Assembly (NCBI RefSeq): GCF_013041615.1
Contig: NZ_JABEPQ010000002.1
Span: 496,001-560,000, forward strand
Origin: Knoellia koreensis
Lineage (GTDB): Bacteria; Actinomycetota; Actinomycetes; Actinomycetales; Dermatophilaceae
Direction of reading: 5' to 3'
Length of the DNA: 64,000 nucleotides
Part shown: positions 1-64,000 of the stretch, piece by piece
Layout: each line of letters starts with the position of its first letter
Numbering within the stretch: the first letter of the stretch is position 1
Position numbers and translations under genes: made by a program
Notes under the pieces: generated by a model
The model's input: only the letters and a program-made list of their open reading frames with translations
The model's database searches: none
Told to the model about the DNA's origin: nothing

Positions 1-2
1 TG

Positions 3-389
3 CTCGAACGCACCGCGGTGGTCGAAGCCTTCCGCAGGTCCTGGCGGCTCACCGGCGGCAACCAGTTCTGGCGGATCTTCGGCATCCGGCTGCTCACGTC
101 GTTCATCGTCGGCCTCGCCGCCCAGGTCGTGGCCGTGCCGCTGGGCATCGTCACGATGGTCCTGGCCGCCGGCGCCGGCGACCTCAGCCGGTTCTACATC
201 TGGCAGGCGGTCGTCACCGGCGTGACCGGCCTCATCACCGGCGCCCTGACGACACCGTTCACGGCCGGCGTCGACTCGCTCCTCTACGTGGACCAGCGCA
301 TCCGGCGCGAGGGCTTCGACGTCCAGCTCGTCACCGCCGCCCAGCAGTCCGGCGCCGGCACCCCGACCACCGGGCCCACGGTGCGGTGA
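3..389 (+). CDS. Membrane protein, C-terminal part (5' end outside window)
   Basis: The reading frame is open from the window edge, so the true start lies outside; only about 128 C-terminal residues are visible. They contain two hydrophobic stretches (roughly residues 28-55 and 65-85) and a closing segment with YVDQRIRREGFDV. That ending is characteristic of actinobacterial membrane proteins annotated as glycerophosphoryl diester phosphodiesterase membrane-domain or related DUF proteins. A hydrophilic Gly/Thr/Pro tail follows. The stop codon overlaps the GTG of the next gene (GTGA), so it is probably the first visible member of the operon running to 4699. No enzymatic function can be assigned. 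Confidence 0.7.
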   Translation, partial: LERTAVVEAFRRSWRLTGGNQFWRIFGIRLLTSFIVGLAAQVVAVPLGIVTMVLAAGAGDLSRFYIWQAVVTGVTGLITGALTTPFTAGVDSLLYVDQRIRREGFDVQLVTAAQQSGAGTPTTGPTVR

Positions 390-1030
390 ACGACACGCCA
401 CCCCTCGACCCGACCTCGCCCGAGGCGCGGCAGTGGGTGCTCGACGAGCTGGGCACCGGCCGCTACTCCACGGAACCCCCGTGGTGGCAACGGTTCCTGG
501 AGTGGCTGAACCAGTTCTTCGACTTCGCACCCGGCGGACGAGCGCCCACCACGCTGCTCGTGGTCGCACTGCTCGTCGTCGTTGCGCTGATCGTCCTGGT
601 GGTGCTGCGGCGCGTCCGTCCCGAGTCGCGGGTCGGCCGACGCACGCCACGCGGTGGCGCGGTCGACGACGAAGGCCTGGACGCCGCGGCATACCGTGAC
701 CGCGCCCAGCGCGCCCTCGCGCGTGGCGACTGGGACACGGCACTCCTCGACGCCTACCGCGCCATCGCCGCCTCGGCCGTCGAACGCACGCTCCTCGTCG
801 ACCTGCCCGGACGCACTGCCCACGAGGTGGCGGTCGGGATCGCACCCGCCTTCCCCGATCACGGCGCGGCAATCACCAGTGCTGCCAATGATTTTGACGA
901 CGTCCGCTATGGCCACCGCCCCGCGAGCAACGAGCAGGCGAAGGCCGTTGTCGACCTCGACACCGCGCTGCGTCACGCCCGCCCGGTCCTCACCGACGAC
1001 TCGACGTCGCCGCAGGTCGTCGCCCGATGA
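386..1030 (+). CDS. DUF4129 domain membrane protein
   Basis: This 214-residue protein has one transmembrane segment near residues 52-72 (a Val/Leu-rich run ending in LRRVRPES). A Trp-rich stretch precedes it (WWQRFLEWLNQFFDF) and a cytoplasmic helical domain follows, containing AYRDRAQRALARGDW and DFDDVRYGHRPAS. This layout is typical of DUF4129, the domain found at the C-terminus of TgpA-type transglutaminase proteins and as stand-alone proteins in MoxR/DUF58 operons. The GTG start overlaps the previous stop and the TGA overlaps the next ATG, so translation is probably coupled. The role is unknown; the neighbourhood suggests a membrane-associated partner of the MoxR ATPase. Confidence 0.8.
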   Translation: MNDTPPLDPTSPEARQWVLDELGTGRYSTEPPWWQRFLEWLNQFFDFAPGGRAPTTLLVVALLVVVALIVLVVLRRVRPESRVGRRTPRGGAVDDEGLDAAAYRDRAQRALARGDWDTALLDAYRAIAASAVERTLLVDLPGRTAHEVAVGIAPAFPDHGAAITSAANDFDDVRYGHRPASNEQAKAVVDLDTALRHARPVLTDDSTSPQVVAR

Positions 1031-2312
1031 CCACCTCCCCCACCGTGTCGGCGACGCTCACCGACCCGGCACCCGCGAAGAGCCACGTGGCACCGCGCGC
1101 CACCCGGGTCCGACGCCGGATCGTGTGGGGCCTGGTCGTGGCACTCGGTGTCGGGGCCCTCGCGGCCATCGCGCTCAGCACCGCCGCGCCCGACCGCCTG
1201 CTCGAGCCCGAGGACCGCGGGCCGAACGGCGCCAACGTCCTCGTCCGGGTCCTGCAGCGCCACGGCGTCACCGTCGACGTGGTGCGCTCCATCGGTGAGC
1301 TCGCCGACGCCGGCATCGGGTCCGGCGCGACGGTCGTCATGGCCAACGGCGAGTACCTCGGCACCAGTGCCGCCGCCACCCTCGCCGAGGAGACCCGCAG
1401 CGCCGACCGCGTCGTGCTGCTCGCCCCGTCGACCGAACAGCTCGCGGCGATGGACCTGCCCCTCGCGGCGATCCCGGGCGACCCCACGGTCTCGTTGCGG
1501 GCCGACTGCACCAGCACCGTGGCCCGCGCCGACGACCACGTCGAGGGCACCGACGTGCGGCTCGTGCCGGCCGATGGTGCCGCCACCGACGCGGCGGTGC
1601 CCTGCTTCGCGGTACCGCCGCCGGACCAGTCGCGTCGCGGGTCTGGTTCCAAGTCCGGCAAGTCCGGCGAGAGCAAGCCCAGTGACCCGTACGCCTACGG
1701 GGTCGGCATGGCGACCGTCCCCGCCGGTGCCCGCGGCCCCGAGGTCGTCGTCATCGGCTTCGGCTCGAGCTTCACCAACCGCTTCGTCGACGAGGACTCC
1801 AGCGCCGGTGTCGCCGTCCGCGCGCTCGGGACGTCCAAGCGGCTGATCTGGTACCAGCCCGACGTGTCCGACCTCGCCAGCGTCGGCGACGACTCGGCTG
1901 GACCGACACCGTGGCCCCGCTGGCTCGGCCCTGCAGTCGCCCTGGCTGCCGTTGCCGTCATCGCGCTGGCCCTCGCCCGCGGCCGTCGCCTCGGACGCCT
2001 GGTGCCCGAGCCGCTGCCGGTGGTCGTGCGCGCGGTCGAGACCACCGAGAGCCGCGGCCGCCTCTACCGGCGGGCCCGCGACCGGGGTCGCGCCGCCGTG
2101 ATCCTGCGGCGCGCCACGCTCGGGCGGCTGGCCCGCCGACTGGCCGCCGACCCGCGCGACGTGGACGCCGTGGCCGCCGCCGCGGCCGGTGCCAGTGGTA
2201 TGCCGCTGGAGCACGTCCGCGCGCTGCTCGCCGGGGCGGCACCTGAGACCGACACCGACCTGGCGAACCTGGCCAGCGCCCTGACCGAACTCGAGGAGAA
2301 GGTCCAGATCCA

Positions 2313-2316
<4 letters not shown>
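1027..2316 (+). CDS. DUF4350 domain membrane protein
   Basis: This 429-residue protein has a transmembrane helix near residues 34-54 and a second near 298-318, which bracket an extracytoplasmic domain. The segment just after helix 1 (LLEPEDRGPNGANVLVRVLQRHGVTVD) is the usual start of the DUF4350 domain, which has a glutamine-amidotransferase-like fold in related proteins. A Lys/Ser/Gly linker (KSGKSGESK) lies near residue 210. The cytoplasmic tail is Arg-rich and ends in an acidic helix. It overlaps both neighbours by ATGA. The family is a regular companion of MoxR and DUF58, but no reaction is established. Confidence 0.8.
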
Positions 2317-3406
<1,090 letters not shown>

Positions 3407-3407
<1 letters not shown>

Positions 3408-4699
3408 TGGCCCTCACCCTGCGCGCCGTCGCACTGGTCCTGCTGGGACTGGTGCCCGTCGCCGTGTGGCCGCAGGGCAACACGGTGCGTTGGTGGGTGC
3501 TCGCCGTCCTCCTGCTCGTGGCGCTCGACCTGGCTCTCGCCCCGTCGCCAAAAGCCTTGTCCTACAGGCGAATCGGGCCCAACCCGGTGCGGCTGGGCGA
3601 GCGCGACAGCACCACGCTCGAGATGACCAACCTCGGCACGCGGCGGGTCCGGGGTCAGGTGCGCGACGCCTGGCCACCGTCGGCCGGAGCCACGCCCACA
3701 CGGCACCGCCTCGACCTACCCGCGGGCGAGCGCCGCCGGGTGGTGACCTCCCTCGCGCCCACCCGTCGGGGCGACCGGCATGCGGACCGGGTCACCGTGC
3801 GCTCCACCGGACCACTCGGCCTGGCCGCACGACAGCGGTCGGTCGAGGTGCCGGGACGGCTGCGGGCCCTGCACCCGTTCCCGGCGCGCAAGCACCTGCC
3901 GAGCCGGCTCGCGGTCCTGCGCCAGCTCGACGGCCGGGCCGCGCTGCGCACACGCGGCCAGGGCACGGAGTTCGACAGCCTGCGCGACTACGTCGAGGGC
4001 GACGACGTGCGCAGCATCGACTGGCGTGCCACCGCCCGCCGCCAGCACCTCGTCGTGCGCACGTGGCAGCCGGAACAGCATCGGCGGATCGTCATTGTCG
4101 TCGACAGCTCACGCACCGCGGCCGGCCGCGTGGGCGACTGGCCCCGTCTCGACGCCGCCATGGACGCAGCCCTCCTGCTCACCGCCCTCGCCGGGCACGC
4201 CCGCGACCGGGTGCAGGTCATCGCAGGCGACCGCGCCGTGCACACACGCGTCGGCGGCGCCGACCGGGCCCGCCTGCTGCACGACACCATCAGCAACCTC
4301 GCACCCGTCGACGCCCGGCTCGTCGAGGCCGACTGGACAATGCTCGCCACCGAGGTCACGCGGGCCAGCAGCCACCGGGCGCTCGTCGTCCTGCTCACCG
4401 CGCTCGAACCCTCCGCCGTCGAGCAGGGCCTGCTGCCGGTGCTCCCGGCCCTGGCCGCCCACCACCGCGTCGTGGTGGCCTCCGTGGCCGACCCCGCCGT
4501 CGCCGCCATGCGCAGCGAACGCGGGACGGTCGCGCAGGCCTATGACGCCGCCGCGGCCGAACGCAGCACCGAGCTGCGCGAACGCACCGCCGCCGCCCTG
4601 CACCGCCTCGGCGTCGACGTGATCGACGAACCCCCGGACCTGCTGCCGGTGCGGCTGGCCGACCACTACCTCATGCTCAAGCGCCAGGGCCTGCTCTGA
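3407..4699 (+). CDS. DUF58 domain protein (MoxR partner)
   Basis: I start this 430-residue protein at the ATG that shares a base with the MoxR stop codon; an upstream in-frame extension would run inside moxR and is not needed. Two hydrophobic segments (residues 5-20 and 24-42) are followed by a beta-rich region and the DUF58 signature GTEFDSLRDYVEGDDVRSIDWRATAR. A VWA-like segment IVIVVDSSRT then carries a degenerate metal-site motif. The gene closes the visible MoxR operon and converges on the SpoIIM-like gene. Its function is inferred only from the genetic link to MoxR. Confidence 0.9.
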
Positions 4700-4731
4700 C
4701 GCACTCGCCGCCCCCGCGGCATACCGCCGGG

Positions 4732-5727
4732 TCAGCCGGCGACGGGGACCGCGTCACCGGCGTCGCGGGACGCCACGTCGCCCGTCGCACCGGCGAGGTG
4801 GGCGCGGCGGCCCAGGACGAGGGCGTAGGTGAGGAACGCGGCCTCGGCGACCACGCCGATGCCGATCCGCGCCCACGTCGGCAGGTCTGAGGGGGTGACG
4901 AAGCCTTCGATGATGCCGCTCACGAGGAGCACGCACGCGAGACCGAGCGCCATCGCGATGGCGGTGCGTCCCTCCGCTGCGAACGCCTGGAGCCGGGTGC
5001 GGCCACCGGGTTCGACCCACGACCAGAACAGCCGCAGTCCGATCGCACCAGCCACGAAGACGGCTGTCAGCTCGAGCAGTCCGTGCGGCAGGATGAGCCC
5101 GAAGAACAAACTGCCCCGGTCGTGCGAGATCGTCAGTGCCGCAACGACTCCCAGGCTCTGGGTGTTGGCGAACAGCACGTACGCAACCGGCAGCCCGAGC
5201 ACCCCGAACGCGATCGCCTGAGCAGACACCCACGCGTTGTTGAGCCACACCAGGGTCGCGAACTCGTGGTGCGGGAACTCGCTGTAGTAGTTCTCGAAGT
5301 CGGTGCCGACATAGGCCTGGATCTCCGCCGGCGACAGCTGGCTGGTGTAGACCTGCGGGTTGCGCAGGGTCCACCACGCCACGAGCGCGACGACGGCGAG
5401 GTTGACCAGCGCCACGGTGATCCACCACCGACGAGTGCGGTAGAGCGCTGCCGGGAAGGTTCGGGTGAAGAAGCCCAGCACGTCGGACCACGTCGTGGTG
5501 CGGGTGCCCGCCATCGCCAACCGCGCTCGCGTCAGCAGCAACGAGAGGTGCGAGACGACCGACGGGTCCGGGCTCGCGGAGCGCACGGCCGACAGGTCGG
5601 TCGACACACGCTGGTAGAGGTCGAGCAGCTCGTCGCTCTCCGCCCCGGTGAGCCGCCGCCGCCGGCTCAGCTCGTCCAGGCGCGCCCAGGCCCCTTGGCG
5701 TGCGGCGACATAGGCATCGAGGTCCAC
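4732..5727 (-). CDS. Stage II sporulation protein M-like membrane protein
   Basis: This 331-residue integral membrane protein belongs to the SpoIIM-like DUF95 family. A charged N-terminal helical region of about 100 residues (YVAARQGAWARLDELSRRRR) precedes several transmembrane segments. The conserved LPHGLLELTAVFVAGAIGLRL stretch typical of the family follows the segment around LFANTQSLGVVAAL. The start is GTG, 11 bases from the divergent RDD gene. In non-sporulating actinobacteria this family sits beside RDD and MoxR/DUF58 genes, as here, and the whole set is probably one membrane-linked module of unknown function. Confidence 0.85.
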   Translation of the reverse strand: MDLDAYVAARQGAWARLDELSRRRRLTGAESDELLDLYQRVSTDLSAVRSASPDPSVVSHLSLLLTRARLAMAGTRTTTWSDVLGFFTRTFPAALYRTRRWWITVALVNLAVVALVAWWTLRNPQVYTSQLSPAEIQAYVGTDFENYYSEFPHHEFATLVWLNNAWVSAQAIAFGVLGLPVAYVLFANTQSLGVVAALTISHDRGSLFFGLILPHGLLELTAVFVAGAIGLRLFWSWVEPGGRTRLQAFAAEGRTAIAMALGLACVLLVSGIIEGFVTPSDLPTWARIGIGVVAEAAFLTYALVLGRRAHLAGATGDVASRDAGDAVPVAG

Positions 5728-5738
5728 GGTTGCAGCCT

Positions 5739-6572
5739 ATGCTTCGGGACATGGACGCGGCGGCCGGTTACCGCAGCTACGGGACCGACGACCTGGTCAC
5801 CGGCGAGGGGGTGGAGGTCGAGCTTCCCATCGCCGGGGTGCCGTCGCGCGCGGCGTCGGGGCTCATCGACCTGCTCGTGGCGGGTGCGCTGCTCCTGGGT
5901 GGCAGCATTGCCCTCAGCTTCCTCACCACCGGCGCCTCGGATGCCGTGGCCGGGGCCGCGGGGATCGTCCTGGCGGTGGGGGTCACCGTTGCCCTCCCCA
6001 CCCTGGTCGAGACCTTCACCCGCGGGCGCACCCTCGGCAAGCTGGCCCTGGGGCTGCGGGTCGTGCGTGACGACGGTGGACCGATCACCGTGCGGCACGC
6101 CCTCACCCGCGCCCTCGTGGGATGGGTCGAGATCTACCTGCTGTTCGGGTCCGGTGCGTTGGTGACGGCGATGGTCAACCCGCGCGCCAAACGGCTCGGC
6201 GACATGGCTGCCGGCACCTACGTCGTGACCCAGCGCGCGCCCATGCGCATGCTTCCGCCGCCACAGATGCCCCCGGGACTGGCGCAGTGGGCGGCCAGCG
6301 CCGACCTCGCCGCCCTGCCGCCGGGGCTGGCGATCGCCGTGCGCCAGTTCCTCGGTCGGGCCCAGACCCTGTCACCGGCGTCGCGTCACCAGTTGGGGCA
6401 GGAGCTCCTCGGCGCGGTCCTTCCGCACGTCGCTCCCCCGCCGCCGCCGGGCGTCCACGCCGAGTACGTCCTCGCCGCGGTGGTGGCCGACCGGCGCCGT
6501 CGCGACGCCGACCGGCTGGCACGCGAGGACGCTCTGCGCCGGCGAGTCCTGCCCGCCGACCCGCTCGGCTAG
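5739..6572 (+). CDS. RDD family membrane protein
   Basis: This 277-residue protein has an N-terminal RDD domain. The first transmembrane segment follows the Arg in VPSRAASGLIDLLVAGALLLGG, the second is near LPTLVETFTRGRTLGKLALGLRVV, and a third lies around EIYLLFGSGALVTAMV. The C-terminal 100 residues are soluble, with a Met/Pro-rich linker (MRMLPPPQMPPG) and a helical end. No clear ribosome-binding site is visible. The ATG at 5739 and the one at 5751 are both possible, and a leaderless transcript is likely given the tight divergent arrangement. The function of RDD proteins is not settled; transport has been proposed for some. Confidence 0.82.
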   Translation: MLRDMDAAAGYRSYGTDDLVTGEGVEVELPIAGVPSRAASGLIDLLVAGALLLGGSIALSFLTTGASDAVAGAAGIVLAVGVTVALPTLVETFTRGRTLGKLALGLRVVRDDGGPITVRHALTRALVGWVEIYLLFGSGALVTAMVNPRAKRLGDMAAGTYVVTQRAPMRMLPPPQMPPGLAQWAASADLAALPPGLAIAVRQFLGRAQTLSPASRHQLGQELLGAVLPHVAPPPPPGVHAEYVLAAVVADRRRRDADRLAREDALRRRVLPADPLG

Positions 6573-6581
6573 CGGCCGCAC

Positions 6582-7772
6582 TCAGTCGAGCAGCGCGGCA
6601 TACCCGGGCTTGACGACGTCGTCGATGATGGCGAGTCGCTCGTCGAACGGGATGAACGCGGACTTCATCGCGTTGATCGTGACCCAGCGCAGGTCCTCCA
6701 GCGACCAGCCGGCCTCCTCGACGAGCAGCCCCATCTCGCGCGACATCGACGTGCCACTCATGAGCCGGTTGTCGGTGTTGACCGTCACCCGGAACCGCAA
6801 CCGTTTGAGCAGCGAAATCGGGTGCAGCGCAATGGATTCCGCTGCGCCGGTCTGGACGTTGCTGCTGGGCGCCATCTCGAGCGGGATGCGCCGGTCCCTG
6901 ATGTATGCCGCGAGCCGGCCGAGTCGCACGTCGTCGCCGTCCGCGGCAATCGCCTTGGCGACGTCGTCACCGAACGGGGCGCCCATGATGGTGAGGTCGT
7001 CGACGATGCGCACGCCGTGGCCGAGGCGGTCGGCGCCGCACCACTGGATCGCCTCCCAGATGCTGGGGAGCCCGAACGCCTCGCCTGCGTGGATGGTGAA
7101 GTGGGCGTTCTCGCGGCGGAGGTACTCGAACGCGTCGAGGTGCCGGGTGGGTGGGAATCCGGCCTCGGCGCCCGCGATGTCGAACCCCGCGACGCCCTGG
7201 TCGCGGTAGCGCACGGCGAGCTCGGCGATCTCGGTCGACTTGGCGGCGTGGCGCATGGCGGTGAGCAGTGCGGTGACGCGCATCGGGTGGCCCGCTGCGG
7301 CGGCCTCCTCCTCACCCTCGCGGAAGCCGGCGTTGACGGCCTCGACGACGTCCTCGAGCTCCAGCCCGGCCTGGAGGTGCTGCTCGGGGGCGTAGCGGCT
7401 CTCGGCGTAGACGACCCCGTCGGCCGCGAGGTCGAGCACGCTCTCGCGGGCCACCCGGCGTAGGCCGTCGGCGGTCTGCATCACCGCGAGCGTGTGGTCG
7501 AAGGTCTCGAGGTAGCGCACCAGGGAGCCGGAGTCGGCACTCTCGCGGAACCACTGCGCGAGGCTCGCGGCGTCGTCGGCCGGCAGCCCGGCATACCCGA
7601 CCTCGTCGGCGATCTCGATGACCGTCTGCGGGCGCAGCCCGCCGTCGAGGTGGTCGTGCAGCAACGCCTTGGGTGCGCGCAGGATCTTGTCCGCCGTGGA
7701 GCCGGGCTGTGGAGCGTCGGGGCCGGGCTCGAGCTCGTCAGCGTCGTCGTTTCCCTTGCGGCCGAAGATCAT
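6582..7772 (-). CDS. add: Adenosine deaminase
   Basis: Predicted to hydrolyse adenosine or deoxyadenosine to inosine and ammonia in the cytoplasm. The metal-binding HxH is in [11 protein letters not shown] (HDH at residues 39-41). The other family motifs are present: [12 protein letters not shown] and the [11 protein letters not shown] segment near the C-terminus. I start at the ATG that overlaps the cupin stop codon (ATGA); a longer frame would run back through the cupin gene. About 30 hydrophilic residues precede the catalytic domain. It lies near cdd, deoA and a nucleoside transporter, although the TetR/hydrolase pair separates them, so it fits a nucleoside salvage neighbourhood. Confidence 0.93.
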
Positions 7773-8131
7773 TCGCCGTCCTCCTCGCGGTTGACGCTTT
7801 CCGGCGAGAACGCCGGGAGGCACACCGCGACGTACTCCGCACCCTCGCTGCCGGTGGAGTAGCGGATGCGCTCGCCCGCCCGCGTCAGCACGCTCTGCCC
7901 CGCCTCGACCCGCAGCTGTCCGCCGTCGTGGTCGACGAGCACCGCACCCGCGAGCACGAGGGTGTACTCGTCGAAGGCGGGCGCCTGGAACGGCTCGGTC
8001 CAGTCGGCCGGCGCCTTCATGTGCGCGATCGACACGGCGTCCGTGCCGGTGTTCACCCGGCCGACGTGCTCGTCGATGATCTTGCCGCCGGGGACGGGGA
8101 TGGTCGTGGGTTTCGCGATGAGCTCTGGCAC
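7769..8131 (-). CDS. Cupin domain protein
   Basis: This 120-residue single-domain cupin starts at GTG. The two cupin motifs are recognisable around [18 protein letters not shown] and [18 protein letters not shown]. The first motif lacks the classic paired histidines, so metal binding is uncertain. Its stop codon overlaps the adenosine deaminase start, so the two are probably co-translated. The sequence resembles ethanolamine-utilisation EutQ-like or general sugar-binding cupins, but the substrate cannot be told. Its promoter must lie in the 52-bp gap shared with the TetR gene, which contains an operator-like site. Confidence 0.8.
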
Positions 8132-8158
8132 GGTCTCACCCTAGTGGCTTGTCCGGCT

Positions 8159-8175
8159 CGAACGGTCGTGCTTTT
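8159..8175. promoter_or_regulatory. Operator-like site 1 (TetR pair)
   Basis: The 17 bases CGAACGGTCGTGCTTTT lie in the 52-bp gap between the divergent cupin and TetR genes, just ahead of the TetR start at 8184. They match the complement of 8823-8839 with a single difference (G for A at position 7). The core CGAACGRTCGTG is a near-palindrome of the kind bound by TetR-family repressors. I infer that TetR controls its own promoter here and possibly the cupin/adenosine deaminase promoter. Confidence 0.55.
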
Positions 8176-8183
8176 ATTGGGTC

Positions 8184-8783
8184 ATGGGCAAGGGCGAGGA
8201 GACGCGTGAGGCGGTGCTGACCGAGGCGCTGGCACAGTCCAGCCAGCTCGGCCTGCGGGGCATCACCATCGGCGGGCTCGCCGACTCGATGGGCATGTCC
8301 AAGAGCGGACTGTTCTCCCACTTCGGGTCCAAGGAGGGCCTGCAGACGGCGGTGCTCGACCACGCCGCCGACCACTTCACCCGTGTGGTGATCCGACCCG
8401 CCCTCAAGGAACCGCGGGGGGAGCCGCGGCTGCGCGCGCTCTTCGAGCGCTGGCTCGGGTGGGGTGGGTATGCCGAGTACGCACTGCCCGGTGGCTGCAT
8501 CTTCAGCGCTGTGGCAAGCGAATTCGACGACGCACCCGATGGTCCGGTGCGCACCAAGGTGGTGCAGACCGAGCGCGACCTGCTCGACACGGTGGAGACG
8601 ATCGTGCGCGGTGGCATCACCGAGGGGCAGTTCCGGCCGGATGCCGACGCGGCTGCGTTTGCGCAGGACCTGCTCGCCATCGTCCTGGGTTACAACTTCA
8701 CGACCCGGCTGCTGCGCGACGACTCGTCGACGGCCCGGGCCACGGCAGCCTTCGACCGGCTGCTCGACCACATCCGGGCCTGA
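8184..8783 (+). CDS. TetR/AcrR-family transcriptional regulator
   Basis: This 199-residue regulator has a TetR N-terminal helix-turn-helix (residues 8-55). The recognition region reads GITIGGLADSMGMSKSGLFSHFGSKEGLQ, the classic family pattern. The C-terminal ligand domain contains WLGWGGYAEYALPGGCIFSAVASEFDD, a form shared by several TetR groups. The gene is divergent from the cupin and 27 bases upstream of an alpha/beta hydrolase. A nearly identical 17-base site sits upstream of this gene and at the start of the hydrolase, in opposite orientations, which supports local control. The ligand is unknown. Confidence 0.92.
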   Translation: MGKGEETREAVLTEALAQSSQLGLRGITIGGLADSMGMSKSGLFSHFGSKEGLQTAVLDHAADHFTRVVIRPALKEPRGEPRLRALFERWLGWGGYAEYALPGGCIFSAVASEFDDAPDGPVRTKVVQTERDLLDTVETIVRGGITEGQFRPDADAAAFAQDLLAIVLGYNFTTRLLRDDSSTARATAAFDRLLDHIRA

Positions 8784-8810
8784 TCGGCCATCACCTCGAG
8801 GAGTCCTGAC

Positions 8811-9812
8811 ATGTCTCCAGAAAAAAGCACGATCGTTCGTGTTATGCCTCAGCTCGTGTCGCCGACTCGAGCGGCGTCACCTCGTGGCGCGGGGCGGCGC
8901 GCGCGGCGCCGGCCGCGACCGTCGGCTGGTGCACAGGCCACCCGGGTGGCCGCTGCCCTGCTTCCCGGGCTCGAGCGCCGCTCCCCCGCAGTGGCCGGAC
9001 GACTCGCGGAGTGGCTGTGGTTCCGGACGCCGCCCACCGCTCCCGCCACGCATCGTGCGGCCGAGACACCGCCGGGCGGCGAACCCTTCGAGCTGCCGTG
9101 GGGTGGCGGCGCCCTGCGCGGTCGGGTCTACGGCAGCTGGGGCGACCCGACGGCATACCTCGTGCATGGCTGGGGCGGGTGGTGGCAGCAACTGGGTGCC
9201 CACGTCACGTCCCTGCACCGCGCGGGCCTGTGCGTGGTCGCCTTCGACGCTCCCGCCCACGGCGGCTCCGGCCGAGGCCGCCACGGACGCCGATCGACCG
9301 ATGTCGTCGAGATGGCCGACGCCCTGGCAGCGGTGGTGCGCGAGTTCGGCCACCCGACGGTCGTCGTGGCCCACTCGCTCGGGGCCCTCGCCGCGGTCCG
9401 TGCCCTCGAGCTGGGGGTTCGTCCCGAGGCCTACGCCTTCCTCGCACCGGCCCTCGAGGCCGCGCCGCTCGAGCGCCGCTTCGCCGCCGCCCTCGCGCTC
9501 GGGCCGAGGTCGGCCGCCGAGCTGACCCGCCGCGGCGAACGGCGCACCGGAGTCGCACTGGGCGAGGTCGACGCGGTCTCCATCGCATCCCGGCAGCGGA
9601 GCCTGCCGGCGCTGCTGCTCGTCCACGACAGGGGCGACCGTGAGGTCCCGATGAAGGGGTCGGTCGAGCTCTCCAGCGCGTGGCACGACGCCAGGCTGAT
9701 GCTCACCGACGGACTCGGCCACCGACGGCTCCTGCGCGACCCGGCGGTCGTCGAACGCGTGACGGCACACGCGGTCACGGCCGCCGCGACGGTCAGGAGA
9801 TCTTCTCGATGA
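8811..9812 (+). CDS. Alpha/beta hydrolase
   Basis: This 333-residue protein has an alpha/beta hydrolase core. An oxyanion-region motif VHGWGG lies at residues 119-124, the nucleophile elbow AHSLGAL has Ser189, an acidic residue occurs in HDRGDREVP and the His in GLGHRRLLRDP. The first 45 residues are Arg/Pro-rich and unusual for the family. A good ribosome-binding site (CGAGGAG) lies 7 bases before the chosen ATG. The alternative ATG at 8844 would place the operator-like site at 8823-8839 upstream of the coding region rather than inside it. The 3' end overlaps the convergent deoA gene by 20 bases. The substrate is unknown. Confidence 0.87.
   Translation: MSPEKSTIVRVMPQLVSPTRAASPRGAGRRARRRPRPSAGAQATRVAAALLPGLERRSPAVAGRLAEWLWFRTPPTAPATHRAAETPPGGEPFELPWGGGALRGRVYGSWGDPTAYLVHGWGGWWQQLGAHVTSLHRAGLCVVAFDAPAHGGSGRGRHGRRSTDVVEMADALAAVVREFGHPTVVVAHSLGALAAVRALELGVRPEAYAFLAPALEAAPLERRFAAALALGPRSAAELTRRGERRTGVALGEVDAVSIASRQRSLPALLLVHDRGDREVPMKGSVELSSAWHDARLMLTDGLGHRRLLRDPAVVERVTAHAVTAAATVRRSSR
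8823..8839. promoter_or_regulatory. Operator-like site 2 (TetR pair)
   Basis: AAAAGCACGATCGTTCG is the complement of site 1 at 8159-8175 except for one base. Extended by two bases it forms CACGA-TCGT-TCGTG, an inverted repeat, in an A-rich patch that stands out from the surrounding G+C-rich DNA. It covers codons 5-10 of the hydrolase if translation begins at 8811, or lies in the untranslated leader if it begins at 8844. This is a probable TetR-binding site by inference. Confidence 0.55.
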
Positions 9813-11082
9813 CCAACGGCAGCAGGTCGGGTCGCGAGCCCTCCGGCGCGATCGTCCAGGCGCCGTCGAGCGCCTCCAGCGCGCGCTCGAACCGCTCGGG
9901 GGTGTCGGTGTGCAGGGTGAGGAGCTTCTCGCCGGCGCGCACCGAGGCGCCCGGCTTGGCGTGCATCTCGACGCCCGCACCGGCCTGCACCGGGTCCTCC
10001 TTGCGTGCGCGGCCGGCGCCGAGCCGCCATGCGGCGACACCCACCTTGAGCGCGTCGAGCTGGGTGAGTATGCCGTCCGCCGGGGCGAGGACCTCGTGCG
10101 TCTCCTTCGCGACCGGCAGGTCTGCGTCGGGGTTGCCGCCCTGCGCGCGGATCATCGCCTTCCAGACGTCCATGGCCCGGCCGTCCTTCAACGCGTCAGC
10201 CGGGTCGACGTCGGTGTGACCGGCCGCCGCGAGCATCTCGCGGGCGAGCGCCAGGGTGAGCTCGACGACGTCCTCGGGGCCCCCGCCAGCGAGCACCTCC
10301 ACCGACTCGCGCACCTCGAGGGCGTTGCCCGCGGTGAGGCCGAGTGGCACCTGCATGTTGGTGAGCATCGCGACCGTCTTCACGCCGGCGTCGGTGCCGA
10401 GGTCGACCATCGTGCGGGCCAGCTCGCGGGCGTCGTCGACGTTCTTCATGAAGGCGCCGCTTCCGACCTTGACGTCCAGCACCAGGGCCCCGGTGCCCTC
10501 GGCGATCTTCTTGCTCATGATCGAGGAGGCGATGAGCGGGATCGCCTCGACCGTGCCAGTGACGTCGCGCAGGGCGTAGAGCTTCTTGTCGGCCGGCGCG
10601 AGCCCGTCCCCGGCCGCACAGATCACGGCGCCGACGTCCTCGAGCTGGGCGAGCATCTGCTCGTTGCTCATCGCCGCCTTCCACCCCGGGATCGACTCGA
10701 GCTTGTCGAGCGTGCCGCCGGTGTGGCCGAGGCCGCGGCCCGACAGCTGCGGCACGGCGACACCGCAGGCCGCGACCAGCGGCGCGAGCGGGAGGGTGAT
10801 CTTGTCACCGACACCGCCGGTCGAGTGCTTGTCAGCGGTCGGGCGCGACAGGCTCGAGAAGTCCATCCGCTCGCCCGAGGCAATCATGGCGGCGGTCCAG
10901 CGCGAGATCTCGCGGCGGTTCATCCCGTTGAGCAGGATGGCCATGCCCAGGCTCGACATCTGCTCGTCGGCCACGGCGCCACGGGTGTAGGCGTCGATCA
11001 CCCAGTCGATCTGCTCGTCGGACAGCTCACCCTTGTCGCGCTTGGTGATGATGACGTCGACCGCGTCGAACTTCTCGCTCAT
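9793..11082 (-). CDS. deoA: Thymidine phosphorylase
   Basis: Predicted to cleave thymidine or deoxyuridine with phosphate to the free base and deoxyribose 1-phosphate. The signature SGRGLGHTGGTLDKLES is at residues 114-130 and the phosphate-binding KHSTGGVGDK precedes it at 85-94. The length of 429 residues is normal for the pyrimidine nucleoside phosphorylase family. It follows cdd on the same strand after a 108-bp gap holding two 22-bp direct repeats, so it is probably part of the nucleoside uptake and salvage unit that begins with the BMP lipoprotein. Confidence 0.96.
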   Translation of the reverse strand: MSEKFDAVDVIITKRDKGELSDEQIDWVIDAYTRGAVADEQMSSLGMAILLNGMNRREISRWTAAMIASGERMDFSSLSRPTADKHSTGGVGDKITLPLAPLVAACGVAVPQLSGRGLGHTGGTLDKLESIPGWKAAMSNEQMLAQLEDVGAVICAAGDGLAPADKKLYALRDVTGTVEAIPLIASSIMSKKIAEGTGALVLDVKVGSGAFMKNVDDARELARTMVDLGTDAGVKTVAMLTNMQVPLGLTAGNALEVRESVEVLAGGGPEDVVELTLALAREMLAAAGHTDVDPADALKDGRAMDVWKAMIRAQGGNPDADLPVAKETHEVLAPADGILTQLDALKVGVAAWRLGAGRARKEDPVQAGAGVEMHAKPGASVRAGEKLLTLHTDTPERFERALEALDGAWTIAPEGSRPDLLPLVIEKIS

Positions 11083-11119
11083 GACCGCATCCTGTCAGAC
11101 CCGTGCCCCTGCGTGATTG

Positions 11120-11192
11120 TCGGGCGAGTGGCCGAAAGTTCGGGCGATTCCCGACGCGAAGGGCGCGCTTTCGGGCGAGTGGCCGAAAGTTC
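11120..11192. repeat. Pair of 22-bp direct repeats between deoA and cdd
   Basis: Two identical 22-base copies (11120-11141 and 11171-11192, containing GGCGAGTGGCCGAAAGTT) lie 51 bp apart in the gap between deoA and cdd. The second copy overlaps the first two bases of the complement of the cdd stop codon and is flanked so that CTTTCGG and CCGAAAG can pair, giving a small hairpin. This may be the cdd terminator, a binding site pair or an intergenic repeat element; the sequence alone does not decide. Confidence 0.75.
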
Positions 11193-11682
11193 AGGCGGGG
11201 TGGTCGCGCACCAGGTCGAGGTTGTCCGGACCGAACGCCTGCGGCAGCACCTCGCTCATCGGCAGCACACCCTCGGGCGTCATCAGCAGGCAGCTCGGCC
11301 CGCCGTTCTCCCAGAGCAGCTGACGGCACCGCCCACATGGCATGAGCGGCTGGCCGTCGGCGCCGACGCACGAGACCGCGATGAGCTTGCCGCCGCCGGT
11401 CGCGTGCAGCTCCGACACCATGCCGCACTCTGCGCACAGGCCCACACCGTAGGCCGCGTTCTCGACATTGCAGCCCGCGACGACTCGACCGTCGTCGACG
11501 ATGCCGGCGACGCCGACCGGGAAGTTCGAGTAGGGCGCGTAGGCACGCTCCATCAGCTCGATCGCCTTGGCGCGCAACGCATCCCAGTCGACGTGCTCGG
11601 CGCCGTGCGGACCCTCGGGGCACGGAGCGGGAGTATGCCGCGGAGCCGGCTCCGCGGCATACCCCTCCTGCTCGTCGCTCAC
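11191..11682 (-). CDS. cdd: Cytidine deaminase
   Basis: Predicted to convert cytidine and deoxycytidine to uridine and deoxyuridine. The zinc-site motifs are CAE (Cys83, Glu85) and PCGRC (Cys116, Cys119), with AYAPYSNFPVGVA and GCNVENAAYG upstream, as in the homotetrameric family. The GTG start lies directly after the TAG of the preceding permease gene. About 30 residues precede the conserved VDWDALRAKA start of the domain, longer than usual. Codons 7-17 of this extension lie in a perfect 30-bp palindrome, so the extension may be a late insertion. With deoA downstream it feeds imported nucleosides into salvage. Confidence 0.93.
   Translation of the reverse strand: MSDEQEGYAAEPAPRHTPAPCPEGPHGAEHVDWDALRAKAIELMERAYAPYSNFPVGVAGIVDDGRVVAGCNVENAAYGVGLCAECGMVSELHATGGGKLIAVSCVGADGQPLMPCGRCRQLLWENGGPSCLLMTPEGVLPMSEVLPQAFGPDNLDLVRDHPA
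11633..11662. repeat. Perfect 30-bp palindrome inside the 5' end of cdd
   Basis: Positions 11633-11647 and 11648-11662 are exact reverse complements with no spacer. Each arm begins with the octamer GTATGCCG that recurs throughout the window. In the cdd transcript it lies about 20 bases after the GTG start and would fold into a strong hairpin. It may be an attenuator between the transporter genes and cdd, or an inserted palindromic element translated as part of Cdd. Confidence 0.9.
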
Positions 11683-12951
11683 CTAGTGGCCCTCGCCCTT
11701 GCGGTAGATCTGCCCGTCCGCGGCCGGCATTCGCAGTCGTTGTGATGCGAAGGCGAGCACGAGGAGCGTGGTGACGTAGGGGGTGGTGCCGGTGAGCTCG
11801 GCCGGGACCGCGTCGGTGGCGAAGTACCACCAGGCGACGAGCGCGCCCACGACGAGCGCGAGGATGCCCTGCACCAGCCGGCGGTTGCGCACGATCTGCC
11901 ACACGCCCACCGCCACGAGGATCACGGCGAAGAGCAGCAGGAACGCGTGCACCGTGCCACCGCCGCGCAGCTGGACCGCGTCGGTGTAGCCGAACAGCGC
12001 CGCGCCACCGAGGAGCCCACCGGGGCGCCAGTTGCCGAAGATCATCGCCGCGAGACCGATGTAGCCGCGACCACCGGTCTGGCCGTCGCGGTAGATGTTC
12101 GCGGCCACGAGCGCGAGGAACCCGCCACCGAGCCCGGCGAGGCCACCGGAGACCACCACGGCGAGGAACTTGTAGCGGATCACGTTGACACCCAACGACT
12201 CCGCGGCGACGGGCGACTCACCGCAGGACCGCAGCCGCAGACCGAACGGGGTGCGCCACAGCGCCCACCACGTCCCCGCGAAGAGCAGCAGCGCGATGAT
12301 CGTGAGCACCGACATGTTGGTGCAGACAGCGCGCAGCACCGCGGCCAGGTCACTGACGAAGAACCAGTCCTTCTTCTCGATCGTGCCGAGCCCGGAGGAG
12401 ACACCAGGGATGGTGAAGCTCGGCAGCGGGTCGATCGGCGGCGACTGGGTCGGCCCGCCGCCGGGCAGGCCGGTGAAGAAGCGCGCGGCGAGGTACTTGG
12501 CGACGCCGAGGCCGATGATGTTGAGCGCCACACCCGAAACGATCTGGTCGACGCCGAACGTGACGGTCGCGATGGCGTGGATGAGGCCACCCACCATGCC
12601 CATCACGATGGCGCCGAGGACACCGGCCCACGGCCCGTAGTGGTAGCCGAAGTAGCCCGCGCCCCAGGTGCCGAGGATCATCATGCCCTCGAGGCCGATG
12701 TTGACGACACCGGCGCGTTCGGACCACAGGCCGCCGAGACCGGCGAGGCCGATGGGCACCGCGAGCCCGATGGCGGCGGCAAGGGCGCCGGACGACACGA
12801 TGTCGCCGGCACCGGTGACCACGCGCAGGATCGAGACGACGACAAGGGCGCCGAGGGCGGCGATGGCCCACTCGCGCGCGCCGAACCTGCGGCGCTTGCG
12901 CGGCGCGCCGACCACCGTCTGGGTGCCGACCTCGAGACCGGCGGCGCTCAT
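11683..12951 (-). CDS. Nucleoside ABC transporter permease (BMP type, second permease)
   Basis: This 422-residue permease belongs to the BPD_transp_2 group, with about ten hydrophobic segments. The family stretches LSERAGVVNIGLEGMM-like (here LWSERAGVVNIGLEGMMILG), TVTFGVDQIVSGVALNIIGLG and FGLRLRSCGESPVAAESLGVNV are all visible; the last resembles the cytoplasmic EAA-like coupling loop. I start at the ATG overlapping the stop of the first permease (ATGA); a longer frame would only add shadow sequence. It forms the membrane channel with the 12948-14066 product. Guanosine/uridine-type nucleosides are the likely cargo by analogy with PnrA/NupN transporters. Confidence 0.9.
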   Translation of the reverse strand: MSAAGLEVGTQTVVGAPRKRRRFGAREWAIAALGALVVVSILRVVTGAGDIVSSGALAAAIGLAVPIGLAGLGGLWSERAGVVNIGLEGMMILGTWGAGYFGYHYGPWAGVLGAIVMGMVGGLIHAIATVTFGVDQIVSGVALNIIGLGVAKYLAARFFTGLPGGGPTQSPPIDPLPSFTIPGVSSGLGTIEKKDWFFVSDLAAVLRAVCTNMSVLTIIALLLFAGTWWALWRTPFGLRLRSCGESPVAAESLGVNVIRYKFLAVVVSGGLAGLGGGFLALVAANIYRDGQTGGRGYIGLAAMIFGNWRPGGLLGGAALFGYTDAVQLRGGGTVHAFLLLFAVILVAVGVWQIVRNRRLVQGILALVVGALVAWWYFATDAVPAELTGTTPYVTTLLVLAFASQRLRMPAADGQIYRKGEGH

Positions 12952-14066
12952 GCCGGGGCTCCTTCCGTGGCGGGCTGGGCCTTTCGCTGGGCGGCCAGCT
13001 CCCGGGCGACCCGCTGCTGCTCGAGCCGCTTGTCGGTGCGGCGGATCAGCTCGTAGGCGATGACGACGGCGAACAGGATGACGCCCTGGATGATGAAGAC
13101 GATCTCCTGGGCGACACCGGCCGTGATCTGCAGCGCGTTGGACTGGATGTCGAGGAACGCCCACAGCAGTGACGCGAACGCGATGCCGATGGCGTTGTTG
13201 CGCCCGAGCAGGGCGATGGCGATGCCGGCGAACCCGAGCCCCGACTGGAAGGTCGTGCCGTAGTTGTGGTCCTGGCCGAACAGCAGCGGCATGCCGATCA
13301 GGCCGGCGAGCGCCCCGGAGGCGATCATCGCGGTCATGACCATCCGCGGCACGTTGACGCCGCTGGCCACCGCGGCCGACTCCGAGCGGCCGGTGGCCCG
13401 CAGGTCGAACCCGAACCGCGTCCTGCCGAGCACGAACCAGTAGAGGAAGCCGACGACGACGGCCAGCACGATCAGCGTGTAGACCCGGTTGGTCGCGCCG
13501 GGGATCAGCTTGAGCCCCTCCAGCTGGGAGGACTCGGGGATCGTCTTGGTGGCGATCGCGTTGCTGCCCTCCTTGCGGTCGGCGACCTTGAGCAGCAGCC
13601 AGCTGACGACGCCGGTGGCGATGGCGTTGAGCATGATCGTCGAGATCACCTCGGAGACACCGCGTTTCACCTTGAGGTAGGCCGCGATGCTGGCCCAGAA
13701 GCCACCCGCCACCATCGCGACGATGATCGCCACGATGATGTTGAGGAAGCCGGGCAGCCAGGCCTGGCCCGCGAAGACGGCGGCGGCGAACACGGCGACG
13801 CGGTACTGCCCGTCGACACCGATGTTGAACAGGTTCATCCGGAACCCGACCGCCACGGCGATGGCCGACAGGTAGTAGACGGTGGCGGCGTTGATGATCT
13901 GCACGGTCTGGCGCGGCTTGGGCGCCTTGAGGATCGTCGACCACACCTCGCGGACCGGGTCGCCGAACAGCACCAGGATGATCGAGGTGATGACGAACGC
14001 CACGATGAGCGCGAGCACCGGGGCCGAGAGCCCGAGGAGGATGCGGCGCGGGTTCAGCCGGTTCAT
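12948..14066 (-). CDS. Nucleoside ABC transporter permease (BMP type, first permease)
   Basis: This 372-residue protein has a short basic N-terminus (MNRLNPRRILLG) and roughly nine transmembrane segments. AVAVGFRMNLFNIGVDGQYRVAVF is the counterpart of the 'fNIGveGQ' motif of BMP-system permeases, and FGFDLRATGRSESAAVASGVNV forms the coupling loop. A basic Gln/Arg-rich tail follows the last helix. It overlaps the ATPase gene upstream and the second permease downstream by ATGA, so the three are expressed as a block. Confidence 0.9.
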   Translation of the reverse strand: MNRLNPRRILLGLSAPVLALIVAFVITSIILVLFGDPVREVWSTILKAPKPRQTVQIINAATVYYLSAIAVAVGFRMNLFNIGVDGQYRVAVFAAAVFAGQAWLPGFLNIIVAIIVAMVAGGFWASIAAYLKVKRGVSEVISTIMLNAIATGVVSWLLLKVADRKEGSNAIATKTIPESSQLEGLKLIPGATNRVYTLIVLAVVVGFLYWFVLGRTRFGFDLRATGRSESAAVASGVNVPRMVMTAMIASGALAGLIGMPLLFGQDHNYGTTFQSGLGFAGIAIALLGRNNAIGIAFASLLWAFLDIQSNALQITAGVAQEIVFIIQGVILFAVVIAYELIRRTDKRLEQQRVARELAAQRKAQPATEGAPA

Positions 14067-15718
14067 GCCTGGTCCTCCTTGTCGTGGGCGTCGGTCCTGT
14101 CGTGGGTGTGGGTGTCGGTATGCCGCGTGGTCGCCTCACCGTCCCCGTCACCAGTGCGCGGGGCGTCATCGGCGCCGTTCTTGTGGCCGGCACCCGTCAT
14201 GGCGGCACCGAGGTCCTCGGCCGTGACGGTGTCGGGGTCGAACTCGCCGGTGAGCCGGCCGCGCAGGATGACCTGGATGGTGTCGGACAGCCCGATCAGC
14301 TCCTCGAGGTCGGCGGAGATGAGCAGCACCGCCAGGCCTTCGCGCCGCGCGGCCCGGATGTGGTCCCAGATGCTCGACTGGGCACCGACGTCGACTCCAC
14401 GGGTCGGGTGGGCGGCGATGAGCACCTTGGGGTGGTGGCTCATCTCGCGGCCGATGATGAGCTTCTGCTGGTTGCCGCCAGAGAGCGAGCCGGCGGTGAC
14501 GAAGATCGACGGCGTGCGGACGTCGTACTCCTTGACGATCCGCTCGGTGTCGGCCTTGGCGTCCTTGGCGTCGATGAGGAAGCCGCCCGCCTCGATGTTC
14601 GGCTCCTCGGTCTGGTGGCCGAGGATGCGGTTCTCCCACAGCGGCGCCTCGAGCAGGAGCCCGTGACGGTGCCGGTCCTCGGGGATGTACCCGACGCCCG
14701 CCTCACGGATCTCGCGCACGTGCCAGTCGGAGATGTCCTGGTCGCCGAGGAATACCTTGCCGGACGTGGGCTCGCGCATGCCCATGATGACCTCGACGAT
14801 CTCGGCCTGCCCGTTGCCCTCGACGCCAGCGATGCCGAGCACCTCACCGGCGTGGATGGTGAACGAGATGCCATCCAGCACCGGTCGTCCGGTGCCGCCG
14901 CCGAGCACGAGGTGGTCGACCCGCAGCAGCACCCGGTCGGTGACCGTCGACTCCTCGGTCGTGGGCGACGGCAGCTCGGAGCCGACCATGAGCTCGGCGA
15001 GCTGCCGCGCGTTGACGGACTTCGGGTCGACCGTGTCGATGGTCGTCCCGCGCCGGATGACCGTGATCGAGTCGGCGACCTTGAGCACCTCGTCGAGCTT
15101 GTGGCTGATGAACAGGACCGTGAGGCCCTCGTCCTTGAGCTCGGCCAGCTGGTCGAACAGCTCGTCGACCTCCTGCGGCACGAGCACCGCGGTCGGCTCG
15201 TCGAGGATGAGGATCTTGGCGCCGCGGTAGAGGACCTTGAGGATCTCGATGCGCTGGCGCGCGCCGACACCGAGGTCGGCGACGAGGGCGTCGGGGTCGA
15301 CGCCGAGCTTGTAGGAGTCGGAGATCTTGACGATCTCCTGCCGGGCCGCGTCGCCGATCCCGTGCAGCTTCTCCGCACCGAGCACGACGTTCTCGAGGAC
15401 GGTGAGGTTGTCGGCGAGCATGAAGTGCTGGAACACCATGCCGATGCCCGCGTTGATCGCGTCCGACGGCGAGTGCAGCTCGACGACCTGCCCGTTGATC
15501 TTGATCGTGCCCTCGTCGGGGCGCTGCACGCCGTAGAGGATCTTCATCAGCGTCGACTTGCCGGCGCCGTTCTCCCCCACGATCGCGTGGACCGTGCCGC
15601 GCCGCACCGTGAAGGCGATGTCCTTGTTGGCGACGACGCCGGGGAACCGCTTGGTGATGCCCTCGAGCTCGACGGCCGGGGCGGCACCGGTCGGCTGCTG
15701 CGCCGCGGGCTGCGTCAC
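14063..15718 (-). CDS. Nucleoside ABC transporter ATP-binding protein (double ABC)
   Basis: This 551-residue protein carries two ABC domains, as in BMP and ribose-type importers. In the first, Walker A is GENGAGKST (residues 48-56) and Walker B is ILILDEPTAVL. In the second, the Walker A region is degenerate (GVEGNGQAE) while the signature LSGGNQQKLIIGREM is intact, the usual asymmetry of this class. The C-terminal tail is very rich in His, Asp and Thr (TRHTDTHTHDRTDAHDKED); it is odd for the family and could bind metal or simply be disordered. The gene is separated from the upstream lipoprotein gene by a strong hairpin. Confidence 0.93.
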   Translation of the reverse strand: MTQPAAQQPTGAAPAVELEGITKRFPGVVANKDIAFTVRRGTVHAIVGENGAGKSTLMKILYGVQRPDEGTIKINGQVVELHSPSDAINAGIGMVFQHFMLADNLTVLENVVLGAEKLHGIGDAARQEIVKISDSYKLGVDPDALVADLGVGARQRIEILKVLYRGAKILILDEPTAVLVPQEVDELFDQLAELKDEGLTVLFISHKLDEVLKVADSITVIRRGTTIDTVDPKSVNARQLAELMVGSELPSPTTEESTVTDRVLLRVDHLVLGGGTGRPVLDGISFTIHAGEVLGIAGVEGNGQAEIVEVIMGMREPTSGKVFLGDQDISDWHVREIREAGVGYIPEDRHRHGLLLEAPLWENRILGHQTEEPNIEAGGFLIDAKDAKADTERIVKEYDVRTPSIFVTAGSLSGGNQQKLIIGREMSHHPKVLIAAHPTRGVDVGAQSSIWDHIRAARREGLAVLLISADLEELIGLSDTIQVILRGRLTGEFDPDTVTAEDLGAAMTGAGHKNGADDAPRTGDGDGEATTRHTDTHTHDRTDAHDKEDQA

Positions 15719-15804
15719 TGGTGGTGAGGCGGTGATGGCTCCACACTCCTGGGTCTCGGCCCGCGGCTCTGCGGGGGTTCTTCACGCACGTGCTGGGGCA
15801 AGCA

Positions 15805-15844
15805 CACGGCCCGGGTCAGACGCTACCGCGCCGCCCGGGCCGTG
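15805..15844 (-). terminator. Hairpin between BMP lipoprotein and ATPase genes
   Basis: Perfect 11-bp arms (15805-15815 and 15834-15844, CACGGCCCGGG and its complement) flank an 18-base loop, 13 bases downstream of the lipoprotein stop codon. There is no T-run. It probably acts as a partial terminator or a 3' stability element that keeps the binding-protein message in excess over the transporter messages. Confidence 0.7.
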
Positions 15845-15857
15845 CCCATCAGCTCTG

Positions 15858-16922
15858 TCAGGGAGTGGTGGGAACAGTGATCTTCTTGTCGATGATCTGC
15901 TGCTTGTAGTCGTCCAGCTTGGAGGCGATGTCGTCGATGTGGCCACCGGTCTTGGAGTAGTCCACACCGCCCTTGGCGAGGTTGTACTCGTTCGGGCCGG
16001 TCAGCTCCTTGCCGTCGGCGGCCGACTTGATGAAGTCGTAGACCGCCACGTCGACCTTCTTGACCATCGATGTCAGGATCTTGTCGCGGACGTCGGCCGG
16101 CGCGGTCAGCGCCTGGTCGGAGTCGACACCGATGGCCCACTTGCCGTCGCCGGCAGCCTTGGCCGCGGTGAACACGCCACCCCCGGAGCCACCAGCGGCG
16201 TGGTACACGATGTCCGCGCCCTTCTGGTACATGCCCTCGGCAGCGGTCTTGCCCTTGGCCGGGTCACCGAAGCCGCTGAAGTCCGGCGGCTGGGTGAGGT
16301 ACTGGGAGTCGATCTTGATGTTCGGGTTGACGGCCTTCGCACCCGCGATGTAACCGGCCTCGAACTTCTTGATGAGCGGCACGTTGACGCCACCGACGAA
16401 GCCGATGTGGCCCGCCTTGGACTTCAGCGCAGCCGCCGCACCGACGAGGAACGAGCCCTCGTTCTCGGCGAAGGTGATCTGGTCGACGTTGGCGCCCTTG
16501 GAGTCGTCCGACGCGTCGTCGACGATCGCGAAGTTGACGTCCGGGTTGTCCTTGGCCGCCTTGCCGACGGACGCGGCATACGCGAAGCCGACGGCGACGA
16601 TGTGGGTGTAGCCCGCGTCCACGAGCTGCTGGAGACGCTCCTCGCGAGCGGCCTCGTTCTCGCCGTTGACCGCGGCGGCTTCCTTGGTCTCGACCCCCAG
16701 CTCCTTCTTGGCCTTGTCGAGGCCGGCAGCGGCGGCGTCGTTGAACGACTGGTCACCGCGACCACCCACGTCGTAGGCCATGCCGACCTTGAGGTCGCTC
16801 TTCTTGCCCGAGTCCGAGCTACCGCTTCCGCTGGGGCTCGAGTCGTTGCCCGAGTCACCACACGCGGCCAGCGTCAGTGCTGCCACCGACATGACCGCTG
16901 CAACCTTCATCGCGTGACGCAA
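15858..16922 (-). CDS. BMP family nucleoside-binding lipoprotein
   Basis: This 354-residue extracellular binding protein starts at TTG; AGGAG lies 7 bases upstream, while the in-frame ATG at 16910 is too distant. The signal peptide ends in the lipobox LAAC (Cys21), followed by a Ser/Gly/Asp linker. The mature domain begins DLKVGMAYDVGGRGDQSFNDAA, the characteristic opening of the BMP/PnrA family, and ends with ITVPTTP. PnrA-type proteins bind purine nucleosides with broad specificity. Directly upstream of the ATPase and permeases, it is the capture component of the importer that leads to cdd and deoA. Confidence 0.93.
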   Translation of the reverse strand: MRHAMKVAAVMSVAALTLAACGDSGNDSSPSGSGSSDSGKKSDLKVGMAYDVGGRGDQSFNDAAAAGLDKAKKELGVETKEAAAVNGENEAAREERLQQLVDAGYTHIVAVGFAYAASVGKAAKDNPDVNFAIVDDASDDSKGANVDQITFAENEGSFLVGAAAALKSKAGHIGFVGGVNVPLIKKFEAGYIAGAKAVNPNIKIDSQYLTQPPDFSGFGDPAKGKTAAEGMYQKGADIVYHAAGGSGGGVFTAAKAAGDGKWAIGVDSDQALTAPADVRDKILTSMVKKVDVAVYDFIKSAADGKELTGPNEYNLAKGGVDYSKTGGHIDDIASKLDDYKQQIIDKKITVPTTP

Positions 16923-17006
16923 GGCTGTCTCCTGTTCATTGTCTGTACGAGGCGCACCGATGCGCCGCTAGCCGGTGAGGATAACCCCAGACCAGACGCG
17001 ACTCGC

Positions 17007-17018
17007 GCACGATCGTGC
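17007..17018. promoter_or_regulatory. 12-bp palindrome upstream of the nucleoside transporter
   Basis: GCACGATCGTGC is a perfect palindrome 85 bp upstream of the BMP lipoprotein start. A possible -10 element TATCCT (complement of 16978-16983) lies closer to the gene, so the palindrome would sit just upstream of the -35 region. Its first ten bases equal those of the TetR operator-like site at 8827-8836, which raises the possibility of shared control; this is only an inference. Confidence 0.35.
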
Positions 17019-17058
17019 AGGACGGTGGGAAACCGTTACCTATCCGCGACGGGATGGC

Positions 17059-18264
17059 TCAGGCTCGTGGCCCGTCGCCCTTGACAACACCGGCCACGGC
17101 TGCTGCGGCCAGCAGCCGCGCCCCCTGCACGACGGAGCCGGGGTCGACCACGAGGTCACCCTGGTGCAGGTCGTAGCTGCGACCGCCCGGTGAGCGGGTC
17201 CCGAGTCGCGCCATGGCACCCGGCACGTGCCGCAGGTACCACGCGAAGTCCTCCCCACCGAGCGACTGGAGCGTGCCGAGGGCACTCATGCCGGCCCCGT
17301 CTGCTGCCTGGCGCAGCACCTCGATGGCGTCGGGGTCGTTGACGACCGGGGGCACCCCCTGGACGTGCTCGAGGACTGCCGTCACGGCATACGGGGCGAC
17401 GATGTGCTCGAGCGCCTCGGCGAGCAGCGGGCCGATCGTGGTCCATGCAGTCGCGTCGAGCATGCGCAGGGTGCCGGCGGCGGTGCCGCTCGAGGGGATG
17501 ACGTTGGCGGCCTGGCCGGCGTGCACCTCGCCCCACACGAGCGCGAACGCCGTGCGCGGGTCGAGACGGCGGGAGAGCACGGCGGGCAGCTCGGTGACGA
17601 CCTTGGCGAGCGCGAAGGTGAGGTCCTCGGTGAGGTGGGGACGGCTGGTGTGGCCGCCGCGACCGCTGAGGTGCACGGTGACGCGGTCGGCAGCCGCGGT
17701 GATCGCGCCCTCGCGCAGACCGACCGTGCCGACGTCGATGCTGGGGTCGCAGTGCACCGCGAAGACGGCGTCGACACCGTCGAGCGCGTCGGCCGCGATG
17801 AGGTCGATGGCGCCGCCGGGGATGACCTCCTCGGCGGGCTGGAAGAGCAGGCGCACGGCGATCCCGCGCTCGCGCAGCCCGTCCTCGTGCGCCTTGAGCG
17901 CGAGCCCGGCGCCGAGGACCGCGGCGACGTGGACGTCGTGGCCGCAGGCGTGGGCGATGCCCTCGGTGGTCGAGCTCCACTCCAGACCCGTGCGCTCACC
18001 GACGGGGAGGGCGTCGAGGTCCGCGCGGAGGGCGAGTCGGTATGCCGGCTGCTCGGCTCCGAGGTCGGCGACCAGACCCGTGACCGGCAGGGGCCGCACG
18101 GCGATGCCGGCCTCCTCGAGCCGCTCGCGGACCGTCGCGGTGGTGCGGAACTCGCTGCGGGAGAGCTCGGGGTGGGCGTGCAGGTCGCGCTGGACCTCGA
18201 GCAGGGTGGGCGCGAGCTGGTCGACGCTGGCGCACACCTGGTCCAGCAGCGGGTTCGTGGTCAT
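17059..18264 (-). CDS. M20 family amidohydrolase (metallopeptidase)
   Basis: This 401-residue M20D-type amidohydrolase starts at the ATG of MTTNPLLDQV; the longer open frame would run into the upstream hairpin. Metal-site motifs are HPELS near the N-terminus, HACGHDVHVA, and PAEEVIPGG with the adjacent acidic pair. The dimerisation domain begins near AHLSGRGGHTSRPH-like sequence (here VHLSGRGGHTSRPH). Relatives remove acyl or amino-acid groups from N-acyl amino acids, indole-acetyl amino acids or hippurate; the substrate here is unknown. It lies downstream of the acyl-CoA mutase gene but is separated by a strong hairpin. Confidence 0.9.
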   Translation of the reverse strand: MTTNPLLDQVCASVDQLAPTLLEVQRDLHAHPELSRSEFRTTATVRERLEEAGIAVRPLPVTGLVADLGAEQPAYRLALRADLDALPVGERTGLEWSSTTEGIAHACGHDVHVAAVLGAGLALKAHEDGLRERGIAVRLLFQPAEEVIPGGAIDLIAADALDGVDAVFAVHCDPSIDVGTVGLREGAITAAADRVTVHLSGRGGHTSRPHLTEDLTFALAKVVTELPAVLSRRLDPRTAFALVWGEVHAGQAANVIPSSGTAAGTLRMLDATAWTTIGPLLAEALEHIVAPYAVTAVLEHVQGVPPVVNDPDAIEVLRQAADGAGMSALGTLQSLGGEDFAWYLRHVPGAMARLGTRSPGGRSYDLHQGDLVVDPGSVVQGARLLAAAAVAGVVKGDGPRA

Positions 18265-18307
18265 CAGGGTGGAACTGTACCCGCGCCGTCCTCGCCCCCG
18301 ACCGCGT

Positions 18308-18355
18308 GTCTTCGGAAGAATGTGTACGTTCCAGCGCACACATTCTTCCGAAGAC
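18308..18355. terminator. Long perfect hairpin (18-bp stem) between mutase and M20 genes
   Basis: Arms 18308-18325 and 18338-18355 are exact complements (left arm GTCTTCGGAAGAATGTGT) around a 12-base loop. It lies 35 bases after the mutase stop codon and 43 bases before the M20 start, on the same transcript direction. No T-run follows. The A+T content of the stem is far above its surroundings. It may terminate the mutase transcript or be a palindromic element; a dyad-binding protein site is a third option. Confidence 0.7.
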
Positions 18356-18390
18356 CCGCAAGCACGCGGGGTGGGGCGAGGTATGCCGCG

Positions 18391-19986
18391 TCAGAAGGTC
18401 TCGCGCGGGACGTAGAGGCCCCAGACGTCGCGCAGCGCGTGGCTGATCTCGCCGCCGGTGGCGCGCAGGGCGAGGGCCTCCTTCATGGGGTAGAGCACGT
18501 TGTCGGTGCCGCGGGCGGCCTCGCGCAGCCGCTCGAGCGCCGCCTCGACGGCCTCGTTGTCGCGGTCGGCGCGCAGTGCGGCGAGGCGCTCCCGCTGGTC
18601 GATCTCGATCTGCGGGTCGACGCGAAGCGGCTCGTAGGGCTCCTCCTCGTCGAGGGTGTACTTGTTGACGCCGACGACGGTCCGCTCGCCGTGGTCGATC
18701 TCGAGGGCGACCTGGTAGGCGGACCGCTCGATCTCGGACTTCTGGAAGCCCTGCTCGATGGCGGCCACCGCTCCTCCACGGTCCTCGACCGCCTGGATCA
18801 GCTCGAGCGCCGCCGCCTCGAGCTCGTCGGTCATCGCCTCGACGACATAACTGCCGGCGAACGGGTCGACGGTCTTGGTCACGTCGGTCTCGTAGGCGAT
18901 GACCTGCTGGGTACGCAGCGCGAGGCGGGCGGCCTTCTGCGTCGGCAGGGCGATCGCCTCGTCAAAGCTGTTGGTGTGCAACGACTGCGTGCCACCGAGC
19001 ACCGCGCCGAGGCCCTGCAGCGCGACCCGCACGAGGTTGACCTCGGGCTGCTGGGCGGTCAGCTGCACGCCTGCGGTCTGGGTGTGGAACCGCAGCATCT
19101 GGCTCTTGGGGTTCTTGGCGCCGAACTCCTCGCGCATGATCCGCGCCCAGATGCGCCGGGCCGCCCGGAACTTCGCGACCTCCTCCAGCAGGGTGGTCCG
19201 GGCGACGAAGAAGAACGAGAGCCGCGGCGCGAACTCGTCGACGTCCAGACCGGCCCCGATGGCTGCGCGCACGTACTCCTTGGCGTTGGCGAGCGTGAAC
19301 GCGATCTCCTGCGCGGGCGTCGCCCCGGCCTCTGCCATGTGGTAGCCGCTAATGGAGATGGTGTTCCAGCGCGGAAGCTCCTTGGCGCAGTAGGCGAAGA
19401 TGTCGCTGATCAGCCGCAGCGACTCCTTCGGGGGGTAGATGTAGGTGCCCCGCGCGATGTACTCCTTGAGCACGTCGTTCTGGATCGTCCCGGCGAGGCG
19501 CGACGCGTCCGCGCCGTTCTCCTCGGCCACGAGCTGGTACATCAGGAGCAGCGTCGATGCGGGCGCGTTGATCGTCATCGACGTCGACAGCTCGCCCAGC
19601 GGCAGCCCTCCGAAGAGGGTGCGCATGTCGTCGATCGAGTCGATCGCGACCCCGACCTTGCCGACCTCGCCGTGTGCGATCGCCTCGTCCGAGTCGTAAC
19701 CCATCTGGGTCGGCAGGTCGAACGCGACAGACAGTCCACCGGTGCCCGCGTTGACCAGCTCGTGGTAGCGCTCGTTGCTCTCCTTGGCCGTCCCGAACCC
19801 GGCGTACTGGCGCATCGTCCACGGCTTGCCCGTGTACATCGTCGGGTAGACGCCGCGGGTGTACGGGTACTGGCCGGGCTCACCGAGCTGGGTCGCGGGG
19901 TCGAAGCCGTCGAGGTCGCTCGCGTCGTAGACCGCCTTGATCGGCAGGTCGGACTCGGAACGCGCTTCGGGGACTTCGGTGGCCAT
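18391..19986 (-). CDS. Methylmalonyl-CoA mutase family protein, catalytic (large) subunit only
   Basis: The 531-residue product matches the TIM-barrel half of cobalamin-dependent acyl-CoA mutases. [23 protein letters not shown] carries the substrate-pocket [19 protein letters not shown] has the Arg of methylmalonyl-type enzymes where isobutyryl-CoA mutase has Gln, and [12 protein letters not shown] has the His near the corrin. The roughly 130-residue C-terminal cobalamin-binding domain is absent, and no separate small subunit is seen in this window. I start at [10 protein letters not shown]; the longer frame overlaps an intergenic region. It could be methylmalonyl-CoA mutase or a related acyl-CoA mutase needing a B12 subunit encoded elsewhere. 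Confidence 0.9.
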
Positions 19987-20020
19987 GCCCGTCACGATAG
20001 ATCGCCCGTATGCCGCGTGG

Positions 20021-20812
20021 TCACCGCCCGTGGTCAACCTCACCCGCGCGGGCGGCCAGGAGGAGGCGGCGGACCAGACCGTGCGCGACGAGGTCACCCA
20101 TGAGCGCCTCCTGTTCCTTGGCTGCGACGTATGCCGGGTGGTCGCCGTGGCGACGCTCCACCTCCTCCAAGATGGTCGCCTGCGCGTCCTCCCAGTCCCG
20201 CGGAAGGGGGTCGTCGACGGGGATCTCGGCCGTGTCCTGGACGACGAGGCCGGCGGCCCGGACCATCCGCCCCACCTCCGCCACGGGCGGGAAGACGTTG
20301 CCGGTCGGGGCGACGAGAGCCTCGTCCTGCGAGGTCACCAGGACCATCACACCGACCGCTCCACCCGGGCGCACGACCCGCGCCAGCTCGGCCACGAGGT
20401 CGGCCTGGTGCGGCGTCGTGCAGAGAACGCCGAGCGACCACACGGCGTCAAAGCCCTTGTCCCGCAACGGAAGACTCTCCGCGTCGGCGCGCGCGACCGG
20501 CATACCGAACAGGTCGCCGGCGGCCCGCGCGGCGGCGGGCTCGGGCTCCAGCAGGACGGGTCGCACCCGGTCACGGTCCCGCGCGAACGCGGCCGGCCCA
20601 CCCAGCCCGGCACCCACGTCGAGGAGTGTCGTGCCCGGCGCCATCGCCATCCGGTCGAGCAGCCAGGTGAGCACCCGCGGACCGCCCGTGCCACGACAGG
20701 CGGCCGGGACGGCATACCGGTCGCCGCGCGAGCGCACGGCCTCGGCGACCCACCCGGCCATGGCGTCGAACTCGGCGTCGAGGCCGGACTCCTGTCCGGG
20801 GTCGTCGCTCAC
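20021..20812 (-). CDS. Class I SAM-dependent methyltransferase
   Basis: This 263-residue protein starts at the GTG at 20812, 10 bases after the MarR-type gene stop; a longer frame would run back inside that gene. Motif I is [10 protein letters not shown] (residues 63-72), followed by the acidic PVLLEPEP strand end and [20 protein letters not shown]. The region [15 protein letters not shown] is the usual post-motif III segment. It resembles small-molecule methyltransferases of the UbiE/Methyltransf_11 type. It may be co-transcribed with the MarR/GbsR-type regulator. The substrate is not predictable. Confidence 0.87.
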
Positions 20813-20822
20813 TCGTCCAGCA

Positions 20823-21314
20823 TCACATGCCCAGCTCGGCCCTGCGCCTCTCCCAGCGCTCGGACAGCGCTGCCATCTCGGCGGTGATGAACTCGAGGAA
20901 GGCGACGCTGAGCGCGAGCCGGGCACCGGCGTCGGTGCCACGGCCACCCACCTGGTCGACGCCGTCGCGCAGCGTCTGGGTGAGCGGGGCGTAGGTGGAC
21001 TGCGAGCTCATCATCACGTCGTGCCACGCGTCGTCGGCCACGACGTAGACGTCGCGCCGGCTGCCGGGCTCGCGCTCCCGGTGGATCATGTTCATCTGCT
21101 GCAGCGACCGCACCGCACCGGAGACCGAGGCGGCACTCACCGACAGCGCGTCGCTCAGCTCGGTCGAGGTCATCCGGCCGTCCTCGTCGGCGAGGAGTGC
21201 GGCGAAGACCCGTGACGGCAGCCGCTGCATCCCCGCGGCCGTCAGGGCTGACCCGAACCGCTCCACGAACTGGGCACGGTCGGCGGCACGGCTGGCGGCG
21301 TTCTTGCGGGGCAT
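20823..21314 (-). CDS. MarR/GbsR-type transcriptional regulator
   Basis: This 163-residue protein has a winged-helix domain with LPSRVFAALLADEDGRMTSTELSDALSVSAASVSGAVRSLQQMNMI, followed by a wing HREREPGSRRDVY. The pattern fits GbsR/MarR-type regulators that are commonly found next to ABC-2 exporters in actinobacteria. It is divergent from the exporter ATPase with a 53-bp gap. An A+T-rich inverted repeat in that gap is the probable operator. I infer that it represses the exporter genes and itself; the inducer is unknown. Confidence 0.87.
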   Translation of the reverse strand: MPRKNAASRAADRAQFVERFGSALTAAGMQRLPSRVFAALLADEDGRMTSTELSDALSVSAASVSGAVRSLQQMNMIHREREPGSRRDVYVVADDAWHDVMMSSQSTYAPLTQTLRDGVDQVGGRGTDAGARLALSVAFLEFITAEMAALSERWERRRAELGM

Positions 21315-21331
21315 GCGACCAGTTTAGAACA

Positions 21332-21360
21332 TTCAGTATTTTCTGAAAAGTGTGTATGGT
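21332..21360 (+). promoter_or_regulatory. Promoter/operator of the ABC exporter
   Basis: The inverted repeat TTCAG-TATTTT-CTGAA (21332-21347) stands in an A+T-rich stretch between the divergent regulator and exporter genes. A possible -10 element TATGGT (21355-21360) lies 17 bases after the left arm TTCAGT, which could be a weak -35. A start of transcription near 21367 would make the exporter mRNA leaderless at the ATG at 21368. The MarR/GbsR-type protein is the likely ligand of the repeat. Confidence 0.6.
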
Positions 21361-21367
21361 GATCGGC

Positions 21368-22297
21368 ATGGCACCAGTCATCGAGGCCACCGGCCTCATC
21401 AAGAAGTTCGGCCCCACCACCGCTCTCGACGGCCTCGACCTGACCGTCGACGAGGGCGAGGTGCACGGCTTCCTCGGCCCGAACGGCGCCGGCAAGTCGA
21501 CCACCATCCGCGTCCTGCTCGGGCTGCTGCGCGCCGACGGCGGAACCGTGAGCCTGCTCGGGCGCGACCCGTGGCGCGACGCGACCGAGCTGCACCGGCA
21601 GCTCGCCTACGTGCCCGGCGACGTCGTCCTGTGGCCCAACCTCACCGGGGGCGAGGTCATCGACCTGCTCGGCCGGCTGCGCGGCGGCGTCGACGCGGGC
21701 AAGCGCGACAAGCTGCTCGAGGCGTTCGAGCTCGACCCGACGAAGAAGGGCCGCTCGTACTCCAAGGGCAACCGGCAGAAGGTCGCCCTCGTCGCCGCAT
21801 TCGCCTCCGACGTGCCGCTACTCGTCCTCGACGAGCCGACGTCGGGCCTGGACCCCTTGATGGAGAAGGTCTTTCAGCAGCAGCTGACCCAGGTGCGCTC
21901 CGAAGGCCGCACGGTCCTGCTGTCGAGCCACATCCTCTCCGAGGTCGAGACCGCAGCCGACCGCGTGAGCATCGTGCGCGCCGGCAAGGTCGTCGACTCC
22001 GGCAGCCTCGCCGACCTGCGCCACCTGACCCGCACCAGCGTCGTCGCGACCCTCGCCGACCCGGTCGCCGTCACCGACGCCGCTCACTGGCCCGGCGTCC
22101 ACGACGCCCGCCTCGAGGGCGACGCCACCAACCGGATCGCCATGTCGGTCGAGACCGACGCGGTCGGCGACGTCGTGGGTCGCCTTGGGGCACACGGCAT
22201 ACAGGCCCTCACCTGCCAGCCGCCGACGCTCGAGGAGCTCTTCCTCTCGCAGTACCGCACCGACATCCGCGAAGAGGCTCAGGCGGTGACGGTATGA
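21368..22297 (+). CDS. ABC exporter ATP-binding protein
   Basis: This 309-residue ATPase has Walker [10 protein letters not shown] at residues 37-45, Walker [14 protein letters not shown] and a degenerate signature [12 protein letters not shown] in place of LSGG. The H-loop region is [17 protein letters not shown]. The C-terminal regulatory part ends [13 protein letters not shown], typical of drug or polyketide-antibiotic exporters. Upstream GTG and ATG codons at 21350 and 21356 are in frame, but the promoter layout favours 21368. It overlaps the permease start by ATGA and supplies the energy for it. Confidence 0.9.
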
Positions 22298-23886
22298 GGG
22301 ACAGCCTGGCCGGCACGGGGCAGCTGCTGCGGCTCGCGTGGCGGCGCGACCGGTGGATCATCGTCGCCGCCGCCCTCCTCATGGCCGCCCTCGCGGCCGG
22401 GTCGATGCAGGCGACCTTCGACCTCTACCCCAGCGACGCCGAGGCGGCAGCCGGGGCCGAGGCGCTCACGGCCAACCCGTCGTTCGCCGCGCTCTACGGG
22501 CCGCTGCCGTCGGCGACCGCGGCCGGGATCGGGGTCGTCAAGACGATTCTCATGGGGAGCCTGTTCGGGGCGTTCCTCGCGTTCGCGATCGTGCGCCGGC
22601 ACACGCGGACCGAGGAGGAGGAAGGCCGGTTCGAGCTGGTCGCGGCGGGTGTCGTCGGGCGCCGGGCGCCGCTCGTCGCCGCCGTCCTGCTGGCCGTCCT
22701 GGCAGTCGTCGCCTCGGCCGCGCTGAGCACCCTCGGCCTCGTCGCCGTGGGTGCCGACGCCACCGGCTCGATGGCCCTCGGCGTCGTCATCCTCGTCGGT
22801 GGGCTGGTCATGGCCGGGGTCACCGCGGTGGCCGCCCAACTGACCTCCACGACTCGCGGAGCCGGCGGAATCGCGTTGGCAGTGCTGGGAATCGCCTTCA
22901 TCGTGCGCGCCGCGGCCGACACCGCCACGGGGTCCGGGCAGGACCTCGTCTGGCTGTCCTTCCTCGGCTGGGCGGAGAAGGCCAGCCCCTACGGACAGAA
23001 CCGCCTCTGGGTGCTGCTGCCCGCCGTCGCGGCGCTCGTGGTGCTCCTGGTGGCAGCCGACGTGCTGCTGCACCGCCGCGACCTCGGCGCCGGCCTGTGG
23101 GCGGCGCGCCCCGGACCCGCCCGGGCGAACGCACGGCTCTCGAGCCCGCTCGGCCTCGCGTGGCGGCTGCAGCGGGGCTCGCTGCTGGGATGGACCATCG
23201 GGTATGCCGTGCTCGGCCTCGTCGTCGGCTCGCTCGCCAAGTCGGTGGCGAGCGCCGCGGACAGCCCTGCGATCGAGGACATGCTGCGCAAGATGAGCGG
23301 CGGCGGGGGCAGCATCGTCGACGTCTTCTTCGGCACCGAGCTGCGGTTCATCGCCGTCGGGGCCGCGGCCTACGGCATCACCACGGCACTGCGGCTGCGG
23401 GCCGAGGAGTCCGCCGGACGCGCCGAGGTCGTGCTCGCGACCCCGGTGAGCCGCTGGAGCTGGCTCGCCAGCCACGCGGTCATCGCCACGCTCGGGTCCA
23501 TCTGGCTGCTCGCGGTGGCTGGGCTGGGCGCCGGCCTGAGCGCCGGGGCGGCCAGCGACCGCGGGGTCGGCGACCTGCTGCCCGCCGCGCTCGCGACCTG
23601 GCCAGCAGTGGCGGTCTGCGTGGCGCTCACCGTGCTGCTGTTCGGCCTGCTGCCGCGGCTGTCGGCGGCGGCGTGGGCACTGCTGGCGTTCTTCGTGCTG
23701 GTCGGCGAGTTCGGGGCGATCCTGTCGCTGCCGGACTGGGCCCTCAAGGCCTCGCCATTCGACCACCTCGGCACCCTGCCCGGCGGTGACGCCAACGCGG
23801 CCGGCCTGGTCGGCCTCCTGGTGCTGGCGGTCGTCGTCGCCGCGACCGGTGCCGCCGCCTTCCGCCGCCGCGACCTCACCACCTGA
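22294..23886 (+). CDS. ABC-2 type exporter permease (polyketide-antibiotic exporter family)
   Basis: This 530-residue membrane protein has about twelve hydrophobic segments in two similar halves: the first begins [15 protein letters not shown], the second [15 protein letters not shown]. The motif [26 protein letters not shown] resembles the conserved loop of Tetronasin-type exporter permeases, and [21 protein letters not shown] is its first-half counterpart. It is the partner of the preceding ATPase; export of a lipophilic compound is the usual role. The longer open frame upstream lies inside the ATPase gene and is rejected. Confidence 0.88.
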
Positions 23887-23908
23887 CCCCAGGGCCCTCA
23901 GGTCAGGT
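23881..23908. terminator. Bidirectional hairpin between convergent genes
   Basis: ACCTGACC (23881-23888) and GGTCAGGT (23901-23908) form an 8-bp stem with a 12-base loop that itself contains AGGGCCCT. It overlaps the ends of the exporter permease and manC genes, which converge here with only 11 bases between them. No T-run is visible. Confidence 0.5.
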
Positions 23909-24980
23909 CGGTGCGGCCGTCGGCCTTGAGGGCGTCGACGACCTTCTTGACGTCCTGGGCGCGGTCCTTGGCGACGACAAGCACCGCGTCCGGGGTGTCG
24001 ACGACCACGACGTCCTCGAGCCCGACCAGGGCGACCGTCCGCCCCGAACCTGGCACCACCACGCCGCCGGCATCGACCACGCGCACGTCGTCGGCCGACC
24101 CGAGGACGCGCACACCCGGCATACCGTCGGCGTCGCGCAACAACCCACCCAGGGAGGCGAAGTCGCCCACGTCGTCCCAGCCGAAACCGCCCGGCACCAC
24201 GGCGACGCGCCCGGCGTCGGCGGCCGGCTCGGCGACGGCGTGGTCGATCGCGATCTTCTCCAGCCCGTCCCAGACGTCGTCGAGCCGAGCCGGGTCGGTC
24301 GCGAGCGAGCGCACACCGGCGGCCAGCCCAGGGTGCCACTGGGCGAGCAGGTCGAGCAGCACCCGCGCCTTGACGACGAACATGCCCGCGTTCCACCGGA
24401 ACCGCCCGGTCGCGAGATAGGCCTCCGCCCGCTCCCGGTCGGGCTTCTCGACGAACTGCACGACCGCGCGCGCCGCACCGCCAGTGGCGAGCGTCTCCCC
24501 CATCTCGATGTAGCCGAAACCCGTTGCAGCGTATGTGGGTTCGATGCCGATGGTGACGACGTAGTCCTGCTCGGCGGCGGCCACCGCGTCGGCGACACAA
24601 GCCCGAAAGACGTCCTCGTCACCAATGACGTGGTCGGCCGCGAACGAGCAGACGACCGCCTCGGGGTCACGCGCCTCGAGCACCGCGGCGGCCCACCCGA
24701 TCGCCGCCATCGAGTCCCGCGGCGACGGTTCGGCGAGGAGCTGGTCGGCCGGCAGGGACGGCAGCTGCGAGCGCACCGCCGCCTCGTGCGCGCGCCCGGT
24801 CACGACGACGATGCGCGAACCCACCAGCGGCGACAGCCGGTCCCAGGTCTGCTGCAGCAGCGAGCGTCCCGCGCCGGTCAGGTCGTGGAGGAACTTGGGC
24901 GACGACGCCCGCGACAGCGGCCACAGCCGCGTCCCCGCTCCCCCGGCCGGGATGATGGCCCAGACGTGCTCGTTCCCCAT
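23898..24980 (-). CDS. manC: Mannose-1-phosphate guanylyltransferase
   Basis: Predicted to make GDP-mannose from mannose 1-phosphate and GTP. The nucleotidyltransferase signature is GGAGTRLWPLSR at residues 13-24, followed by PKFLHDL. FAADHVIGDE and FVEKPDRERAEAYLATGRFRWNAGMFV are the metal-site and sugar-site segments of the family. At 360 residues it is the short form without the isomerase domain. I start at MGNEHVW; earlier codons run into the divergent promoter region. It is divergent from a GT4 mannosyltransferase-like gene, which would use its product. Confidence 0.93.
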   Translation of the reverse strand: MGNEHVWAIIPAGGAGTRLWPLSRASSPKFLHDLTGAGRSLLQQTWDRLSPLVGSRIVVVTGRAHEAAVRSQLPSLPADQLLAEPSPRDSMAAIGWAAAVLEARDPEAVVCSFAADHVIGDEDVFRACVADAVAAAEQDYVVTIGIEPTYAATGFGYIEMGETLATGGAARAVVQFVEKPDRERAEAYLATGRFRWNAGMFVVKARVLLDLLAQWHPGLAAGVRSLATDPARLDDVWDGLEKIAIDHAVAEPAADAGRVAVVPGGFGWDDVGDFASLGGLLRDADGMPGVRVLGSADDVRVVDAGGVVVPGSGRTVALVGLEDVVVVDTPDAVLVVAKDRAQDVKKVVDALKADGRTDLT

Positions 24981-25116
24981 GGCGCGCAACCGTAGCCGAC
25001 CACCGCTCCCACACGGCCGCCCCACACTGCCGCGCGCACCGGCTCGTCACCTGCCGCTCACTCGACACACCCCGAGGCGTCGCCAACGCCTCACCGCCGC
25101 TGCGGAGGCTGGTGTC

Positions 25117-26274
25117 GTGCGGATCGCCATCGTCACCGAGTCGTTCCTGCCGACGTTCAACGGAGTCACCACGAGCGTCTGCCGGGTGACCGAGTGCCTC
25201 CGGGCCGGTGGCCACGACGTGTTGATCGTGGCGCCCCGGCCGGCACCGGCGTCCTACGCGGGATACCCCGTCGTGAGCGTCGCCTCGGTGACGGTCAAGG
25301 ACTTCCCCCTGGGTATGCCGTCCGGCGAGGTCGAGCCCGTCCTCGCCGGCTTCGCGCCCGACGTCGTCCACGTGGCGTCACCGTTCGTGCTCGGCGCACG
25401 CGCGCTCACCGCCACGAGCAGGCTGGGCCTGCCGAGCGTCGCCGTCTACCAGACCGACATGCCGTCGTTCCTCCTCAAGCACGGCCCGCTGCCGGTGGCC
25501 AAGGGTGCATCGAAGGCAGCCTGGCGGTGGGTGCGGCACCTGCACGAGAACGCCGACCTGACGCTGGCCCCGTCGACCGCCGCCCTGGAGGACCTGCGCG
25601 CGCACGGTGTGCCGCGCACCGCACTGTGGGGGCGCGGCGTCGACACCGGCCTGTTCCACCCGGGGTGGCGGCTCGACGCCGCGACCCAGCGGCTGCGCTC
25701 GGGGCTCGCGCCGCGCGGTGAGGCGCTCGTGGGCTACGTCGGCCGGCTCGCCGCGGAGAAGGAGCTCGACCGGCTGGTCCCTGTCGCCGCGCTCCCCGGC
25801 ACGAGGCTCGTGCTCGTCGGCGACGGTCCCGACCGGGGCCGGCTCGAGGGCCTGCTCACCGAGGCCGCCACCCGCGCCGGCTCGCCGCCACCGGTCTTCC
25901 TCGGCCGCCGGGACGGTGACGACCTGGCTCGGGCGTATGCCGCGTGCGACGTCTTCGTGCACACGGGCACCCGGGAGACGTTCGGCCAGACGCTCCAGGA
26001 GGCCGCCGCGACCGGGCTGCCGGTCGTGGCCCCCGCCAAGGGTGGCCCGCTCGACCTGGTGGACCACAGCCGCACCGGGCTGCTGTTCGACCCCGACAGC
26101 GCGGACGGGCTACGCGACGCCGTCGCCCACCTCGTCGGCGACCGGGTCAAGCGCGAGGCGATGGGGACCGCCGCCCTCGACCGGGTCCGCGGTCGCAGCT
26201 GGGCCGCGCTCACCGACCAGCTGCTCGGCCACTACGCCACCGCCCGCGCGAGCCACGCGGCGGCGACCGCCTGA
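25117..26274 (+). CDS. GT4 glycosyltransferase, probable GDP-mannose-dependent alpha-mannosyltransferase
   Basis: This 385-residue GT-B enzyme starts at GTG with GGAGG 8 bases upstream; the much longer open frame before it is antisense to manC. The N-terminus RIAIVTESFLPTFNGVTTSVCRV and the C-terminal donor-site segment HTGTRETFGQTLQEAAATGLPVVAPAKGGPLDLV are close to the mycobacterial MgtA/PimB group. GYVGRLAAEKELDRLV marks the start of the second Rossmann domain. By family and by the divergent manC gene I infer mannose transfer to a glycolipid of the cell envelope; the exact acceptor is open. Confidence 0.88.
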   Translation: MRIAIVTESFLPTFNGVTTSVCRVTECLRAGGHDVLIVAPRPAPASYAGYPVVSVASVTVKDFPLGMPSGEVEPVLAGFAPDVVHVASPFVLGARALTATSRLGLPSVAVYQTDMPSFLLKHGPLPVAKGASKAAWRWVRHLHENADLTLAPSTAALEDLRAHGVPRTALWGRGVDTGLFHPGWRLDAATQRLRSGLAPRGEALVGYVGRLAAEKELDRLVPVAALPGTRLVLVGDGPDRGRLEGLLTEAATRAGSPPPVFLGRRDGDDLARAYAACDVFVHTGTRETFGQTLQEAAATGLPVVAPAKGGPLDLVDHSRTGLLFDPDSADGLRDAVAHLVGDRVKREAMGTAALDRVRGRSWAALTDQLLGHYATARASHAAATA

Positions 26275-26351
26275 GCCACGCGGCATACGGCACGGGCCAC
26301 ACCCCACGCGGCACCTGCGGCCACGCGGCCACCCCGCGCGAGCCACGCGGC
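26253..26351 (+). repeat. Cluster of five CCACGCGGC repeats
   Basis: The nonamer CCACGCGGC occurs at 26253, 26276, 26304, 26321 and 26343, spanning the end of the glycosyltransferase gene and the gap before sdhC. Copies two and five continue into CATAC, matching the window-wide GTATGCCG motif (complement). Spacing is irregular (17-28 bp). No hairpin or promoter is obvious. The role is unknown; transcription termination, a binding array or expansion of a simple repeat are all possible. Confidence 0.7.
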
Positions 26352-26397
26352 ATACCAACTGGTAACCCGGCCTGTCTGGTTTCTCACAGGCGACCGG

Positions 26398-26426
26398 TTC
26401 GTGAGGACGACACGCCGACCGATAAC
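26398..26426 (+). promoter_or_regulatory. Possible sdhCDAB promoter
   Basis: TTCGTG (26398-26403) and GATAAC (26421-26426) are separated by 17 bases and fall about 80 bases before the sdhC start. They resemble the -35 and -10 elements of the major actinobacterial sigma factor. Evidence is by eye only. Confidence 0.35.
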
Positions 26427-26504
26427 CTGAGCGCTGGCACGACGGCCACGCCTCCGCAAGGACGAGCGACGCCGTGAACACCTTCGCTCGAAAGGGACGC
26501 GCAC

Positions 26505-26897
26505 GTGGCGCAGGCAGCAACGGCCCCCAAGGGAGGGGGCACCCTCTACCGCGGCCGGGAAGGCATGTGGTCGTGGGTCGCCCACCGGATCAGCGGGCTC
26601 CTCCTCTTCCTCTTCCTCTTCGCGCACGTGCTCGACACCGCGTTGGTCCGTGTCTCGCCGGAGGCCTACAACCAGGTGATGGAGGCGTACAAGAACCCCG
26701 TCGTCGGGCTGGGTGAGGCCGGGCTCGTCGCCGCGGTCATCTTCCACGCGCTCAACGGCCTGCGGATCATCGCCGTCGACTTCTGGTCCAAGGGCCCGAA
26801 GTTCCAGAAGCAGATGTTCTGGGGTGTCGTCATCGGCTTCGTCGTCCTGTTCGTGCCGTTCGCGATCCGGCACCTGACCAACGTGTTCACGCACTGA
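26505..26897 (+). CDS. sdhC: Succinate dehydrogenase cytochrome b556 subunit
   Basis: This 130-residue membrane anchor starts at GTG with AAGGGA 8 bases upstream. Three transmembrane segments are visible, and MWSWVAHRISGLLLFLFLFAHVLDT contains the Ser and His positions typical of SdhC haem and quinone binding. Together with SdhD it anchors the flavoprotein and iron-sulphur subunits to the membrane and passes electrons to menaquinone. It is the first gene of a complete sdhCDAB operon. Confidence 0.93.
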   Translation: MAQAATAPKGGGTLYRGREGMWSWVAHRISGLLLFLFLFAHVLDTALVRVSPEAYNQVMEAYKNPVVGLGEAGLVAAVIFHALNGLRIIAVDFWSKGPKFQKQMFWGVVIGFVVLFVPFAIRHLTNVFTH

Positions 26898-26908
26898 AGG
26901 GCGCTGAC

Positions 26909-27370
26909 ATGACCGCCACCACCGACCAGACGGCGACCGCCGCCACGTCCGCCAAGCTCTCCCCCTACAAGCGCTTCACCCCGACTCGCGGCAACTTCGA
27001 GCTGTGGTCCTGGGTCTTCATGCGCGCCAGCGGGATCCTGCTGCTCGTGCTCGTCTTCGGGCACCTCTTCGTCAACCTCATGCTCGGCGAGGGCATCCAC
27101 GCGATCGACTTCGCGTTCGTCGCCGGCAAGTGGTCGAGCCCGTTCTGGCAGGTCTGGGACATGCTGATGCTCTGGCTGGGCATGCTCCACGGATTCAACG
27201 GGGTCCGCACGATCATCAACGACTACACCGAGCGTGAGGGCACCCGCTGGGTGCTCAAGACGCTGCTCGTCGTCGCAACAGTCTTCACGATCGTCCTCGG
27301 CACGCTGGTGATCTTCACGTTCGACCCGTGCATCGACCCGAACTCCACCCTCAGCGTCTGCACCAAGTAA
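26909..27370 (+). CDS. sdhD: Succinate dehydrogenase hydrophobic membrane anchor subunit
   Basis: This 153-residue protein has three hydrophobic segments, the first being FMRASGILLLVLVFGHLFVNLML with the haem-region His. The MLHGFNGVRTIINDY loop is the conserved SdhD pattern. About 30 polar residues precede the first helix, and the short C-terminal tail contains two Cys (PCIDPNSTLSVC). It is spaced 11 bases after sdhC and 14 before sdhA. Confidence 0.92.
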   Translation: MTATTDQTATAATSAKLSPYKRFTPTRGNFELWSWVFMRASGILLLVLVFGHLFVNLMLGEGIHAIDFAFVAGKWSSPFWQVWDMLMLWLGMLHGFNGVRTIINDYTEREGTRWVLKTLLVVATVFTIVLGTLVIFTFDPCIDPNSTLSVCTK

Positions 27371-27384
27371 GGACGAGAGACCGA

Positions 27385-29166
27385 ATGCAGATCCACAAGT
27401 ACGACGTCGTCATCGTCGGCGCGGGCGGTGCCGGCATGCGCGCGGCGCTCGAGTCGAGCAAGCGCGCCCGGACCGCCGTCCTCACCAAGCTCTACCCCAC
27501 CCGCTCGCACACCGGTGCGGCGCAGGGTGGCATGTGCGCGGCCCTCGCGAACGTCGAGGAGGACAACTGGGAGTGGCACACCTTCGACACGGTCAAGGGT
27601 GGTGACTACCTCGTCGACCAGGACGCCGCGGAGATCATGTGCCGTGAGGCGATCGACGCGGTCATCGACCTCGAGAAGATGGGCCTGCCGTTCAACCGCA
27701 CGCCCGAGGGCAAGATCGACCAGCGCCGGTTCGGTGGGCACACCCGCAACCACGGTGAGGCCGCGGTGCGCCGCTCCTGTTTCGCCGCCGACCGCACCGG
27801 CCACATGATCCTCCAGACGCTCTACCAGAACTGCGTCAAGCAGGACGTCGAGTTCTTCAACGAGTACTACGTCCTCGACCTGCTCATGAACACCGGCCCG
27901 GACGGCATCGAGCGCACCGCCGGTGTCGTGGCCTACGAGCTCGCGACCGGTGAGCTGCACGTCTTCCAGGCCAAGTCGGTCGTCTTCGCGACCGGCGGCG
28001 CGGGCAAGGTCTTCAAGACCACGTCCAACGCCCACACCCTCACCGGTGACGGCATGGGCGTCGCGTTCCGCCGCGGCCTGCCGCTGGAGGACATGGAGTT
28101 CTTCCAGTTCCACCCGACCGGCCTCGCCGGTCTCGGCATCCTGCTGTCGGAGGCGGCCCGCGGTGAGGGCGGCATCCTGCGCAACGCCGACGGCGAGCGG
28201 TTCATGGAGCGCTACGCCCCCACCATCAAGGACCTCGCCCCGCGCGACATCGTCGCCCGGTCGATGGCCAACGAGGTGCGCGAGGGCCGCGGCGCCGGCC
28301 CGAACAAGGACTACGTCCTGCTCGACCTGACCCACCTCGAGCCGGCGCACATCGACGCCAAGCTGCCCGACATCACCGAGTTCGCGCGCACCTACCTCGG
28401 CGTCGAGCCCTACACCGAGCCGGTCCCGGTCTACCCGACGGCGCACTACGCCATGGGCGGCGTGCCGACCAACGTCGAGACCGAGGTGCTGCGCAACAAC
28501 ACCGACGTCGTGCCCGGCCTGTATGCCGCGGGCGAGGTCGCGTGCGTGTCCGTGCACGGCTCGAACCGCCTCGGCACCAACAGCCTCCTGGACATCAACG
28601 TCTTCGGGCGCCGCGCCGGCATCGCTGCGGCGGAGTATGCCGTGGACGCACCGTGGGTGGACCTCCCCGAGAACCCCGAGTGGCTGGTCGAGGGCATGGT
28701 CGAGGGCATCCGCGGCCGCGAGAGCGGCGAGCGGGTCGTCGACCTGCGCAAGGCGCTGCAGGAGACCATGGACCGCAACGTCCAGGTGTTCCGCACCGAG
28801 GCCTCCATGAAGGAGGCGCTGGGCGTGATCGAGGAGCTCAAGGAGCGCTACGCAAACGTCGTGGTGCAGGACAAGGGCAGGCGTTACAACACCGACCTGC
28901 TCGAGGCGATCGAGCTCGGCTTCCTCATCGAGCTCGCCGAGGTCATCACCCTCGGTGCCCTGGCCCGCAAGGAGTCCCGCGGCGGCCACTTCCGTGAGGA
29001 CTACGAGGCCCGCGACGACGTGAACTTCATGCGTCACACGATGGCCTACCGGCCGCCCGTGACCGTCGAGGAGGAGTCGCCCAGCGCCCCGTTCGCCGAT
29101 GAGGTGACGCTCGACTACAAGGCCGTGACCGTGACCCGCTACCAGCCGATGGAGCGCAAGTACTGA
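27385..29166 (+). CDS. sdhA: Succinate dehydrogenase flavoprotein subunit
   Basis: This 593-residue subunit oxidises succinate to fumarate. FAD is bound by the N-terminal GAGGAGMRA (residues 12-20), and His42 in RSHTGAAQGGM is the predicted covalent attachment site. Catalytic segments HPTGLAGLGILLSEAARGEGGIL and GSNRLGTNSLLDINVFG are intact. I start at ATG 27385 after GGACGAGAGA; the longer frame overlaps sdhD. The stop shares a base with the sdhB ATG (TGATG). Confidence 0.97.
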   Translation: MQIHKYDVVIVGAGGAGMRAALESSKRARTAVLTKLYPTRSHTGAAQGGMCAALANVEEDNWEWHTFDTVKGGDYLVDQDAAEIMCREAIDAVIDLEKMGLPFNRTPEGKIDQRRFGGHTRNHGEAAVRRSCFAADRTGHMILQTLYQNCVKQDVEFFNEYYVLDLLMNTGPDGIERTAGVVAYELATGELHVFQAKSVVFATGGAGKVFKTTSNAHTLTGDGMGVAFRRGLPLEDMEFFQFHPTGLAGLGILLSEAARGEGGILRNADGERFMERYAPTIKDLAPRDIVARSMANEVREGRGAGPNKDYVLLDLTHLEPAHIDAKLPDITEFARTYLGVEPYTEPVPVYPTAHYAMGGVPTNVETEVLRNNTDVVPGLYAAGEVACVSVHGSNRLGTNSLLDINVFGRRAGIAAAEYAVDAPWVDLPENPEWLVEGMVEGIRGRESGERVVDLRKALQETMDRNVQVFRTEASMKEALGVIEELKERYANVVVQDKGRRYNTDLLEAIELGFLIELAEVITLGALARKESRGGHFREDYEARDDVNFMRHTMAYRPPVTVEEESPSAPFADEVTLDYKAVTVTRYQPMERKY

Positions 29167-29930
29167 TGACCGCCACCGCCACCCAGCCCAGCAGCGACGA
29201 GCAGAAGGCCGGCGCCGTCCCGACCTTCACGGTCACGCTCAAGGTCCAGCGCTACAACCCCGAGGTCGACGAGGCACCGCACTTCGAGACCTACGAGGTG
29301 ACGGCGCACGCCACGGACCGCGTCCTCGACGCGCTGCACCAGATCAAGTGGGAGCAGGACGGCTCGCTGACCTTCCGCCGGTCCTGCGCGCACGGTGTGT
29401 GCGGCTCGGACGCCATGCGGATCAACGGCAAGAACCGGCTCGCCTGCAAGACTCTCATCAAGGACGTCAACCCGGACAAGCCGATCACCGTCGAGCCGAT
29501 CAAGGGCCTGCCCCTCGAGAAGGACCTCGTGGTCGACATGGAGCCGTTCTTCGACGCCTACCGCGAGATCCAGCCGTTCCTCATCACCAACGGCCACGAG
29601 CCGACGCGCGAGCGCATCCAGAGCCAGGCCGACCGCGACCGCTTCGACGACACGACCAAGTGCATCCTGTGCGCCGCCTGCACGACGAGCTGCCCGGTCT
29701 TCTGGAACGACGGCCAGTACTTCGGCCCGGCGGCGATCGTCAACGCGCACCGGTTCATCTTCGACAGCCGTGACGACGGCGGGTCGCAGCGCCTGGAGAT
29801 CCTCAACGACAAGGAAGGCGTGTGGCGCTGCCGCACGACCTTCAACTGCACCGATGCCTGCCCGCGCGGCATCCAGGTCACCAAGGCGATCCAGGAGGTC
29901 AAGCGGGCCCTCCTCACGAGCCGGTTCTGA
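29166..29930 (+). CDS. sdhB: Succinate dehydrogenase iron-sulphur subunit
   Basis: This 254-residue protein carries three iron-sulphur clusters. The 2Fe-2S ligands are in SCAHGVCGSDAMRINGKNRLAC, with Asp at the third ligand position as in some other SdhB proteins. The 4Fe-4S motif is CILCAACTTSCP and the 3Fe-4S motif is CRTTFNCTDACP. It transfers electrons from SdhA to the membrane anchors. It closes the sdh operon; the stop codon overlaps a possible CTG start of the following carboxypeptidase gene. Confidence 0.97.
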   Translation: MTATATQPSSDEQKAGAVPTFTVTLKVQRYNPEVDEAPHFETYEVTAHATDRVLDALHQIKWEQDGSLTFRRSCAHGVCGSDAMRINGKNRLACKTLIKDVNPDKPITVEPIKGLPLEKDLVVDMEPFFDAYREIQPFLITNGHEPTRERIQSQADRDRFDDTTKCILCAACTTSCPVFWNDGQYFGPAAIVNAHRFIFDSRDDGGSQRLEILNDKEGVWRCRTTFNCTDACPRGIQVTKAIQEVKRALLTSRF

Positions 29931-31276
29931 TCCGGGCCCAGCGCCGCCACGAGGCGGTATGCCGCGGACGCCTGCGCAGGGCGGCCGCGGCTTCGCTGTG
30001 TGCGGGGGTGGCGCTGCTCACCGCCGTGACGGCCTCGCCGCAGGCCGCGGTGGCGGCGACCACCCCACCACCGACCCCCGGCACCACGACGACGTCCGGC
30101 GGCAAGCCGACGACCAGGACGCCGACGCTGCCGGTGCCCAGGAACACGGTGGTGCCCGAGCTCGCCGTCGGTGGCGAGAAGCTCGCGTCCACGGGTGTCG
30201 TCACTGACCTGCCCGCCGGTGTGCCGGCACCTCCCGCCCTCAAGGACGTCTCGTGGGTGCTGGCCGACCTCGACACCGGTGACGTGGTCGCGGCCAAGGC
30301 ACCGCACGCCCGGCTGCTGCCCGCCAGCACGCTCAAGACCCTGACGGCGCTCACCCTGATCCCCAAGGTGCCGAGCACCACGGTCATCAAGGCCACGCCC
30401 GAGGACGCGGCGGCCGACGGCACCCGGGTCGGCCTGGTGCCGGGTCTCCCCTACACCGGCAAGCAGCTGTTCCAGGCGCTGCTCATGTCCTCGGGCAACG
30501 ACGCGGCATACGCCCTCGCGGGGGCCGGCGGCGGGCGTGACCAGGTGCTCGCCGAGATGAACGCGGTCGCGGCCAACCTGGGCGCCCACGACACCGTGGC
30601 CAAGGACCCCTCCGGTCTCGACGCCCCCGGGCAGACCAGCAGCGCCTACGACCTCGCCCTGATCGGACGGGCAGCGTTGCAGCTGAAGGACTTCCGCGCC
30701 TACGTCACGACCAAGCAGGCCGTCTTCCCCGGCACGCTCAACGCCAAGACGAAGAAGCGCGGCACCTACAAGATCTCCAACCACAACACGCTGCTCTACA
30801 ACTACCCCGGCACGATCGGCGTGAAGAACGGCTACACCCAGGCCGCGCACCGCACGTTCATCTCCGCGGTGACGCGCGGCGGCAAGACCTACCTGCTCAG
30901 CGAGATGTACGGCCTCGACAACTCCTGGCGTCCCCAGGCGGCGATGTACGACTGGGCCTTCAAGTACGGTGCCACGGCTCGCCCGGTGGGCCGGCTGGTC
31001 GACCCCGGTGAGGTGCCCACCGCCCCGAAGCCCACGCCGACGGCGACCCCCACCGCTCCGGCGGCCCCCGAGCCGGCCGGCCCGCTCGGCGCGGCCGGGG
31101 CCGCCGTCGTGCCGCGGCATACCGACTCGTCTTCACCGGTCACGTTGACGTGGAAGGTGCACCCGGCGTGGCTGGCCGCCCCCGCGGGTGCGCTGGCGCT
31201 GCTGGCCCTGTGGTTCGCCGCGTGGCGCTCACGGCGGCGTCGCCACCGCGGACGGCACCGCCTCAGCGGCGCCTGA
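29927..31276 (+). CDS. Secreted D-alanyl-D-alanine carboxypeptidase (S11 family)
   Basis: The product resembles penicillin-binding D,D-carboxypeptidases that trim peptidoglycan stem peptides. Catalytic motifs are STLK (Ser134, Lys137 with this start), SGN (189-191) and KNG (300-302, the KTG position). An Arg-rich signal peptide, a Pro/Thr-rich linker and a C-terminal transmembrane helix with a basic tail anchor it in the membrane. No ATG, GTG or TTG lies between the sdhB stop and the signal peptide. I chose CTG 29927, which overlaps the sdhB stop as CTGA and gives a complete signal peptide. GTG 30008 would remove the basic part, and GTG 29822 would overlap sdhB by about 109 bases. The 3' end overlaps the convergent gene by 14 bases. 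Confidence 0.85.
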   Translation: MIRAQRRHEAVCRGRLRRAAAASLCAGVALLTAVTASPQAAVAATTPPPTPGTTTTSGGKPTTRTPTLPVPRNTVVPELAVGGEKLASTGVVTDLPAGVPAPPALKDVSWVLADLDTGDVVAAKAPHARLLPASTLKTLTALTLIPKVPSTTVIKATPEDAAADGTRVGLVPGLPYTGKQLFQALLMSSGNDAAYALAGAGGGRDQVLAEMNAVAANLGAHDTVAKDPSGLDAPGQTSSAYDLALIGRAALQLKDFRAYVTTKQAVFPGTLNAKTKKRGTYKISNHNTLLYNYPGTIGVKNGYTQAAHRTFISAVTRGGKTYLLSEMYGLDNSWRPQAAMYDWAFKYGATARPVGRLVDPGEVPTAPKPTPTATPTAPAAPEPAGPLGAAGAAVVPRHTDSSSPVTLTWKVHPAWLAAPAGALALLALWFAAWRSRRRRHRGRHRLSGA

Positions 31277-32345
31277 CCAGCGCCCGTATGCCGCGTCGCG
31301 CGGTGCCGAGGGCGAAGGCGCCGACCGCGCCGAGCACCGCCCCTGCAGCGAGCGTCGCCCGGTCTCCCGCCCGCGGCCCGAAGGTGGGCAGCCCCGCATC
31401 CGTGCGCTCGCGGTAGGTGGCGAGCGGTTCGGGAGCCGGGCCCTCCATCGCCTTGTGCTCCATGCCGTCGCTCGTGTCGCGGCCGGTGCCGGCGTCGAGG
31501 TCGTTGGCCGCCCAGGACGCCGACAGCAGGAGCGCCCGCGCGATGAAGTTGAGGTAGACGAGCAGCGCCGCCGGGATCGCGACGGCGGCCAGCGCGTTGT
31601 TGTTGAGCGTGCCGGACAGCAGCTGGGTGCTGAAGACCTGGATCAGGGTGAGCAGCACGCCACCGGCGATGGCGCCGTTGCGCAACCCGTCCCACGGCAG
31701 TGGGACCCCGGACAGCAGCCGCAGCAGCAGCGCGACGATGAAGGTGTTGAGCAGCAGCTGGGCCAGGATGCCGATCACCGTGAACAGCCAGCCCTGGCCG
31801 CTCAGGCCCACGAGGCCGGCCAGCCACTCGGCCACCCCGTTGGCCGCGGTCGAGACGAGGACCGAGACGACGATGCCGAGACCGATGAGGACGAGCACGC
31901 CGAGGTCGCGCAGCTTGGCCAGGACGAAGTTTCCCGGAGTCCCCTCGACACCGAAGATCGCCCGGATGCCCTGCCGGGTGCTGCTCAGCCAGCCCAGGCC
32001 TCCCCACAGCAGCGTGGCGAGGCCGGCGACGAACGTGATCGACAGGGTGCGACCGCTCGGCACCGAGAGGGTGATGATGCCCTTCGGGTCATCCGGACCC
32101 TGCTTGACGAAACCCGGCAGCTGCTCGTTGATCGCGTCGCGGATGTCGTTGATGAGGCCCGGCTGGTCGCGCAGGACGAGCCCGAACACCGCGAACGCCA
32201 GCGCCAGCACGGGGAAGATGGACAGGAACGCGACGTAGGAGATGCCGCCGGCGAGCAGGCCGCCGTTGTGGGTGTTGTAGCGGTCCCACGCGCGGTAGGC
32301 CGAGGTGCCCTTGAGCCGGGCGAACCACTTCTTGAGCGTGGTCAC
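31263..32345 (-). CDS. YihY/BrkB family inner membrane protein
   Basis: This 360-residue membrane protein has about six transmembrane segments. The opening RAWDRYNTHNGGLLAGGISYVAFLSIFPVLALAFAVFG is the family hallmark, and LLWGGLGWLSSTRQGIRAIFGVE and VYLNFIARALLLSASWAANDL are the later conserved parts. I start at GTG 32345, which overlaps the stop of the 2H phosphoesterase gene (GTGA). The old RNase BN name for this family is not supported; the function is unknown. Confidence 0.9.
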   Translation of the reverse strand: MTTLKKWFARLKGTSAYRAWDRYNTHNGGLLAGGISYVAFLSIFPVLALAFAVFGLVLRDQPGLINDIRDAINEQLPGFVKQGPDDPKGIITLSVPSGRTLSITFVAGLATLLWGGLGWLSSTRQGIRAIFGVEGTPGNFVLAKLRDLGVLVLIGLGIVVSVLVSTAANGVAEWLAGLVGLSGQGWLFTVIGILAQLLLNTFIVALLLRLLSGVPLPWDGLRNGAIAGGVLLTLIQVFSTQLLSGTLNNNALAAVAIPAALLVYLNFIARALLLSASWAANDLDAGTGRDTSDGMEHKAMEGPAPEPLATYRERTDAGLPTFGPRAGDRATLAAGAVLGAVGAFALGTARRGIRALVRRR

Positions 32346-32890
32346 TGCCCGCCGCCCCCGTGGGACTGCTCGTGGCTGTCCCGGTTGAGTGCGAACGTGT
32401 GGGCGGGACGCCAGACGGCGTCGGCACCGTGCTCGTAGAGGTGGAACTCGGTCACGTCGAAGCGGCACTCGAAGTCGGCGAGGTCGGTGAAGGCTCGGTC
32501 GAGCGCGTCCTCGGGGACGTGGTGGGCCACCGTGACGTGCGGGTGGTAGTAGAAGTCGAGCTCGCGCTCCAGCGGGCCCCGTCGCACGGAGCGCTCCAGC
32601 ATCTCGCACTCCGCGAGGCCACCGGACACCTGCACGAAGACGACGGGCGACACCGGCCGGAACGTGCCGGTGCCGCGCAGCACCATGGGAAAGGCGTGCC
32701 CGGCCTCGGCCACCGCCTGCAGGTGCTCGGTCACCTCGCCCATGGCCGCGTCGTCGACCTCGGTCGGCGGCAGCAGCGTCACGTGCGTGGGGATGGAGTC
32801 GGCCAGGGGGTCGCCGTAGGACGCCCGCTTGGCCTGGAGCAGCTCGGCATACGGGGAGGGAATGGCGATCGACACGCCGATGGTCGGCAC
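32342..32890 (-). CDS. 2'-5' RNA ligase family protein (2H phosphoesterase)
   Basis: This 182-residue protein has two HxT motifs, HVTLLPP near residue 36 and HPHVTVAHHV near 117, which define the 2H phosphoesterase superfamily. Such proteins act on 2',3'-cyclic or 2'-5' linked RNA ends. The C-terminus is His/Gly/Gln-rich. It lies 10 bases downstream of trpS on the same strand and overlaps the YihY gene, so the three probably share a transcript. The natural substrate is unknown. Confidence 0.88.
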   Translation of the reverse strand: MPTIGVSIAIPSPYAELLQAKRASYGDPLADSIPTHVTLLPPTEVDDAAMGEVTEHLQAVAEAGHAFPMVLRGTGTFRPVSPVVFVQVSGGLAECEMLERSVRRGPLERELDFYYHPHVTVAHHVPEDALDRAFTDLADFECRFDVTEFHLYEHGADAVWRPAHTFALNRDSHEQSHGGGGQ

Positions 32891-32900
32891 GGTCGCGACC

Positions 32901-33926
32901 CTACCGAACAGCAGCGGCGAGCAGGCCGACCCGTTCGCGCACGCGCGTCATCGTCGCGGTGGCGACCTCACGCGCCCGGTCGGCCCCGTCGGCGAGGATG
33001 CGGTCGAGCTCGGTCTCGTCGGCGAGCAGCTCGCGCATGCGCTCCTGGAACGGCGTCAGCGCCTCCACGACCACCTCGGCCACCTCCTTCTTGAGGTCGC
33101 CGTAACCCTTGCCCGCAAAGGCCTCTGCGACCTGCTGGACCGGCGTGCCGGAGAGCACGGAGTGGATGACGAGCAGGTTGGAGACGCCCGGCTTGGCCTG
33201 GGGGTCGTAACGGATCTCGGTGTCGGTGTCGGTCACCGCCGAGCGGATGTTCTTGGCGATCTTGGCAGGGTCCTGCATGAGGTCGATGAGGCCCTTGGGG
33301 CTCGAGCCGGTCTTGCTCATCTTCGCCTCGGGCTCCTGGAGGTCCATGATCTTGGCCGACTCCTTGACGATGTAGGCGTCGGGCACGACCAGGGTCTCGC
33401 CGAAGCGGTGGTTGAACCGCTCGGCGAGGTCGCGGGTGATCTCGAGGTGCTGGCGCTGGTCCTCGCCGACTGGCACGTATGCCGCGTCGTACATGAGGAT
33501 GTCCGCGGCCATGAGCATGGGGTAGGTGAGCAGGCCGACGTTGGCGTTCTGGCCCTTGGCGACCTTGTCCTTGAACTGGGTCATGCGCCGCGCCTCGCCG
33601 TCGGCGGTGAGGCAGTTCATGACCCAGCCGAGCTCGGCGTGCTCGGCGACGTGGCTCTGGCAGAACACCGCCGACCGCTTGGGGTCGACGCCGCCGGCGA
33701 TGAACTGGGCCGCCGTCACGCGGGTGCGGCGGCGCAGCACCTCGGGGTCGGTCGGCACGGTGAGCGCGTGCAGGTCGGCGACGAAGTAGAAGGCGTCGAA
33801 CTCGTCCTGGAGCTTGACCCAGTTGACCAGCGCGCCGAGGTAGTTGCCGAGGTGCAGGCTGTCGCTGGTCGGCTGCATGCCGGACAGGATCCGGGGCAGG
33901 GCCGTGGGCGTGGACGATTCAGACAT
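32901..33926 (-). CDS. trpS: Tryptophanyl-tRNA synthetase
   Basis: This 341-residue class I synthetase charges tRNA-Trp. The HIGH-like motif is HLGN at residues 25-28, preceded by SGMQPTSDS, and the KMSKS-like motif is KMSKT at 202-206. The [22 protein letters not shown] segment is typical of bacterial TrpRS. I start at [10 protein letters not shown]; an in-frame ATG three codons upstream (33935) is possible. Only 41 bp separate it from the sugar transporter genes upstream. Confidence 0.96.
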
Positions 33927-33967
33927 GCCCACCATTGTGTCAGGAGCCGTCGCGCGGATTTCCGGGG

Positions 33968-34900
33968 TCACCCCTTGGTCGCACCCAGGGTGAGCCCGGC
34001 GACGAACTGCTTCTGCAGCAGGAAGAAGATGATGAGCGTCGGCAGCGCGATCACCACGGAGCCGGCAGCCACGAGGTTGTTGTCGGTGAAGAACTGGCCG
34101 CGCAGGTTGTTGAGCGAGCTGGTGACCGGGAACTTGTCGCCGGACTGCAGCAGGACCGTCGCCCAGAAGAACTCGTTGTAGATCCAGGTGACCTCGAGCG
34201 TGGCGAGCGCCGCCAGCGGCGGCCGGCACAACGGCAGCGTGATCTGGAAGAACTGGCGCAGCACACTGGCCCCGTCGACGACGGCGGACTCGTAGAGCTC
34301 GCGCGGCAGCGTCTTCATGTAGTTGGAGAGCACGAACGCGCAGAAACCGGTCTGGAACGCGACGTTGACCGCGATGAGCCCCGAGTAGCTGTTGAGCAGC
34401 GTGCCCGACTCGCTGAACCAGAACGGCACCTCGATCGCGCGGAACATCCGGTAGACGGGGATGAGCAGCGCCTGGGGCGGCAGCAGGTTGGCCGCGGTGA
34501 AGAGCCCGAGCAGGAACAGGTTGAGCTTGAACGAGAAGCGCGCGACCACGAAGGCGATGCAGCACGACAGGAAGAGGGTGAGGATGACGGCGGGGACGGT
34601 GATGTATGCCGAGTTGAGCATCGTGTGCGAGAAGTTCGCCTGCGCCCACGCGTCCTTGTAGTTCTGGAGGGTGAACCCGCCGAACGAGAAGTAGCCGTGC
34701 TTGGACGTGTAGTCGTAGTCACGCAGGCTGCCCAACACGGCATACAGGACCGGGAAGAGCCAGACCACGGCGACGACCGCGAGGAAGGTCTGGACCGCCC
34801 ACCGCGATCCCCCGGAACCGGCGGGTCTGGGCGCGCGGCTCGGCTCGAGCACGTTCTTCCCGGGTGCTGCCGCCTGGGGCAGCTCACTGGCGGCGGTCAT
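33968..34900 (-). CDS. Sugar ABC transporter permease (MalG-like)
   Basis: This 310-residue CUT1-family permease has six transmembrane segments after a 35-residue Pro/Ala-rich N-terminus. The EAA loop is [28 protein letters not shown]. It overlaps the MalF-like permease by ATGA. Together they form the channel for the substrate captured by the binding protein at 35809-37148. The divergent beta-galactosidase suggests a galactoside or galacto-oligosaccharide. Confidence 0.92.
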
Positions 34901-35790
34901 CGTTGCTCCCTCATGACGATGCGCAGGTAGATGACGATGAAGACGGACGAGATCAACAGCATCAGGGTGGCCAGCGCCGACCCGAAGCCGATGCGGCTCG
35001 CCTCACCGACGATGTTGGTGGTGACCAGCGTCGAGATCAGCTCGAGGCCGTTGCGGCCCTTGTTGATCACCCAGACCAGGTCGAACGCGCGCAGTGACTC
35101 GATCACGGTCACGACGAGCACGATGATGTTGATCGGTGCCATGACGGGGAAGACGACCTTGAAGAAGGTCGTGCGCTCGTTCGCGCCGTCGACCCGGGCG
35201 GCCTCGCGCAGCGTCGGGTCGACGCCCTTGAGCCCGGCCAGGTAGAGCAACATGATGTAGCCGACGTGGCGCCAGCTGGAGGCGACGAGCGCCGCCCACA
35301 GGTTGTAGCGCGGGTCGCCGTACCAGTCGATGGTGCTGCCGGTGAGCTGGTTGATGAACCCTTGGTCGCGGCTGTAGATGAGCTGCCAGATGAAGCCGAC
35401 GAGGGCCAGCGAGAGCACCACCGGGAGGTAGATCGCCGTCTGGTAGAAGCGCGAACCGCGCATCTGGCGGTCGAGCAGGACGGCGAGGAAGATCCCGAGC
35501 GGCGTGGCCACGAGGAACATCACCGCGAGCCAGATCAGGTTGTGCTGCACCGCCGGCCAGAACGGCGGGTAGATGGTGAAGACGTCCTGGTAGTTCTTGA
35601 CCCCCACCGGCTTGGCCGACGAGAGTGGGCCGATGCCGTCCCAGTTGGTGAAGGACAGCAGCACGGACCCGACCGCGGGGAACCACACCAGCCAGACGAC
35701 CAGGAGGGTGGGGATCGCCACCATCAGCCCGACGACGATGCGGTCGACGGGGCTGAGGTGGTCGATCCCCTTGTACTTCGAACGTGCCAC
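34897..35790 (-). CDS. Sugar ABC transporter permease (MalF-like)
   Basis: This 297-residue CUT1-family permease starts at GTG. Six transmembrane segments are visible, and the EAA loop is LREAARVDGANERTTFFKVVFPVMAP. A long periplasm-facing segment with TNWDGIGPLSSAKPVGVKNYQDVF follows the first helix, as in lactose and multiple-sugar systems. It lies 18 bases after the binding-protein gene. No ATPase gene is present in the cluster, so a shared MsiK-like ATPase is presumably used, as in other actinobacteria. Confidence 0.92.
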   Translation of the reverse strand: MARSKYKGIDHLSPVDRIVVGLMVAIPTLLVVWLVWFPAVGSVLLSFTNWDGIGPLSSAKPVGVKNYQDVFTIYPPFWPAVQHNLIWLAVMFLVATPLGIFLAVLLDRQMRGSRFYQTAIYLPVVLSLALVGFIWQLIYSRDQGFINQLTGSTIDWYGDPRYNLWAALVASSWRHVGYIMLLYLAGLKGVDPTLREAARVDGANERTTFFKVVFPVMAPINIIVLVVTVIESLRAFDLVWVINKGRNGLELISTLVTTNIVGEASRIGFGSALATLMLLISSVFIVIYLRIVMREQR

Positions 35791-35808
35791 GAGGTGCTCC
35801 GTCGATCG

Positions 35809-37148
35809 TCAGCTGGTGAAGATGCTCTTCTTCTGGTTCTCGATCGAGTTGCAGAGCCCGTTGATGTCCTTGGGGTTCTTGATGAAGCTCTGGATCGCCG
35901 GGATCATCACGGTCGACGCGAAGTCGGGGCGGGTGTCGCGGTCCATGAACTGCGCGATCGACTTGGCGGACTTCACGAACTCCACCGACTTCTTCTGCAG
36001 GGCGGTGTAACCGGACTGGTCGGCCTCGGAGCTCGTCGCGATGACGCTGGGGTCGGCCTTGACCGCGATGCCCTGCGCCTCGGGACCGCCGAGGTAGCCG
36101 AGCAGCTTCTTGGCGCCGGCCTCGTTCTTCGGCCGCTTGGACATCATGAAGCCGTCGATGGGGGCCTCGATGGCGTCGGCGCCGATGGTGCTGTCGATCT
36201 CGGGGAAGTTGAAGAAGTCGAGGTCGTCCTGCTCCGAGGCGTCGAACTGCTGGGCCACGAACGAGCCGAGCAGGTAGGTGCCGGCCTTCTTCTGCTGCAG
36301 AGCCTGGGCGGCCTCCTGCCACGTGCGGCCGAGGGCGTCGGGCTGCTGGATGTCGAACAGGCCGGCCCAGGTGTCGAAGACCTTCTTGACCTTGTCGCTG
36401 TTCCAGGCCTCTTTGCCCGCCATCAGGCTGACGTGGAAGTCGTAGCCGTTGATGCGCAGGTTGAGCTGGTCGAAGGTGCCCATGGCGGGCCAGCCGTCCT
36501 TGTCGCCGAAGGCGATCGGGACAAGCCCGTCCTGCTTCATCTTCGCGCCGAGCGTCTTGAACTCGTCGAGGGTCTTGGGGATCTCGTAGCCCTTCTCCTG
36601 GAAGACGCTCTTGCGGTAGAAGACGGCCCACGGGTAGTAGGTGAACGGCATGAAGTACTGCTTGCCGTCCTCACCGGTGGAGGACTTCTGAGGGCGTCGG
36701 ACATGCCCTTGACGTCCTTCCAGACGTCGCTGATGTCGCCGATGAGGCCCTTGCTGGCGAAGAACTGCATGCGGTAGCCGGCGAACCACGTGAACACGTC
36801 GTCGGGCGAACCCTGCAGGTAGTTGTTGATGTTCTCCTGGAACGTGTTGTGGTCGATCGTGTTGATCTTGACCGAGAGGCCGGAGTTCGCCTTGGCGAAG
36901 CTGTCCATGACCGCCTGGTATGCCGCCTTGGGCTTGGCGTCGGACTGGTTCGACCCGAAGGTGATGGTGCCGCTCGCCTTGCCACCGGCGCCACTGTCGC
37001 CGCCGCCGCAGGCCGCGAGGAGGGCAGGCATGGTGAGCAGGGCTCCCGCACCGGCGGCGCCGCGCAGGAGGGTCCGGCGGCTCAGACCGCGCACGGACTC
37101 CGGGGTCAGGCTGGCGAGGTACTCGGCCTCGGATGCGGGGCGGGTCAT
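35809..37148 (-). pseudogene. Sugar ABC transporter substrate-binding lipoprotein, frameshifted
   Basis: Two overlapping frames together encode a complete extracellular binding protein of about 446 residues. The 5' frame starts at ATG 37148 (AAAGGAG upstream) with a Tat signal and lipobox (SRRTLLRG ... ALLAAC) and runs to DVKGMSDAL. The 3' frame resumes at SSTGEDGKQYFMPFTYYPWAVFYRK and ends at the stop at 35809. The break is near 36689: restoring one base in the run that reads CTTCTGAGG on the plus strand would give DALKKSSTGEDG without a gap. All else looks intact, so this is a recent one-base deletion, a sequencing error or, less likely, programmed frameshifting. It is divergent from the beta-galactosidase gene. 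Confidence 0.85.
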
Positions 37149-37393
37149 CACGGTCTCCTTTGACGTGGGCTTCGACCGCCGGTGGTCTCGTCTCACAGAA
37201 TCGATCAGAAACCACCAACGCAAGAGTGAGAATGTCCGTCTCCGACGAGCCTGTCAAGGGGCTCGCCGGAACGCGGACGGGATATCTCGATCACGGACGG
37301 ATCGGCTCCTTCCGCTCAACCGCAACGCATTTCACCCCCTGACAGCCAACGCCGAGCACAACTGCGCAGGGCCATCGACACCGCCGACCACCC

Positions 37394-37442
37394 GTGTTTG
37401 ATTGTGTTGACAAATGTGTGGGCGTTCCAGACACTGGCCGTC
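37394..37442 (+). promoter_or_regulatory. Beta-galactosidase promoter with DeoR-type operator
   Basis: A consensus -35 TTGACA (37407-37412) is followed after 17 bases by GACACT (37430-37435) as -10, which puts the transcription start at about 37442, one base before the ATG at 37443. The message would be leaderless. GTGTTTGATTGTGTTGACA overlaps the -35 and contains two TGTTKGA-like direct repeats, the form of operator I associate with actinobacterial DeoR-family repressors. The DeoR gene two positions downstream is the likely regulator. The remainder of the 294-bp gap to the binding-protein gene shows no other clear signal. Confidence 0.65.
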
Positions 37443-39431
37443 ATGCGCTCATGGCCGAGTGACCGGATCGCCTTTGGCGGCGACTACAACCCCGAGCAGT
37501 GGCCCCGCGAGACCTGGGCCGAGGACATGGCTCTGATGCGGGAGGCCGGGGTCAGCTTCGTGTCGCTCGGGATCTTCTCGTGGTCCTGGCTCGAACCGGC
37601 CAAGGGCGAGTACGAGTTCGGCTGGCTCGACGAGATCATGGACCTCCTGCACGCCAACGGCATCGCTGTCGACCTGGCCACCGCCACGGCGACTCCCCCG
37701 CCGTGGCTCTCGGCCGCGCACCCGGAGATGCTGCCGGTCGACCACGAGGGGCACACCCTGTGGCCGGGCAGCCGCCAGGCCTGGTGCCCCAGCTCGCCTG
37801 TCTTCCGCGAGTACGCCCTGGCCCTGACCCGCGAGCTCGGCCGCCGCTACCACGACCACCCGGCCCTGGCCCTGTGGCACGTCTCGAACGAGTACGCCTG
37901 CCACAACGTCCCCTGCTACTGCGACACCTGCGCAGCCGAGTTCCGGGTGTGGCTGCGTCGCCGCTACCCCGACCTGGACGCGATCAACGACGCGTGGGGC
38001 ACCGCCTTCTGGAGCCAGCGCTACACCGAGTGGGACCAGATCCTGCCGCCGCGCAAGACGACGACCTTCGCCAACCCCACCCAGCTGCTGGACTACCGCC
38101 GGTTCCAGTCCGACCAGCTGCTCGACTTCTACCGCGCCGAGAAGGCCGTCCTCGCCGAGACCAGCCCCGGCGTCCCCGTGACGACGAACTTCATGACCCT
38201 CACCAGCTTCCGTCACCTCGACTACAACCAGTGGGCCCCCGACCAGGACGTCGTCAGCACCGACCACTACCTCGTCGCCAGCCTCGACGACCCGGCCGCC
38301 GAGCTGTCGTTCTCCGCCGACCTCACGAGGGGCATCGCCGGCGGCCGGCCCTGGATGCTCATGGAGCACTCCACCAGCGCCGTCAACTGGCAGCCGGTCA
38401 ACCCCGCCAAGGCTCCGGGCGAGATGACCCGCAACAGCCTCGCCCACGTCGCCCGCGGCGCCGACTCCCTCGGGTTCTTCCAGTTCCGCCAGTCCCGTGC
38501 GGGCGCAGAGAAGTTCCACTCCGCCCTCGTCCCCCACGCCGGCCGCGACAGTGACCGGTTCCGCGAGGTGGCAGCGCTCGGCGCCCTCGCCGGCCGCCTC
38601 GGCGAGGTGGTCGGCAGCACCGTGACCTCGTCGGTCGCCATCCTGTTCGACTACCAGTCGAACTGGGCCGCTCAGGGGCCGTGCATGCCGTCTGCGGACC
38701 TCGACCCGGTCACCATGGCGACCACGGTCCACCGGCTCCTGCGCGAACGGGGCATCGCCGCGGACGTCGTGCACCCGGGTGCCGACCTCGCGGCATACGA
38801 CGTGGTCGTCGTCCCGACCCTGTATGCCGTGAGCGACGAGCACGCGGCGGCCGTCGCCGCCGCGGCGGAGCGGGGCGCGCAGGTGCTCGTCACCTACTTC
38901 TCCGGCATCAGCGACCTCGATGACCACGTCCGTCTCGGCGGCTACCCGGGCGCGTTCCGCGACCTGCTGGGAGTGCGGACGGAGGAGTTCTACCCGCTGG
39001 TGGCCGGGGACGCCGTCGCGCTCGGCACGGGCACGGGGACGCGGTGGTCCGAGCACCTCACCAGCACCGGAGCAGAGGTGGTGGACAGCTACGCCGACGG
39101 ACCCCTCGCCGGGCGACCCGCGATCACCCGCCGGCCCGTCGGCTCAGGCGCCGCGTGGTACCTCTCGACCTCACCCGACGACCACACGCTCGGCGCGCTA
39201 CTCGACCGGATCGTCTCGGACGCGGGCGTCCGGCCGGTCGCCGACGTCCCTGCGGGCGTCGAGGCCGCTCGCCGCAGCGCTGAGGGCGGGGCCTCGTGGC
39301 TGTTCCTGCTCAACCACACCGGCCAGGAGCAGGTGGTACCCGCGAGTGGGCACGACCTCGTGGCCGACGCGGCGGTCGACGGCCAGGTGACGCTGGCGCC
39401 GGGCGGCGTCGCCGTCGTCCGGGAGGGCTGA
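37443..39431 (+). CDS. GH42 beta-galactosidase
   Basis: This 662-residue enzyme hydrolyses terminal beta-galactosides in the cytoplasm (no signal peptide). The A-domain barrel starts IAFGGDYNPEQWPRETWAEDM. The acid/base is Glu150 in HVSNEY and the nucleophile Glu307 in MLMEHS. Cys115, Cys158, Cys160 and Cys163 match the zinc cluster of GH42 enzymes. The B domain (GAMMA-like trimerisation region) and small C domain follow. I start at the leaderless ATG. The gene is divergent from a sugar transporter and precedes DeoR and galK, giving a hydrolysis and phosphorylation route for imported galactosides. Confidence 0.95.
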   Translation: MRSWPSDRIAFGGDYNPEQWPRETWAEDMALMREAGVSFVSLGIFSWSWLEPAKGEYEFGWLDEIMDLLHANGIAVDLATATATPPPWLSAAHPEMLPVDHEGHTLWPGSRQAWCPSSPVFREYALALTRELGRRYHDHPALALWHVSNEYACHNVPCYCDTCAAEFRVWLRRRYPDLDAINDAWGTAFWSQRYTEWDQILPPRKTTTFANPTQLLDYRRFQSDQLLDFYRAEKAVLAETSPGVPVTTNFMTLTSFRHLDYNQWAPDQDVVSTDHYLVASLDDPAAELSFSADLTRGIAGGRPWMLMEHSTSAVNWQPVNPAKAPGEMTRNSLAHVARGADSLGFFQFRQSRAGAEKFHSALVPHAGRDSDRFREVAALGALAGRLGEVVGSTVTSSVAILFDYQSNWAAQGPCMPSADLDPVTMATTVHRLLRERGIAADVVHPGADLAAYDVVVVPTLYAVSDEHAAAVAAAAERGAQVLVTYFSGISDLDDHVRLGGYPGAFRDLLGVRTEEFYPLVAGDAVALGTGTGTRWSEHLTSTGAEVVDSYADGPLAGRPAITRRPVGSGAAWYLSTSPDDHTLGALLDRIVSDAGVRPVADVPAGVEAARRSAEGGASWLFLLNHTGQEQVVPASGHDLVADAAVDGQVTLAPGGVAVVREG

Positions 39432-39433
39432 GG

Positions 39434-40236
39434 ATGCTGGCGGGCCAGCGACGCAACCACATCGCCGAGGTCGTCGAACGCACCGGTGCCGTCCGGGTTT
39501 CGGACCTGGTGTCCGAGCTGGGCGTCTCCGACATGACCATCCGGCGCGACATCGACCAGCTCGCCGAACAGGGCCTGGTCGAGCGGGTGCACGGTGGCGC
39601 CGTCGCACTCTCGTCCCGCACCAGCGACGAGCCCGGGTTCCGCGCCAAGTCCACGCTCATGACCCGCCAGAAGCAGGCCATCGGCGAGGCGGCCGCGGCG
39701 CTGGTCGAGCCGGGTTCCTCGATCGGCATCTCCGCCGGGACCACGACGTACGAGCTGGCCCGCGCCGTGCGCTCGGTGCCGGACATCACCGTCGTCACCA
39801 ACTCGGTGCCGGTCGCCCAGCTGCTGCACGAGTCGGGCACACCGGGCCAGACCGTGGTGCTCACCGGCGGGGTCCGCACTCCGTCCGACGCGCTCGTCGG
39901 TCCGGTCGCGGTCGCCGCGCTGCGATCCCTGCACGTGGACCTGCTCTTCCTCGGCGCCCACGGGGTCGACCCGCAGGCGGGCCTCACGACGCCGAACCTG
40001 GTCGAGTCCGAGACCAACCGTGCGCTCGTGGCCTGCGCCCGCCGCACCTGCGTCCTCGTCGACCACACGAAGTTCGGCGTCGTCGGCCTCAGCACCTTCC
40101 TCGCCCTGGCAGACGTCGAGGTGCTCGTCACCGACGACGAGCTGTCGTCGCGGACCCGCGCCTCGGTCGCCGACGCGGTGGGCACCCTGGTCACCGCGAA
40201 ACGCCAGCGCATCCCCGGCCGCCTGCGGACCGGCTC

Positions 40237-40240
<4 letters not shown>
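39434..40240 (+). CDS. DeoR/GlpR family transcriptional repressor
   Basis: This 268-residue regulator has the DeoR N-terminal helix-turn-helix (RRNHIAEVVERTGAVRVSDLVSELGVSDMTIRRDIDQLAEQGLVERVHGGAV). The sugar-phosphate sensor domain follows, with IGISAGTTTYELARAV. The ATG follows the beta-galactosidase stop by two bases with GGGAGGG and AGG upstream. Its stop overlaps the galK GTG. By position I infer control of the galactoside genes with a sugar phosphate as inducer, acting at the site near 37400. Confidence 0.92.
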
Positions 40241-41433
<1,193 letters not shown>

Positions 41434-41456
41434 CAAGCCCGGCACTTGCGCGCGGT

Positions 41457-43295
41457 TCAGCGCGCGGAGGTCAGGGCCTCACCGGCTGCGAACACGTCGA
41501 GCACCACGTTGACGGCACCGATCGCACCGTTGCTCGCCGTGCTGTAGGTCGCCTGGCGTCCGTCGGCCACGACCACGGAGATGCCACCGGCAACTCGGGC
41601 CCCTGCGCCCGGCGACAGCGCGACCGCCGTGCCGTCCGCCACGCCGAAGGCGAGCTGCGTCGGGTCGGCCATGGTCGCGGCATACAAGCGGCCCCAACGG
41701 TATTCGCTCGTCAGGCTGGGCACGATGCTCGCCGACACGAGGCCGAGTCCGGGCTGCCACTGCGCGTCGTCGGCACGGAACGCTGCGATGCCCTGGTCCT
41801 CCACGGTGCTCGAGGTCGGGTCGGCCTTGGGCGACCAGCGGGCGCCGACGGCGGCCGCCATGTGGTCGTCGGCGAGGAAGGCGGGCGCGGTGCGGGCGGC
41901 CCCACCCACCCAGCTCCGGAACGACGCGTCACCCATCGCCGGCGCCAACGTGGTCGCGTCCGCGGCGGTCACCACGACACCGGCAGCACCGGCGAGGTCA
42001 GGAGCAGTCCAGCCCGGTCCGTAGGTCGAGGTCACGACCGACCCGGCCCAGCCGGCGGTCTTGAGGGCCGCGGCATACGCCTGGGCGGTCGCGGTGTCAC
42101 CGGACGAGGCCGACACGACGACGATGCGCGACTGCTTCGGCGAGGCGACGCCGGCCGACGCGGTGCGCACGAAGTCGGGCAGCGCACCGTCCTTGACCGC
42201 ACCGTCGAGCAGCCCACCACCGAGGTAGGTCGTGCCCGTGCCGGGTGCCGAGGGCGCACGCCACCCGGTGGGGGCCGGCGGGGCGACCGGCGCACCGTCG
42301 ATGCTCGGGGTGCGCGTCGTCATGTCGTATGCCGCCGTGCCCGGCGTGAGCAGGTGGGTGAGGACGTTGCGCGCCGAGAGCAGGGCGAGCGGGCCGACCC
42401 ACTGGTGGGTGGCGTTCAGGGTCTCGAAGTCGACGACCGCCGCCGAGCTTGCGCCGAAGACGCCGCTCAGGGTGGTGTCGTCGTCGGCGCGGACACCGGT
42501 CGCGTAGTCGACGCCGACCCCGAGACGCGACTGACCGGCATACCTCTCGTCGCTCGTGGCGATCGTCGACAGCAGCCGCCCGAAACGACCACGCTGGTAG
42601 AAGTGCTGGTCGAAGATCGCGCGCTGCGACCCGAACGACAACCCGCGCTCGAGGTCAGGGTCGTCACCCCACCACATGAGGGTGCTGCCCTGCCGCAGGC
42701 CGTCGGCCGGTCCGAGCTTGCCCGTGAACCCGTTGATCATGTTGCGCGACTCGACCGCGGCGCCCGCGCTCGTGCCGCCCAGCGCGACACCGCGGGTCAC
42801 GGCGCGCTCCATCGCCTGCTCGGCGGGCGAGCCGGCCAGCACCTGCATCGCGATGCCCTGGTCGCCGCCGAGGACGTAGATGCCGTCGGTGGAGGGCGCG
42901 TCGAAGATCGTGCTGTTGGCCGGGTTCATCGCGTCCTTGCGGTTCAGCAGGACGGCCAGCGTGGCGGTGCAGCCGGTGTAGGGCGGCGGCACGACGGAGT
43001 CGCAGATGGCGTCGATCTGGTCGGTGCGCTGCTGGGCCAGGGCGAGGTTCTCGGCGCGGTCCTTGGCCTTGTCTCCGTAGGAGCTCGGCACGACGACGAG
43101 GTCGACGGTCGGGCCGCTCGCCCCCTCGGCGGCGATGCGCGAGAAACCCTCGAGCGAGGGCCGCTCGTAGCCACCGCCGATCGGCACGAGCGTGCCCGTG
43201 GGCGGGGCCGCCCCAGCCGGTGCCACGGCGACGACGGCGGGCACCACGAGGGTGACGACACAGGCGGACAGGGCGGTGCGGACGGTGCGCCTCAT
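41457..43295 (-). CDS. Secreted cyanophycinase-like (S51) protein with extra C-terminal domain
   Basis: This 612-residue protein has a signal peptide (MRRTVRTALSACVVTLVVPAVVAVAPAGAA). The N-terminal domain carries the cyanophycinase features GGDQ (143-146), the nucleophile elbow GGTSAGAAVES (Ser176) and FDQHFYQRGRFGRLLS. A second region from about residue 350 begins GTTYLGGGLLDGAV and RIVVVSASSGDTATAQAYAAALKTAG; it looks like a related flavodoxin-like fold without an obvious nucleophile. Extracellular cyanophycinases degrade multi-Arg-poly-Asp; here the substrate could also be another peptide. No cyanophycin synthetase is nearby, consistent with scavenging. Confidence 0.85.
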   Translation of the reverse strand: MRRTVRTALSACVVTLVVPAVVAVAPAGAAPPTGTLVPIGGGYERPSLEGFSRIAAEGASGPTVDLVVVPSSYGDKAKDRAENLALAQQRTDQIDAICDSVVPPPYTGCTATLAVLLNRKDAMNPANSTIFDAPSTDGIYVLGGDQGIAMQVLAGSPAEQAMERAVTRGVALGGTSAGAAVESRNMINGFTGKLGPADGLRQGSTLMWWGDDPDLERGLSFGSQRAIFDQHFYQRGRFGRLLSTIATSDERYAGQSRLGVGVDYATGVRADDDTTLSGVFGASSAAVVDFETLNATHQWVGPLALLSARNVLTHLLTPGTAAYDMTTRTPSIDGAPVAPPAPTGWRAPSAPGTGTTYLGGGLLDGAVKDGALPDFVRTASAGVASPKQSRIVVVSASSGDTATAQAYAAALKTAGWAGSVVTSTYGPGWTAPDLAGAAGVVVTAADATTLAPAMGDASFRSWVGGAARTAPAFLADDHMAAAVGARWSPKADPTSSTVEDQGIAAFRADDAQWQPGLGLVSASIVPSLTSEYRWGRLYAATMADPTQLAFGVADGTAVALSPGAGARVAGGISVVVADGRQATYSTASNGAIGAVNVVLDVFAAGEALTSAR

Positions 43296-43388
43296 GAGGG
43301 CAACGTAGCCCGGTTCGGGTGCCCGCAGCGCGCTGAGCAGCGACTTTTCGGTGGGCGGACCCGGCTGGTGCGGCCTGCGGCGGGCGGC

Positions 43389-44192
43389 TCAACCGAGGTC
43401 GTAGTCGACGACCACCGCGGCGTGGTCGGACCAGCGCTGGTCGTATGCCGCCGCGCGGCCGGCCCACGCGGTCGTCGCCCGCCGGGCGAGCGGTGCGCTC
43501 GCGAGCTGGTAGTCGATGCGCCACCCCGAGTCGTTGTCGAACGCCTGCCCACGCCACGACCACCACGTGTACGGGCCCGGGCCGGGGCCGTGGTGGGCCC
43601 GGTGCACGTCGACCCACGCGCCCCCGTCGAACCAGCGGTCGAGGTAGGCCCGCTCGTCGGCGAGGAACCCGGACTTCTTGAGGTTGCCCTTCCAGTTCTT
43701 CAGGTCGTGCTCGTGGTGGGCGATGTTGAGGTCGCCGGTCACCACGGCGAGCGCACCTGCCGCGGCCCACCCCTGCAAGCGGGCCGTCAGCGCGTCGAGG
43801 AAGCGGTACTTCTCGGCCTGCCGATCGGTGCCGGCCTCCCCGGTGTGGACGTAGGTCGACGCGACCGTCACGATGCCGGCCGGGGTGTCCAGGTCGGCCT
43901 CGACCCAGCGGCCGGCGCCGTCGAACTCGACTGGCCCGACCGACGTCGAGACGCGCAGCTGCGGGTCACGGCTGACGACCGCGACAACGGCGCGCCCCTT
44001 CGACTCCGCCTCGGTGTGCGCGACGTGCCACCCCACGAAGCCCCCTTCGTCGAGCACCGTCCGCAGCTGCTCGTCGCTGGCCCGCACCTCCTGCAGGCAC
44101 AGGACGTCGGGTTGCTGCTCGGCCAGCCACTGCAGGCCGCCTCGGCGGGCGGCGGCGCGAATCCCGTTGACGTTGGCGCAGATCAGTCGCAC
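43389..44192 (-). CDS. xthA: Exodeoxyribonuclease III
   Basis: This 267-residue AP endonuclease and 3'-5' exonuclease acts in base excision repair. Active-site motifs are NVNGIRAA, LQEVRASDEQL, GDLNIAHHEHDLKN, WRIDYQLAS and the final RWSDHAAVVVDY with the catalytic Asp-His pair. I start at the GTG (VRLICANVNG) because further upstream the frame is antisense to the S10 peptidase gene. It is divergent from that gene with a 51-bp gap, and no regulatory element stands out. Confidence 0.94.
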   Translation of the reverse strand: MRLICANVNGIRAAARRGGLQWLAEQQPDVLCLQEVRASDEQLRTVLDEGGFVGWHVAHTEAESKGRAVVAVVSRDPQLRVSTSVGPVEFDGAGRWVEADLDTPAGIVTVASTYVHTGEAGTDRQAEKYRFLDALTARLQGWAAAGALAVVTGDLNIAHHEHDLKNWKGNLKKSGFLADERAYLDRWFDGGAWVDVHRAHHGPGPGPYTWWSWRGQAFDNDSGWRIDYQLASAPLARRATTAWAGRAAAYDQRWSDHAAVVVDYDLG

Positions 44193-44243
44193 GCCGCATA
44201 TTCTCCGTGTCGGCTCCAAGCCGCCCGCACTAGGGTGCGGACC

Positions 44244-45806
44244 ATGAGCGACGACGCGGCCGACCGCCCCACCTCCTCGACGCCGACGACCCCCGCGGCG
44301 ACGGCACCGACTGCGAGCCGGGAGGGCGACACCACCACGACCTCGACCGACACCACGACGGTGACGACGACCCCCGCACCGCCGAAGGACGACCTCGTCA
44401 CCACCCAGCACACCATCTCGATCGGGCGCCGCAAGCTTCGCTACAGCGCCACGACCGGTCGGGTCGTGCTGCGCGAGGAGGTCTTCGAGGACGACGTCTT
44501 CAAGGGGTTGCGTGCGAAGGCCGAGCTCAACCTCACGGCATACGTCGCCGACGTCCCCAAGGGGACCAACCGCCCGGTGACGTTCGCCTTCAACGGTGGC
44601 CCCGGGTCGAGCTCGGTCTGGCTGCACCTCGGGCTGCTCGGGCCGCGGCGCGTGGACTCCGGCGACGTCGGCGACCTCACCCCGCCGCCCTACGCGCTCG
44701 TCGACAACCCACAGTCGCTGCTGGCCGTCTCCGACCTCGTCTTCATCGACCCCGTCTCGACTGGGTACTCGCGCGCGGTCGAGGGCGGCAAGGCCAAGGA
44801 CTTCCACGGGTTCACCAAGGACATCGAGAGCGTCGGTGAGCTGATCCGGCTCTGGACGAGCCGCGAAGGCCGTTGGCTGTCACCGAAGTTCGTCGCCGGC
44901 GAGTCGTACGGCACCATCCGCGCGTCGGCCCTGGCGGAGCACCTCCAGTCGCACTACGGCCTCTACCTCAACGGCATCATGCTCATCAGCTCGGTCATCG
45001 ATCTCGACACCGTCGACTTCGAGTACCGCAACGACCGGGCGTACGTCGACTACCTGCCCACGTACGCGGCGACCGCGCACTACCACGGCAAGCACGGCCG
45101 CAAGGCGCTCAAGACCGTGCTCGCGGAGGCGCAGGAGTACGCCGAGCGCGACTACCCGTGGGCGCTGGCCCGCGGGTCGCGCCTCACCAGGGCCGAGCGA
45201 GCCGAGCACGTCTCTCGGCTCGCCGGCCTCATCGGCCTGTCCGAGGACTACGTCGACCGCGCCGACCTGCGGGTCGAGCACGTGCACTTCTTCACCGAGC
45301 TGCTGCGCGACGAGGGGCTGGCCGTCGGGCGCCTCGACTCGCGCTTCACCGGTCCCCTGGCCCACGGCAACGCCGCCACGTGGGACGCCGACCCGTCGAT
45401 GGACGCGATCACGGGCCCCTACACGGCCGCCCTCAACCACTACCTGAGTGAGGAGCTCGGCTACCGCCAGGACCTGCCCTACACGACCAGTTCCAGCCGG
45501 GCCTTCAAGGAGTGGAGCTACAAGGAGTTCGAGGGCAAGCCGGTCGACGTCAGCGGCAAGCTGGCCCGGGCGATGCGCGCCAACCCGCACCTCCAGGTCC
45601 ACGTGTCCTACGGCTACTACGACGGGGCCACGCCCTACTGGGCCGCCGAGGACGCGATGGCCCACCTCGACATCCCGGCCGAGCTGCGCACCAACCTGCA
45701 CCACGACTACTACGACGCCGGCCACATGATGTACGTCCACGAGCCCAGCCGGCTCCAGCAGTCCGCCGACCTTGCCGCGTTCGTGGAGCGCGCCAGCAAC
45801 CAGTGA
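44244..45806 (+). CDS. S10 family serine carboxypeptidase-like protein
   Basis: This 520-residue protein has the S10 core: NGGPGSSS near 118-124, the nucleophile motif GESYG (Ser221), an Asp in GYYDGATPYWA and the His in YDAGHMMY. There is no signal peptide. The first 50 residues are dominated by Thr, Pro, Ala and Ser, which suggests a flexible extension. The chosen ATG is the first after the divergent xthA gene; a very long upstream frame is antisense to xthA and the cyanophycinase-like gene. It probably removes C-terminal residues from peptides in the cytoplasm. A hairpin follows the stop. Confidence 0.9.
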   Translation: MSDDAADRPTSSTPTTPAATAPTASREGDTTTTSTDTTTVTTTPAPPKDDLVTTQHTISIGRRKLRYSATTGRVVLREEVFEDDVFKGLRAKAELNLTAYVADVPKGTNRPVTFAFNGGPGSSSVWLHLGLLGPRRVDSGDVGDLTPPPYALVDNPQSLLAVSDLVFIDPVSTGYSRAVEGGKAKDFHGFTKDIESVGELIRLWTSREGRWLSPKFVAGESYGTIRASALAEHLQSHYGLYLNGIMLISSVIDLDTVDFEYRNDRAYVDYLPTYAATAHYHGKHGRKALKTVLAEAQEYAERDYPWALARGSRLTRAERAEHVSRLAGLIGLSEDYVDRADLRVEHVHFFTELLRDEGLAVGRLDSRFTGPLAHGNAATWDADPSMDAITGPYTAALNHYLSEELGYRQDLPYTTSSSRAFKEWSYKEFEGKPVDVSGKLARAMRANPHLQVHVSYGYYDGATPYWAAEDAMAHLDIPAELRTNLHHDYYDAGHMMYVHEPSRLQQSADLAAFVERASNQ

Positions 45807-45821
45807 CCCTGGCCGCTCGCC

Positions 45822-45865
45822 GCGTCTGCGTGAGTGGTGGTCATGGCCGCCATTCACGCAGACGC
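45822..45865 (+). terminator. 20-bp hairpin abutting the next ribosome-binding site
   Basis: Arms 45822-45841 and 45846-45865 pair along 20 bases (17 Watson-Crick and three G-T pairs, outer part GCGTCTGCGTGA) around the loop CATG. It begins 16 bases after the S10 peptidase stop, and its last base directly precedes the AAGGAGG (45866-45872) of the HprK-like gene. It may be a terminator of the S10 gene, or in read-through RNA a structure that controls access to that ribosome-binding site. No T-run follows. Confidence 0.65.
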
Positions 45866-45879
45866 AAGGAGGCACCGAG

Positions 45880-46689
45880 GTGAGACGCGGGCGGTATGCC
45901 GTGGACGCGATGGGCGTGCGCGTCGTCACCGAGGTGACCGGTGACCGCGCGGACGAGGTCCTCGACCGCCTCCCCGACCTCTGGGACCTCTGCCCGGCCG
46001 ACGCCCTCCCCGAGGATCCACCCACCGCGACGGTCGAGGTCGTCCACGACACCGACGAGGCGACCGGCCGCGCCGCCGACGCGGCCGGCCAGGTCTCACG
46101 GCGGCATACCGATGACCTCCTGCAGGTCCTCACGCAACGCATCACCGTGGCGGCCATCGACGCCCTCGCCGGTCGGCTCCACCTGCTCCACGCCGCCTGC
46201 CTCGCCGACCCGGCCACCGGGGCCGCGCACGCGTTCGTCGCCCCGGGCGGCACCGGGAAGACGACGCTCGTGCGCACCCTCGGACCCGGCCTCGGCTACG
46301 TGACCGACGAGACCGTCGCCGTCGCCGACGACCTGGCGATCCGTCCCTACCCCAAGCCGCTGTCGATCCGTCGCGCACCGGGCAGCCTGCTCAAGGACGA
46401 GACGCCGCCGCGAGCGCTCGGCCTCACCGCACCGACCGGCCCGGTGACGTTGCGCGCGCTGTGGCTCCTCGACCGCCGCGACGACCATGAAGGGCCGCCC
46501 ACGACCGAGCTGTTCGACCCGCTGGGCGCCGTGGTCGCCCTGACCCAGCAGGTCTCCCACCTCGCCGCGCTGGACCGCCCCCTCCGGCGCCTGGCCGCAC
46601 TCGTCGACGCCGTCGGCGGCCTGCGGCGCGTCACCTACCGCGACGCGACCGACCTTCGGCCCCTCCTCGACGAGGGGGTGACGCCATGA
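45880..46689 (+). CDS. HprK-like P-loop protein
   Basis: This 269-residue protein starts at GTG with AAGGAGG 7 bases upstream. A P-loop PGGTGKTTL lies at residues 122-130, then VTDETVAVA (141-149) and PYPKPLSIRRAPGSLL. This pattern is shared with HPr kinase-like proteins found beside PqqD-like proteins in RiPP (for example lasso-peptide) clusters and beside asparagine-synthase-like genes. It is not a true HPr kinase: the HprK signature region is missing. Its stop overlaps the ATG of the PqqD-like gene. No precursor, cyclase or protease gene is adjacent. The function is unknown; nucleotide-dependent modification of a protein or peptide is an inference. Confidence 0.8.
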   Translation: MRRGRYAVDAMGVRVVTEVTGDRADEVLDRLPDLWDLCPADALPEDPPTATVEVVHDTDEATGRAADAAGQVSRRHTDDLLQVLTQRITVAAIDALAGRLHLLHAACLADPATGAAHAFVAPGGTGKTTLVRTLGPGLGYVTDETVAVADDLAIRPYPKPLSIRRAPGSLLKDETPPRALGLTAPTGPVTLRALWLLDRRDDHEGPPTTELFDPLGAVVALTQQVSHLAALDRPLRRLAALVDAVGGLRRVTYRDATDLRPLLDEGVTP

Positions 46690-46958
46690 TGGTGCGCGCC
46701 GTGCCGCCGACGGACCGCATCGACCACGAGGGTGAGGCGGTGGTGCTGGTCGGCGCGCAGGTCGTGCGCCTGAGCGCCCTCGCCACGACCGTGCTCGACC
46801 TCGCGGTCACGTGGCGAGGCGATGGCGAGCTCGCGGCGCGGCTGGTCGCCGCCCACGGCCCGCCACCGGGCGACGCGGACCCGCAGTCCGCCACCCGGGC
46901 GGTGCTCGAGCAGCTCGTCGCCCACGGCCTGCTCGAACGGGACGAAACCGCTCCGTGA
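46686..46958 (+). CDS. PqqD-like (RiPP recognition element) small protein
   Basis: This 90-residue protein begins with ATG ATG, and the first overlaps the HprK-like stop. The pattern [45 protein letters not shown] fits the winged-helix PqqD fold that binds precursor peptides in RiPP pathways. A conserved-looking C-terminal helix ([16 protein letters not shown]) follows. Coupling to the HprK-like gene suggests that the two proteins act together. No peptide substrate is recognisable in the flanks. Confidence 0.75.
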
Positions 46959-47065
46959 CCCGGCGCGCGGTGCGTCGCCGTGGGCAAACCGGGCAGAGTG
47001 CGCCACAGTGGTGGGCGATGCGGGTCGCCCGACGCGCCCGCCAGCGTGGACAAAGGAGCAAGGGC

Positions 47066-47863
47066 ATGAAAACACCCCCGCTGCAGAGGCGACTGCTCGC
47101 CGAGGCGCTGGGCACCTTCTGGCTCGTGTTCGGCGGCTGCGGCAGCGCGATCTTCGCCGCGAAGTTCCTGGTGCCGAACATCACCGCGGGTGGCACCGCC
47201 GTGCAGCTCGGCATCGGCTTCCTCGGCGTCGCCCTCGCGTTCGGGCTCACCGTGCTGACGATGGCGTATGCCGTGGGTTACGTGTCGGGTGCGCACTTCA
47301 ACCCGGCCGTGACGATCGGTGTCGCCGTGGCCAGGCGGTTCCCGTGGAAGGACGTGCCGGCCTACATCATCGTCCAGGTCGTGGGCGGCCTCCTCGCGGG
47401 CCTGGCGCTGTGGGGCATCGCGCGCGGCGTCCCCGGGTTCGAGGTCACCGGCAACCTCGCGGCCAACGGCTACGGCGACCACTCCCCCGGCGGCTACACG
47501 CTGACCGCGGTCCTGGCCGCCGAGGCGATCCTCACCGCGTTCTTCCTCTACGTCATCCTCGGCGTCACCGACGAGCGCGCGCCCTCGGGCTTCGCGCCGC
47601 TGGCCATCGGCTTCGCGCTGACGCTGATCCACCTCATCTCGATCCCGATCAGCAACACCTCGGTCAACCCGGCCCGCTCGACCGCCGTCGCCTTCTTCAA
47701 CGGCAACGGTGCACCCGGACAGCTCTGGGCGTTCTGGCTGGCGCCGATCGTCGGTGCGGCGATCGCCGGTGCGACCTACCACCTGGTCACCGGCGTCGAC
47801 CGCCGCGCCGAGGACATCGTCGGCGTCTCCGACCCCGAGGTGCTCACGCCGGACGTCACCTGA
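47066..47863 (+). CDS. aqpZ: Aquaporin Z-like water channel
   Basis: This 265-residue MIP-family protein has six transmembrane segments and two NPA boxes: HFNPAVT (79-81) and SVNPARST (201-203). The Arg following the second NPA and the absence of the glycerol-facilitator Asp after it favour a water channel. The ATG has AAAGGAG about 7 bases upstream; the longer frame runs through the PqqD-like gene. A strong intrinsic terminator follows. The 107-bp gap upstream shows no clear promoter. Confidence 0.94.
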
Positions 47864-47889
47864 GCGATCCACACCCTCACGACGACGCG

Positions 47890-47928
47890 GGTATGCCGCC
47901 GTCCCCGAGCCGGGGACGGCGGCATACC
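47890..47928 (+). terminator. Intrinsic terminator after aqpZ
   Basis: Perfect 17-bp arms (47890-47906 and 47912-47928, GGTATGCCGCCGTCCCC and its complement) flank a 5-base loop and are followed by TTT. The base of the stem on each side is the recurrent GTATGCCG motif. Nineteen bases of the right arm and loop edge (47910-47928) also occur at 53070-53088 inside the Nudix-GNAT gene. Confidence 0.88.
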
Positions 47929-47960
47929 TTTGCCTGCCCTCGCCCCGGGCCATAGCCTGA

Positions 47961-50255
<2,295 letters not shown>

Positions 50256-50291
50256 ACGACGCTGCCGGCATCCCGGAGCGTGCCAAAAGTT

Positions 50292-50328
50292 GAGGCCCGG
50301 ACCATCGGGGGGAAATGGTCCGGGCCTC
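50292..50328. terminator. Hairpin between convergent icd and ArsR-phosphatase genes
   Basis: Perfect 14-bp arms (50292-50305 GAGGCCCGGACCAT and 50315-50328) flank a 9-base loop. It lies 36 bases after the icd stop and 18 bases beyond the end of the opposing gene, so it can serve both directions. No T-run. Confidence 0.75.
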
Positions 50329-50346
50329 CGTCCTGGGCAGGGGGTC

Positions 50347-51042
50347 TCAGGACGCCTGCGCCAGCCGCGGAGCCAGTGCATCGACTCGGGCTGTGAGGTC
50401 TTCGTAGGCCGCGTCGAAGGCGGCGGGCGTGCCCTTGCGCACGGGGTCGGGCACCGACCAGTGCGCCCACCCCAGCCCACCGAGCTCCTCGTGGGCGCGG
50501 TCGCAGACGGTGACCACGAGGTCGTCGTCGCGCAGGGCCTGGTCGAAATGCTGCGGCGCCACCTGCGGCAGGGGCAGGCGGTGGCGGCGGGCAGTCGCCA
50601 CGATGCCGGGGTTGATGCGCTCGCCGGGGTGGGTACCCGCCGAGGCGGCGGCGATCGGGCTCGCCTGCCGCCACAGGGCAGCGGCGAGGTGGGACCGGGC
50701 GCTGTTGGCCGTGCACACGAACAGCACCCGTCGGGGCGCGTGGCCTGGCAGGACCGGCGCCGTCGCGAGGTCGAGTCCGGGCATCCGGGCCGCCGGCCCC
50801 AGCGCGAGGTACGAGCGGCGCCCGTCACCCTCGGACCGGTGCCGCACCACGAGCCCGGCTCGCTCGAGGGTCCGCAGGTGGAAGGCCAGCAGGTTGGACG
50901 GCACGCCCATCGCTGCGCCCGCCTCCGAGGCGGTGAGGTTGCCGATGGTCAGCAGGTCGACGAGCTGCAGCCGGGTTGCGTCGGCCAGCGCGGCGTGCAC
51001 CCGCACCCGCGCACCGAGGTCGCCCGCCCAGTCCCCTGACAT
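50347..51042 (-). CDS. ArsR-type regulator fused to low-molecular-weight phosphatase/arsenate reductase domain
   Basis: This 231-residue protein has an N-terminal ArsR winged helix (residues 10-85, TRLQLVDLLTIGNLTASEAGAAMGVPSNLLAFHLRTLERAGLV). The C-terminal LMW-PTPase-like domain has the P-loop CTANSARS (Cys110 to Ser117) and VPDP with the general-acid Asp. Related fusions link metalloid sensing to arsenate reduction. The usual extra Cys pair of thioredoxin-linked ArsC is not obvious, so a mycothiol-linked or phosphatase role is possible. The start codon lies in an inverted repeat, suggesting autorepression. No arsenite exporter is nearby. Confidence 0.88.
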   Translation of the reverse strand: MSGDWAGDLGARVRVHAALADATRLQLVDLLTIGNLTASEAGAAMGVPSNLLAFHLRTLERAGLVVRHRSEGDGRRSYLALGPAARMPGLDLATAPVLPGHAPRRVLFVCTANSARSHLAAALWRQASPIAAASAGTHPGERINPGIVATARRHRLPLPQVAPQHFDQALRDDDLVVTVCDRAHEELGGLGWAHWSVPDPVRKGTPAAFDAAYEDLTARVDALAPRLAQAS

Positions 51043-51067
51043 TGCCTCAATGGTGACTGAGGCAATG
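51040..51067. promoter_or_regulatory. Operator-like inverted repeat at the ArsR-fusion start
   Basis: CATTGCCTCA (51040-51049) and TGAGGCAATG (51058-51067) are exact 10-base complements with an 8-base spacer. The first three bases are the complement of the ATG start codon. A repressor bound here would cover the start of a leaderless or very short-leader transcript. The ArsR half of the encoded protein is the likely ligand. Confidence 0.7.
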
Positions 51068-51147
51068 TGGTCGCGTCAAACCACCCCCTCGGGAAGCCCG
51101 CCCGTTTCCGGTGGCAGGATGTCGGAAACCGTTTACGCTCAGGGGGT

Positions 51148-52533
51148 ATGCCGCGTGGAAAACTTTCACAGCCCTCGTCGCCTCGCTCCTCGCTCGCGAT
51201 CCCGCCCCTCACCCGCCGGGCCGTCCTCGGCGCCGGAGCCGCCGTGGCGGCAACGCTCGTGACCGCGACCGGTGAGGCGTCCGCGAACGGCGGGCGGGCG
51301 GCATACCAAGGCATCGGGGGCGCGGCCGCCCCACCGTCGCCCGGCCCACGACACATCGAGTTCCACGCCTGGCGGGGGCAGCACCTGCGCAAGGGCTCCC
51401 ACGACGGCACCGCGGTCGGGCGGGGCGGCCTCGTCATCGACCGCGCCACGGGCACGAGGTCCTACACCGACCCGTACGGCGACGGCACGGCCGTCGACTA
51501 CGAGACGGCGACCTGGACCTCGCCGGTCGTGACACCGCCGTTCCCGCTCACCGAGCTCATCGCCTCGTGGAACGCCACCACGCCGGACGGCACGTGGCTC
51601 GAGGTGCTCGTGCGGGGCACGGCCGACGACGGCACGCTCACCGGCTGGTACGTCCTGGGCCGCTGGGCCAGCGACGACCCGGCCGACGGCGGCGCCATCC
51701 ACCGCACGTCGGTCGGCCGGCAGGGCACCGAGCACGCCACCGTCTACGTCGACACCCTGGCCACGCTGAACGACCACGTGCTGCGCGACTGGCAGCTGCG
51801 GGTCGTCCTGCTGCGCCGCGTGGGGTCGGCCGCGACGCCCGCGGTGACCCTGGTCGGTGCCGTCGCCTCGAACCTGCCGGGCGATTCGACCGTCGCGACC
51901 AGCGCCCCCACCGGGGTGGTGCGCACGCTCGACGTGCCGACGCTGTCGCAGGAGGTGCACATCGGCCACTACCCCCAGTGGGACAACGGCGGCGAGGCCT
52001 GGTGCTCCCCCACGTCGACGTCAATGGTGTTGGGGCACTGGGGAGTTGGGCCGACAGCGGCCGACCTTGCGTGGGTCGACCCACCCGTCGACGCCACGGT
52101 CGACTTCGCGGCGCGGAACGTCTTCGACTACCGCTACGACGGCGCCGGCAACTGGCCCTACAACACGGCGTATGCCGCGGAGTTCGGGCTCGAGGGCTTC
52201 GTCACGCGGCTGCGTTCGCTGGCAGAGGCCGAGGCATTCGTCGCGGCCGGGATCCCGCTCGTGGCGTCGGTGTCCTTCGCGAAGGGTGACATGGACGGCG
52301 CCGGCTACGGCACCAACGGGCACCTGCTCGTCATCGTCGGGTTCGCGTCGAACGGCGACGTCGTCGTCAACGACCCCGCATCCCACCTCATCCCGGACAA
52401 CGACGAGGTACGGGTGACCTACCGGCGCGACCAGTTCGAGAACGCGTGGGTGCCCCACTCCGGCGGCACGGTCTACGTCATGCGGCCGCCCACCGTGAAG
52501 CTGCCCAAGGCGCCGCGCGAGGCCAACTGGTGA
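51148..52533 (+). CDS. Tat-exported C39-like peptidase domain protein
   Basis: This 461-residue protein has a twin-arginine signal (LTRRAVLGAGAAVAATLVTATGEASA). A beta-rich domain of about 230 residues follows, beginning HIEFHAWRGQHLRKGSHDGT. The C-terminal C39-like cysteine peptidase domain has the catalytic-looking Cys in EAWCSPTSTSMVLGHWG, His in NGHLLVIVGF and Asp/Asn in VVVNDPAS. The ATG lies inside a GTATGCCGCG motif and has only a poorly spaced G-run upstream. Exported C39-like proteins often cleave peptides or cell-wall crosslinks; the substrate is unknown. Confidence 0.88.
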   Translation: MPRGKLSQPSSPRSSLAIPPLTRRAVLGAGAAVAATLVTATGEASANGGRAAYQGIGGAAAPPSPGPRHIEFHAWRGQHLRKGSHDGTAVGRGGLVIDRATGTRSYTDPYGDGTAVDYETATWTSPVVTPPFPLTELIASWNATTPDGTWLEVLVRGTADDGTLTGWYVLGRWASDDPADGGAIHRTSVGRQGTEHATVYVDTLATLNDHVLRDWQLRVVLLRRVGSAATPAVTLVGAVASNLPGDSTVATSAPTGVVRTLDVPTLSQEVHIGHYPQWDNGGEAWCSPTSTSMVLGHWGVGPTAADLAWVDPPVDATVDFAARNVFDYRYDGAGNWPYNTAYAAEFGLEGFVTRLRSLAEAEAFVAAGIPLVASVSFAKGDMDGAGYGTNGHLLVIVGFASNGDVVVNDPASHLIPDNDEVRVTYRRDQFENAWVPHSGGTVYVMRPPTVKLPKAPREANW

Positions 52534-52558
52534 GGTCGCCGGCCGCGCCGTCAGGCGT

Positions 52559-53566
52559 TCAGTCGCTCAGCGGCAGCTTGAACCCGGTGTGGCTGGGGAT
52601 GAACCCGAGGCGCTCGTAGAACCGTCGCGCGTCGGCCCGGACGGCGTTGCTCGTCAGCTGCACCACTCGTGCGCCGCGACTGCGGCTCTCCTGCACCGCC
52701 CACTGCACCATCTGCCCACCGAGACCGCTGCCGCGTCGGTCGGCCGCGACCCGCACCGCCTCGATCTGCGCACGCCACGCGCCCTGGTGCGAGATCCCGG
52801 GGATGAGCGTCAGCTGGAGCGTCCCGACCACCTCACCGTCGTCGTCGAGGACGACGAGAAGCTGGTGCGGGTCGGCGTCGATGGCGGCAAGACCGCGCCG
52901 GTATGCCGCGAGGTCACCTTCGTCCTCGCGGGTCGCCCCCAGCTCGTCGTCGGCGAGGAGGCGCACGATCGCGGGCAGGTCTGCGTCGGTGGCGCGCCGG
53001 ACCACCACGTCCCGGTCGCCGTCGCGAAACGTGGCGAGCACCCTGCGCTCGGTGCGGTCGGCACCCGGGCCGGGGACGGCGGCATACCGGTCGCCGTCGA
53101 AGGTGGCGCGTCCGGTGAAGGCGAGTGCCCGCTCGAGCTTGAGCCGTGCGCTCGGGCCGAGGTCGTCCGGGAGGGAGTCGGGGTCGAACCACGCCACCTC
53201 GGTGAGCTCGCCGTCACCGACGGCGGGCTCACCCGACACGTGGCTGCACAGGAAGCAGACGTCGAGGTACTGGGACCGGTCGCCGTTCGGGTAGGTCATC
53301 TCGGGCAGGGTCCACACCGACACGACCGAGTCCACGGACACGACGACGCAGGTCTCCTCCTCGATCTCGCGGGCGAGGCCCTCCGCAGGCTGCTCGCCGG
53401 GCTCGAGGATCCCGCTCGGGACCGACCAGAGACCGGTGTCGGACCGGCGACCGAGGAGCACCTGGCCGGCGTCGTTGCGCACGACCCCGGCGACGCCGGA
53501 GAGGAACAGCAGGTCGGTCCCGATCTTCTCCCGCAGCGACACGATGAAATCGGGAGTGGGCACCAC
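52559..53566 (-). CDS. Nudix hydrolase-GNAT acetyltransferase fusion
   Basis: This 335-residue protein joins two domains. The Nudix box spans residues 52-74 (GILEPGEQPAEGLAREIEEETCV), with Gly52, Glu58, Arg66, Glu67, Glu70 and Glu71 in place and Cys where Gly73 is usual. The GNAT half starts near residue 188 (VVRRATDADLPAIVRLL) and has the acetyl-CoA loop RVAADRRGSGLGGQMV and FYERLGF near the end. The linker RYAAVPGPG is encoded by a copy of the GTATGCCG motif and shares 19 bases with the aqpZ terminator. Substrates are unknown. Fusion of these folds is uncommon but the frame is continuous. Confidence 0.88.
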   Translation of the reverse strand: MVPTPDFIVSLREKIGTDLLFLSGVAGVVRNDAGQVLLGRRSDTGLWSVPSGILEPGEQPAEGLAREIEEETCVVVSVDSVVSVWTLPEMTYPNGDRSQYLDVCFLCSHVSGEPAVGDGELTEVAWFDPDSLPDDLGPSARLKLERALAFTGRATFDGDRYAAVPGPGADRTERRVLATFRDGDRDVVVRRATDADLPAIVRLLADDELGATREDEGDLAAYRRGLAAIDADPHQLLVVLDDDGEVVGTLQLTLIPGISHQGAWRAQIEAVRVAADRRGSGLGGQMVQWAVQESRSRGARVVQLTSNAVRADARRFYERLGFIPSHTGFKLPLSD

Positions 53567-53673
53567 CCCACCCTACGAGGCCATCAGGTCAGGGCCGCGT
53601 TCTCGCCGCGACACGGGCGCTGCCGGGAAGTAGCGTCGGGCCATCCGCCGGTCCGCACCCGAGTTCGGAGTCG

Positions 53674-55491
53674 ATGATGCCCACGCGTCGCCTTGCCAAA
53701 CCTGCCCTCGCCGCCACCGCCGCGGCAACCGTCCTCGCCTCCTGCCTCGTCAGCCAGTCGTCGGCGACCGCCGCACCCCAGCCGGCCGTAGCCGGGGCCA
53801 CCGGTCCCGTGGTCGTCGACGGCCAGAGCCAGCCGGTGTTCAACGCCGACCCCGCCACGTGGATCCGCCAGGAGCTGTGGGTGGAGACCGAGTCCGACTC
53901 CGACCGCGACGGACGCCTCGACCGGGTGCACGTGTCGCTGGCGCGACCGGCCGAGACCGCCGACGGGGTCAAGGTGCCCGTCATCTACGAGGACAGCCCC
54001 TACTACGCGGGTCTGGCGAACGCGAGCAACTGGGACGTCGACCACGAGCTCGGCGACCCGCCTTCGTCTCGCCCCGAGACCCCGCCCTTCACCGCCCGCA
54101 ACACCAGCCCGGTCATCAGCCGCGGTTACGAATCCACTTGGATCCCAAGGGGATTCGCGGTGGTGCACTCCGAGTCGCCGGGCACGGGACTGTCCGATGG
54201 CTGCCCCACGAGCGGTGGCCGCAACGAGACGCTCGGCGGCAAGGCGGTCGTCGACTGGCTCGGCGGTCGCGCCAAGGGGTTCGCCAGCCGCGACGCGCAG
54301 GAGCCTGTGCCGAGCCCGTCGTGGACGACGGGCAACGTCGGCATGACCGGCACGTCCTACAACGGCACGCTGCCCATCGCCGTCGCGACCACCGGGGTCC
54401 CGAACCTCAAGGCGATCGTGCCTGTGTCAGCCATTTCCAACTGGTACGACTACTACCGCTCGCAGGGGCTCGTGCGGGCCCCCGGCGGCTATCAGGGCGA
54501 GGACCTCGACGTGCTGGCCGACGCCGTCCTGACCCGTTCGGACCGCCCGGTCTGCCAGCCGGCGCTCGACGAGATCGCCCGGGAGCAGGACCGCGTCACC
54601 GGGGACTACTCGCCGTTCTGGGCCGAACGCGACTACATGCAGGACGTCGGCAACGTGCGCGCGGCGACGCTGGTTGCCCACGGCTTCAACGACTTCAACG
54701 TCATGACGAAGAACGCCGCCCAGTTCTATGCGGCGCTGCGCGCCCAGGGCGTTCCCCACCAGGTCTACTGGCACCAGGGCGGCCACGGCGGCGCCCCGAC
54801 GGACACCCTCATGAACAAGTGGTTCACCCGCTACCTGTGGGACGTCCAGAACGGTGTCGAGGGCGACCCGCGCGCCTGGGTGGTGCGCGAGGGCGCCAGC
54901 CGGCAGAACCCGACGCCGTATGCCGAGTGGCCGGTGCCCGGGTCGGCGCCCCTCACCCTGCGCCCCGGTGGCAATGGCTCTGCGGTCGGCACCCTGACGA
55001 CCGGTCCGAGGTCGATGAGCGACCAGCGGATCGTGGACGACGCATCGGTCCGGCTGGCCACCCTCGCCGCCGCCCATGCTTCGCGGAACCGGCTGCTGTT
55101 CACCACCGAGCCACTCGCCCGCGACACCCACCTGAGCGGCACCCCGTCGGTCACCCTGACAGCCCGCTACAGCGCTGCGCGGATGAACCAGTCGGTCGCG
55201 CTCGTGTCGTACGCCCCGGACGGCAAGGCCACCGTGCTGACCCGCGGCTGGGCCGACCCGCGCAACCGCACCTCGCTGTCGCGGGAGAACCCGGTCAACG
55301 CCAACCAGCCGGTGCGCACGACGGTCAACCTGCAGCCCAAGGACTCGGTCGTGCCTGCGGGCTCCCGGCTCGGGATCGTCATCTACTCCAGCGACAACGA
55401 GTTCACCGTGCGGCCCGCCCCCGGCGGCACGGTCGACGTCGACCTCAAGCGCACCACCGTCACGCTGCCGGTCGTCGGCGGCCGCCTCTGA
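53674..55491 (+). CDS. X-Pro dipeptidyl-peptidase (S15/CocE-like), secreted
   Basis: This 605-residue protein begins with two ATGs; the second (53677) is better spaced from CGGAG. The N-terminus has a hydrophobic signal with a possible lipobox LASC (Cys24). The alpha/beta hydrolase domain has GTSYNG (Ser228), Asp in GFNDFNV and His in HQGGHGG. The C-terminal jelly-roll domain is typical of X-Pro dipeptidyl-peptidases and cocaine-esterase relatives (PPDD_C: LSGTPSVTLTARYSAARMNQSVALV). It probably removes X-Pro dipeptides outside the cell. Confidence 0.9.
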   Translation: MMPTRRLAKPALAATAAATVLASCLVSQSSATAAPQPAVAGATGPVVVDGQSQPVFNADPATWIRQELWVETESDSDRDGRLDRVHVSLARPAETADGVKVPVIYEDSPYYAGLANASNWDVDHELGDPPSSRPETPPFTARNTSPVISRGYESTWIPRGFAVVHSESPGTGLSDGCPTSGGRNETLGGKAVVDWLGGRAKGFASRDAQEPVPSPSWTTGNVGMTGTSYNGTLPIAVATTGVPNLKAIVPVSAISNWYDYYRSQGLVRAPGGYQGEDLDVLADAVLTRSDRPVCQPALDEIAREQDRVTGDYSPFWAERDYMQDVGNVRAATLVAHGFNDFNVMTKNAAQFYAALRAQGVPHQVYWHQGGHGGAPTDTLMNKWFTRYLWDVQNGVEGDPRAWVVREGASRQNPTPYAEWPVPGSAPLTLRPGGNGSAVGTLTTGPRSMSDQRIVDDASVRLATLAAAHASRNRLLFTTEPLARDTHLSGTPSVTLTARYSAARMNQSVALVSYAPDGKATVLTRGWADPRNRTSLSRENPVNANQPVRTTVNLQPKDSVVPAGSRLGIVIYSSDNEFTVRPAPGGTVDVDLKRTTVTLPVVGGRL

Positions 55492-55584
55492 CCCGGTTGG
55501 CTGACGACGCGCCGGCGTTCCCCGGCGCGTCGTCGGCCACCCAGCGGATCGGGCGCCCGCACCCCCGCTCCGGCCCTTTGCTAG

Positions 55585-56655
<1,071 letters not shown>

Positions 56656-56674
56656 GCCAGACGCGCTTGGGCAC

Positions 56675-56736
56675 AACGGCAGTTGCGCGGCATACCCACC
56701 AGCTGTTGCTCGTGGTGTTACCGCGCAAACGCCGTT
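56675..56736. terminator. Branched hairpin after mdh
   Basis: AACGGC pairs with GCCGTT (56675-56680/56731-56736), then after a 2x2 internal loop TTGCGCGG pairs with CCGCGCAA (56683-56690/56721-56728). CACC and GGTG can form a small inner stem. It lies between the convergent mdh and DUF3017 genes and probably terminates both. Confidence 0.6.
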
Positions 56737-56781
56737 TCTCGTGACCGATGCGCGGGTATGCCGCGTCGCTGGCTTCCCGGG

Positions 56782-57051
56782 TCAGGGAAGCGGGCGCAGG
56801 TCCACGACGCTGGTGAGGAAGGCCAGGGCCAGGGCGAAGCCCACCAGCACCGTCACGTCGACCAGTCGCGAGCGCACGGCGAGGCCGCCGGCGTCCGCCT
56901 TCGGCAGGACCAGCCGGATGATCGCGCCGAGACCGGCGCCCGCGGCGAGCAGGTAGCCGCCGAGCAGGATGCGGTCGAAGGCGCAGGCGAGCAGGCCCAG
57001 CGCGAGGATCGGGGCGACGACCCACCACCAGCCGAGCTTGGGCGTCGCCAC
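56782..57051 (-). CDS. DUF3017 small membrane protein
   Basis: This 89-residue protein has three hydrophobic segments (WWWVVAPILALGLLACAF, ILLGGYLLAAGAGLGAIIRLVL and DVTVLVGFALALAFLTSV). The PKADAGGLAVRSRLVDV loop is the DUF3017 hallmark. It lies 11 bases downstream of folD on the same strand, the usual actinobacterial arrangement. Its function is unknown. Confidence 0.87.
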   Translation of the reverse strand: MATPKLGWWWVVAPILALGLLACAFDRILLGGYLLAAGAGLGAIIRLVLPKADAGGLAVRSRLVDVTVLVGFALALAFLTSVVDLRPLP

Positions 57052-57062
57052 GGGCGCCTCCG

Positions 57063-57932
57063 TCAGGCGTCCGCGTCGGCGGCGCGTTCGGCAGCCGCGA
57101 CGATGTTGGACAGGAGCATGGCTCGGGTCATCGGGCCGACACCGCCGGGGTTGGGGCTCACCCAGCCGGCGACCTCACGCACGTCGGCGGCCACGTCGCC
57201 GGCCACCTTGGACTTGCCGTCCTCGGCGACGATGCGGCTCACCCCGACGTCGAGCACGGCGGCACCGGGCTTGACCATGTCGGCGGTGACGAGGCCGGGC
57301 TGGCCGGCGGCGGCGACCACGATGTCGGCCTGGCGCACCTCGGCTGCCAGGTCGCGAGTTCCGGTGTGGCACAGGACAACCGTGGCGTTCTCAGAACGCC
57401 GGGTCAGCATCAGTCCGAGCGGGCGACCCACCGTGATGCCGCGGCCGACGATGGCGACGCGGGCGCCGGCGATCGGCACGTCGTAGCGGCGCAGCAGCTC
57501 GATGCACCCGGCCGGCGTGCACGGCAGCGGCGCCTCCTTGCCGAGCACGAGCCAGCCGAGGTTGGTGGGGTGCAGGCCGTCGACGTCCTTGCTCGGGTCG
57601 ACCCGGGACAGCAGCGCGAACTCGTCGAGCCCGGTCGGCTGCTGCACCAGGAACCCGGTGCACTCGGGGTCGGCGTTGAGCTCGTCGATGACCGCCTCGA
57701 CCTCGGCCTGTGGGGTGCCGGCGGGCAGGTCACGGCGGATCGAGGTGATGCCGACCTCGGCGCAGTCCTTGTGCTTGGCGTTGACATACCACTTGCTGCC
57801 GGGGTCGTCGCCGACGAGGACGGTCCCGAGCCCGGGGACGACCCCCCGCTCCCGCAGCGCAGCCACGCGCCCGCGCAGCTCGTCCTTGATGGTCGCCAGG
57901 ACCGCTGAACCGTCGAGGATGCCTGCTGTCAC
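57063..57932 (-). CDS. folD: Methylenetetrahydrofolate dehydrogenase/cyclohydrolase
   Basis: This 289-residue bifunctional enzyme interconverts methylene-, methenyl- and formyl-tetrahydrofolate. Catalytic and binding segments are [16 protein letters not shown] (Tyr and Lys), [18 protein letters not shown], the NADP site [12 protein letters not shown] and [15 protein letters not shown] start at GTG ([13 protein letters not shown]), which gives the usual length; an in-frame ATG lies six codons upstream. The 236-bp gap to the next gene has no clear promoter. Confidence 0.95.
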
Positions 57933-58168
57933 GGTCGCCCATCCTGCCATGCGGCTCCGCGCCGCCCGCTGCCCCCACCGCCTGCCGAGCCGGTGCCGCC
58001 TCTCGCCGCGAACCTGCCATGATGGCTGCCGCACGAGCGACGAAGGACGCGTATCAGCGGCGACGGCGACCTGGACTCCGATGCCACCCTCCTCGTCACC
58101 GAGCTCTTCGATGCGATCATGAGCACGTGGCGCTGGCTCGAGCAGGCCACCACACCCGAGGATTCCCG

Positions 58169-58732
58169 ATGAGCCGACTCAGCCGGACGCCCGCCGAACG
58201 TGACCTCCAGGTGTTCGCCGTGGTGTGCGTCGGCGTGCTCGTCGTCGCGGTGCTCGCCGTGTTCGCACTGCAGCTGCCGTCGCTGGCCAACGACCCGGGC
58301 GACCGCCCCAGCGGTCGCTCGCTCCTGGCGTGGCCCTCGATCGTCGCAGGGGCTGCGCTGCTGGCCGTGAGCCTGCGCCTGCCGGTACTCGTGGCGCGCC
58401 ACCGCTCCGACATCGCGACAACCCCCGGTCTCAAGAGCCAGTACGTCACCGGCGCCCTCCTGCCGCTGGTGTTCGGCGTGTTCGTCCCGCTCTTCTGGTG
58501 GCTCGGCCCGGCCGCTTCCCTGGTCGGCCTGGTGGCGCTCGTGCTCGTGCTGCGGGTCAGGCAGGTCTCACGCCGGGCGAGCACTGACGGCCTCGACATC
58601 CACTCCCCTAAGGCGTGGGGGTCGGCCGCCACTGGGAGCGGCCTCACCTTCGGGCGGGCGCTGCTGGTCGGACTCATCCTGGGCATCGTGATCATCGGGG
58701 CGGTCTTCGCCTGGGCCGCGCTCGGTTCCTGA
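58169..58732 (+). CDS. Hypothetical membrane protein
   Basis: This 187-residue protein starts at ATG with GAGGA 6 bases upstream. It has five or so hydrophobic segments (around residues 17-37, 54-73, 95-113, 115-128 and 163-182) with a basic cytoplasmic loop [24 protein letters not shown] do not recognise the family. It lies between folD and a secreted hydrolase with no overlap to either. Confidence 0.75.
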
Positions 58733-58862
58733 AAGCCCCAGCCGCGCGAGCGGTCGCGGTCACGCCGCAACTTCTGCGGAATGCACCACCCGAGACCGCC
58801 ACATCTGTCACAGTTCTCCTGCTCGGTGTCGGCGTGGGCCGGCACGAGGTCAGGGAGGGAAA

Positions 58863-60494
58863 GTGTCAAAGCTCGGTCGGCAGCTGGTCGCTGCCGCAGT
58901 CGCCACCACCGCGCTCGTCTCAGGGGCAGGCTTGATGTCGGCGCAGGCCACGCCGATCGGTCCCAGCACGACCACGCCGAAGCTGCGCACCTACGTGCCG
59001 CCGCGCGTGAGCTGGGGAACCTGCTCCGATGCCGGTCTGCGGCAGTCGGGCGCACGGTGCGGACTGATGACGGTGCCGCTGGACTACGCCCAGCCCAAGG
59101 GACCGAAGATCAAGATCGCGCTCTCCTGGATCAAGCACACCACCGCCGACTCCTCGGCCCAGGGGCTGATGCTCGTCAACCCCGGTGGCCCGGGCGCCTC
59201 CGGACTTGCGCTGTCGCAGATCGGTCAGTGGGTGCCGAAGGGCGCCGGCGACGCCTACGACTGGATCGGCTTCGACCCCCGCGGCGTCGGTGCCAGCCAG
59301 CCGCGGCTCAACTGTGACGGCAACTACTTCCCCTACAACCGGCCGGACTACAGCGACCCCGCCCAGGAGCAGGTGTGGCGCGACAAGGCCGCCGGGTATG
59401 CCGCGAAGTGTGACGCCGCAGGCGGCGCCCTCCTCGACCACATGACCACCCGGGACTGGGTCCGCGACATGGAGTCGATCCGGACGCTGTTCCGCGCGCA
59501 GCAGATCAACTTCTACGGGTTCTCCTACGGCACCTACCTCGGCCAGGCCTACGCCACGGCATACCCCTCGCGGGTCCGGCGCATGGTGTGGGACGGCGTC
59601 GTCGACTGGAAGGACGCCTGGTACGAGGCGAACTTCGCCCAGGACCCCGCCTTCGAGAAGAACCTCAACATCTACTTCGGCTGGATCGCCCAGAACAACA
59701 CCACCTACGGTCTCGGCACGACCGCGGCCGCCGTCCGCGCGAACTGGCAGTCGTTGCTGGACGCGTCGCGGCAGTCCCCGCTCGGCGGCAAGCTCGGGCC
59801 GGACGAGTGGCTCGACTCGTTCGTCAGCGCCGCCTACTACGTCTACGACTGGCCCGGTCTCGCGCAGGACTTCGTCGCCGCCAAGAACGGCAGCTACGCG
59901 CCGATGATCGCCCGCTACGACGGCGCCAACGGCTCCGGCCCCGGCTCGGACAACACGTATGCCGTCTACAACGCGGTGCAGTGCACCGACGCGCCGTTCC
60001 CGGCGGACTGGACCACCTGGAAGGCCCGGACCACCCAGGTTGCCCAGACCGCGCCGTTCCTCACGTGGAGCAACACCTGGTACAACGCGCCCTGCCTCAC
60101 CTGGGGTGCCAAGCAGGCGACGACCCGACCCACCATGAAGGACGTGGGGGTGCCGCCGATCCTGCTGATCTCCGAGACGAACGACGCGGCGACCCCCATC
60201 GCCGGGGCCCGCACCGCGCGCGCCACGTTCCGCAACTCACGGCTGATCGAGGGCCTGAAGGGCACCACCCACGCCTCGTCGTTGTCGGGCGTCCGGTGCG
60301 TCGACTACGCGATCGCGGACTACCTCATCAACGGCAAGCTGCCGCCACGCCTGGCGGGCGACGTGTCCGACCTGAAGTGTGGCGCGGTGCCGCCGCCGTC
60401 GCCCGCCTCGGCCATGGCGCGTGGCGCGGCCAGGTCCGACCGCCTGCCGGCCGACCTGCGCGCGATCATCACGGACCAGCCGGTGCGCCGCTGA
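58863..60494 (+). CDS. Secreted tripeptidyl-peptidase-like alpha/beta hydrolase
   Basis: This 543-residue protein starts at GTG with GGAGGG close upstream. It has a signal peptide (QLVAAAVATTALVSGAGLMSAQA). The alpha/beta hydrolase fold shows oxyanion-region NPGGPGASG, GFDPRGVGAS, nucleophile GFSYGTYLG (Ser221), Asp in ETNDAATP and His in GTTHASSLSG. The TAP-like C-terminal region has the paired Cys (TWYNAPCLTWG, GVRCVDY). These features match Streptomyces SlpD/SlpE-type mycelium-associated tripeptidyl aminopeptidases. A hairpin follows its stop. Confidence 0.92.
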   Translation: MSKLGRQLVAAAVATTALVSGAGLMSAQATPIGPSTTTPKLRTYVPPRVSWGTCSDAGLRQSGARCGLMTVPLDYAQPKGPKIKIALSWIKHTTADSSAQGLMLVNPGGPGASGLALSQIGQWVPKGAGDAYDWIGFDPRGVGASQPRLNCDGNYFPYNRPDYSDPAQEQVWRDKAAGYAAKCDAAGGALLDHMTTRDWVRDMESIRTLFRAQQINFYGFSYGTYLGQAYATAYPSRVRRMVWDGVVDWKDAWYEANFAQDPAFEKNLNIYFGWIAQNNTTYGLGTTAAAVRANWQSLLDASRQSPLGGKLGPDEWLDSFVSAAYYVYDWPGLAQDFVAAKNGSYAPMIARYDGANGSGPGSDNTYAVYNAVQCTDAPFPADWTTWKARTTQVAQTAPFLTWSNTWYNAPCLTWGAKQATTRPTMKDVGVPPILLISETNDAATPIAGARTARATFRNSRLIEGLKGTTHASSLSGVRCVDYAIADYLINGKLPPRLAGDVSDLKCGAVPPPSPASAMARGAARSDRLPADLRAIITDQPVRR

Positions 60495-60515
60495 CCATCC
60501 GCGTCACCGACCGTG

Positions 60516-60552
60516 CTGGCCGCCGTCACCCACGCCGGGTGGCGGCGGCCAG
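60516..60552. terminator. Hairpin between convergent hydrolase and fdrA genes
   Basis: Arms 60516-60531 and 60537-60552 (CTGGCCGCCGTCACCC against its near complement, one mismatch) flank a 5-base loop. It begins 21 bases after the hydrolase stop and overlaps the last codons of the FdrA-YlbE gene. Confidence 0.7.
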
Positions 60553-63500
60553 TGCGTCGAGTGCGGCAGTGAAGCACTCCGCGGGCGGGTTGACCAGCCC
60601 CGCGCCCACCTGACCGGTGCCCGCCACTCGCCCAGCCATGCCGGTGTTGATCTGCGGCAGGACGCCGGTGCGCGCGACGGCGGTGACGTCGATGCCGGTG
60701 GGCGTGCCGCGGAACTCCAGGATCGGCACCTGGTATGCCGTGTGCTCACCGACGGTGATCTCATACATCGTGCGCGTGGCCCGCAGCGCGAACGGCACGT
60801 CACCGCCGACGAACCGGACAATGGCCGGCGCCGCGGCCATGGCGAACCCGCCGATGCCGGCGGTCTCGGTGATGGCGGAGTCGCCGATGTCGGGGTTGGC
60901 GTCGTCGGGGCCGTAGTCGCCGAGGAACAGGCCCTCGGGCGTGTTGGCAGGTCCGGTGAACCACCGGTCGCCCGTGCCCGCCGTCCGGATGCCGAAGTCG
61001 GTGCCGTTGCGCGCCATCGTGGTCACGACGGTCGACCCGGCGATCCCCTCGGCGGCCATCGTCGAGAGCTTGCACGCCGGCATACCGAGGTTGAGGAAGA
61101 AGTGCTCGTTCGCTCCCGAGAAGCGCACCGCCTCGGCGATGTCGACAGACGGCGCATCGGCCGCGATGAGGGCGGGCAGCAGCTCGCGCAGGAGCATGAG
61201 TGAGCCGGCACGGTTGCGGTTGTGGCCCTCGTCGCCCATCTGAAGCATCTGGGTGATGATCGCCTTGATGTCGATCGGGCCGGCCGCGCGCACAGCCTGC
61301 TGGAGCAGCGGCCCGAGCGTGGTGTTCATCCAGTGCAGTCGGTCGACCACCTCGGACCCATAGGCGCCGTAGCGCAGCACCTTGCCCAGCCCCTCGTTGA
61401 GCGAGCACCAGGAGGTGTGGTCGTGCACCTCGTCGCGCAGCTCGTAGAGCCACATCGAGGGCGAGACGACGCCGGCCATCGGCCCGACCGCGTCGCGGTG
61501 GTGGCAGGGCTCGAGGGTGTATGCCGCGGCCGCCAGCTGGCGCTCGGCCTCTTCCGCGGTGTCGGCCAGTCCCTCGAAGAGGACGGCGCCGATGAGGGCG
61601 CCGCGCATGGGACCGGACGCGCGCTCCCACTCGATCGGCGGCCCGGCGTGCAGGAACGTGCCACGCTCGAGCCCGAGGGCCTCCCACGCGGGACGCACAT
61701 CGACGAGGTCGGCGCCGGCAGCCGTCATCCGTTGCAGCGCAAGGGCATTCGCCTCCCGGCGTCGCGGGTCGGCGAGGACCTGCGCCAGGTGTCGCTCGGT
61801 GCCGGGCAGGGGCGGCTGCCAGTCGGTCTCCGTCACCGGCACCGCTTGGTCGCGCAGTGCATCGGCGAACAGGCTCACGCCGGCAGTCGCGACCACCGGG
61901 TCCTCGTCGAGCAGCACTCGCCCAGCGGTTCGAGGTAGTACAGCCCCGGTTTCGGGTGCGTTGTCACCTCGAACCACCGGGTCCACCGCCGGAGCCTGTC
62001 CGGTTCGAGGTGAAACGGCGCCGGATCCGGGTGCGTTGTCACCTCGAACCGGGAGGAGGTCGACGGCTCGACGGGTGGCCTCGGCAGCCGACAGGAACAC
62101 CTCGGCGCCCGCGGCAGCCAGCGCCCCAGCCGTGGACGAGATCCCTTGTGGGTCACCGGTGGTCCCCACCAACGCGACGACGACCGGTAGCTCGCGCCCG
62201 TCGGACGCCGCCGCCGCCCGAGCAGCACGGATGGCGTCGGCGAGCTCCGGCCCGGGGTCAGGGTGCGCGCCGTGGCCGAGCACCAGGTCGAGCAGCAGCA
62301 CCCCGCAGGTCGGGTCGCCCCCCTCTGCCGCGATGCGTTCCATCCGCAGGGTGGGGTCGATCATGGGGTGCGCACGGCCGCGGGTCAGCTCGTCGTCACC
62401 AAAGTCGATGACCACATGCCCTTCATCCCGCAGGTCGGGTCCGAGCGCCAGCTCCGGCGACAGCGGGATGTTCGACCGGATCGGGCCCACCCGCTCCCCC
62501 GCCACGAGCATCGCCTCGTCGGCGAGCGTGCCGCCGACGAACAGCCCGCGCAGCGACCCGCCGCGCGCCGACTGACTCGGCGAGCCCGACAAGCCCGACG
62601 AGCCCGGCGCCTGGTCCGCGTCCGGCGCCTCGGCGTCGATGAGCGGCTTCCAGTGCGGCCACTCCTCGGGTATGCCGTGCCCCAGCTCGGTCAGGGCGCT
62701 CGCCACTGCGGTGGTGAGGTCCGGACGACCCGGCCCGAGCGTTGCCCAGTGGACCGGCGTCGCCAGCCCCGCGGCATACCGCTCCAGCGCGGCCAGCACG
62801 TCGGGGGCCGGGGGTTTCGAGACGACGAGGATCGCGGTCGTGGCCTCGTCGGCGTCCAGCGCCGCGAGCGCCTGCCGCGTCGAGCGACCGGCGACCTGCG
62901 CCGACAGGTCGCGACCGCCCACGCCTAGGCAGTGGCTGACGCCGACGCCGGCCGCGTCGAGCAGCGCCATGACCTCCTGTGCGCCGGTGCCCGATGCCGC
63001 GACGATCCCGATCGGCCCCGGCCGGACGACGTTGGCAAACCCCAAGGCCGCCCCGCCGACGACAGCCGTGCCGCAGTCGGGTCCCATCATCAGCACGCCC
63101 CGACGGGCAGCCGCGTCCTTGAGCGCGACCTCGTCCTCGACCGAGACGTTGTCGGAGAACACCATGACCGACGCGCCCCGGTCGATCGCGTCGAAGGCCT
63201 CCGTGGCTGCGTGCTGGCCCGGCACCGAGACCAGGGCGAGCGTGGCACCGGCCTCCTCGACCGCGCGTCCCAGCGTGCGCGGCGACGACGCCTCTCCAAA
63301 GCCCGCCGCCGAGGACCCGCCCGCCCGCAGCCCGGCCAGCGCGTCCTCCAGTGCCGCCCGGCCGGAGGCGAGGCCGGCGTCGGAGTCAGCTCGGATCGCG
63401 ACGAGCAGGTCGTTGGTGCCGAGGCCGTCGGGGAGGTCGAACCCCATGCCGCGGATCACCTCGAGGTTGAGGTCGGTCGCCATCGCCACCTGCGCCGCCA

Positions 63501-63594
63501 CGACCCCGTCGGCTGCCGCCACCTGGCGCGAGACCTGCATCAGGCTCACCGAGTCGTGGTAGCTCCCGGGGCGCACCTCCACCACATCGGTCAC
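60526..63594 (-). CDS. fdrA: FdrA-YlbE (DUF1116) fusion, probable oxamate carbamoyltransferase subunits
   Basis: This 1022-residue protein joins two families that are separate in E. coli. Residues 1 to about 515 are FdrA (acyl-CoA synthetase-like fold; RRGVLMMGPDCGTAVVGGAALGFANVV and GIVAASGTGAQEVMALLDAAGVGVSHCLGVGGRDL). From about 556 to the end the sequence is YlbE/DUF1116 (LVDVRPAWEALGLERGTFLHAGPPIEWERASGPMRGALIGA). In E. coli FdrA, YlbE and YlbF (AllF, AllG, AllH) form oxamate carbamoyltransferase in allantoin breakdown. The linker (residues 515-556) is encoded by two 49-bp palindromic units and reads as two copies of VRGDNAPxxGAVxPRT. The GTG start overlaps the stop of the DUF2877 gene. 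Confidence 0.88.
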   Translation of the reverse strand: MTDVVEVRPGSYHDSVSLMQVSRQVAAADGVVAAQVAMATDLNLEVIRGMGFDLPDGLGTNDLLVAIRADSDAGLASGRAALEDALAGLRAGGSSAAGFGEASSPRTLGRAVEEAGATLALVSVPGQHAATEAFDAIDRGASVMVFSDNVSVEDEVALKDAAARRGVLMMGPDCGTAVVGGAALGFANVVRPGPIGIVAASGTGAQEVMALLDAAGVGVSHCLGVGGRDLSAQVAGRSTRQALAALDADEATTAILVVSKPPAPDVLAALERYAAGLATPVHWATLGPGRPDLTTAVASALTELGHGIPEEWPHWKPLIDAEAPDADQAPGSSGLSGSPSQSARGGSLRGLFVGGTLADEAMLVAGERVGPIRSNIPLSPELALGPDLRDEGHVVIDFGDDELTRGRAHPMIDPTLRMERIAAEGGDPTCGVLLLDLVLGHGAHPDPGPELADAIRAARAAAASDGRELPVVVALVGTTGDPQGISSTAGALAAAGAEVFLSAAEATRRAVDLLPVRGDNAPGSGAVSPRTGQAPAVDPVVRGDNAPETGAVLPRTAGRVLLDEDPVVATAGVSLFADALRDQAVPVTETDWQPPLPGTERHLAQVLADPRRREANALALQRMTAAGADLVDVRPAWEALGLERGTFLHAGPPIEWERASGPMRGALIGAVLFEGLADTAEEAERQLAAAAYTLEPCHHRDAVGPMAGVVSPSMWLYELRDEVHDHTSWCSLNEGLGKVLRYGAYGSEVVDRLHWMNTTLGPLLQQAVRAAGPIDIKAIITQMLQMGDEGHNRNRAGSLMLLRELLPALIAADAPSVDIAEAVRFSGANEHFFLNLGMPACKLSTMAAEGIAGSTVVTTMARNGTDFGIRTAGTGDRWFTGPANTPEGLFLGDYGPDDANPDIGDSAITETAGIGGFAMAAAPAIVRFVGGDVPFALRATRTMYEITVGEHTAYQVPILEFRGTPTGIDVTAVARTGVLPQINTGMAGRVAGTGQVGAGLVNPPAECFTAALDALAAATRRG
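61927..62050. repeat. Two in-frame 49-bp palindromic repeat units inside the FdrA-YlbE gene
   Basis: Unit 1 (61927-61975) and unit 2 (62002-62050) each begin with GGTTCGAGGT and end with its complement ACCTCGAACC. Their 29-base centres are about three-quarters identical and carry an inner dyad (CCGGATCCGG in unit 2). They are spaced exactly 75 bp, so both are read in the same frame. Their position matches the junction between the two fused protein families. Confidence 0.9.
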
Positions 63595-64000
63595 GGGTGT
63601 GCTCCTTCCAGGGCGGTCACGGGCCGTGCGGGATCGGCGCCCCCGCCGGCGTCGAGGGCGGCGGTGAACCCGGCCAGCAGGTCGGTGCCCGAGGTGTGCC
63701 CGATCGCGCGCACCTCGTCGACGGCCCGGACCGCGAGCGCGCGGTCACCGGCCGCGAGGGCGCGGGCGAGGCGCACGACGGGTGGCACGGCATACCCCTG
63801 CGACGCCTCGGTGAGCAGCGACGCGGACAGGGACGTCGTCGCCGCCAGCCACGGCCGCACGGCCCGCCACAGCACCTCCGCCTCGGCCAGTCGTCCGCGC
63901 AGCCGCAGCCCCAGGAGGATGCCGCAGAGCACGTCGTCCCCGCTGGGCGTGAGTCCCCCTCCGGCCCCGACGAGCACGCTCACCCGGCCGTCGACCTCGC
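63591..64000 (-). CDS. DUF2877 (YlbF/AllH-like) protein, C-terminal part
   Basis: The frame is open to the window edge, so the N-terminal part is missing; about 136 residues are visible. GGGLTPSGDDVLCGILLGLRL is the DUF2877 signature, followed by TTSLSASLLTEASQGYAVPPVVRLARAL and IGHTSGTDLLAGFTAAL. In E. coli the orthologue YlbF (AllH) is the third subunit of oxamate carbamoyltransferase. Here it precedes and overlaps the FdrA-YlbE gene by GTGA. A carbamate kinase would be expected further upstream, outside this window. Confidence 0.88.
   Translation of the reverse strand, partial: EVDGRVSVLVGAGGGLTPSGDDVLCGILLGLRLRGRLAEAEVLWRAVRPWLAATTSLSASLLTEASQGYAVPPVVRLARALAAGDRALAVRAVDEVRAIGHTSGTDLLAGFTAALDAGGGADPARPVTALEGAHP

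What the first reader, a model, noticed from the sequence alone, without database searches (positions are those of the whole stretch)
1..64000. Octamer GTATGCCG/CGGCATAC is hugely over-represented
By hand I count about 70 copies (about 38 on the plus strand, 34 on the minus), where base composition alone predicts only two or so. Copies occur in genes, in gaps (for example 4719, 18380, 26282, 31288, 56756) and in hairpin arms (11633-11662, 47890-47928). Inside genes they bring in the rare codons TAT (Tyr-Ala as TATGCC) and GCA (Ala-Tyr as GCATAC), although Tyr is otherwise nearly always TAC. So selection or mutation acts on the DNA word, not the protein. Many copies extend to GTATGCCGCG. There is no strand bias, unlike Chi or KOPS. 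It could be a methylation, nucleoid-protein or uptake-like motif, or a lineage-specific repeat seed.
Basis: partly seen in the sequence, partly recalled or inferred. Interest (0 to 1): 0.78.

Follow-up and report, generated by a model that had tools for sequence, protein, structure and literature searches.

The report
Uptake-like DNA word in actinobacteria
A fixed eight-letter DNA word is scattered about once per thousand bases through this actinobacterium and many of its relatives, evenly spaced on each strand separately, and it most resembles the self-recognition tags that some unrelated bacteria use when they take up DNA.

Summary
GTATGCCG occurs 72 times in the window (38+/34-; order-0 expectation 2.2) and 3,986 times in the 4.28-Mb genome; the reversed word occurs 114 times. 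In 464 kb it is about 180-fold over a masked third-order Markov expectation. It reaches at least 625 copies in 41 of 71 genomes of its family (Dermatophilaceae/Intrasporangiaceae group), and at most 167 in 46 genomes of other families of the order. Some genera carry a changed word: GGATGCCG, GAATGCCG or GTATGCGG. The word is commoner between genes, has an extended consensus (gGTATGCCGCGTGGyC), forms inverted pairs at gene ends, and its sites are conserved beyond their surroundings. New here: same-strand copies avoid each other up to about 1 kb, while opposite strands are spaced nearly independently, so the word is read by strand. Best reading: a DNA-uptake (self-recognition) sequence for natural transformation through ComEA/ComEC and a Tad pilus, comparable to Neisseria DUS and Haemophilus USS. 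No reader protein was identified and transformation was not shown. A Chi-like recombination signal is the main rival; RecC is missing from most carriers tested and no replication polarity was seen.

The parts
687..694 (-). GTATGCCG copy, in called gene
2198..2205 (+). GTATGCCG copy, in called gene
3136..3143 (-). GTATGCCG copy, in called gene
4717..4724 (-). GTATGCCG copy, intergenic
6596..6603 (-). GTATGCCG copy, in called gene
6903..6910 (+). GTATGCCG copy, in called gene
7589..7596 (-). GTATGCCG copy, in called gene
8468..8475 (+). GTATGCCG copy, in called gene
9151..9158 (-). GTATGCCG copy, in called gene
10068..10075 (+). GTATGCCG copy, in called gene
11633..11640 (+). GTATGCCG copy, left arm of hairpin 11633-11662
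11655..11662 (-). GTATGCCG copy, right arm of hairpin 11633-11662
14118..14125 (+). GTATGCCG copy, in called gene
16574..16581 (-). GTATGCCG copy, in called gene
17385..17392 (-). GTATGCCG copy, in called gene
18040..18047 (+). GTATGCCG copy, in called gene
18381..18388 (+). GTATGCCG copy, intergenic
20008..20015 (+). GTATGCCG copy, intergenic
20129..20136 (+). GTATGCCG copy, in called gene
20498..20505 (-). GTATGCCG copy, in called gene
20710..20717 (-). GTATGCCG copy, in called gene
22195..22202 (-). GTATGCCG copy, in called gene
23202..23209 (+). GTATGCCG copy, in called gene
24117..24124 (-). GTATGCCG copy, in called gene
25313..25320 (+). GTATGCCG copy, in called gene
25935..25942 (+). 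GTATGCCG copy, in called gene
26281..26288 (-). GTATGCCG copy, intergenic
26348..26355 (-). GTATGCCG copy, intergenic
28521..28528 (+). GTATGCCG copy, in called gene
28635..28642 (+). GTATGCCG copy, in called gene
29957..29964 (+). GTATGCCG copy, intergenic
30504..30511 (-). GTATGCCG copy, in called gene
31115..31122 (-). GTATGCCG copy, in called gene
31286..31293 (+). GTATGCCG copy, in called gene
32845..32852 (-). GTATGCCG copy, in called gene
33477..33484 (+). GTATGCCG copy, in called gene
34604..34611 (+). GTATGCCG copy, in called gene
34738..34745 (-). GTATGCCG copy, in called gene
36918..36925 (+). GTATGCCG copy, in called gene
38791..38798 (-). GTATGCCG copy, in called gene
38822..38829 (+). 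GTATGCCG copy, in called gene
40578..40585 (+). GTATGCCG copy, in called gene
41678..41685 (-). GTATGCCG copy, in called gene
42071..42078 (-). GTATGCCG copy, in called gene
42327..42334 (+). GTATGCCG copy, in called gene
42536..42543 (-). GTATGCCG copy, in called gene
43443..43450 (+). GTATGCCG copy, intergenic
44536..44543 (-). GTATGCCG copy, in called gene
45894..45901 (+). GTATGCCG copy, at the edge of a called gene
46102..46109 (-). GTATGCCG copy, in called gene
47266..47273 (+). GTATGCCG copy, in called gene
47891..47898 (+). GTATGCCG copy, left arm of intergenic hairpin 47891-47927
47920..47927 (-). GTATGCCG copy, right arm of intergenic hairpin 47891-47927
49166..49173 (+). GTATGCCG copy, in called gene
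51146..51153 (+). GTATGCCG copy, intergenic
51299..51306 (-). GTATGCCG copy, in called gene
52170..52177 (+). GTATGCCG copy, in called gene
52901..52908 (+). GTATGCCG copy, in called gene
53080..53087 (-). GTATGCCG copy, in called gene
54918..54925 (+). GTATGCCG copy, in called gene
55617..55624 (-). GTATGCCG copy, intergenic
56688..56695 (-). GTATGCCG copy, intergenic
56756..56763 (+). GTATGCCG copy, intergenic
59396..59403 (+). GTATGCCG copy, in called gene
59557..59564 (-). GTATGCCG copy, in called gene
59957..59964 (+). GTATGCCG copy, in called gene
60733..60740 (+). GTATGCCG copy, in called gene
61078..61085 (-). GTATGCCG copy, in called gene
61519..61526 (+). GTATGCCG copy, in called gene
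62670..62677 (+). GTATGCCG copy, in called gene
62772..62779 (-). GTATGCCG copy, in called gene
63788..63795 (-). GTATGCCG copy, in called gene

Best explanation
GTATGCCG (core of an asymmetric consensus gGTATGCCGCGTGGyC) is a DNA-uptake, self-recognition sequence. A surface or membrane DNA receptor of the natural-transformation machinery (ComEA/ComEC fed by a Tad/Flp pilus) binds it. DNA that carries it enters and recombines more often than DNA that does not, and this biased gene conversion multiplies the word to about one copy per 2 kb per strand and keeps it there. Because the receptor is asymmetric, each copy promotes entry or recombination in one direction or of one strand only; that is why copies on the same strand crowd each other out while the two strands largely ignore each other. 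When the receptor changes, the word changes (dialects); when it is lost, the word decays. Shown: abundance, sharpness, extended consensus, site conservation, dialects, patchy family distribution, strand-wise spacing, presence of ComEA/ComEC/Tad genes.
For: 3,986 copies, strand-balanced, about one per 1.07 kb, the density of USS (about 1,000 bp spacing in H. influenzae, PMC7811141, passages). Sharp: 456 copies against 2.5 expected; the 24 one-letter variants have 0-82 copies, none above about 3 times expectation where more than 1.5 were expected. 2.14/kb between genes against 0.85 in genes. Ten intergenic +/- inverted pairs within 60 bp, 7 of 10 between convergent genes. Extended consensus in 56 unpaired intergenic copies. 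Dialects: GGATGCCG in G036 (3,949), G026 (3,816), G053 (2,195) of 73 genomes, with per-strand evenness and intergenic excess in G036; GAATGCCG in G022 (3,135, control 27) and L072 (14 in 22 kb); GTATGCGG in G030 (1,204). Sites exactly kept in 67 of 126 (G001) and 42 of 115 (G002), against 15-27% and 14-22% for neighbouring 8-bp windows. Same-strand pairs at 250-1000 bp: 84 against 168.7 +/- 12.3; opposite-strand 166 against 167.7 +/- 9.4. ComEC in 68 of 71 family genomes; ComEA found near comEC in all 20 loci examined; a Tad cluster with the gene order of the Micrococcus luteus transformation loci (PMC4322843, passages). Phage TJE1 of Tetrasphaera jenkinsii has 2 copies in 49 kb; a 6-kb insertion in G036 has none of that genome's word.
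Against: No reader was found and no transformation was shown for any member. ComEC does not separate carriers from non-carriers. The second TadE-like pilin of the candidate cluster is absent or broken in 6 of 21 non-carrier genera but also in 2 of 31 carrier genera, one of them G036 with 3,949 copies (Fisher p 0.049; no correction for kinship), so the cluster is either not the machine or was lost recently there. Pilin and ComEA columns that differ between groups look like kinship, not dialect. In H. influenzae orientation does not matter for uptake (PMC1939737, passages), so strand-wise spacing is not a known DUS/USS property. Independence of the strands is approximate: G036 has more opposite-strand pairs than expected at 1-2 kb (220 against 187 +/- 10.5). 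Site density is not clearly lower in stretches without a congener match (0.91 against 0.90 for G001; 0.80 against 0.94 for G002). Whether the host of TJE1 carries the word was not tested. A few viral contigs that hold the inverted pair have several copies (e.g. 7 in 11.9 kb, L333; 5 in 7.8 kb, L291) and were not examined.
Confidence: 0.5

Rival explanations
1. Chi-like signal: a strand-specific word that a DNA-end-processing helicase-nuclease (AdnAB or another, not RecBCD) reads in one direction to start RecA-dependent recombination.
For: Each strand is evenly spaced (CV 0.65-0.66 in G000, 0.69-0.71 in G036, 0 of 2000 simulations as low) and nearly independent of the other, as for a directionally read signal. 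Octamer length as in E. coli Chi (PMC8022716, passages).
Against: No polarity along 464 contiguous kb, whereas Chi candidates are required to be polarised in PMC8022716 (passages). RecC (PF04257) is found in only 7 of 30 carriers (G000 is one of the 7) and in 16 of 27 others; AdnAB-type reading was not tested. Density is about five times that of E. coli Chi (one per 5 kb). Inverted pairs at gene ends and dialects that switch within a family are not expected.
Confidence: 0.22
2. Chromosome organisation: a nucleoid, condensation or anchoring protein binds the word throughout the chromosome.
For: Even spacing per strand and genome-wide, strand-balanced presence; even spacing was once read this way for H. 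influenzae (Karlin, cited in PMC1939737, passage).
Against: Strands are nearly independent, so the protein would have to be directional yet without replichore bias; near-absence in related genera of the same family; inverted pairs and dialect switches.
Confidence: 0.12
3. HIP1-like word maintained through a DNA methyltransferase (or a modification system) that acts on it.
For: Comparable abundance and 'alternate' words in some species, as for HIP1 (PMC4390886, passages). Methylation could not be examined.
Against: The HIPs described in the passages read are palindromes; this word is not. Strand-wise spacing has no reason in a methylation model.
Confidence: 0.08
4. Codon, dipeptide or mutational bias.
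For: 299 of 361 copies within called genes are Tyr-Ala (TAT GCC) or Ala-Tyr (GCA TAC) frames.
Against: Expected 3.6 and 3.1 from codon usage; higher density between genes; rare codons chosen; neighbours near background; not shared by sampled actinobacteria outside the family.
Confidence: 0.02

Closest known systems
DNA uptake sequence (DUS) of Neisseriaceae and its dialects
   Same: Short asymmetric word; intergenic inverted pairs associated with terminators; dialects by lineage, some differing by one letter, and a genome with two dialects (PMC3630211, passages). Density near one per kb is recalled for DUS.
   Different: Different phylum and cell envelope (monoderm; recalled), no ComP homologue sought, Tad/Flp rather than type IV pili, strand-wise spacing, no uptake data.
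Uptake signal sequence (USS) of Pasteurellaceae
   Same: Average spacing about 1,000 bp and close inverted pairs, usually at gene ends (PMC7811141, passages); core plus flanking consensus (recalled).
   Different: Flank here is GC-rich and mostly on the 3' side; uptake in H. influenzae is indifferent to orientation (PMC1939737), here spacing depends on it.
Chi sites
   Same: Asymmetric octamer, apparently read by strand.
   Different: Not polarised, denser, RecC absent from 23 of 30 carriers.
HIP1 of cyanobacteria
   Same: Genome-wide octamer with lineage replacements (PMC4390886, passages).
   Different: HIP1 and its alternates are palindromes with matching methyltransferases; this word is not palindromic.
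Micrococcus luteus Flp-pilus transformation system
   Same: ComEA, ComEC and tadA-B-C-flp-tadE/F-tadG-like gene order (PMC4322843, passages).
   Different: 'uptake sequence' and 'sequence-specific' occur 0 times in the main text of that paper.

Membership tests
DUS/USS (DNA uptake sequences) | Short word hugely over-represented, strand-balanced, near one per kb | tested here: met
DUS/USS (DNA uptake sequences) | Sharp core with graded flanking consensus | tested here: met
DUS/USS (DNA uptake sequences) | Inverted pairs at gene ends | tested here: met
   10 intergenic +/- pairs in 464 kb: 7 convergent, 1 codirectional, 2 divergent; no clear T-runs after them; folds of two named hairpins
DUS/USS (DNA uptake sequences) | Dialects by lineage | tested here: met
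DUS/USS (DNA uptake sequences) | Competence genes in carriers | tested here: met
   ComEC in 68 of 71, but equally in non-carriers
DUS/USS (DNA uptake sequences) | A pilin or other receptor that binds the word | tested here: inconclusive
   Only gene presence and residues were compared: weak association, two carrier genera without the pilin; binding not testable
DUS/USS (DNA uptake sequences) | Word enhances DNA uptake or transformation | not testable with these tools
   Needs bench work
Chi | Polarity with replication | tested here: not met
   Balanced in eight 58-kb bins of one 464-kb contiguous stretch; origin and terminus were not mapped
Chi | RecBCD (RecC) in carriers | tested here: not met
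   7 of 30 carriers
KOPS | Strong strand skew by replichore (recalled) | tested here: not met
HIP1 | Palindrome | tested here: not met
   GTATGCCG is not its own reverse complement; HIPs in the PMC4390886 passages are palindromes
HIP1 | Cognate methyltransferase | not tested
   No methylation data; methyltransferases were not surveyed
REP/repeat seed | Longer shared repeat unit around the word | tested here: not met
   Flanks carry only a graded consensus to about +14

The most novel reading that the evidence does not exclude
The first self-DNA uptake signal of a monoderm (actinobacterial) lineage: an old, family-wide 'mating word' with one-letter dialects that is read on one strand only, so that every copy licenses entry or recombination of DNA in a single direction and each strand keeps its own ladder of copies.
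Probability: 0.4. Interest if true: 0.93.

Novelty: new variant of a known kind. Interest (0 to 1): 0.82.

Why it matters
Uptake words are known (as far as I recall, and as PMC7811141 states for its examples) from two Gram-negative families; an equivalent in a large actinobacterial family would mean that it evolved again behind a different envelope and pilus type. It would give a ready genetic handle (add the word to transform these organisms), a natural barrier to gene flow between genera with different dialects, and, through the strand-wise spacing, a testable clue to how DNA orientation matters on entry. Even if the function is another one, a 180-fold enriched, strand-read, dialect-forming word in about thirty genera, for which my searches found no description, is a clear open problem.

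Tried and rejected
GTACGCCG as a dialect: high whole-genome counts in G049 (3,903), G057, G033, G034, G063 of 66 genomes looked like a further dialect. In 200 kb each of G049 and G033 it is not sharp (GTACGNCG as a class), not evenly spaced (CV 0.85-1.09) and not commoner between genes, and such words are raised in other actinobacteria; withdrawn. Within the genus, GTACGCCG and GTATGCCG counts run opposite (Spearman -0.64, p 0.035, 11 genomes), which fits decay of TAT to TAC.

RecBCD-Chi: rejected by RecC distribution and lack of polarity. ComEC does not separate carriers from others, and I saw no class of pilus ATPase (PF00437) that does, though that match list was cut. A column-by-column look for dialect residues in ComEA and three Tad proteins gave only kinship-like signals; several ComEA rows were wrong or missing because the fetched stretch lacked the gene, and the output was cut. 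Core versus unmatched DNA: no clear difference. The ComEC tree is the quick one, the careful search did not finish, and its labels still counted GTACGCCG as a group. For G066, CGATGCGG (39 against 8.3 in 40 kb) was not followed. For G030 the same-strand test had too few copies (2 same, 3 opposite, 3.9 expected each). Gene calls are from a simple home-made caller, not a standard one.

Literature: eight searches showed no report of this word or of an uptake word in Actinobacteria among what was listed; one search found 643 papers holding the letters anywhere, of which I saw only the 20 listed (none on this subject by its title); subscription papers are not held. Of seven papers (PMC7811141, PMC1939737, PMC4322843, PMC8022716, PMC6370729, PMC3630211, PMC4390886) I saw passages found by terms, not the whole text; of all others listings only.


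Full report
WHAT WAS CLAIMED AND WHETHER IT HOLDS. GTATGCCG/CGGCATAC occurs 72 times in the 64-kb window (38 and 34), against 2.2 expected from base composition and 3.7 from a third-order Markov model. The window lies in a 4.28-Mb genome (contig C8, 496001-560000) that holds 1,983 forward and 2,003 reverse copies; the reversed word as control occurs 114 times. In the window plus the adjoining 400 kb there are 456 copies against 2.5 expected when the copies themselves are masked out. The 24 one-letter variants lie near background (0 to 82 copies; 82 is against 45 expected; the most raised of those with more than 1.5 expected is GAATGCCG, 22 against 7.3), so the specificity is for the whole octamer.

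ANATOMY. In genes all six frames are used above expectation, mostly TAT GCC (Tyr-Ala, 182 against 3.6 expected from codon use) and GCA TAC (Ala-Tyr, 117 against 3.1), but also GGC ATA (35 against 0.4). 183 of 457 Tyr-Ala dipeptides carry the word. Density is 2.14 per kb between genes and 0.85 in genes. In 56 unpaired intergenic copies, free of coding constraint, the motif extends to gGTATGCCGCGTGGyC, with one informative base on the 5' side and graded information to about +14 on the 3' side. Ten intergenic +/- pairs within 60 bp can form hairpins; seven lie between convergent genes, one between codirectional and two between divergent genes, without clear T-runs.

SPACING: THE STRIKING PART. 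On each strand the copies are far more even than random: CV 0.648 and 0.656 in G000 and 0.711 and 0.694 for the dialect word in G036, against about 0.99 +/- 0.07; 0 of 2000 simulations as low in all four. In G000 same-strand pairs at 250-1000 bp number 84 against 168.7 +/- 12.3, while opposite-strand pairs number 166 against 167.7 +/- 9.4 in circular-shift controls. G036 repeats this (same 91 against 138.6 +/- 12.1; opposite 128 against 140.3 +/- 8.9), but has an excess of opposite-strand pairs at 1-2 kb (220 against 187 +/- 10.5; in G000 241 against 223.6 +/- 11), so the independence is approximate. In a 79-kb sample of G026 the same trend is seen on small numbers (0-1 kb: same 5, opposite 11, 14 expected each). 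So copies on one strand exclude each other over about 1 kb, and hardly feel the other strand: whatever reads the word reads it by strand and direction. There is no replichore bias: 228/228 over 464 contiguous kb, balanced in each of eight bins; origin and terminus were not mapped.

DISTRIBUTION. Of 117 genomes searched, its own included, 71 belong to the same family (f1). 41 of the 71 hold at least 625 copies (to 4,724 in G017) and 30 hold 293 or fewer; all 11 genomes of the genus are carriers (625-3,986) (recounted). The 46 genomes of 19 other families of the order hold at most 167, with a control of 184 in that genome. Of 197 genomes drawn across the phylum, 3 are of the family; the highest count in the other 194 is 386 in a 7.5-Mb genome (control 176), whose family f22 shows a mild excess. 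Names come from 80 ComEC loci: Phycicoccus sp. Soil802 is nearest (69% in ComEC). By samples of 12-23 kb, Knoellia, Terrabacter, Terracoccus, Humibacillus, Intrasporangium oryzae, a Nostocoides, Phycicoccus elongatus, Ornithinimicrobium cavernae and Flexivirga endophytica carry the word; Janibacter melonis and J. indicus, Phycicoccus jejuensis, Intrasporangium flavum and Dermacoccus abyssi do not. NCBI puts these in Intrasporangiaceae, Ornithinimicrobiaceae and Dermacoccaceae. On a quick ComEC tree carriers are spread over the main branches of the group, which suggests an old origin and repeated loss; the labels (with GTACGCCG still counted as one) need 17 changes, shuffled mean 26.

DIALECTS. 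GGATGCCG replaces the word in G036 (3,949), G026 (3,816) and, mixed with 1,217 GTATGCCG, in G053 (2,195), out of 73 genomes searched; next are G011 (1,336) and G065 (1,038), the rest at or below 1,027. In G036 it stands at 387 against 24.6 in 400 kb, with one-letter neighbours mostly near and at most about 3 times background where more than 5 were expected, with per-strand evenness, an intergenic excess (2.31 against 0.81 per kb) and a changed flank (CGGATGCCGGnnGGC). In G026 it is 47 against 5.1 in 79 kb, with CGATGCCG also raised (36 against 13.1). GAATGCCG reaches 3,135 in G022 (control 27), 730 in G060 and 388 in G052, out of 38 genomes, and is sharp in L072 (14 against 0.5, beside 8 GTATGCCG). 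GTATGCGG reaches 1,204 in G030, the next being 459 in G028, out of 58 genomes, and is sharp in G030 except for its last letter. GTACGCCG was tested and withdrawn as a dialect. One-letter dialects at two positions are what a protein reader that changes specificity would leave.

EVOLUTION OF SITES. Aligned to congeners at about 79-80% identity, copies are exactly conserved in 67 of 126 (G001) and 42 of 115 (G002) places, against 15-27% and 14-22% of neighbouring 8-bp windows at multiples of three bases. Within the genus, genomes with fewer GTATGCCG tend to have more GTACGCCG (Spearman -0.64, p 0.035, n 11), consistent with decay by TAT to TAC. A Tetrasphaera jenkinsii phage (TJE1) has 2 copies in 49 kb, 0.6 expected (whether its host carries the word was not tested), and a 6-kb insertion in the G036 Tad cluster has 0 copies of the G036 word where about 6 would be expected. 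Both are small samples; they suggest that the word is not imposed by mutation on all DNA in the cell. Against this, density in stretches of G000 without a congener match is not clearly lower, and a few viral contigs picked for holding the inverted pair have up to 7 copies in 11.9 kb.

MECHANISM. The list of properties (one per kb, asymmetric, strand-balanced, sharp core plus graded flank, more between genes, inverted pairs at gene ends, dialects, conserved sites) is that of DUS/USS. The family has the needed machinery: ComEC in 68 of 71 genomes, the three misses being incomplete or highly fragmented assemblies; ComEA near comEC in 20 of 20 loci looked at, with SLBB and helix-hairpin-helix domains in G000; and a Tad cluster tadA-tadB-tadC-flp-TadE-TadE/F-TadG-like at C8:285880-290495 (the second pilin is below the Pfam TadE cut-off and the Flp has no Pfam match), the order described for the M. 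luteus loci required for transformation (passages of PMC4322843). The second pilin resembles the N-terminus of M. luteus TadF printed in PMC6370729 (passage); this is a resemblance by eye, not a test. The pilin is missing or broken in 6 of 21 non-carrier genera (the genus of G030 counted among the 21) and 2 of 31 carrier genera (Fisher p 0.049, without correction for kinship). One of the two exceptions, G036, has its cluster cut by an insertion with a GmrSD_N-domain gene while still holding 3,949 copies: either a recent loss, or the wrong machine. Strand-wise spacing is not a described DUS property in what I read: for H. influenzae, orientation has no effect on uptake (passages of PMC1939737). 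I read it as directional entry or strand choice, which is inference.

RIVALS. A Chi-like signal explains strand reading best but not the lack of polarity, the density or the rarity of RecC among carriers (7 of 30, G000 among them, against 16 of 27 others). HIP-like methylation is not excluded experimentally, but HIPs are palindromes. Codon bias is excluded by the controls.

VERDICT. A real, strong, family-wide phenomenon; interpretation as an uptake word 0.5, with a directional reader of some kind more certain than its pathway.

Noticed in passing
G000 contig C8:459429-461255 (L019): 27 copies of GGATGATCCCCGCGC mostly 61 bp apart: a CRISPR-like array (type I-E look recalled, not tested).
   Followed up: partly
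L152:1650-7709 (G036): The Tad cluster of the GGATGCCG-dialect genome is cut by a roughly 6-kb insertion with a GmrSD_N-domain gene and an ORF with fourteen exact 13-residue repeats; two TadE-like pilins not found.
   Followed up: partly
G012 contig C17:129291-130273: 17 copies of GTATGCGG 60-61 bp apart, probably part of a CRISPR-like repeat, not dispersed sites.
   Followed up: no
L096, L095, L098, L133, L116, L109 and G049, G033: GTACGCCG or GTACGTCG words are over-represented in several actinobacteria outside the family (Frankiales, Kribbella, Nocardioidaceae) and as GTACGNCG in G049 and G033; looks like codon context but was not explained.
   Followed up: partly
L181-L182 (G066): CGATGCGG 39 against 8.3 expected in 40 kb, possibly a further, more remote dialect in a genus without the main word.
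   Followed up: no
G000, G001, G002, G036 samples: TCGCGCAG is moderately over-represented in all four genomes, CTCCCCCG in G000 and G036; cause unknown.
   Followed up: no
57 family genomes: RecC is commoner in genomes without the main word (16 of 27) than in carriers (7 of 30) (Fisher p 0.008, no kinship correction).
   Followed up: partly
L112 (Streptomyces sp. Je 1-79): 5 copies of GTATGCCG in 22 kb, above the 0-1 of nearly all other loci outside the group; not examined.
   Followed up: no
L333, L291, L300 (viral contigs): Viral contigs with 7 copies in 11.9 kb, 5 in 7.8 kb and 4 in 4.9 kb of GTATGCCG, perhaps prophage or host-adapted; hosts unknown.
   Followed up: no
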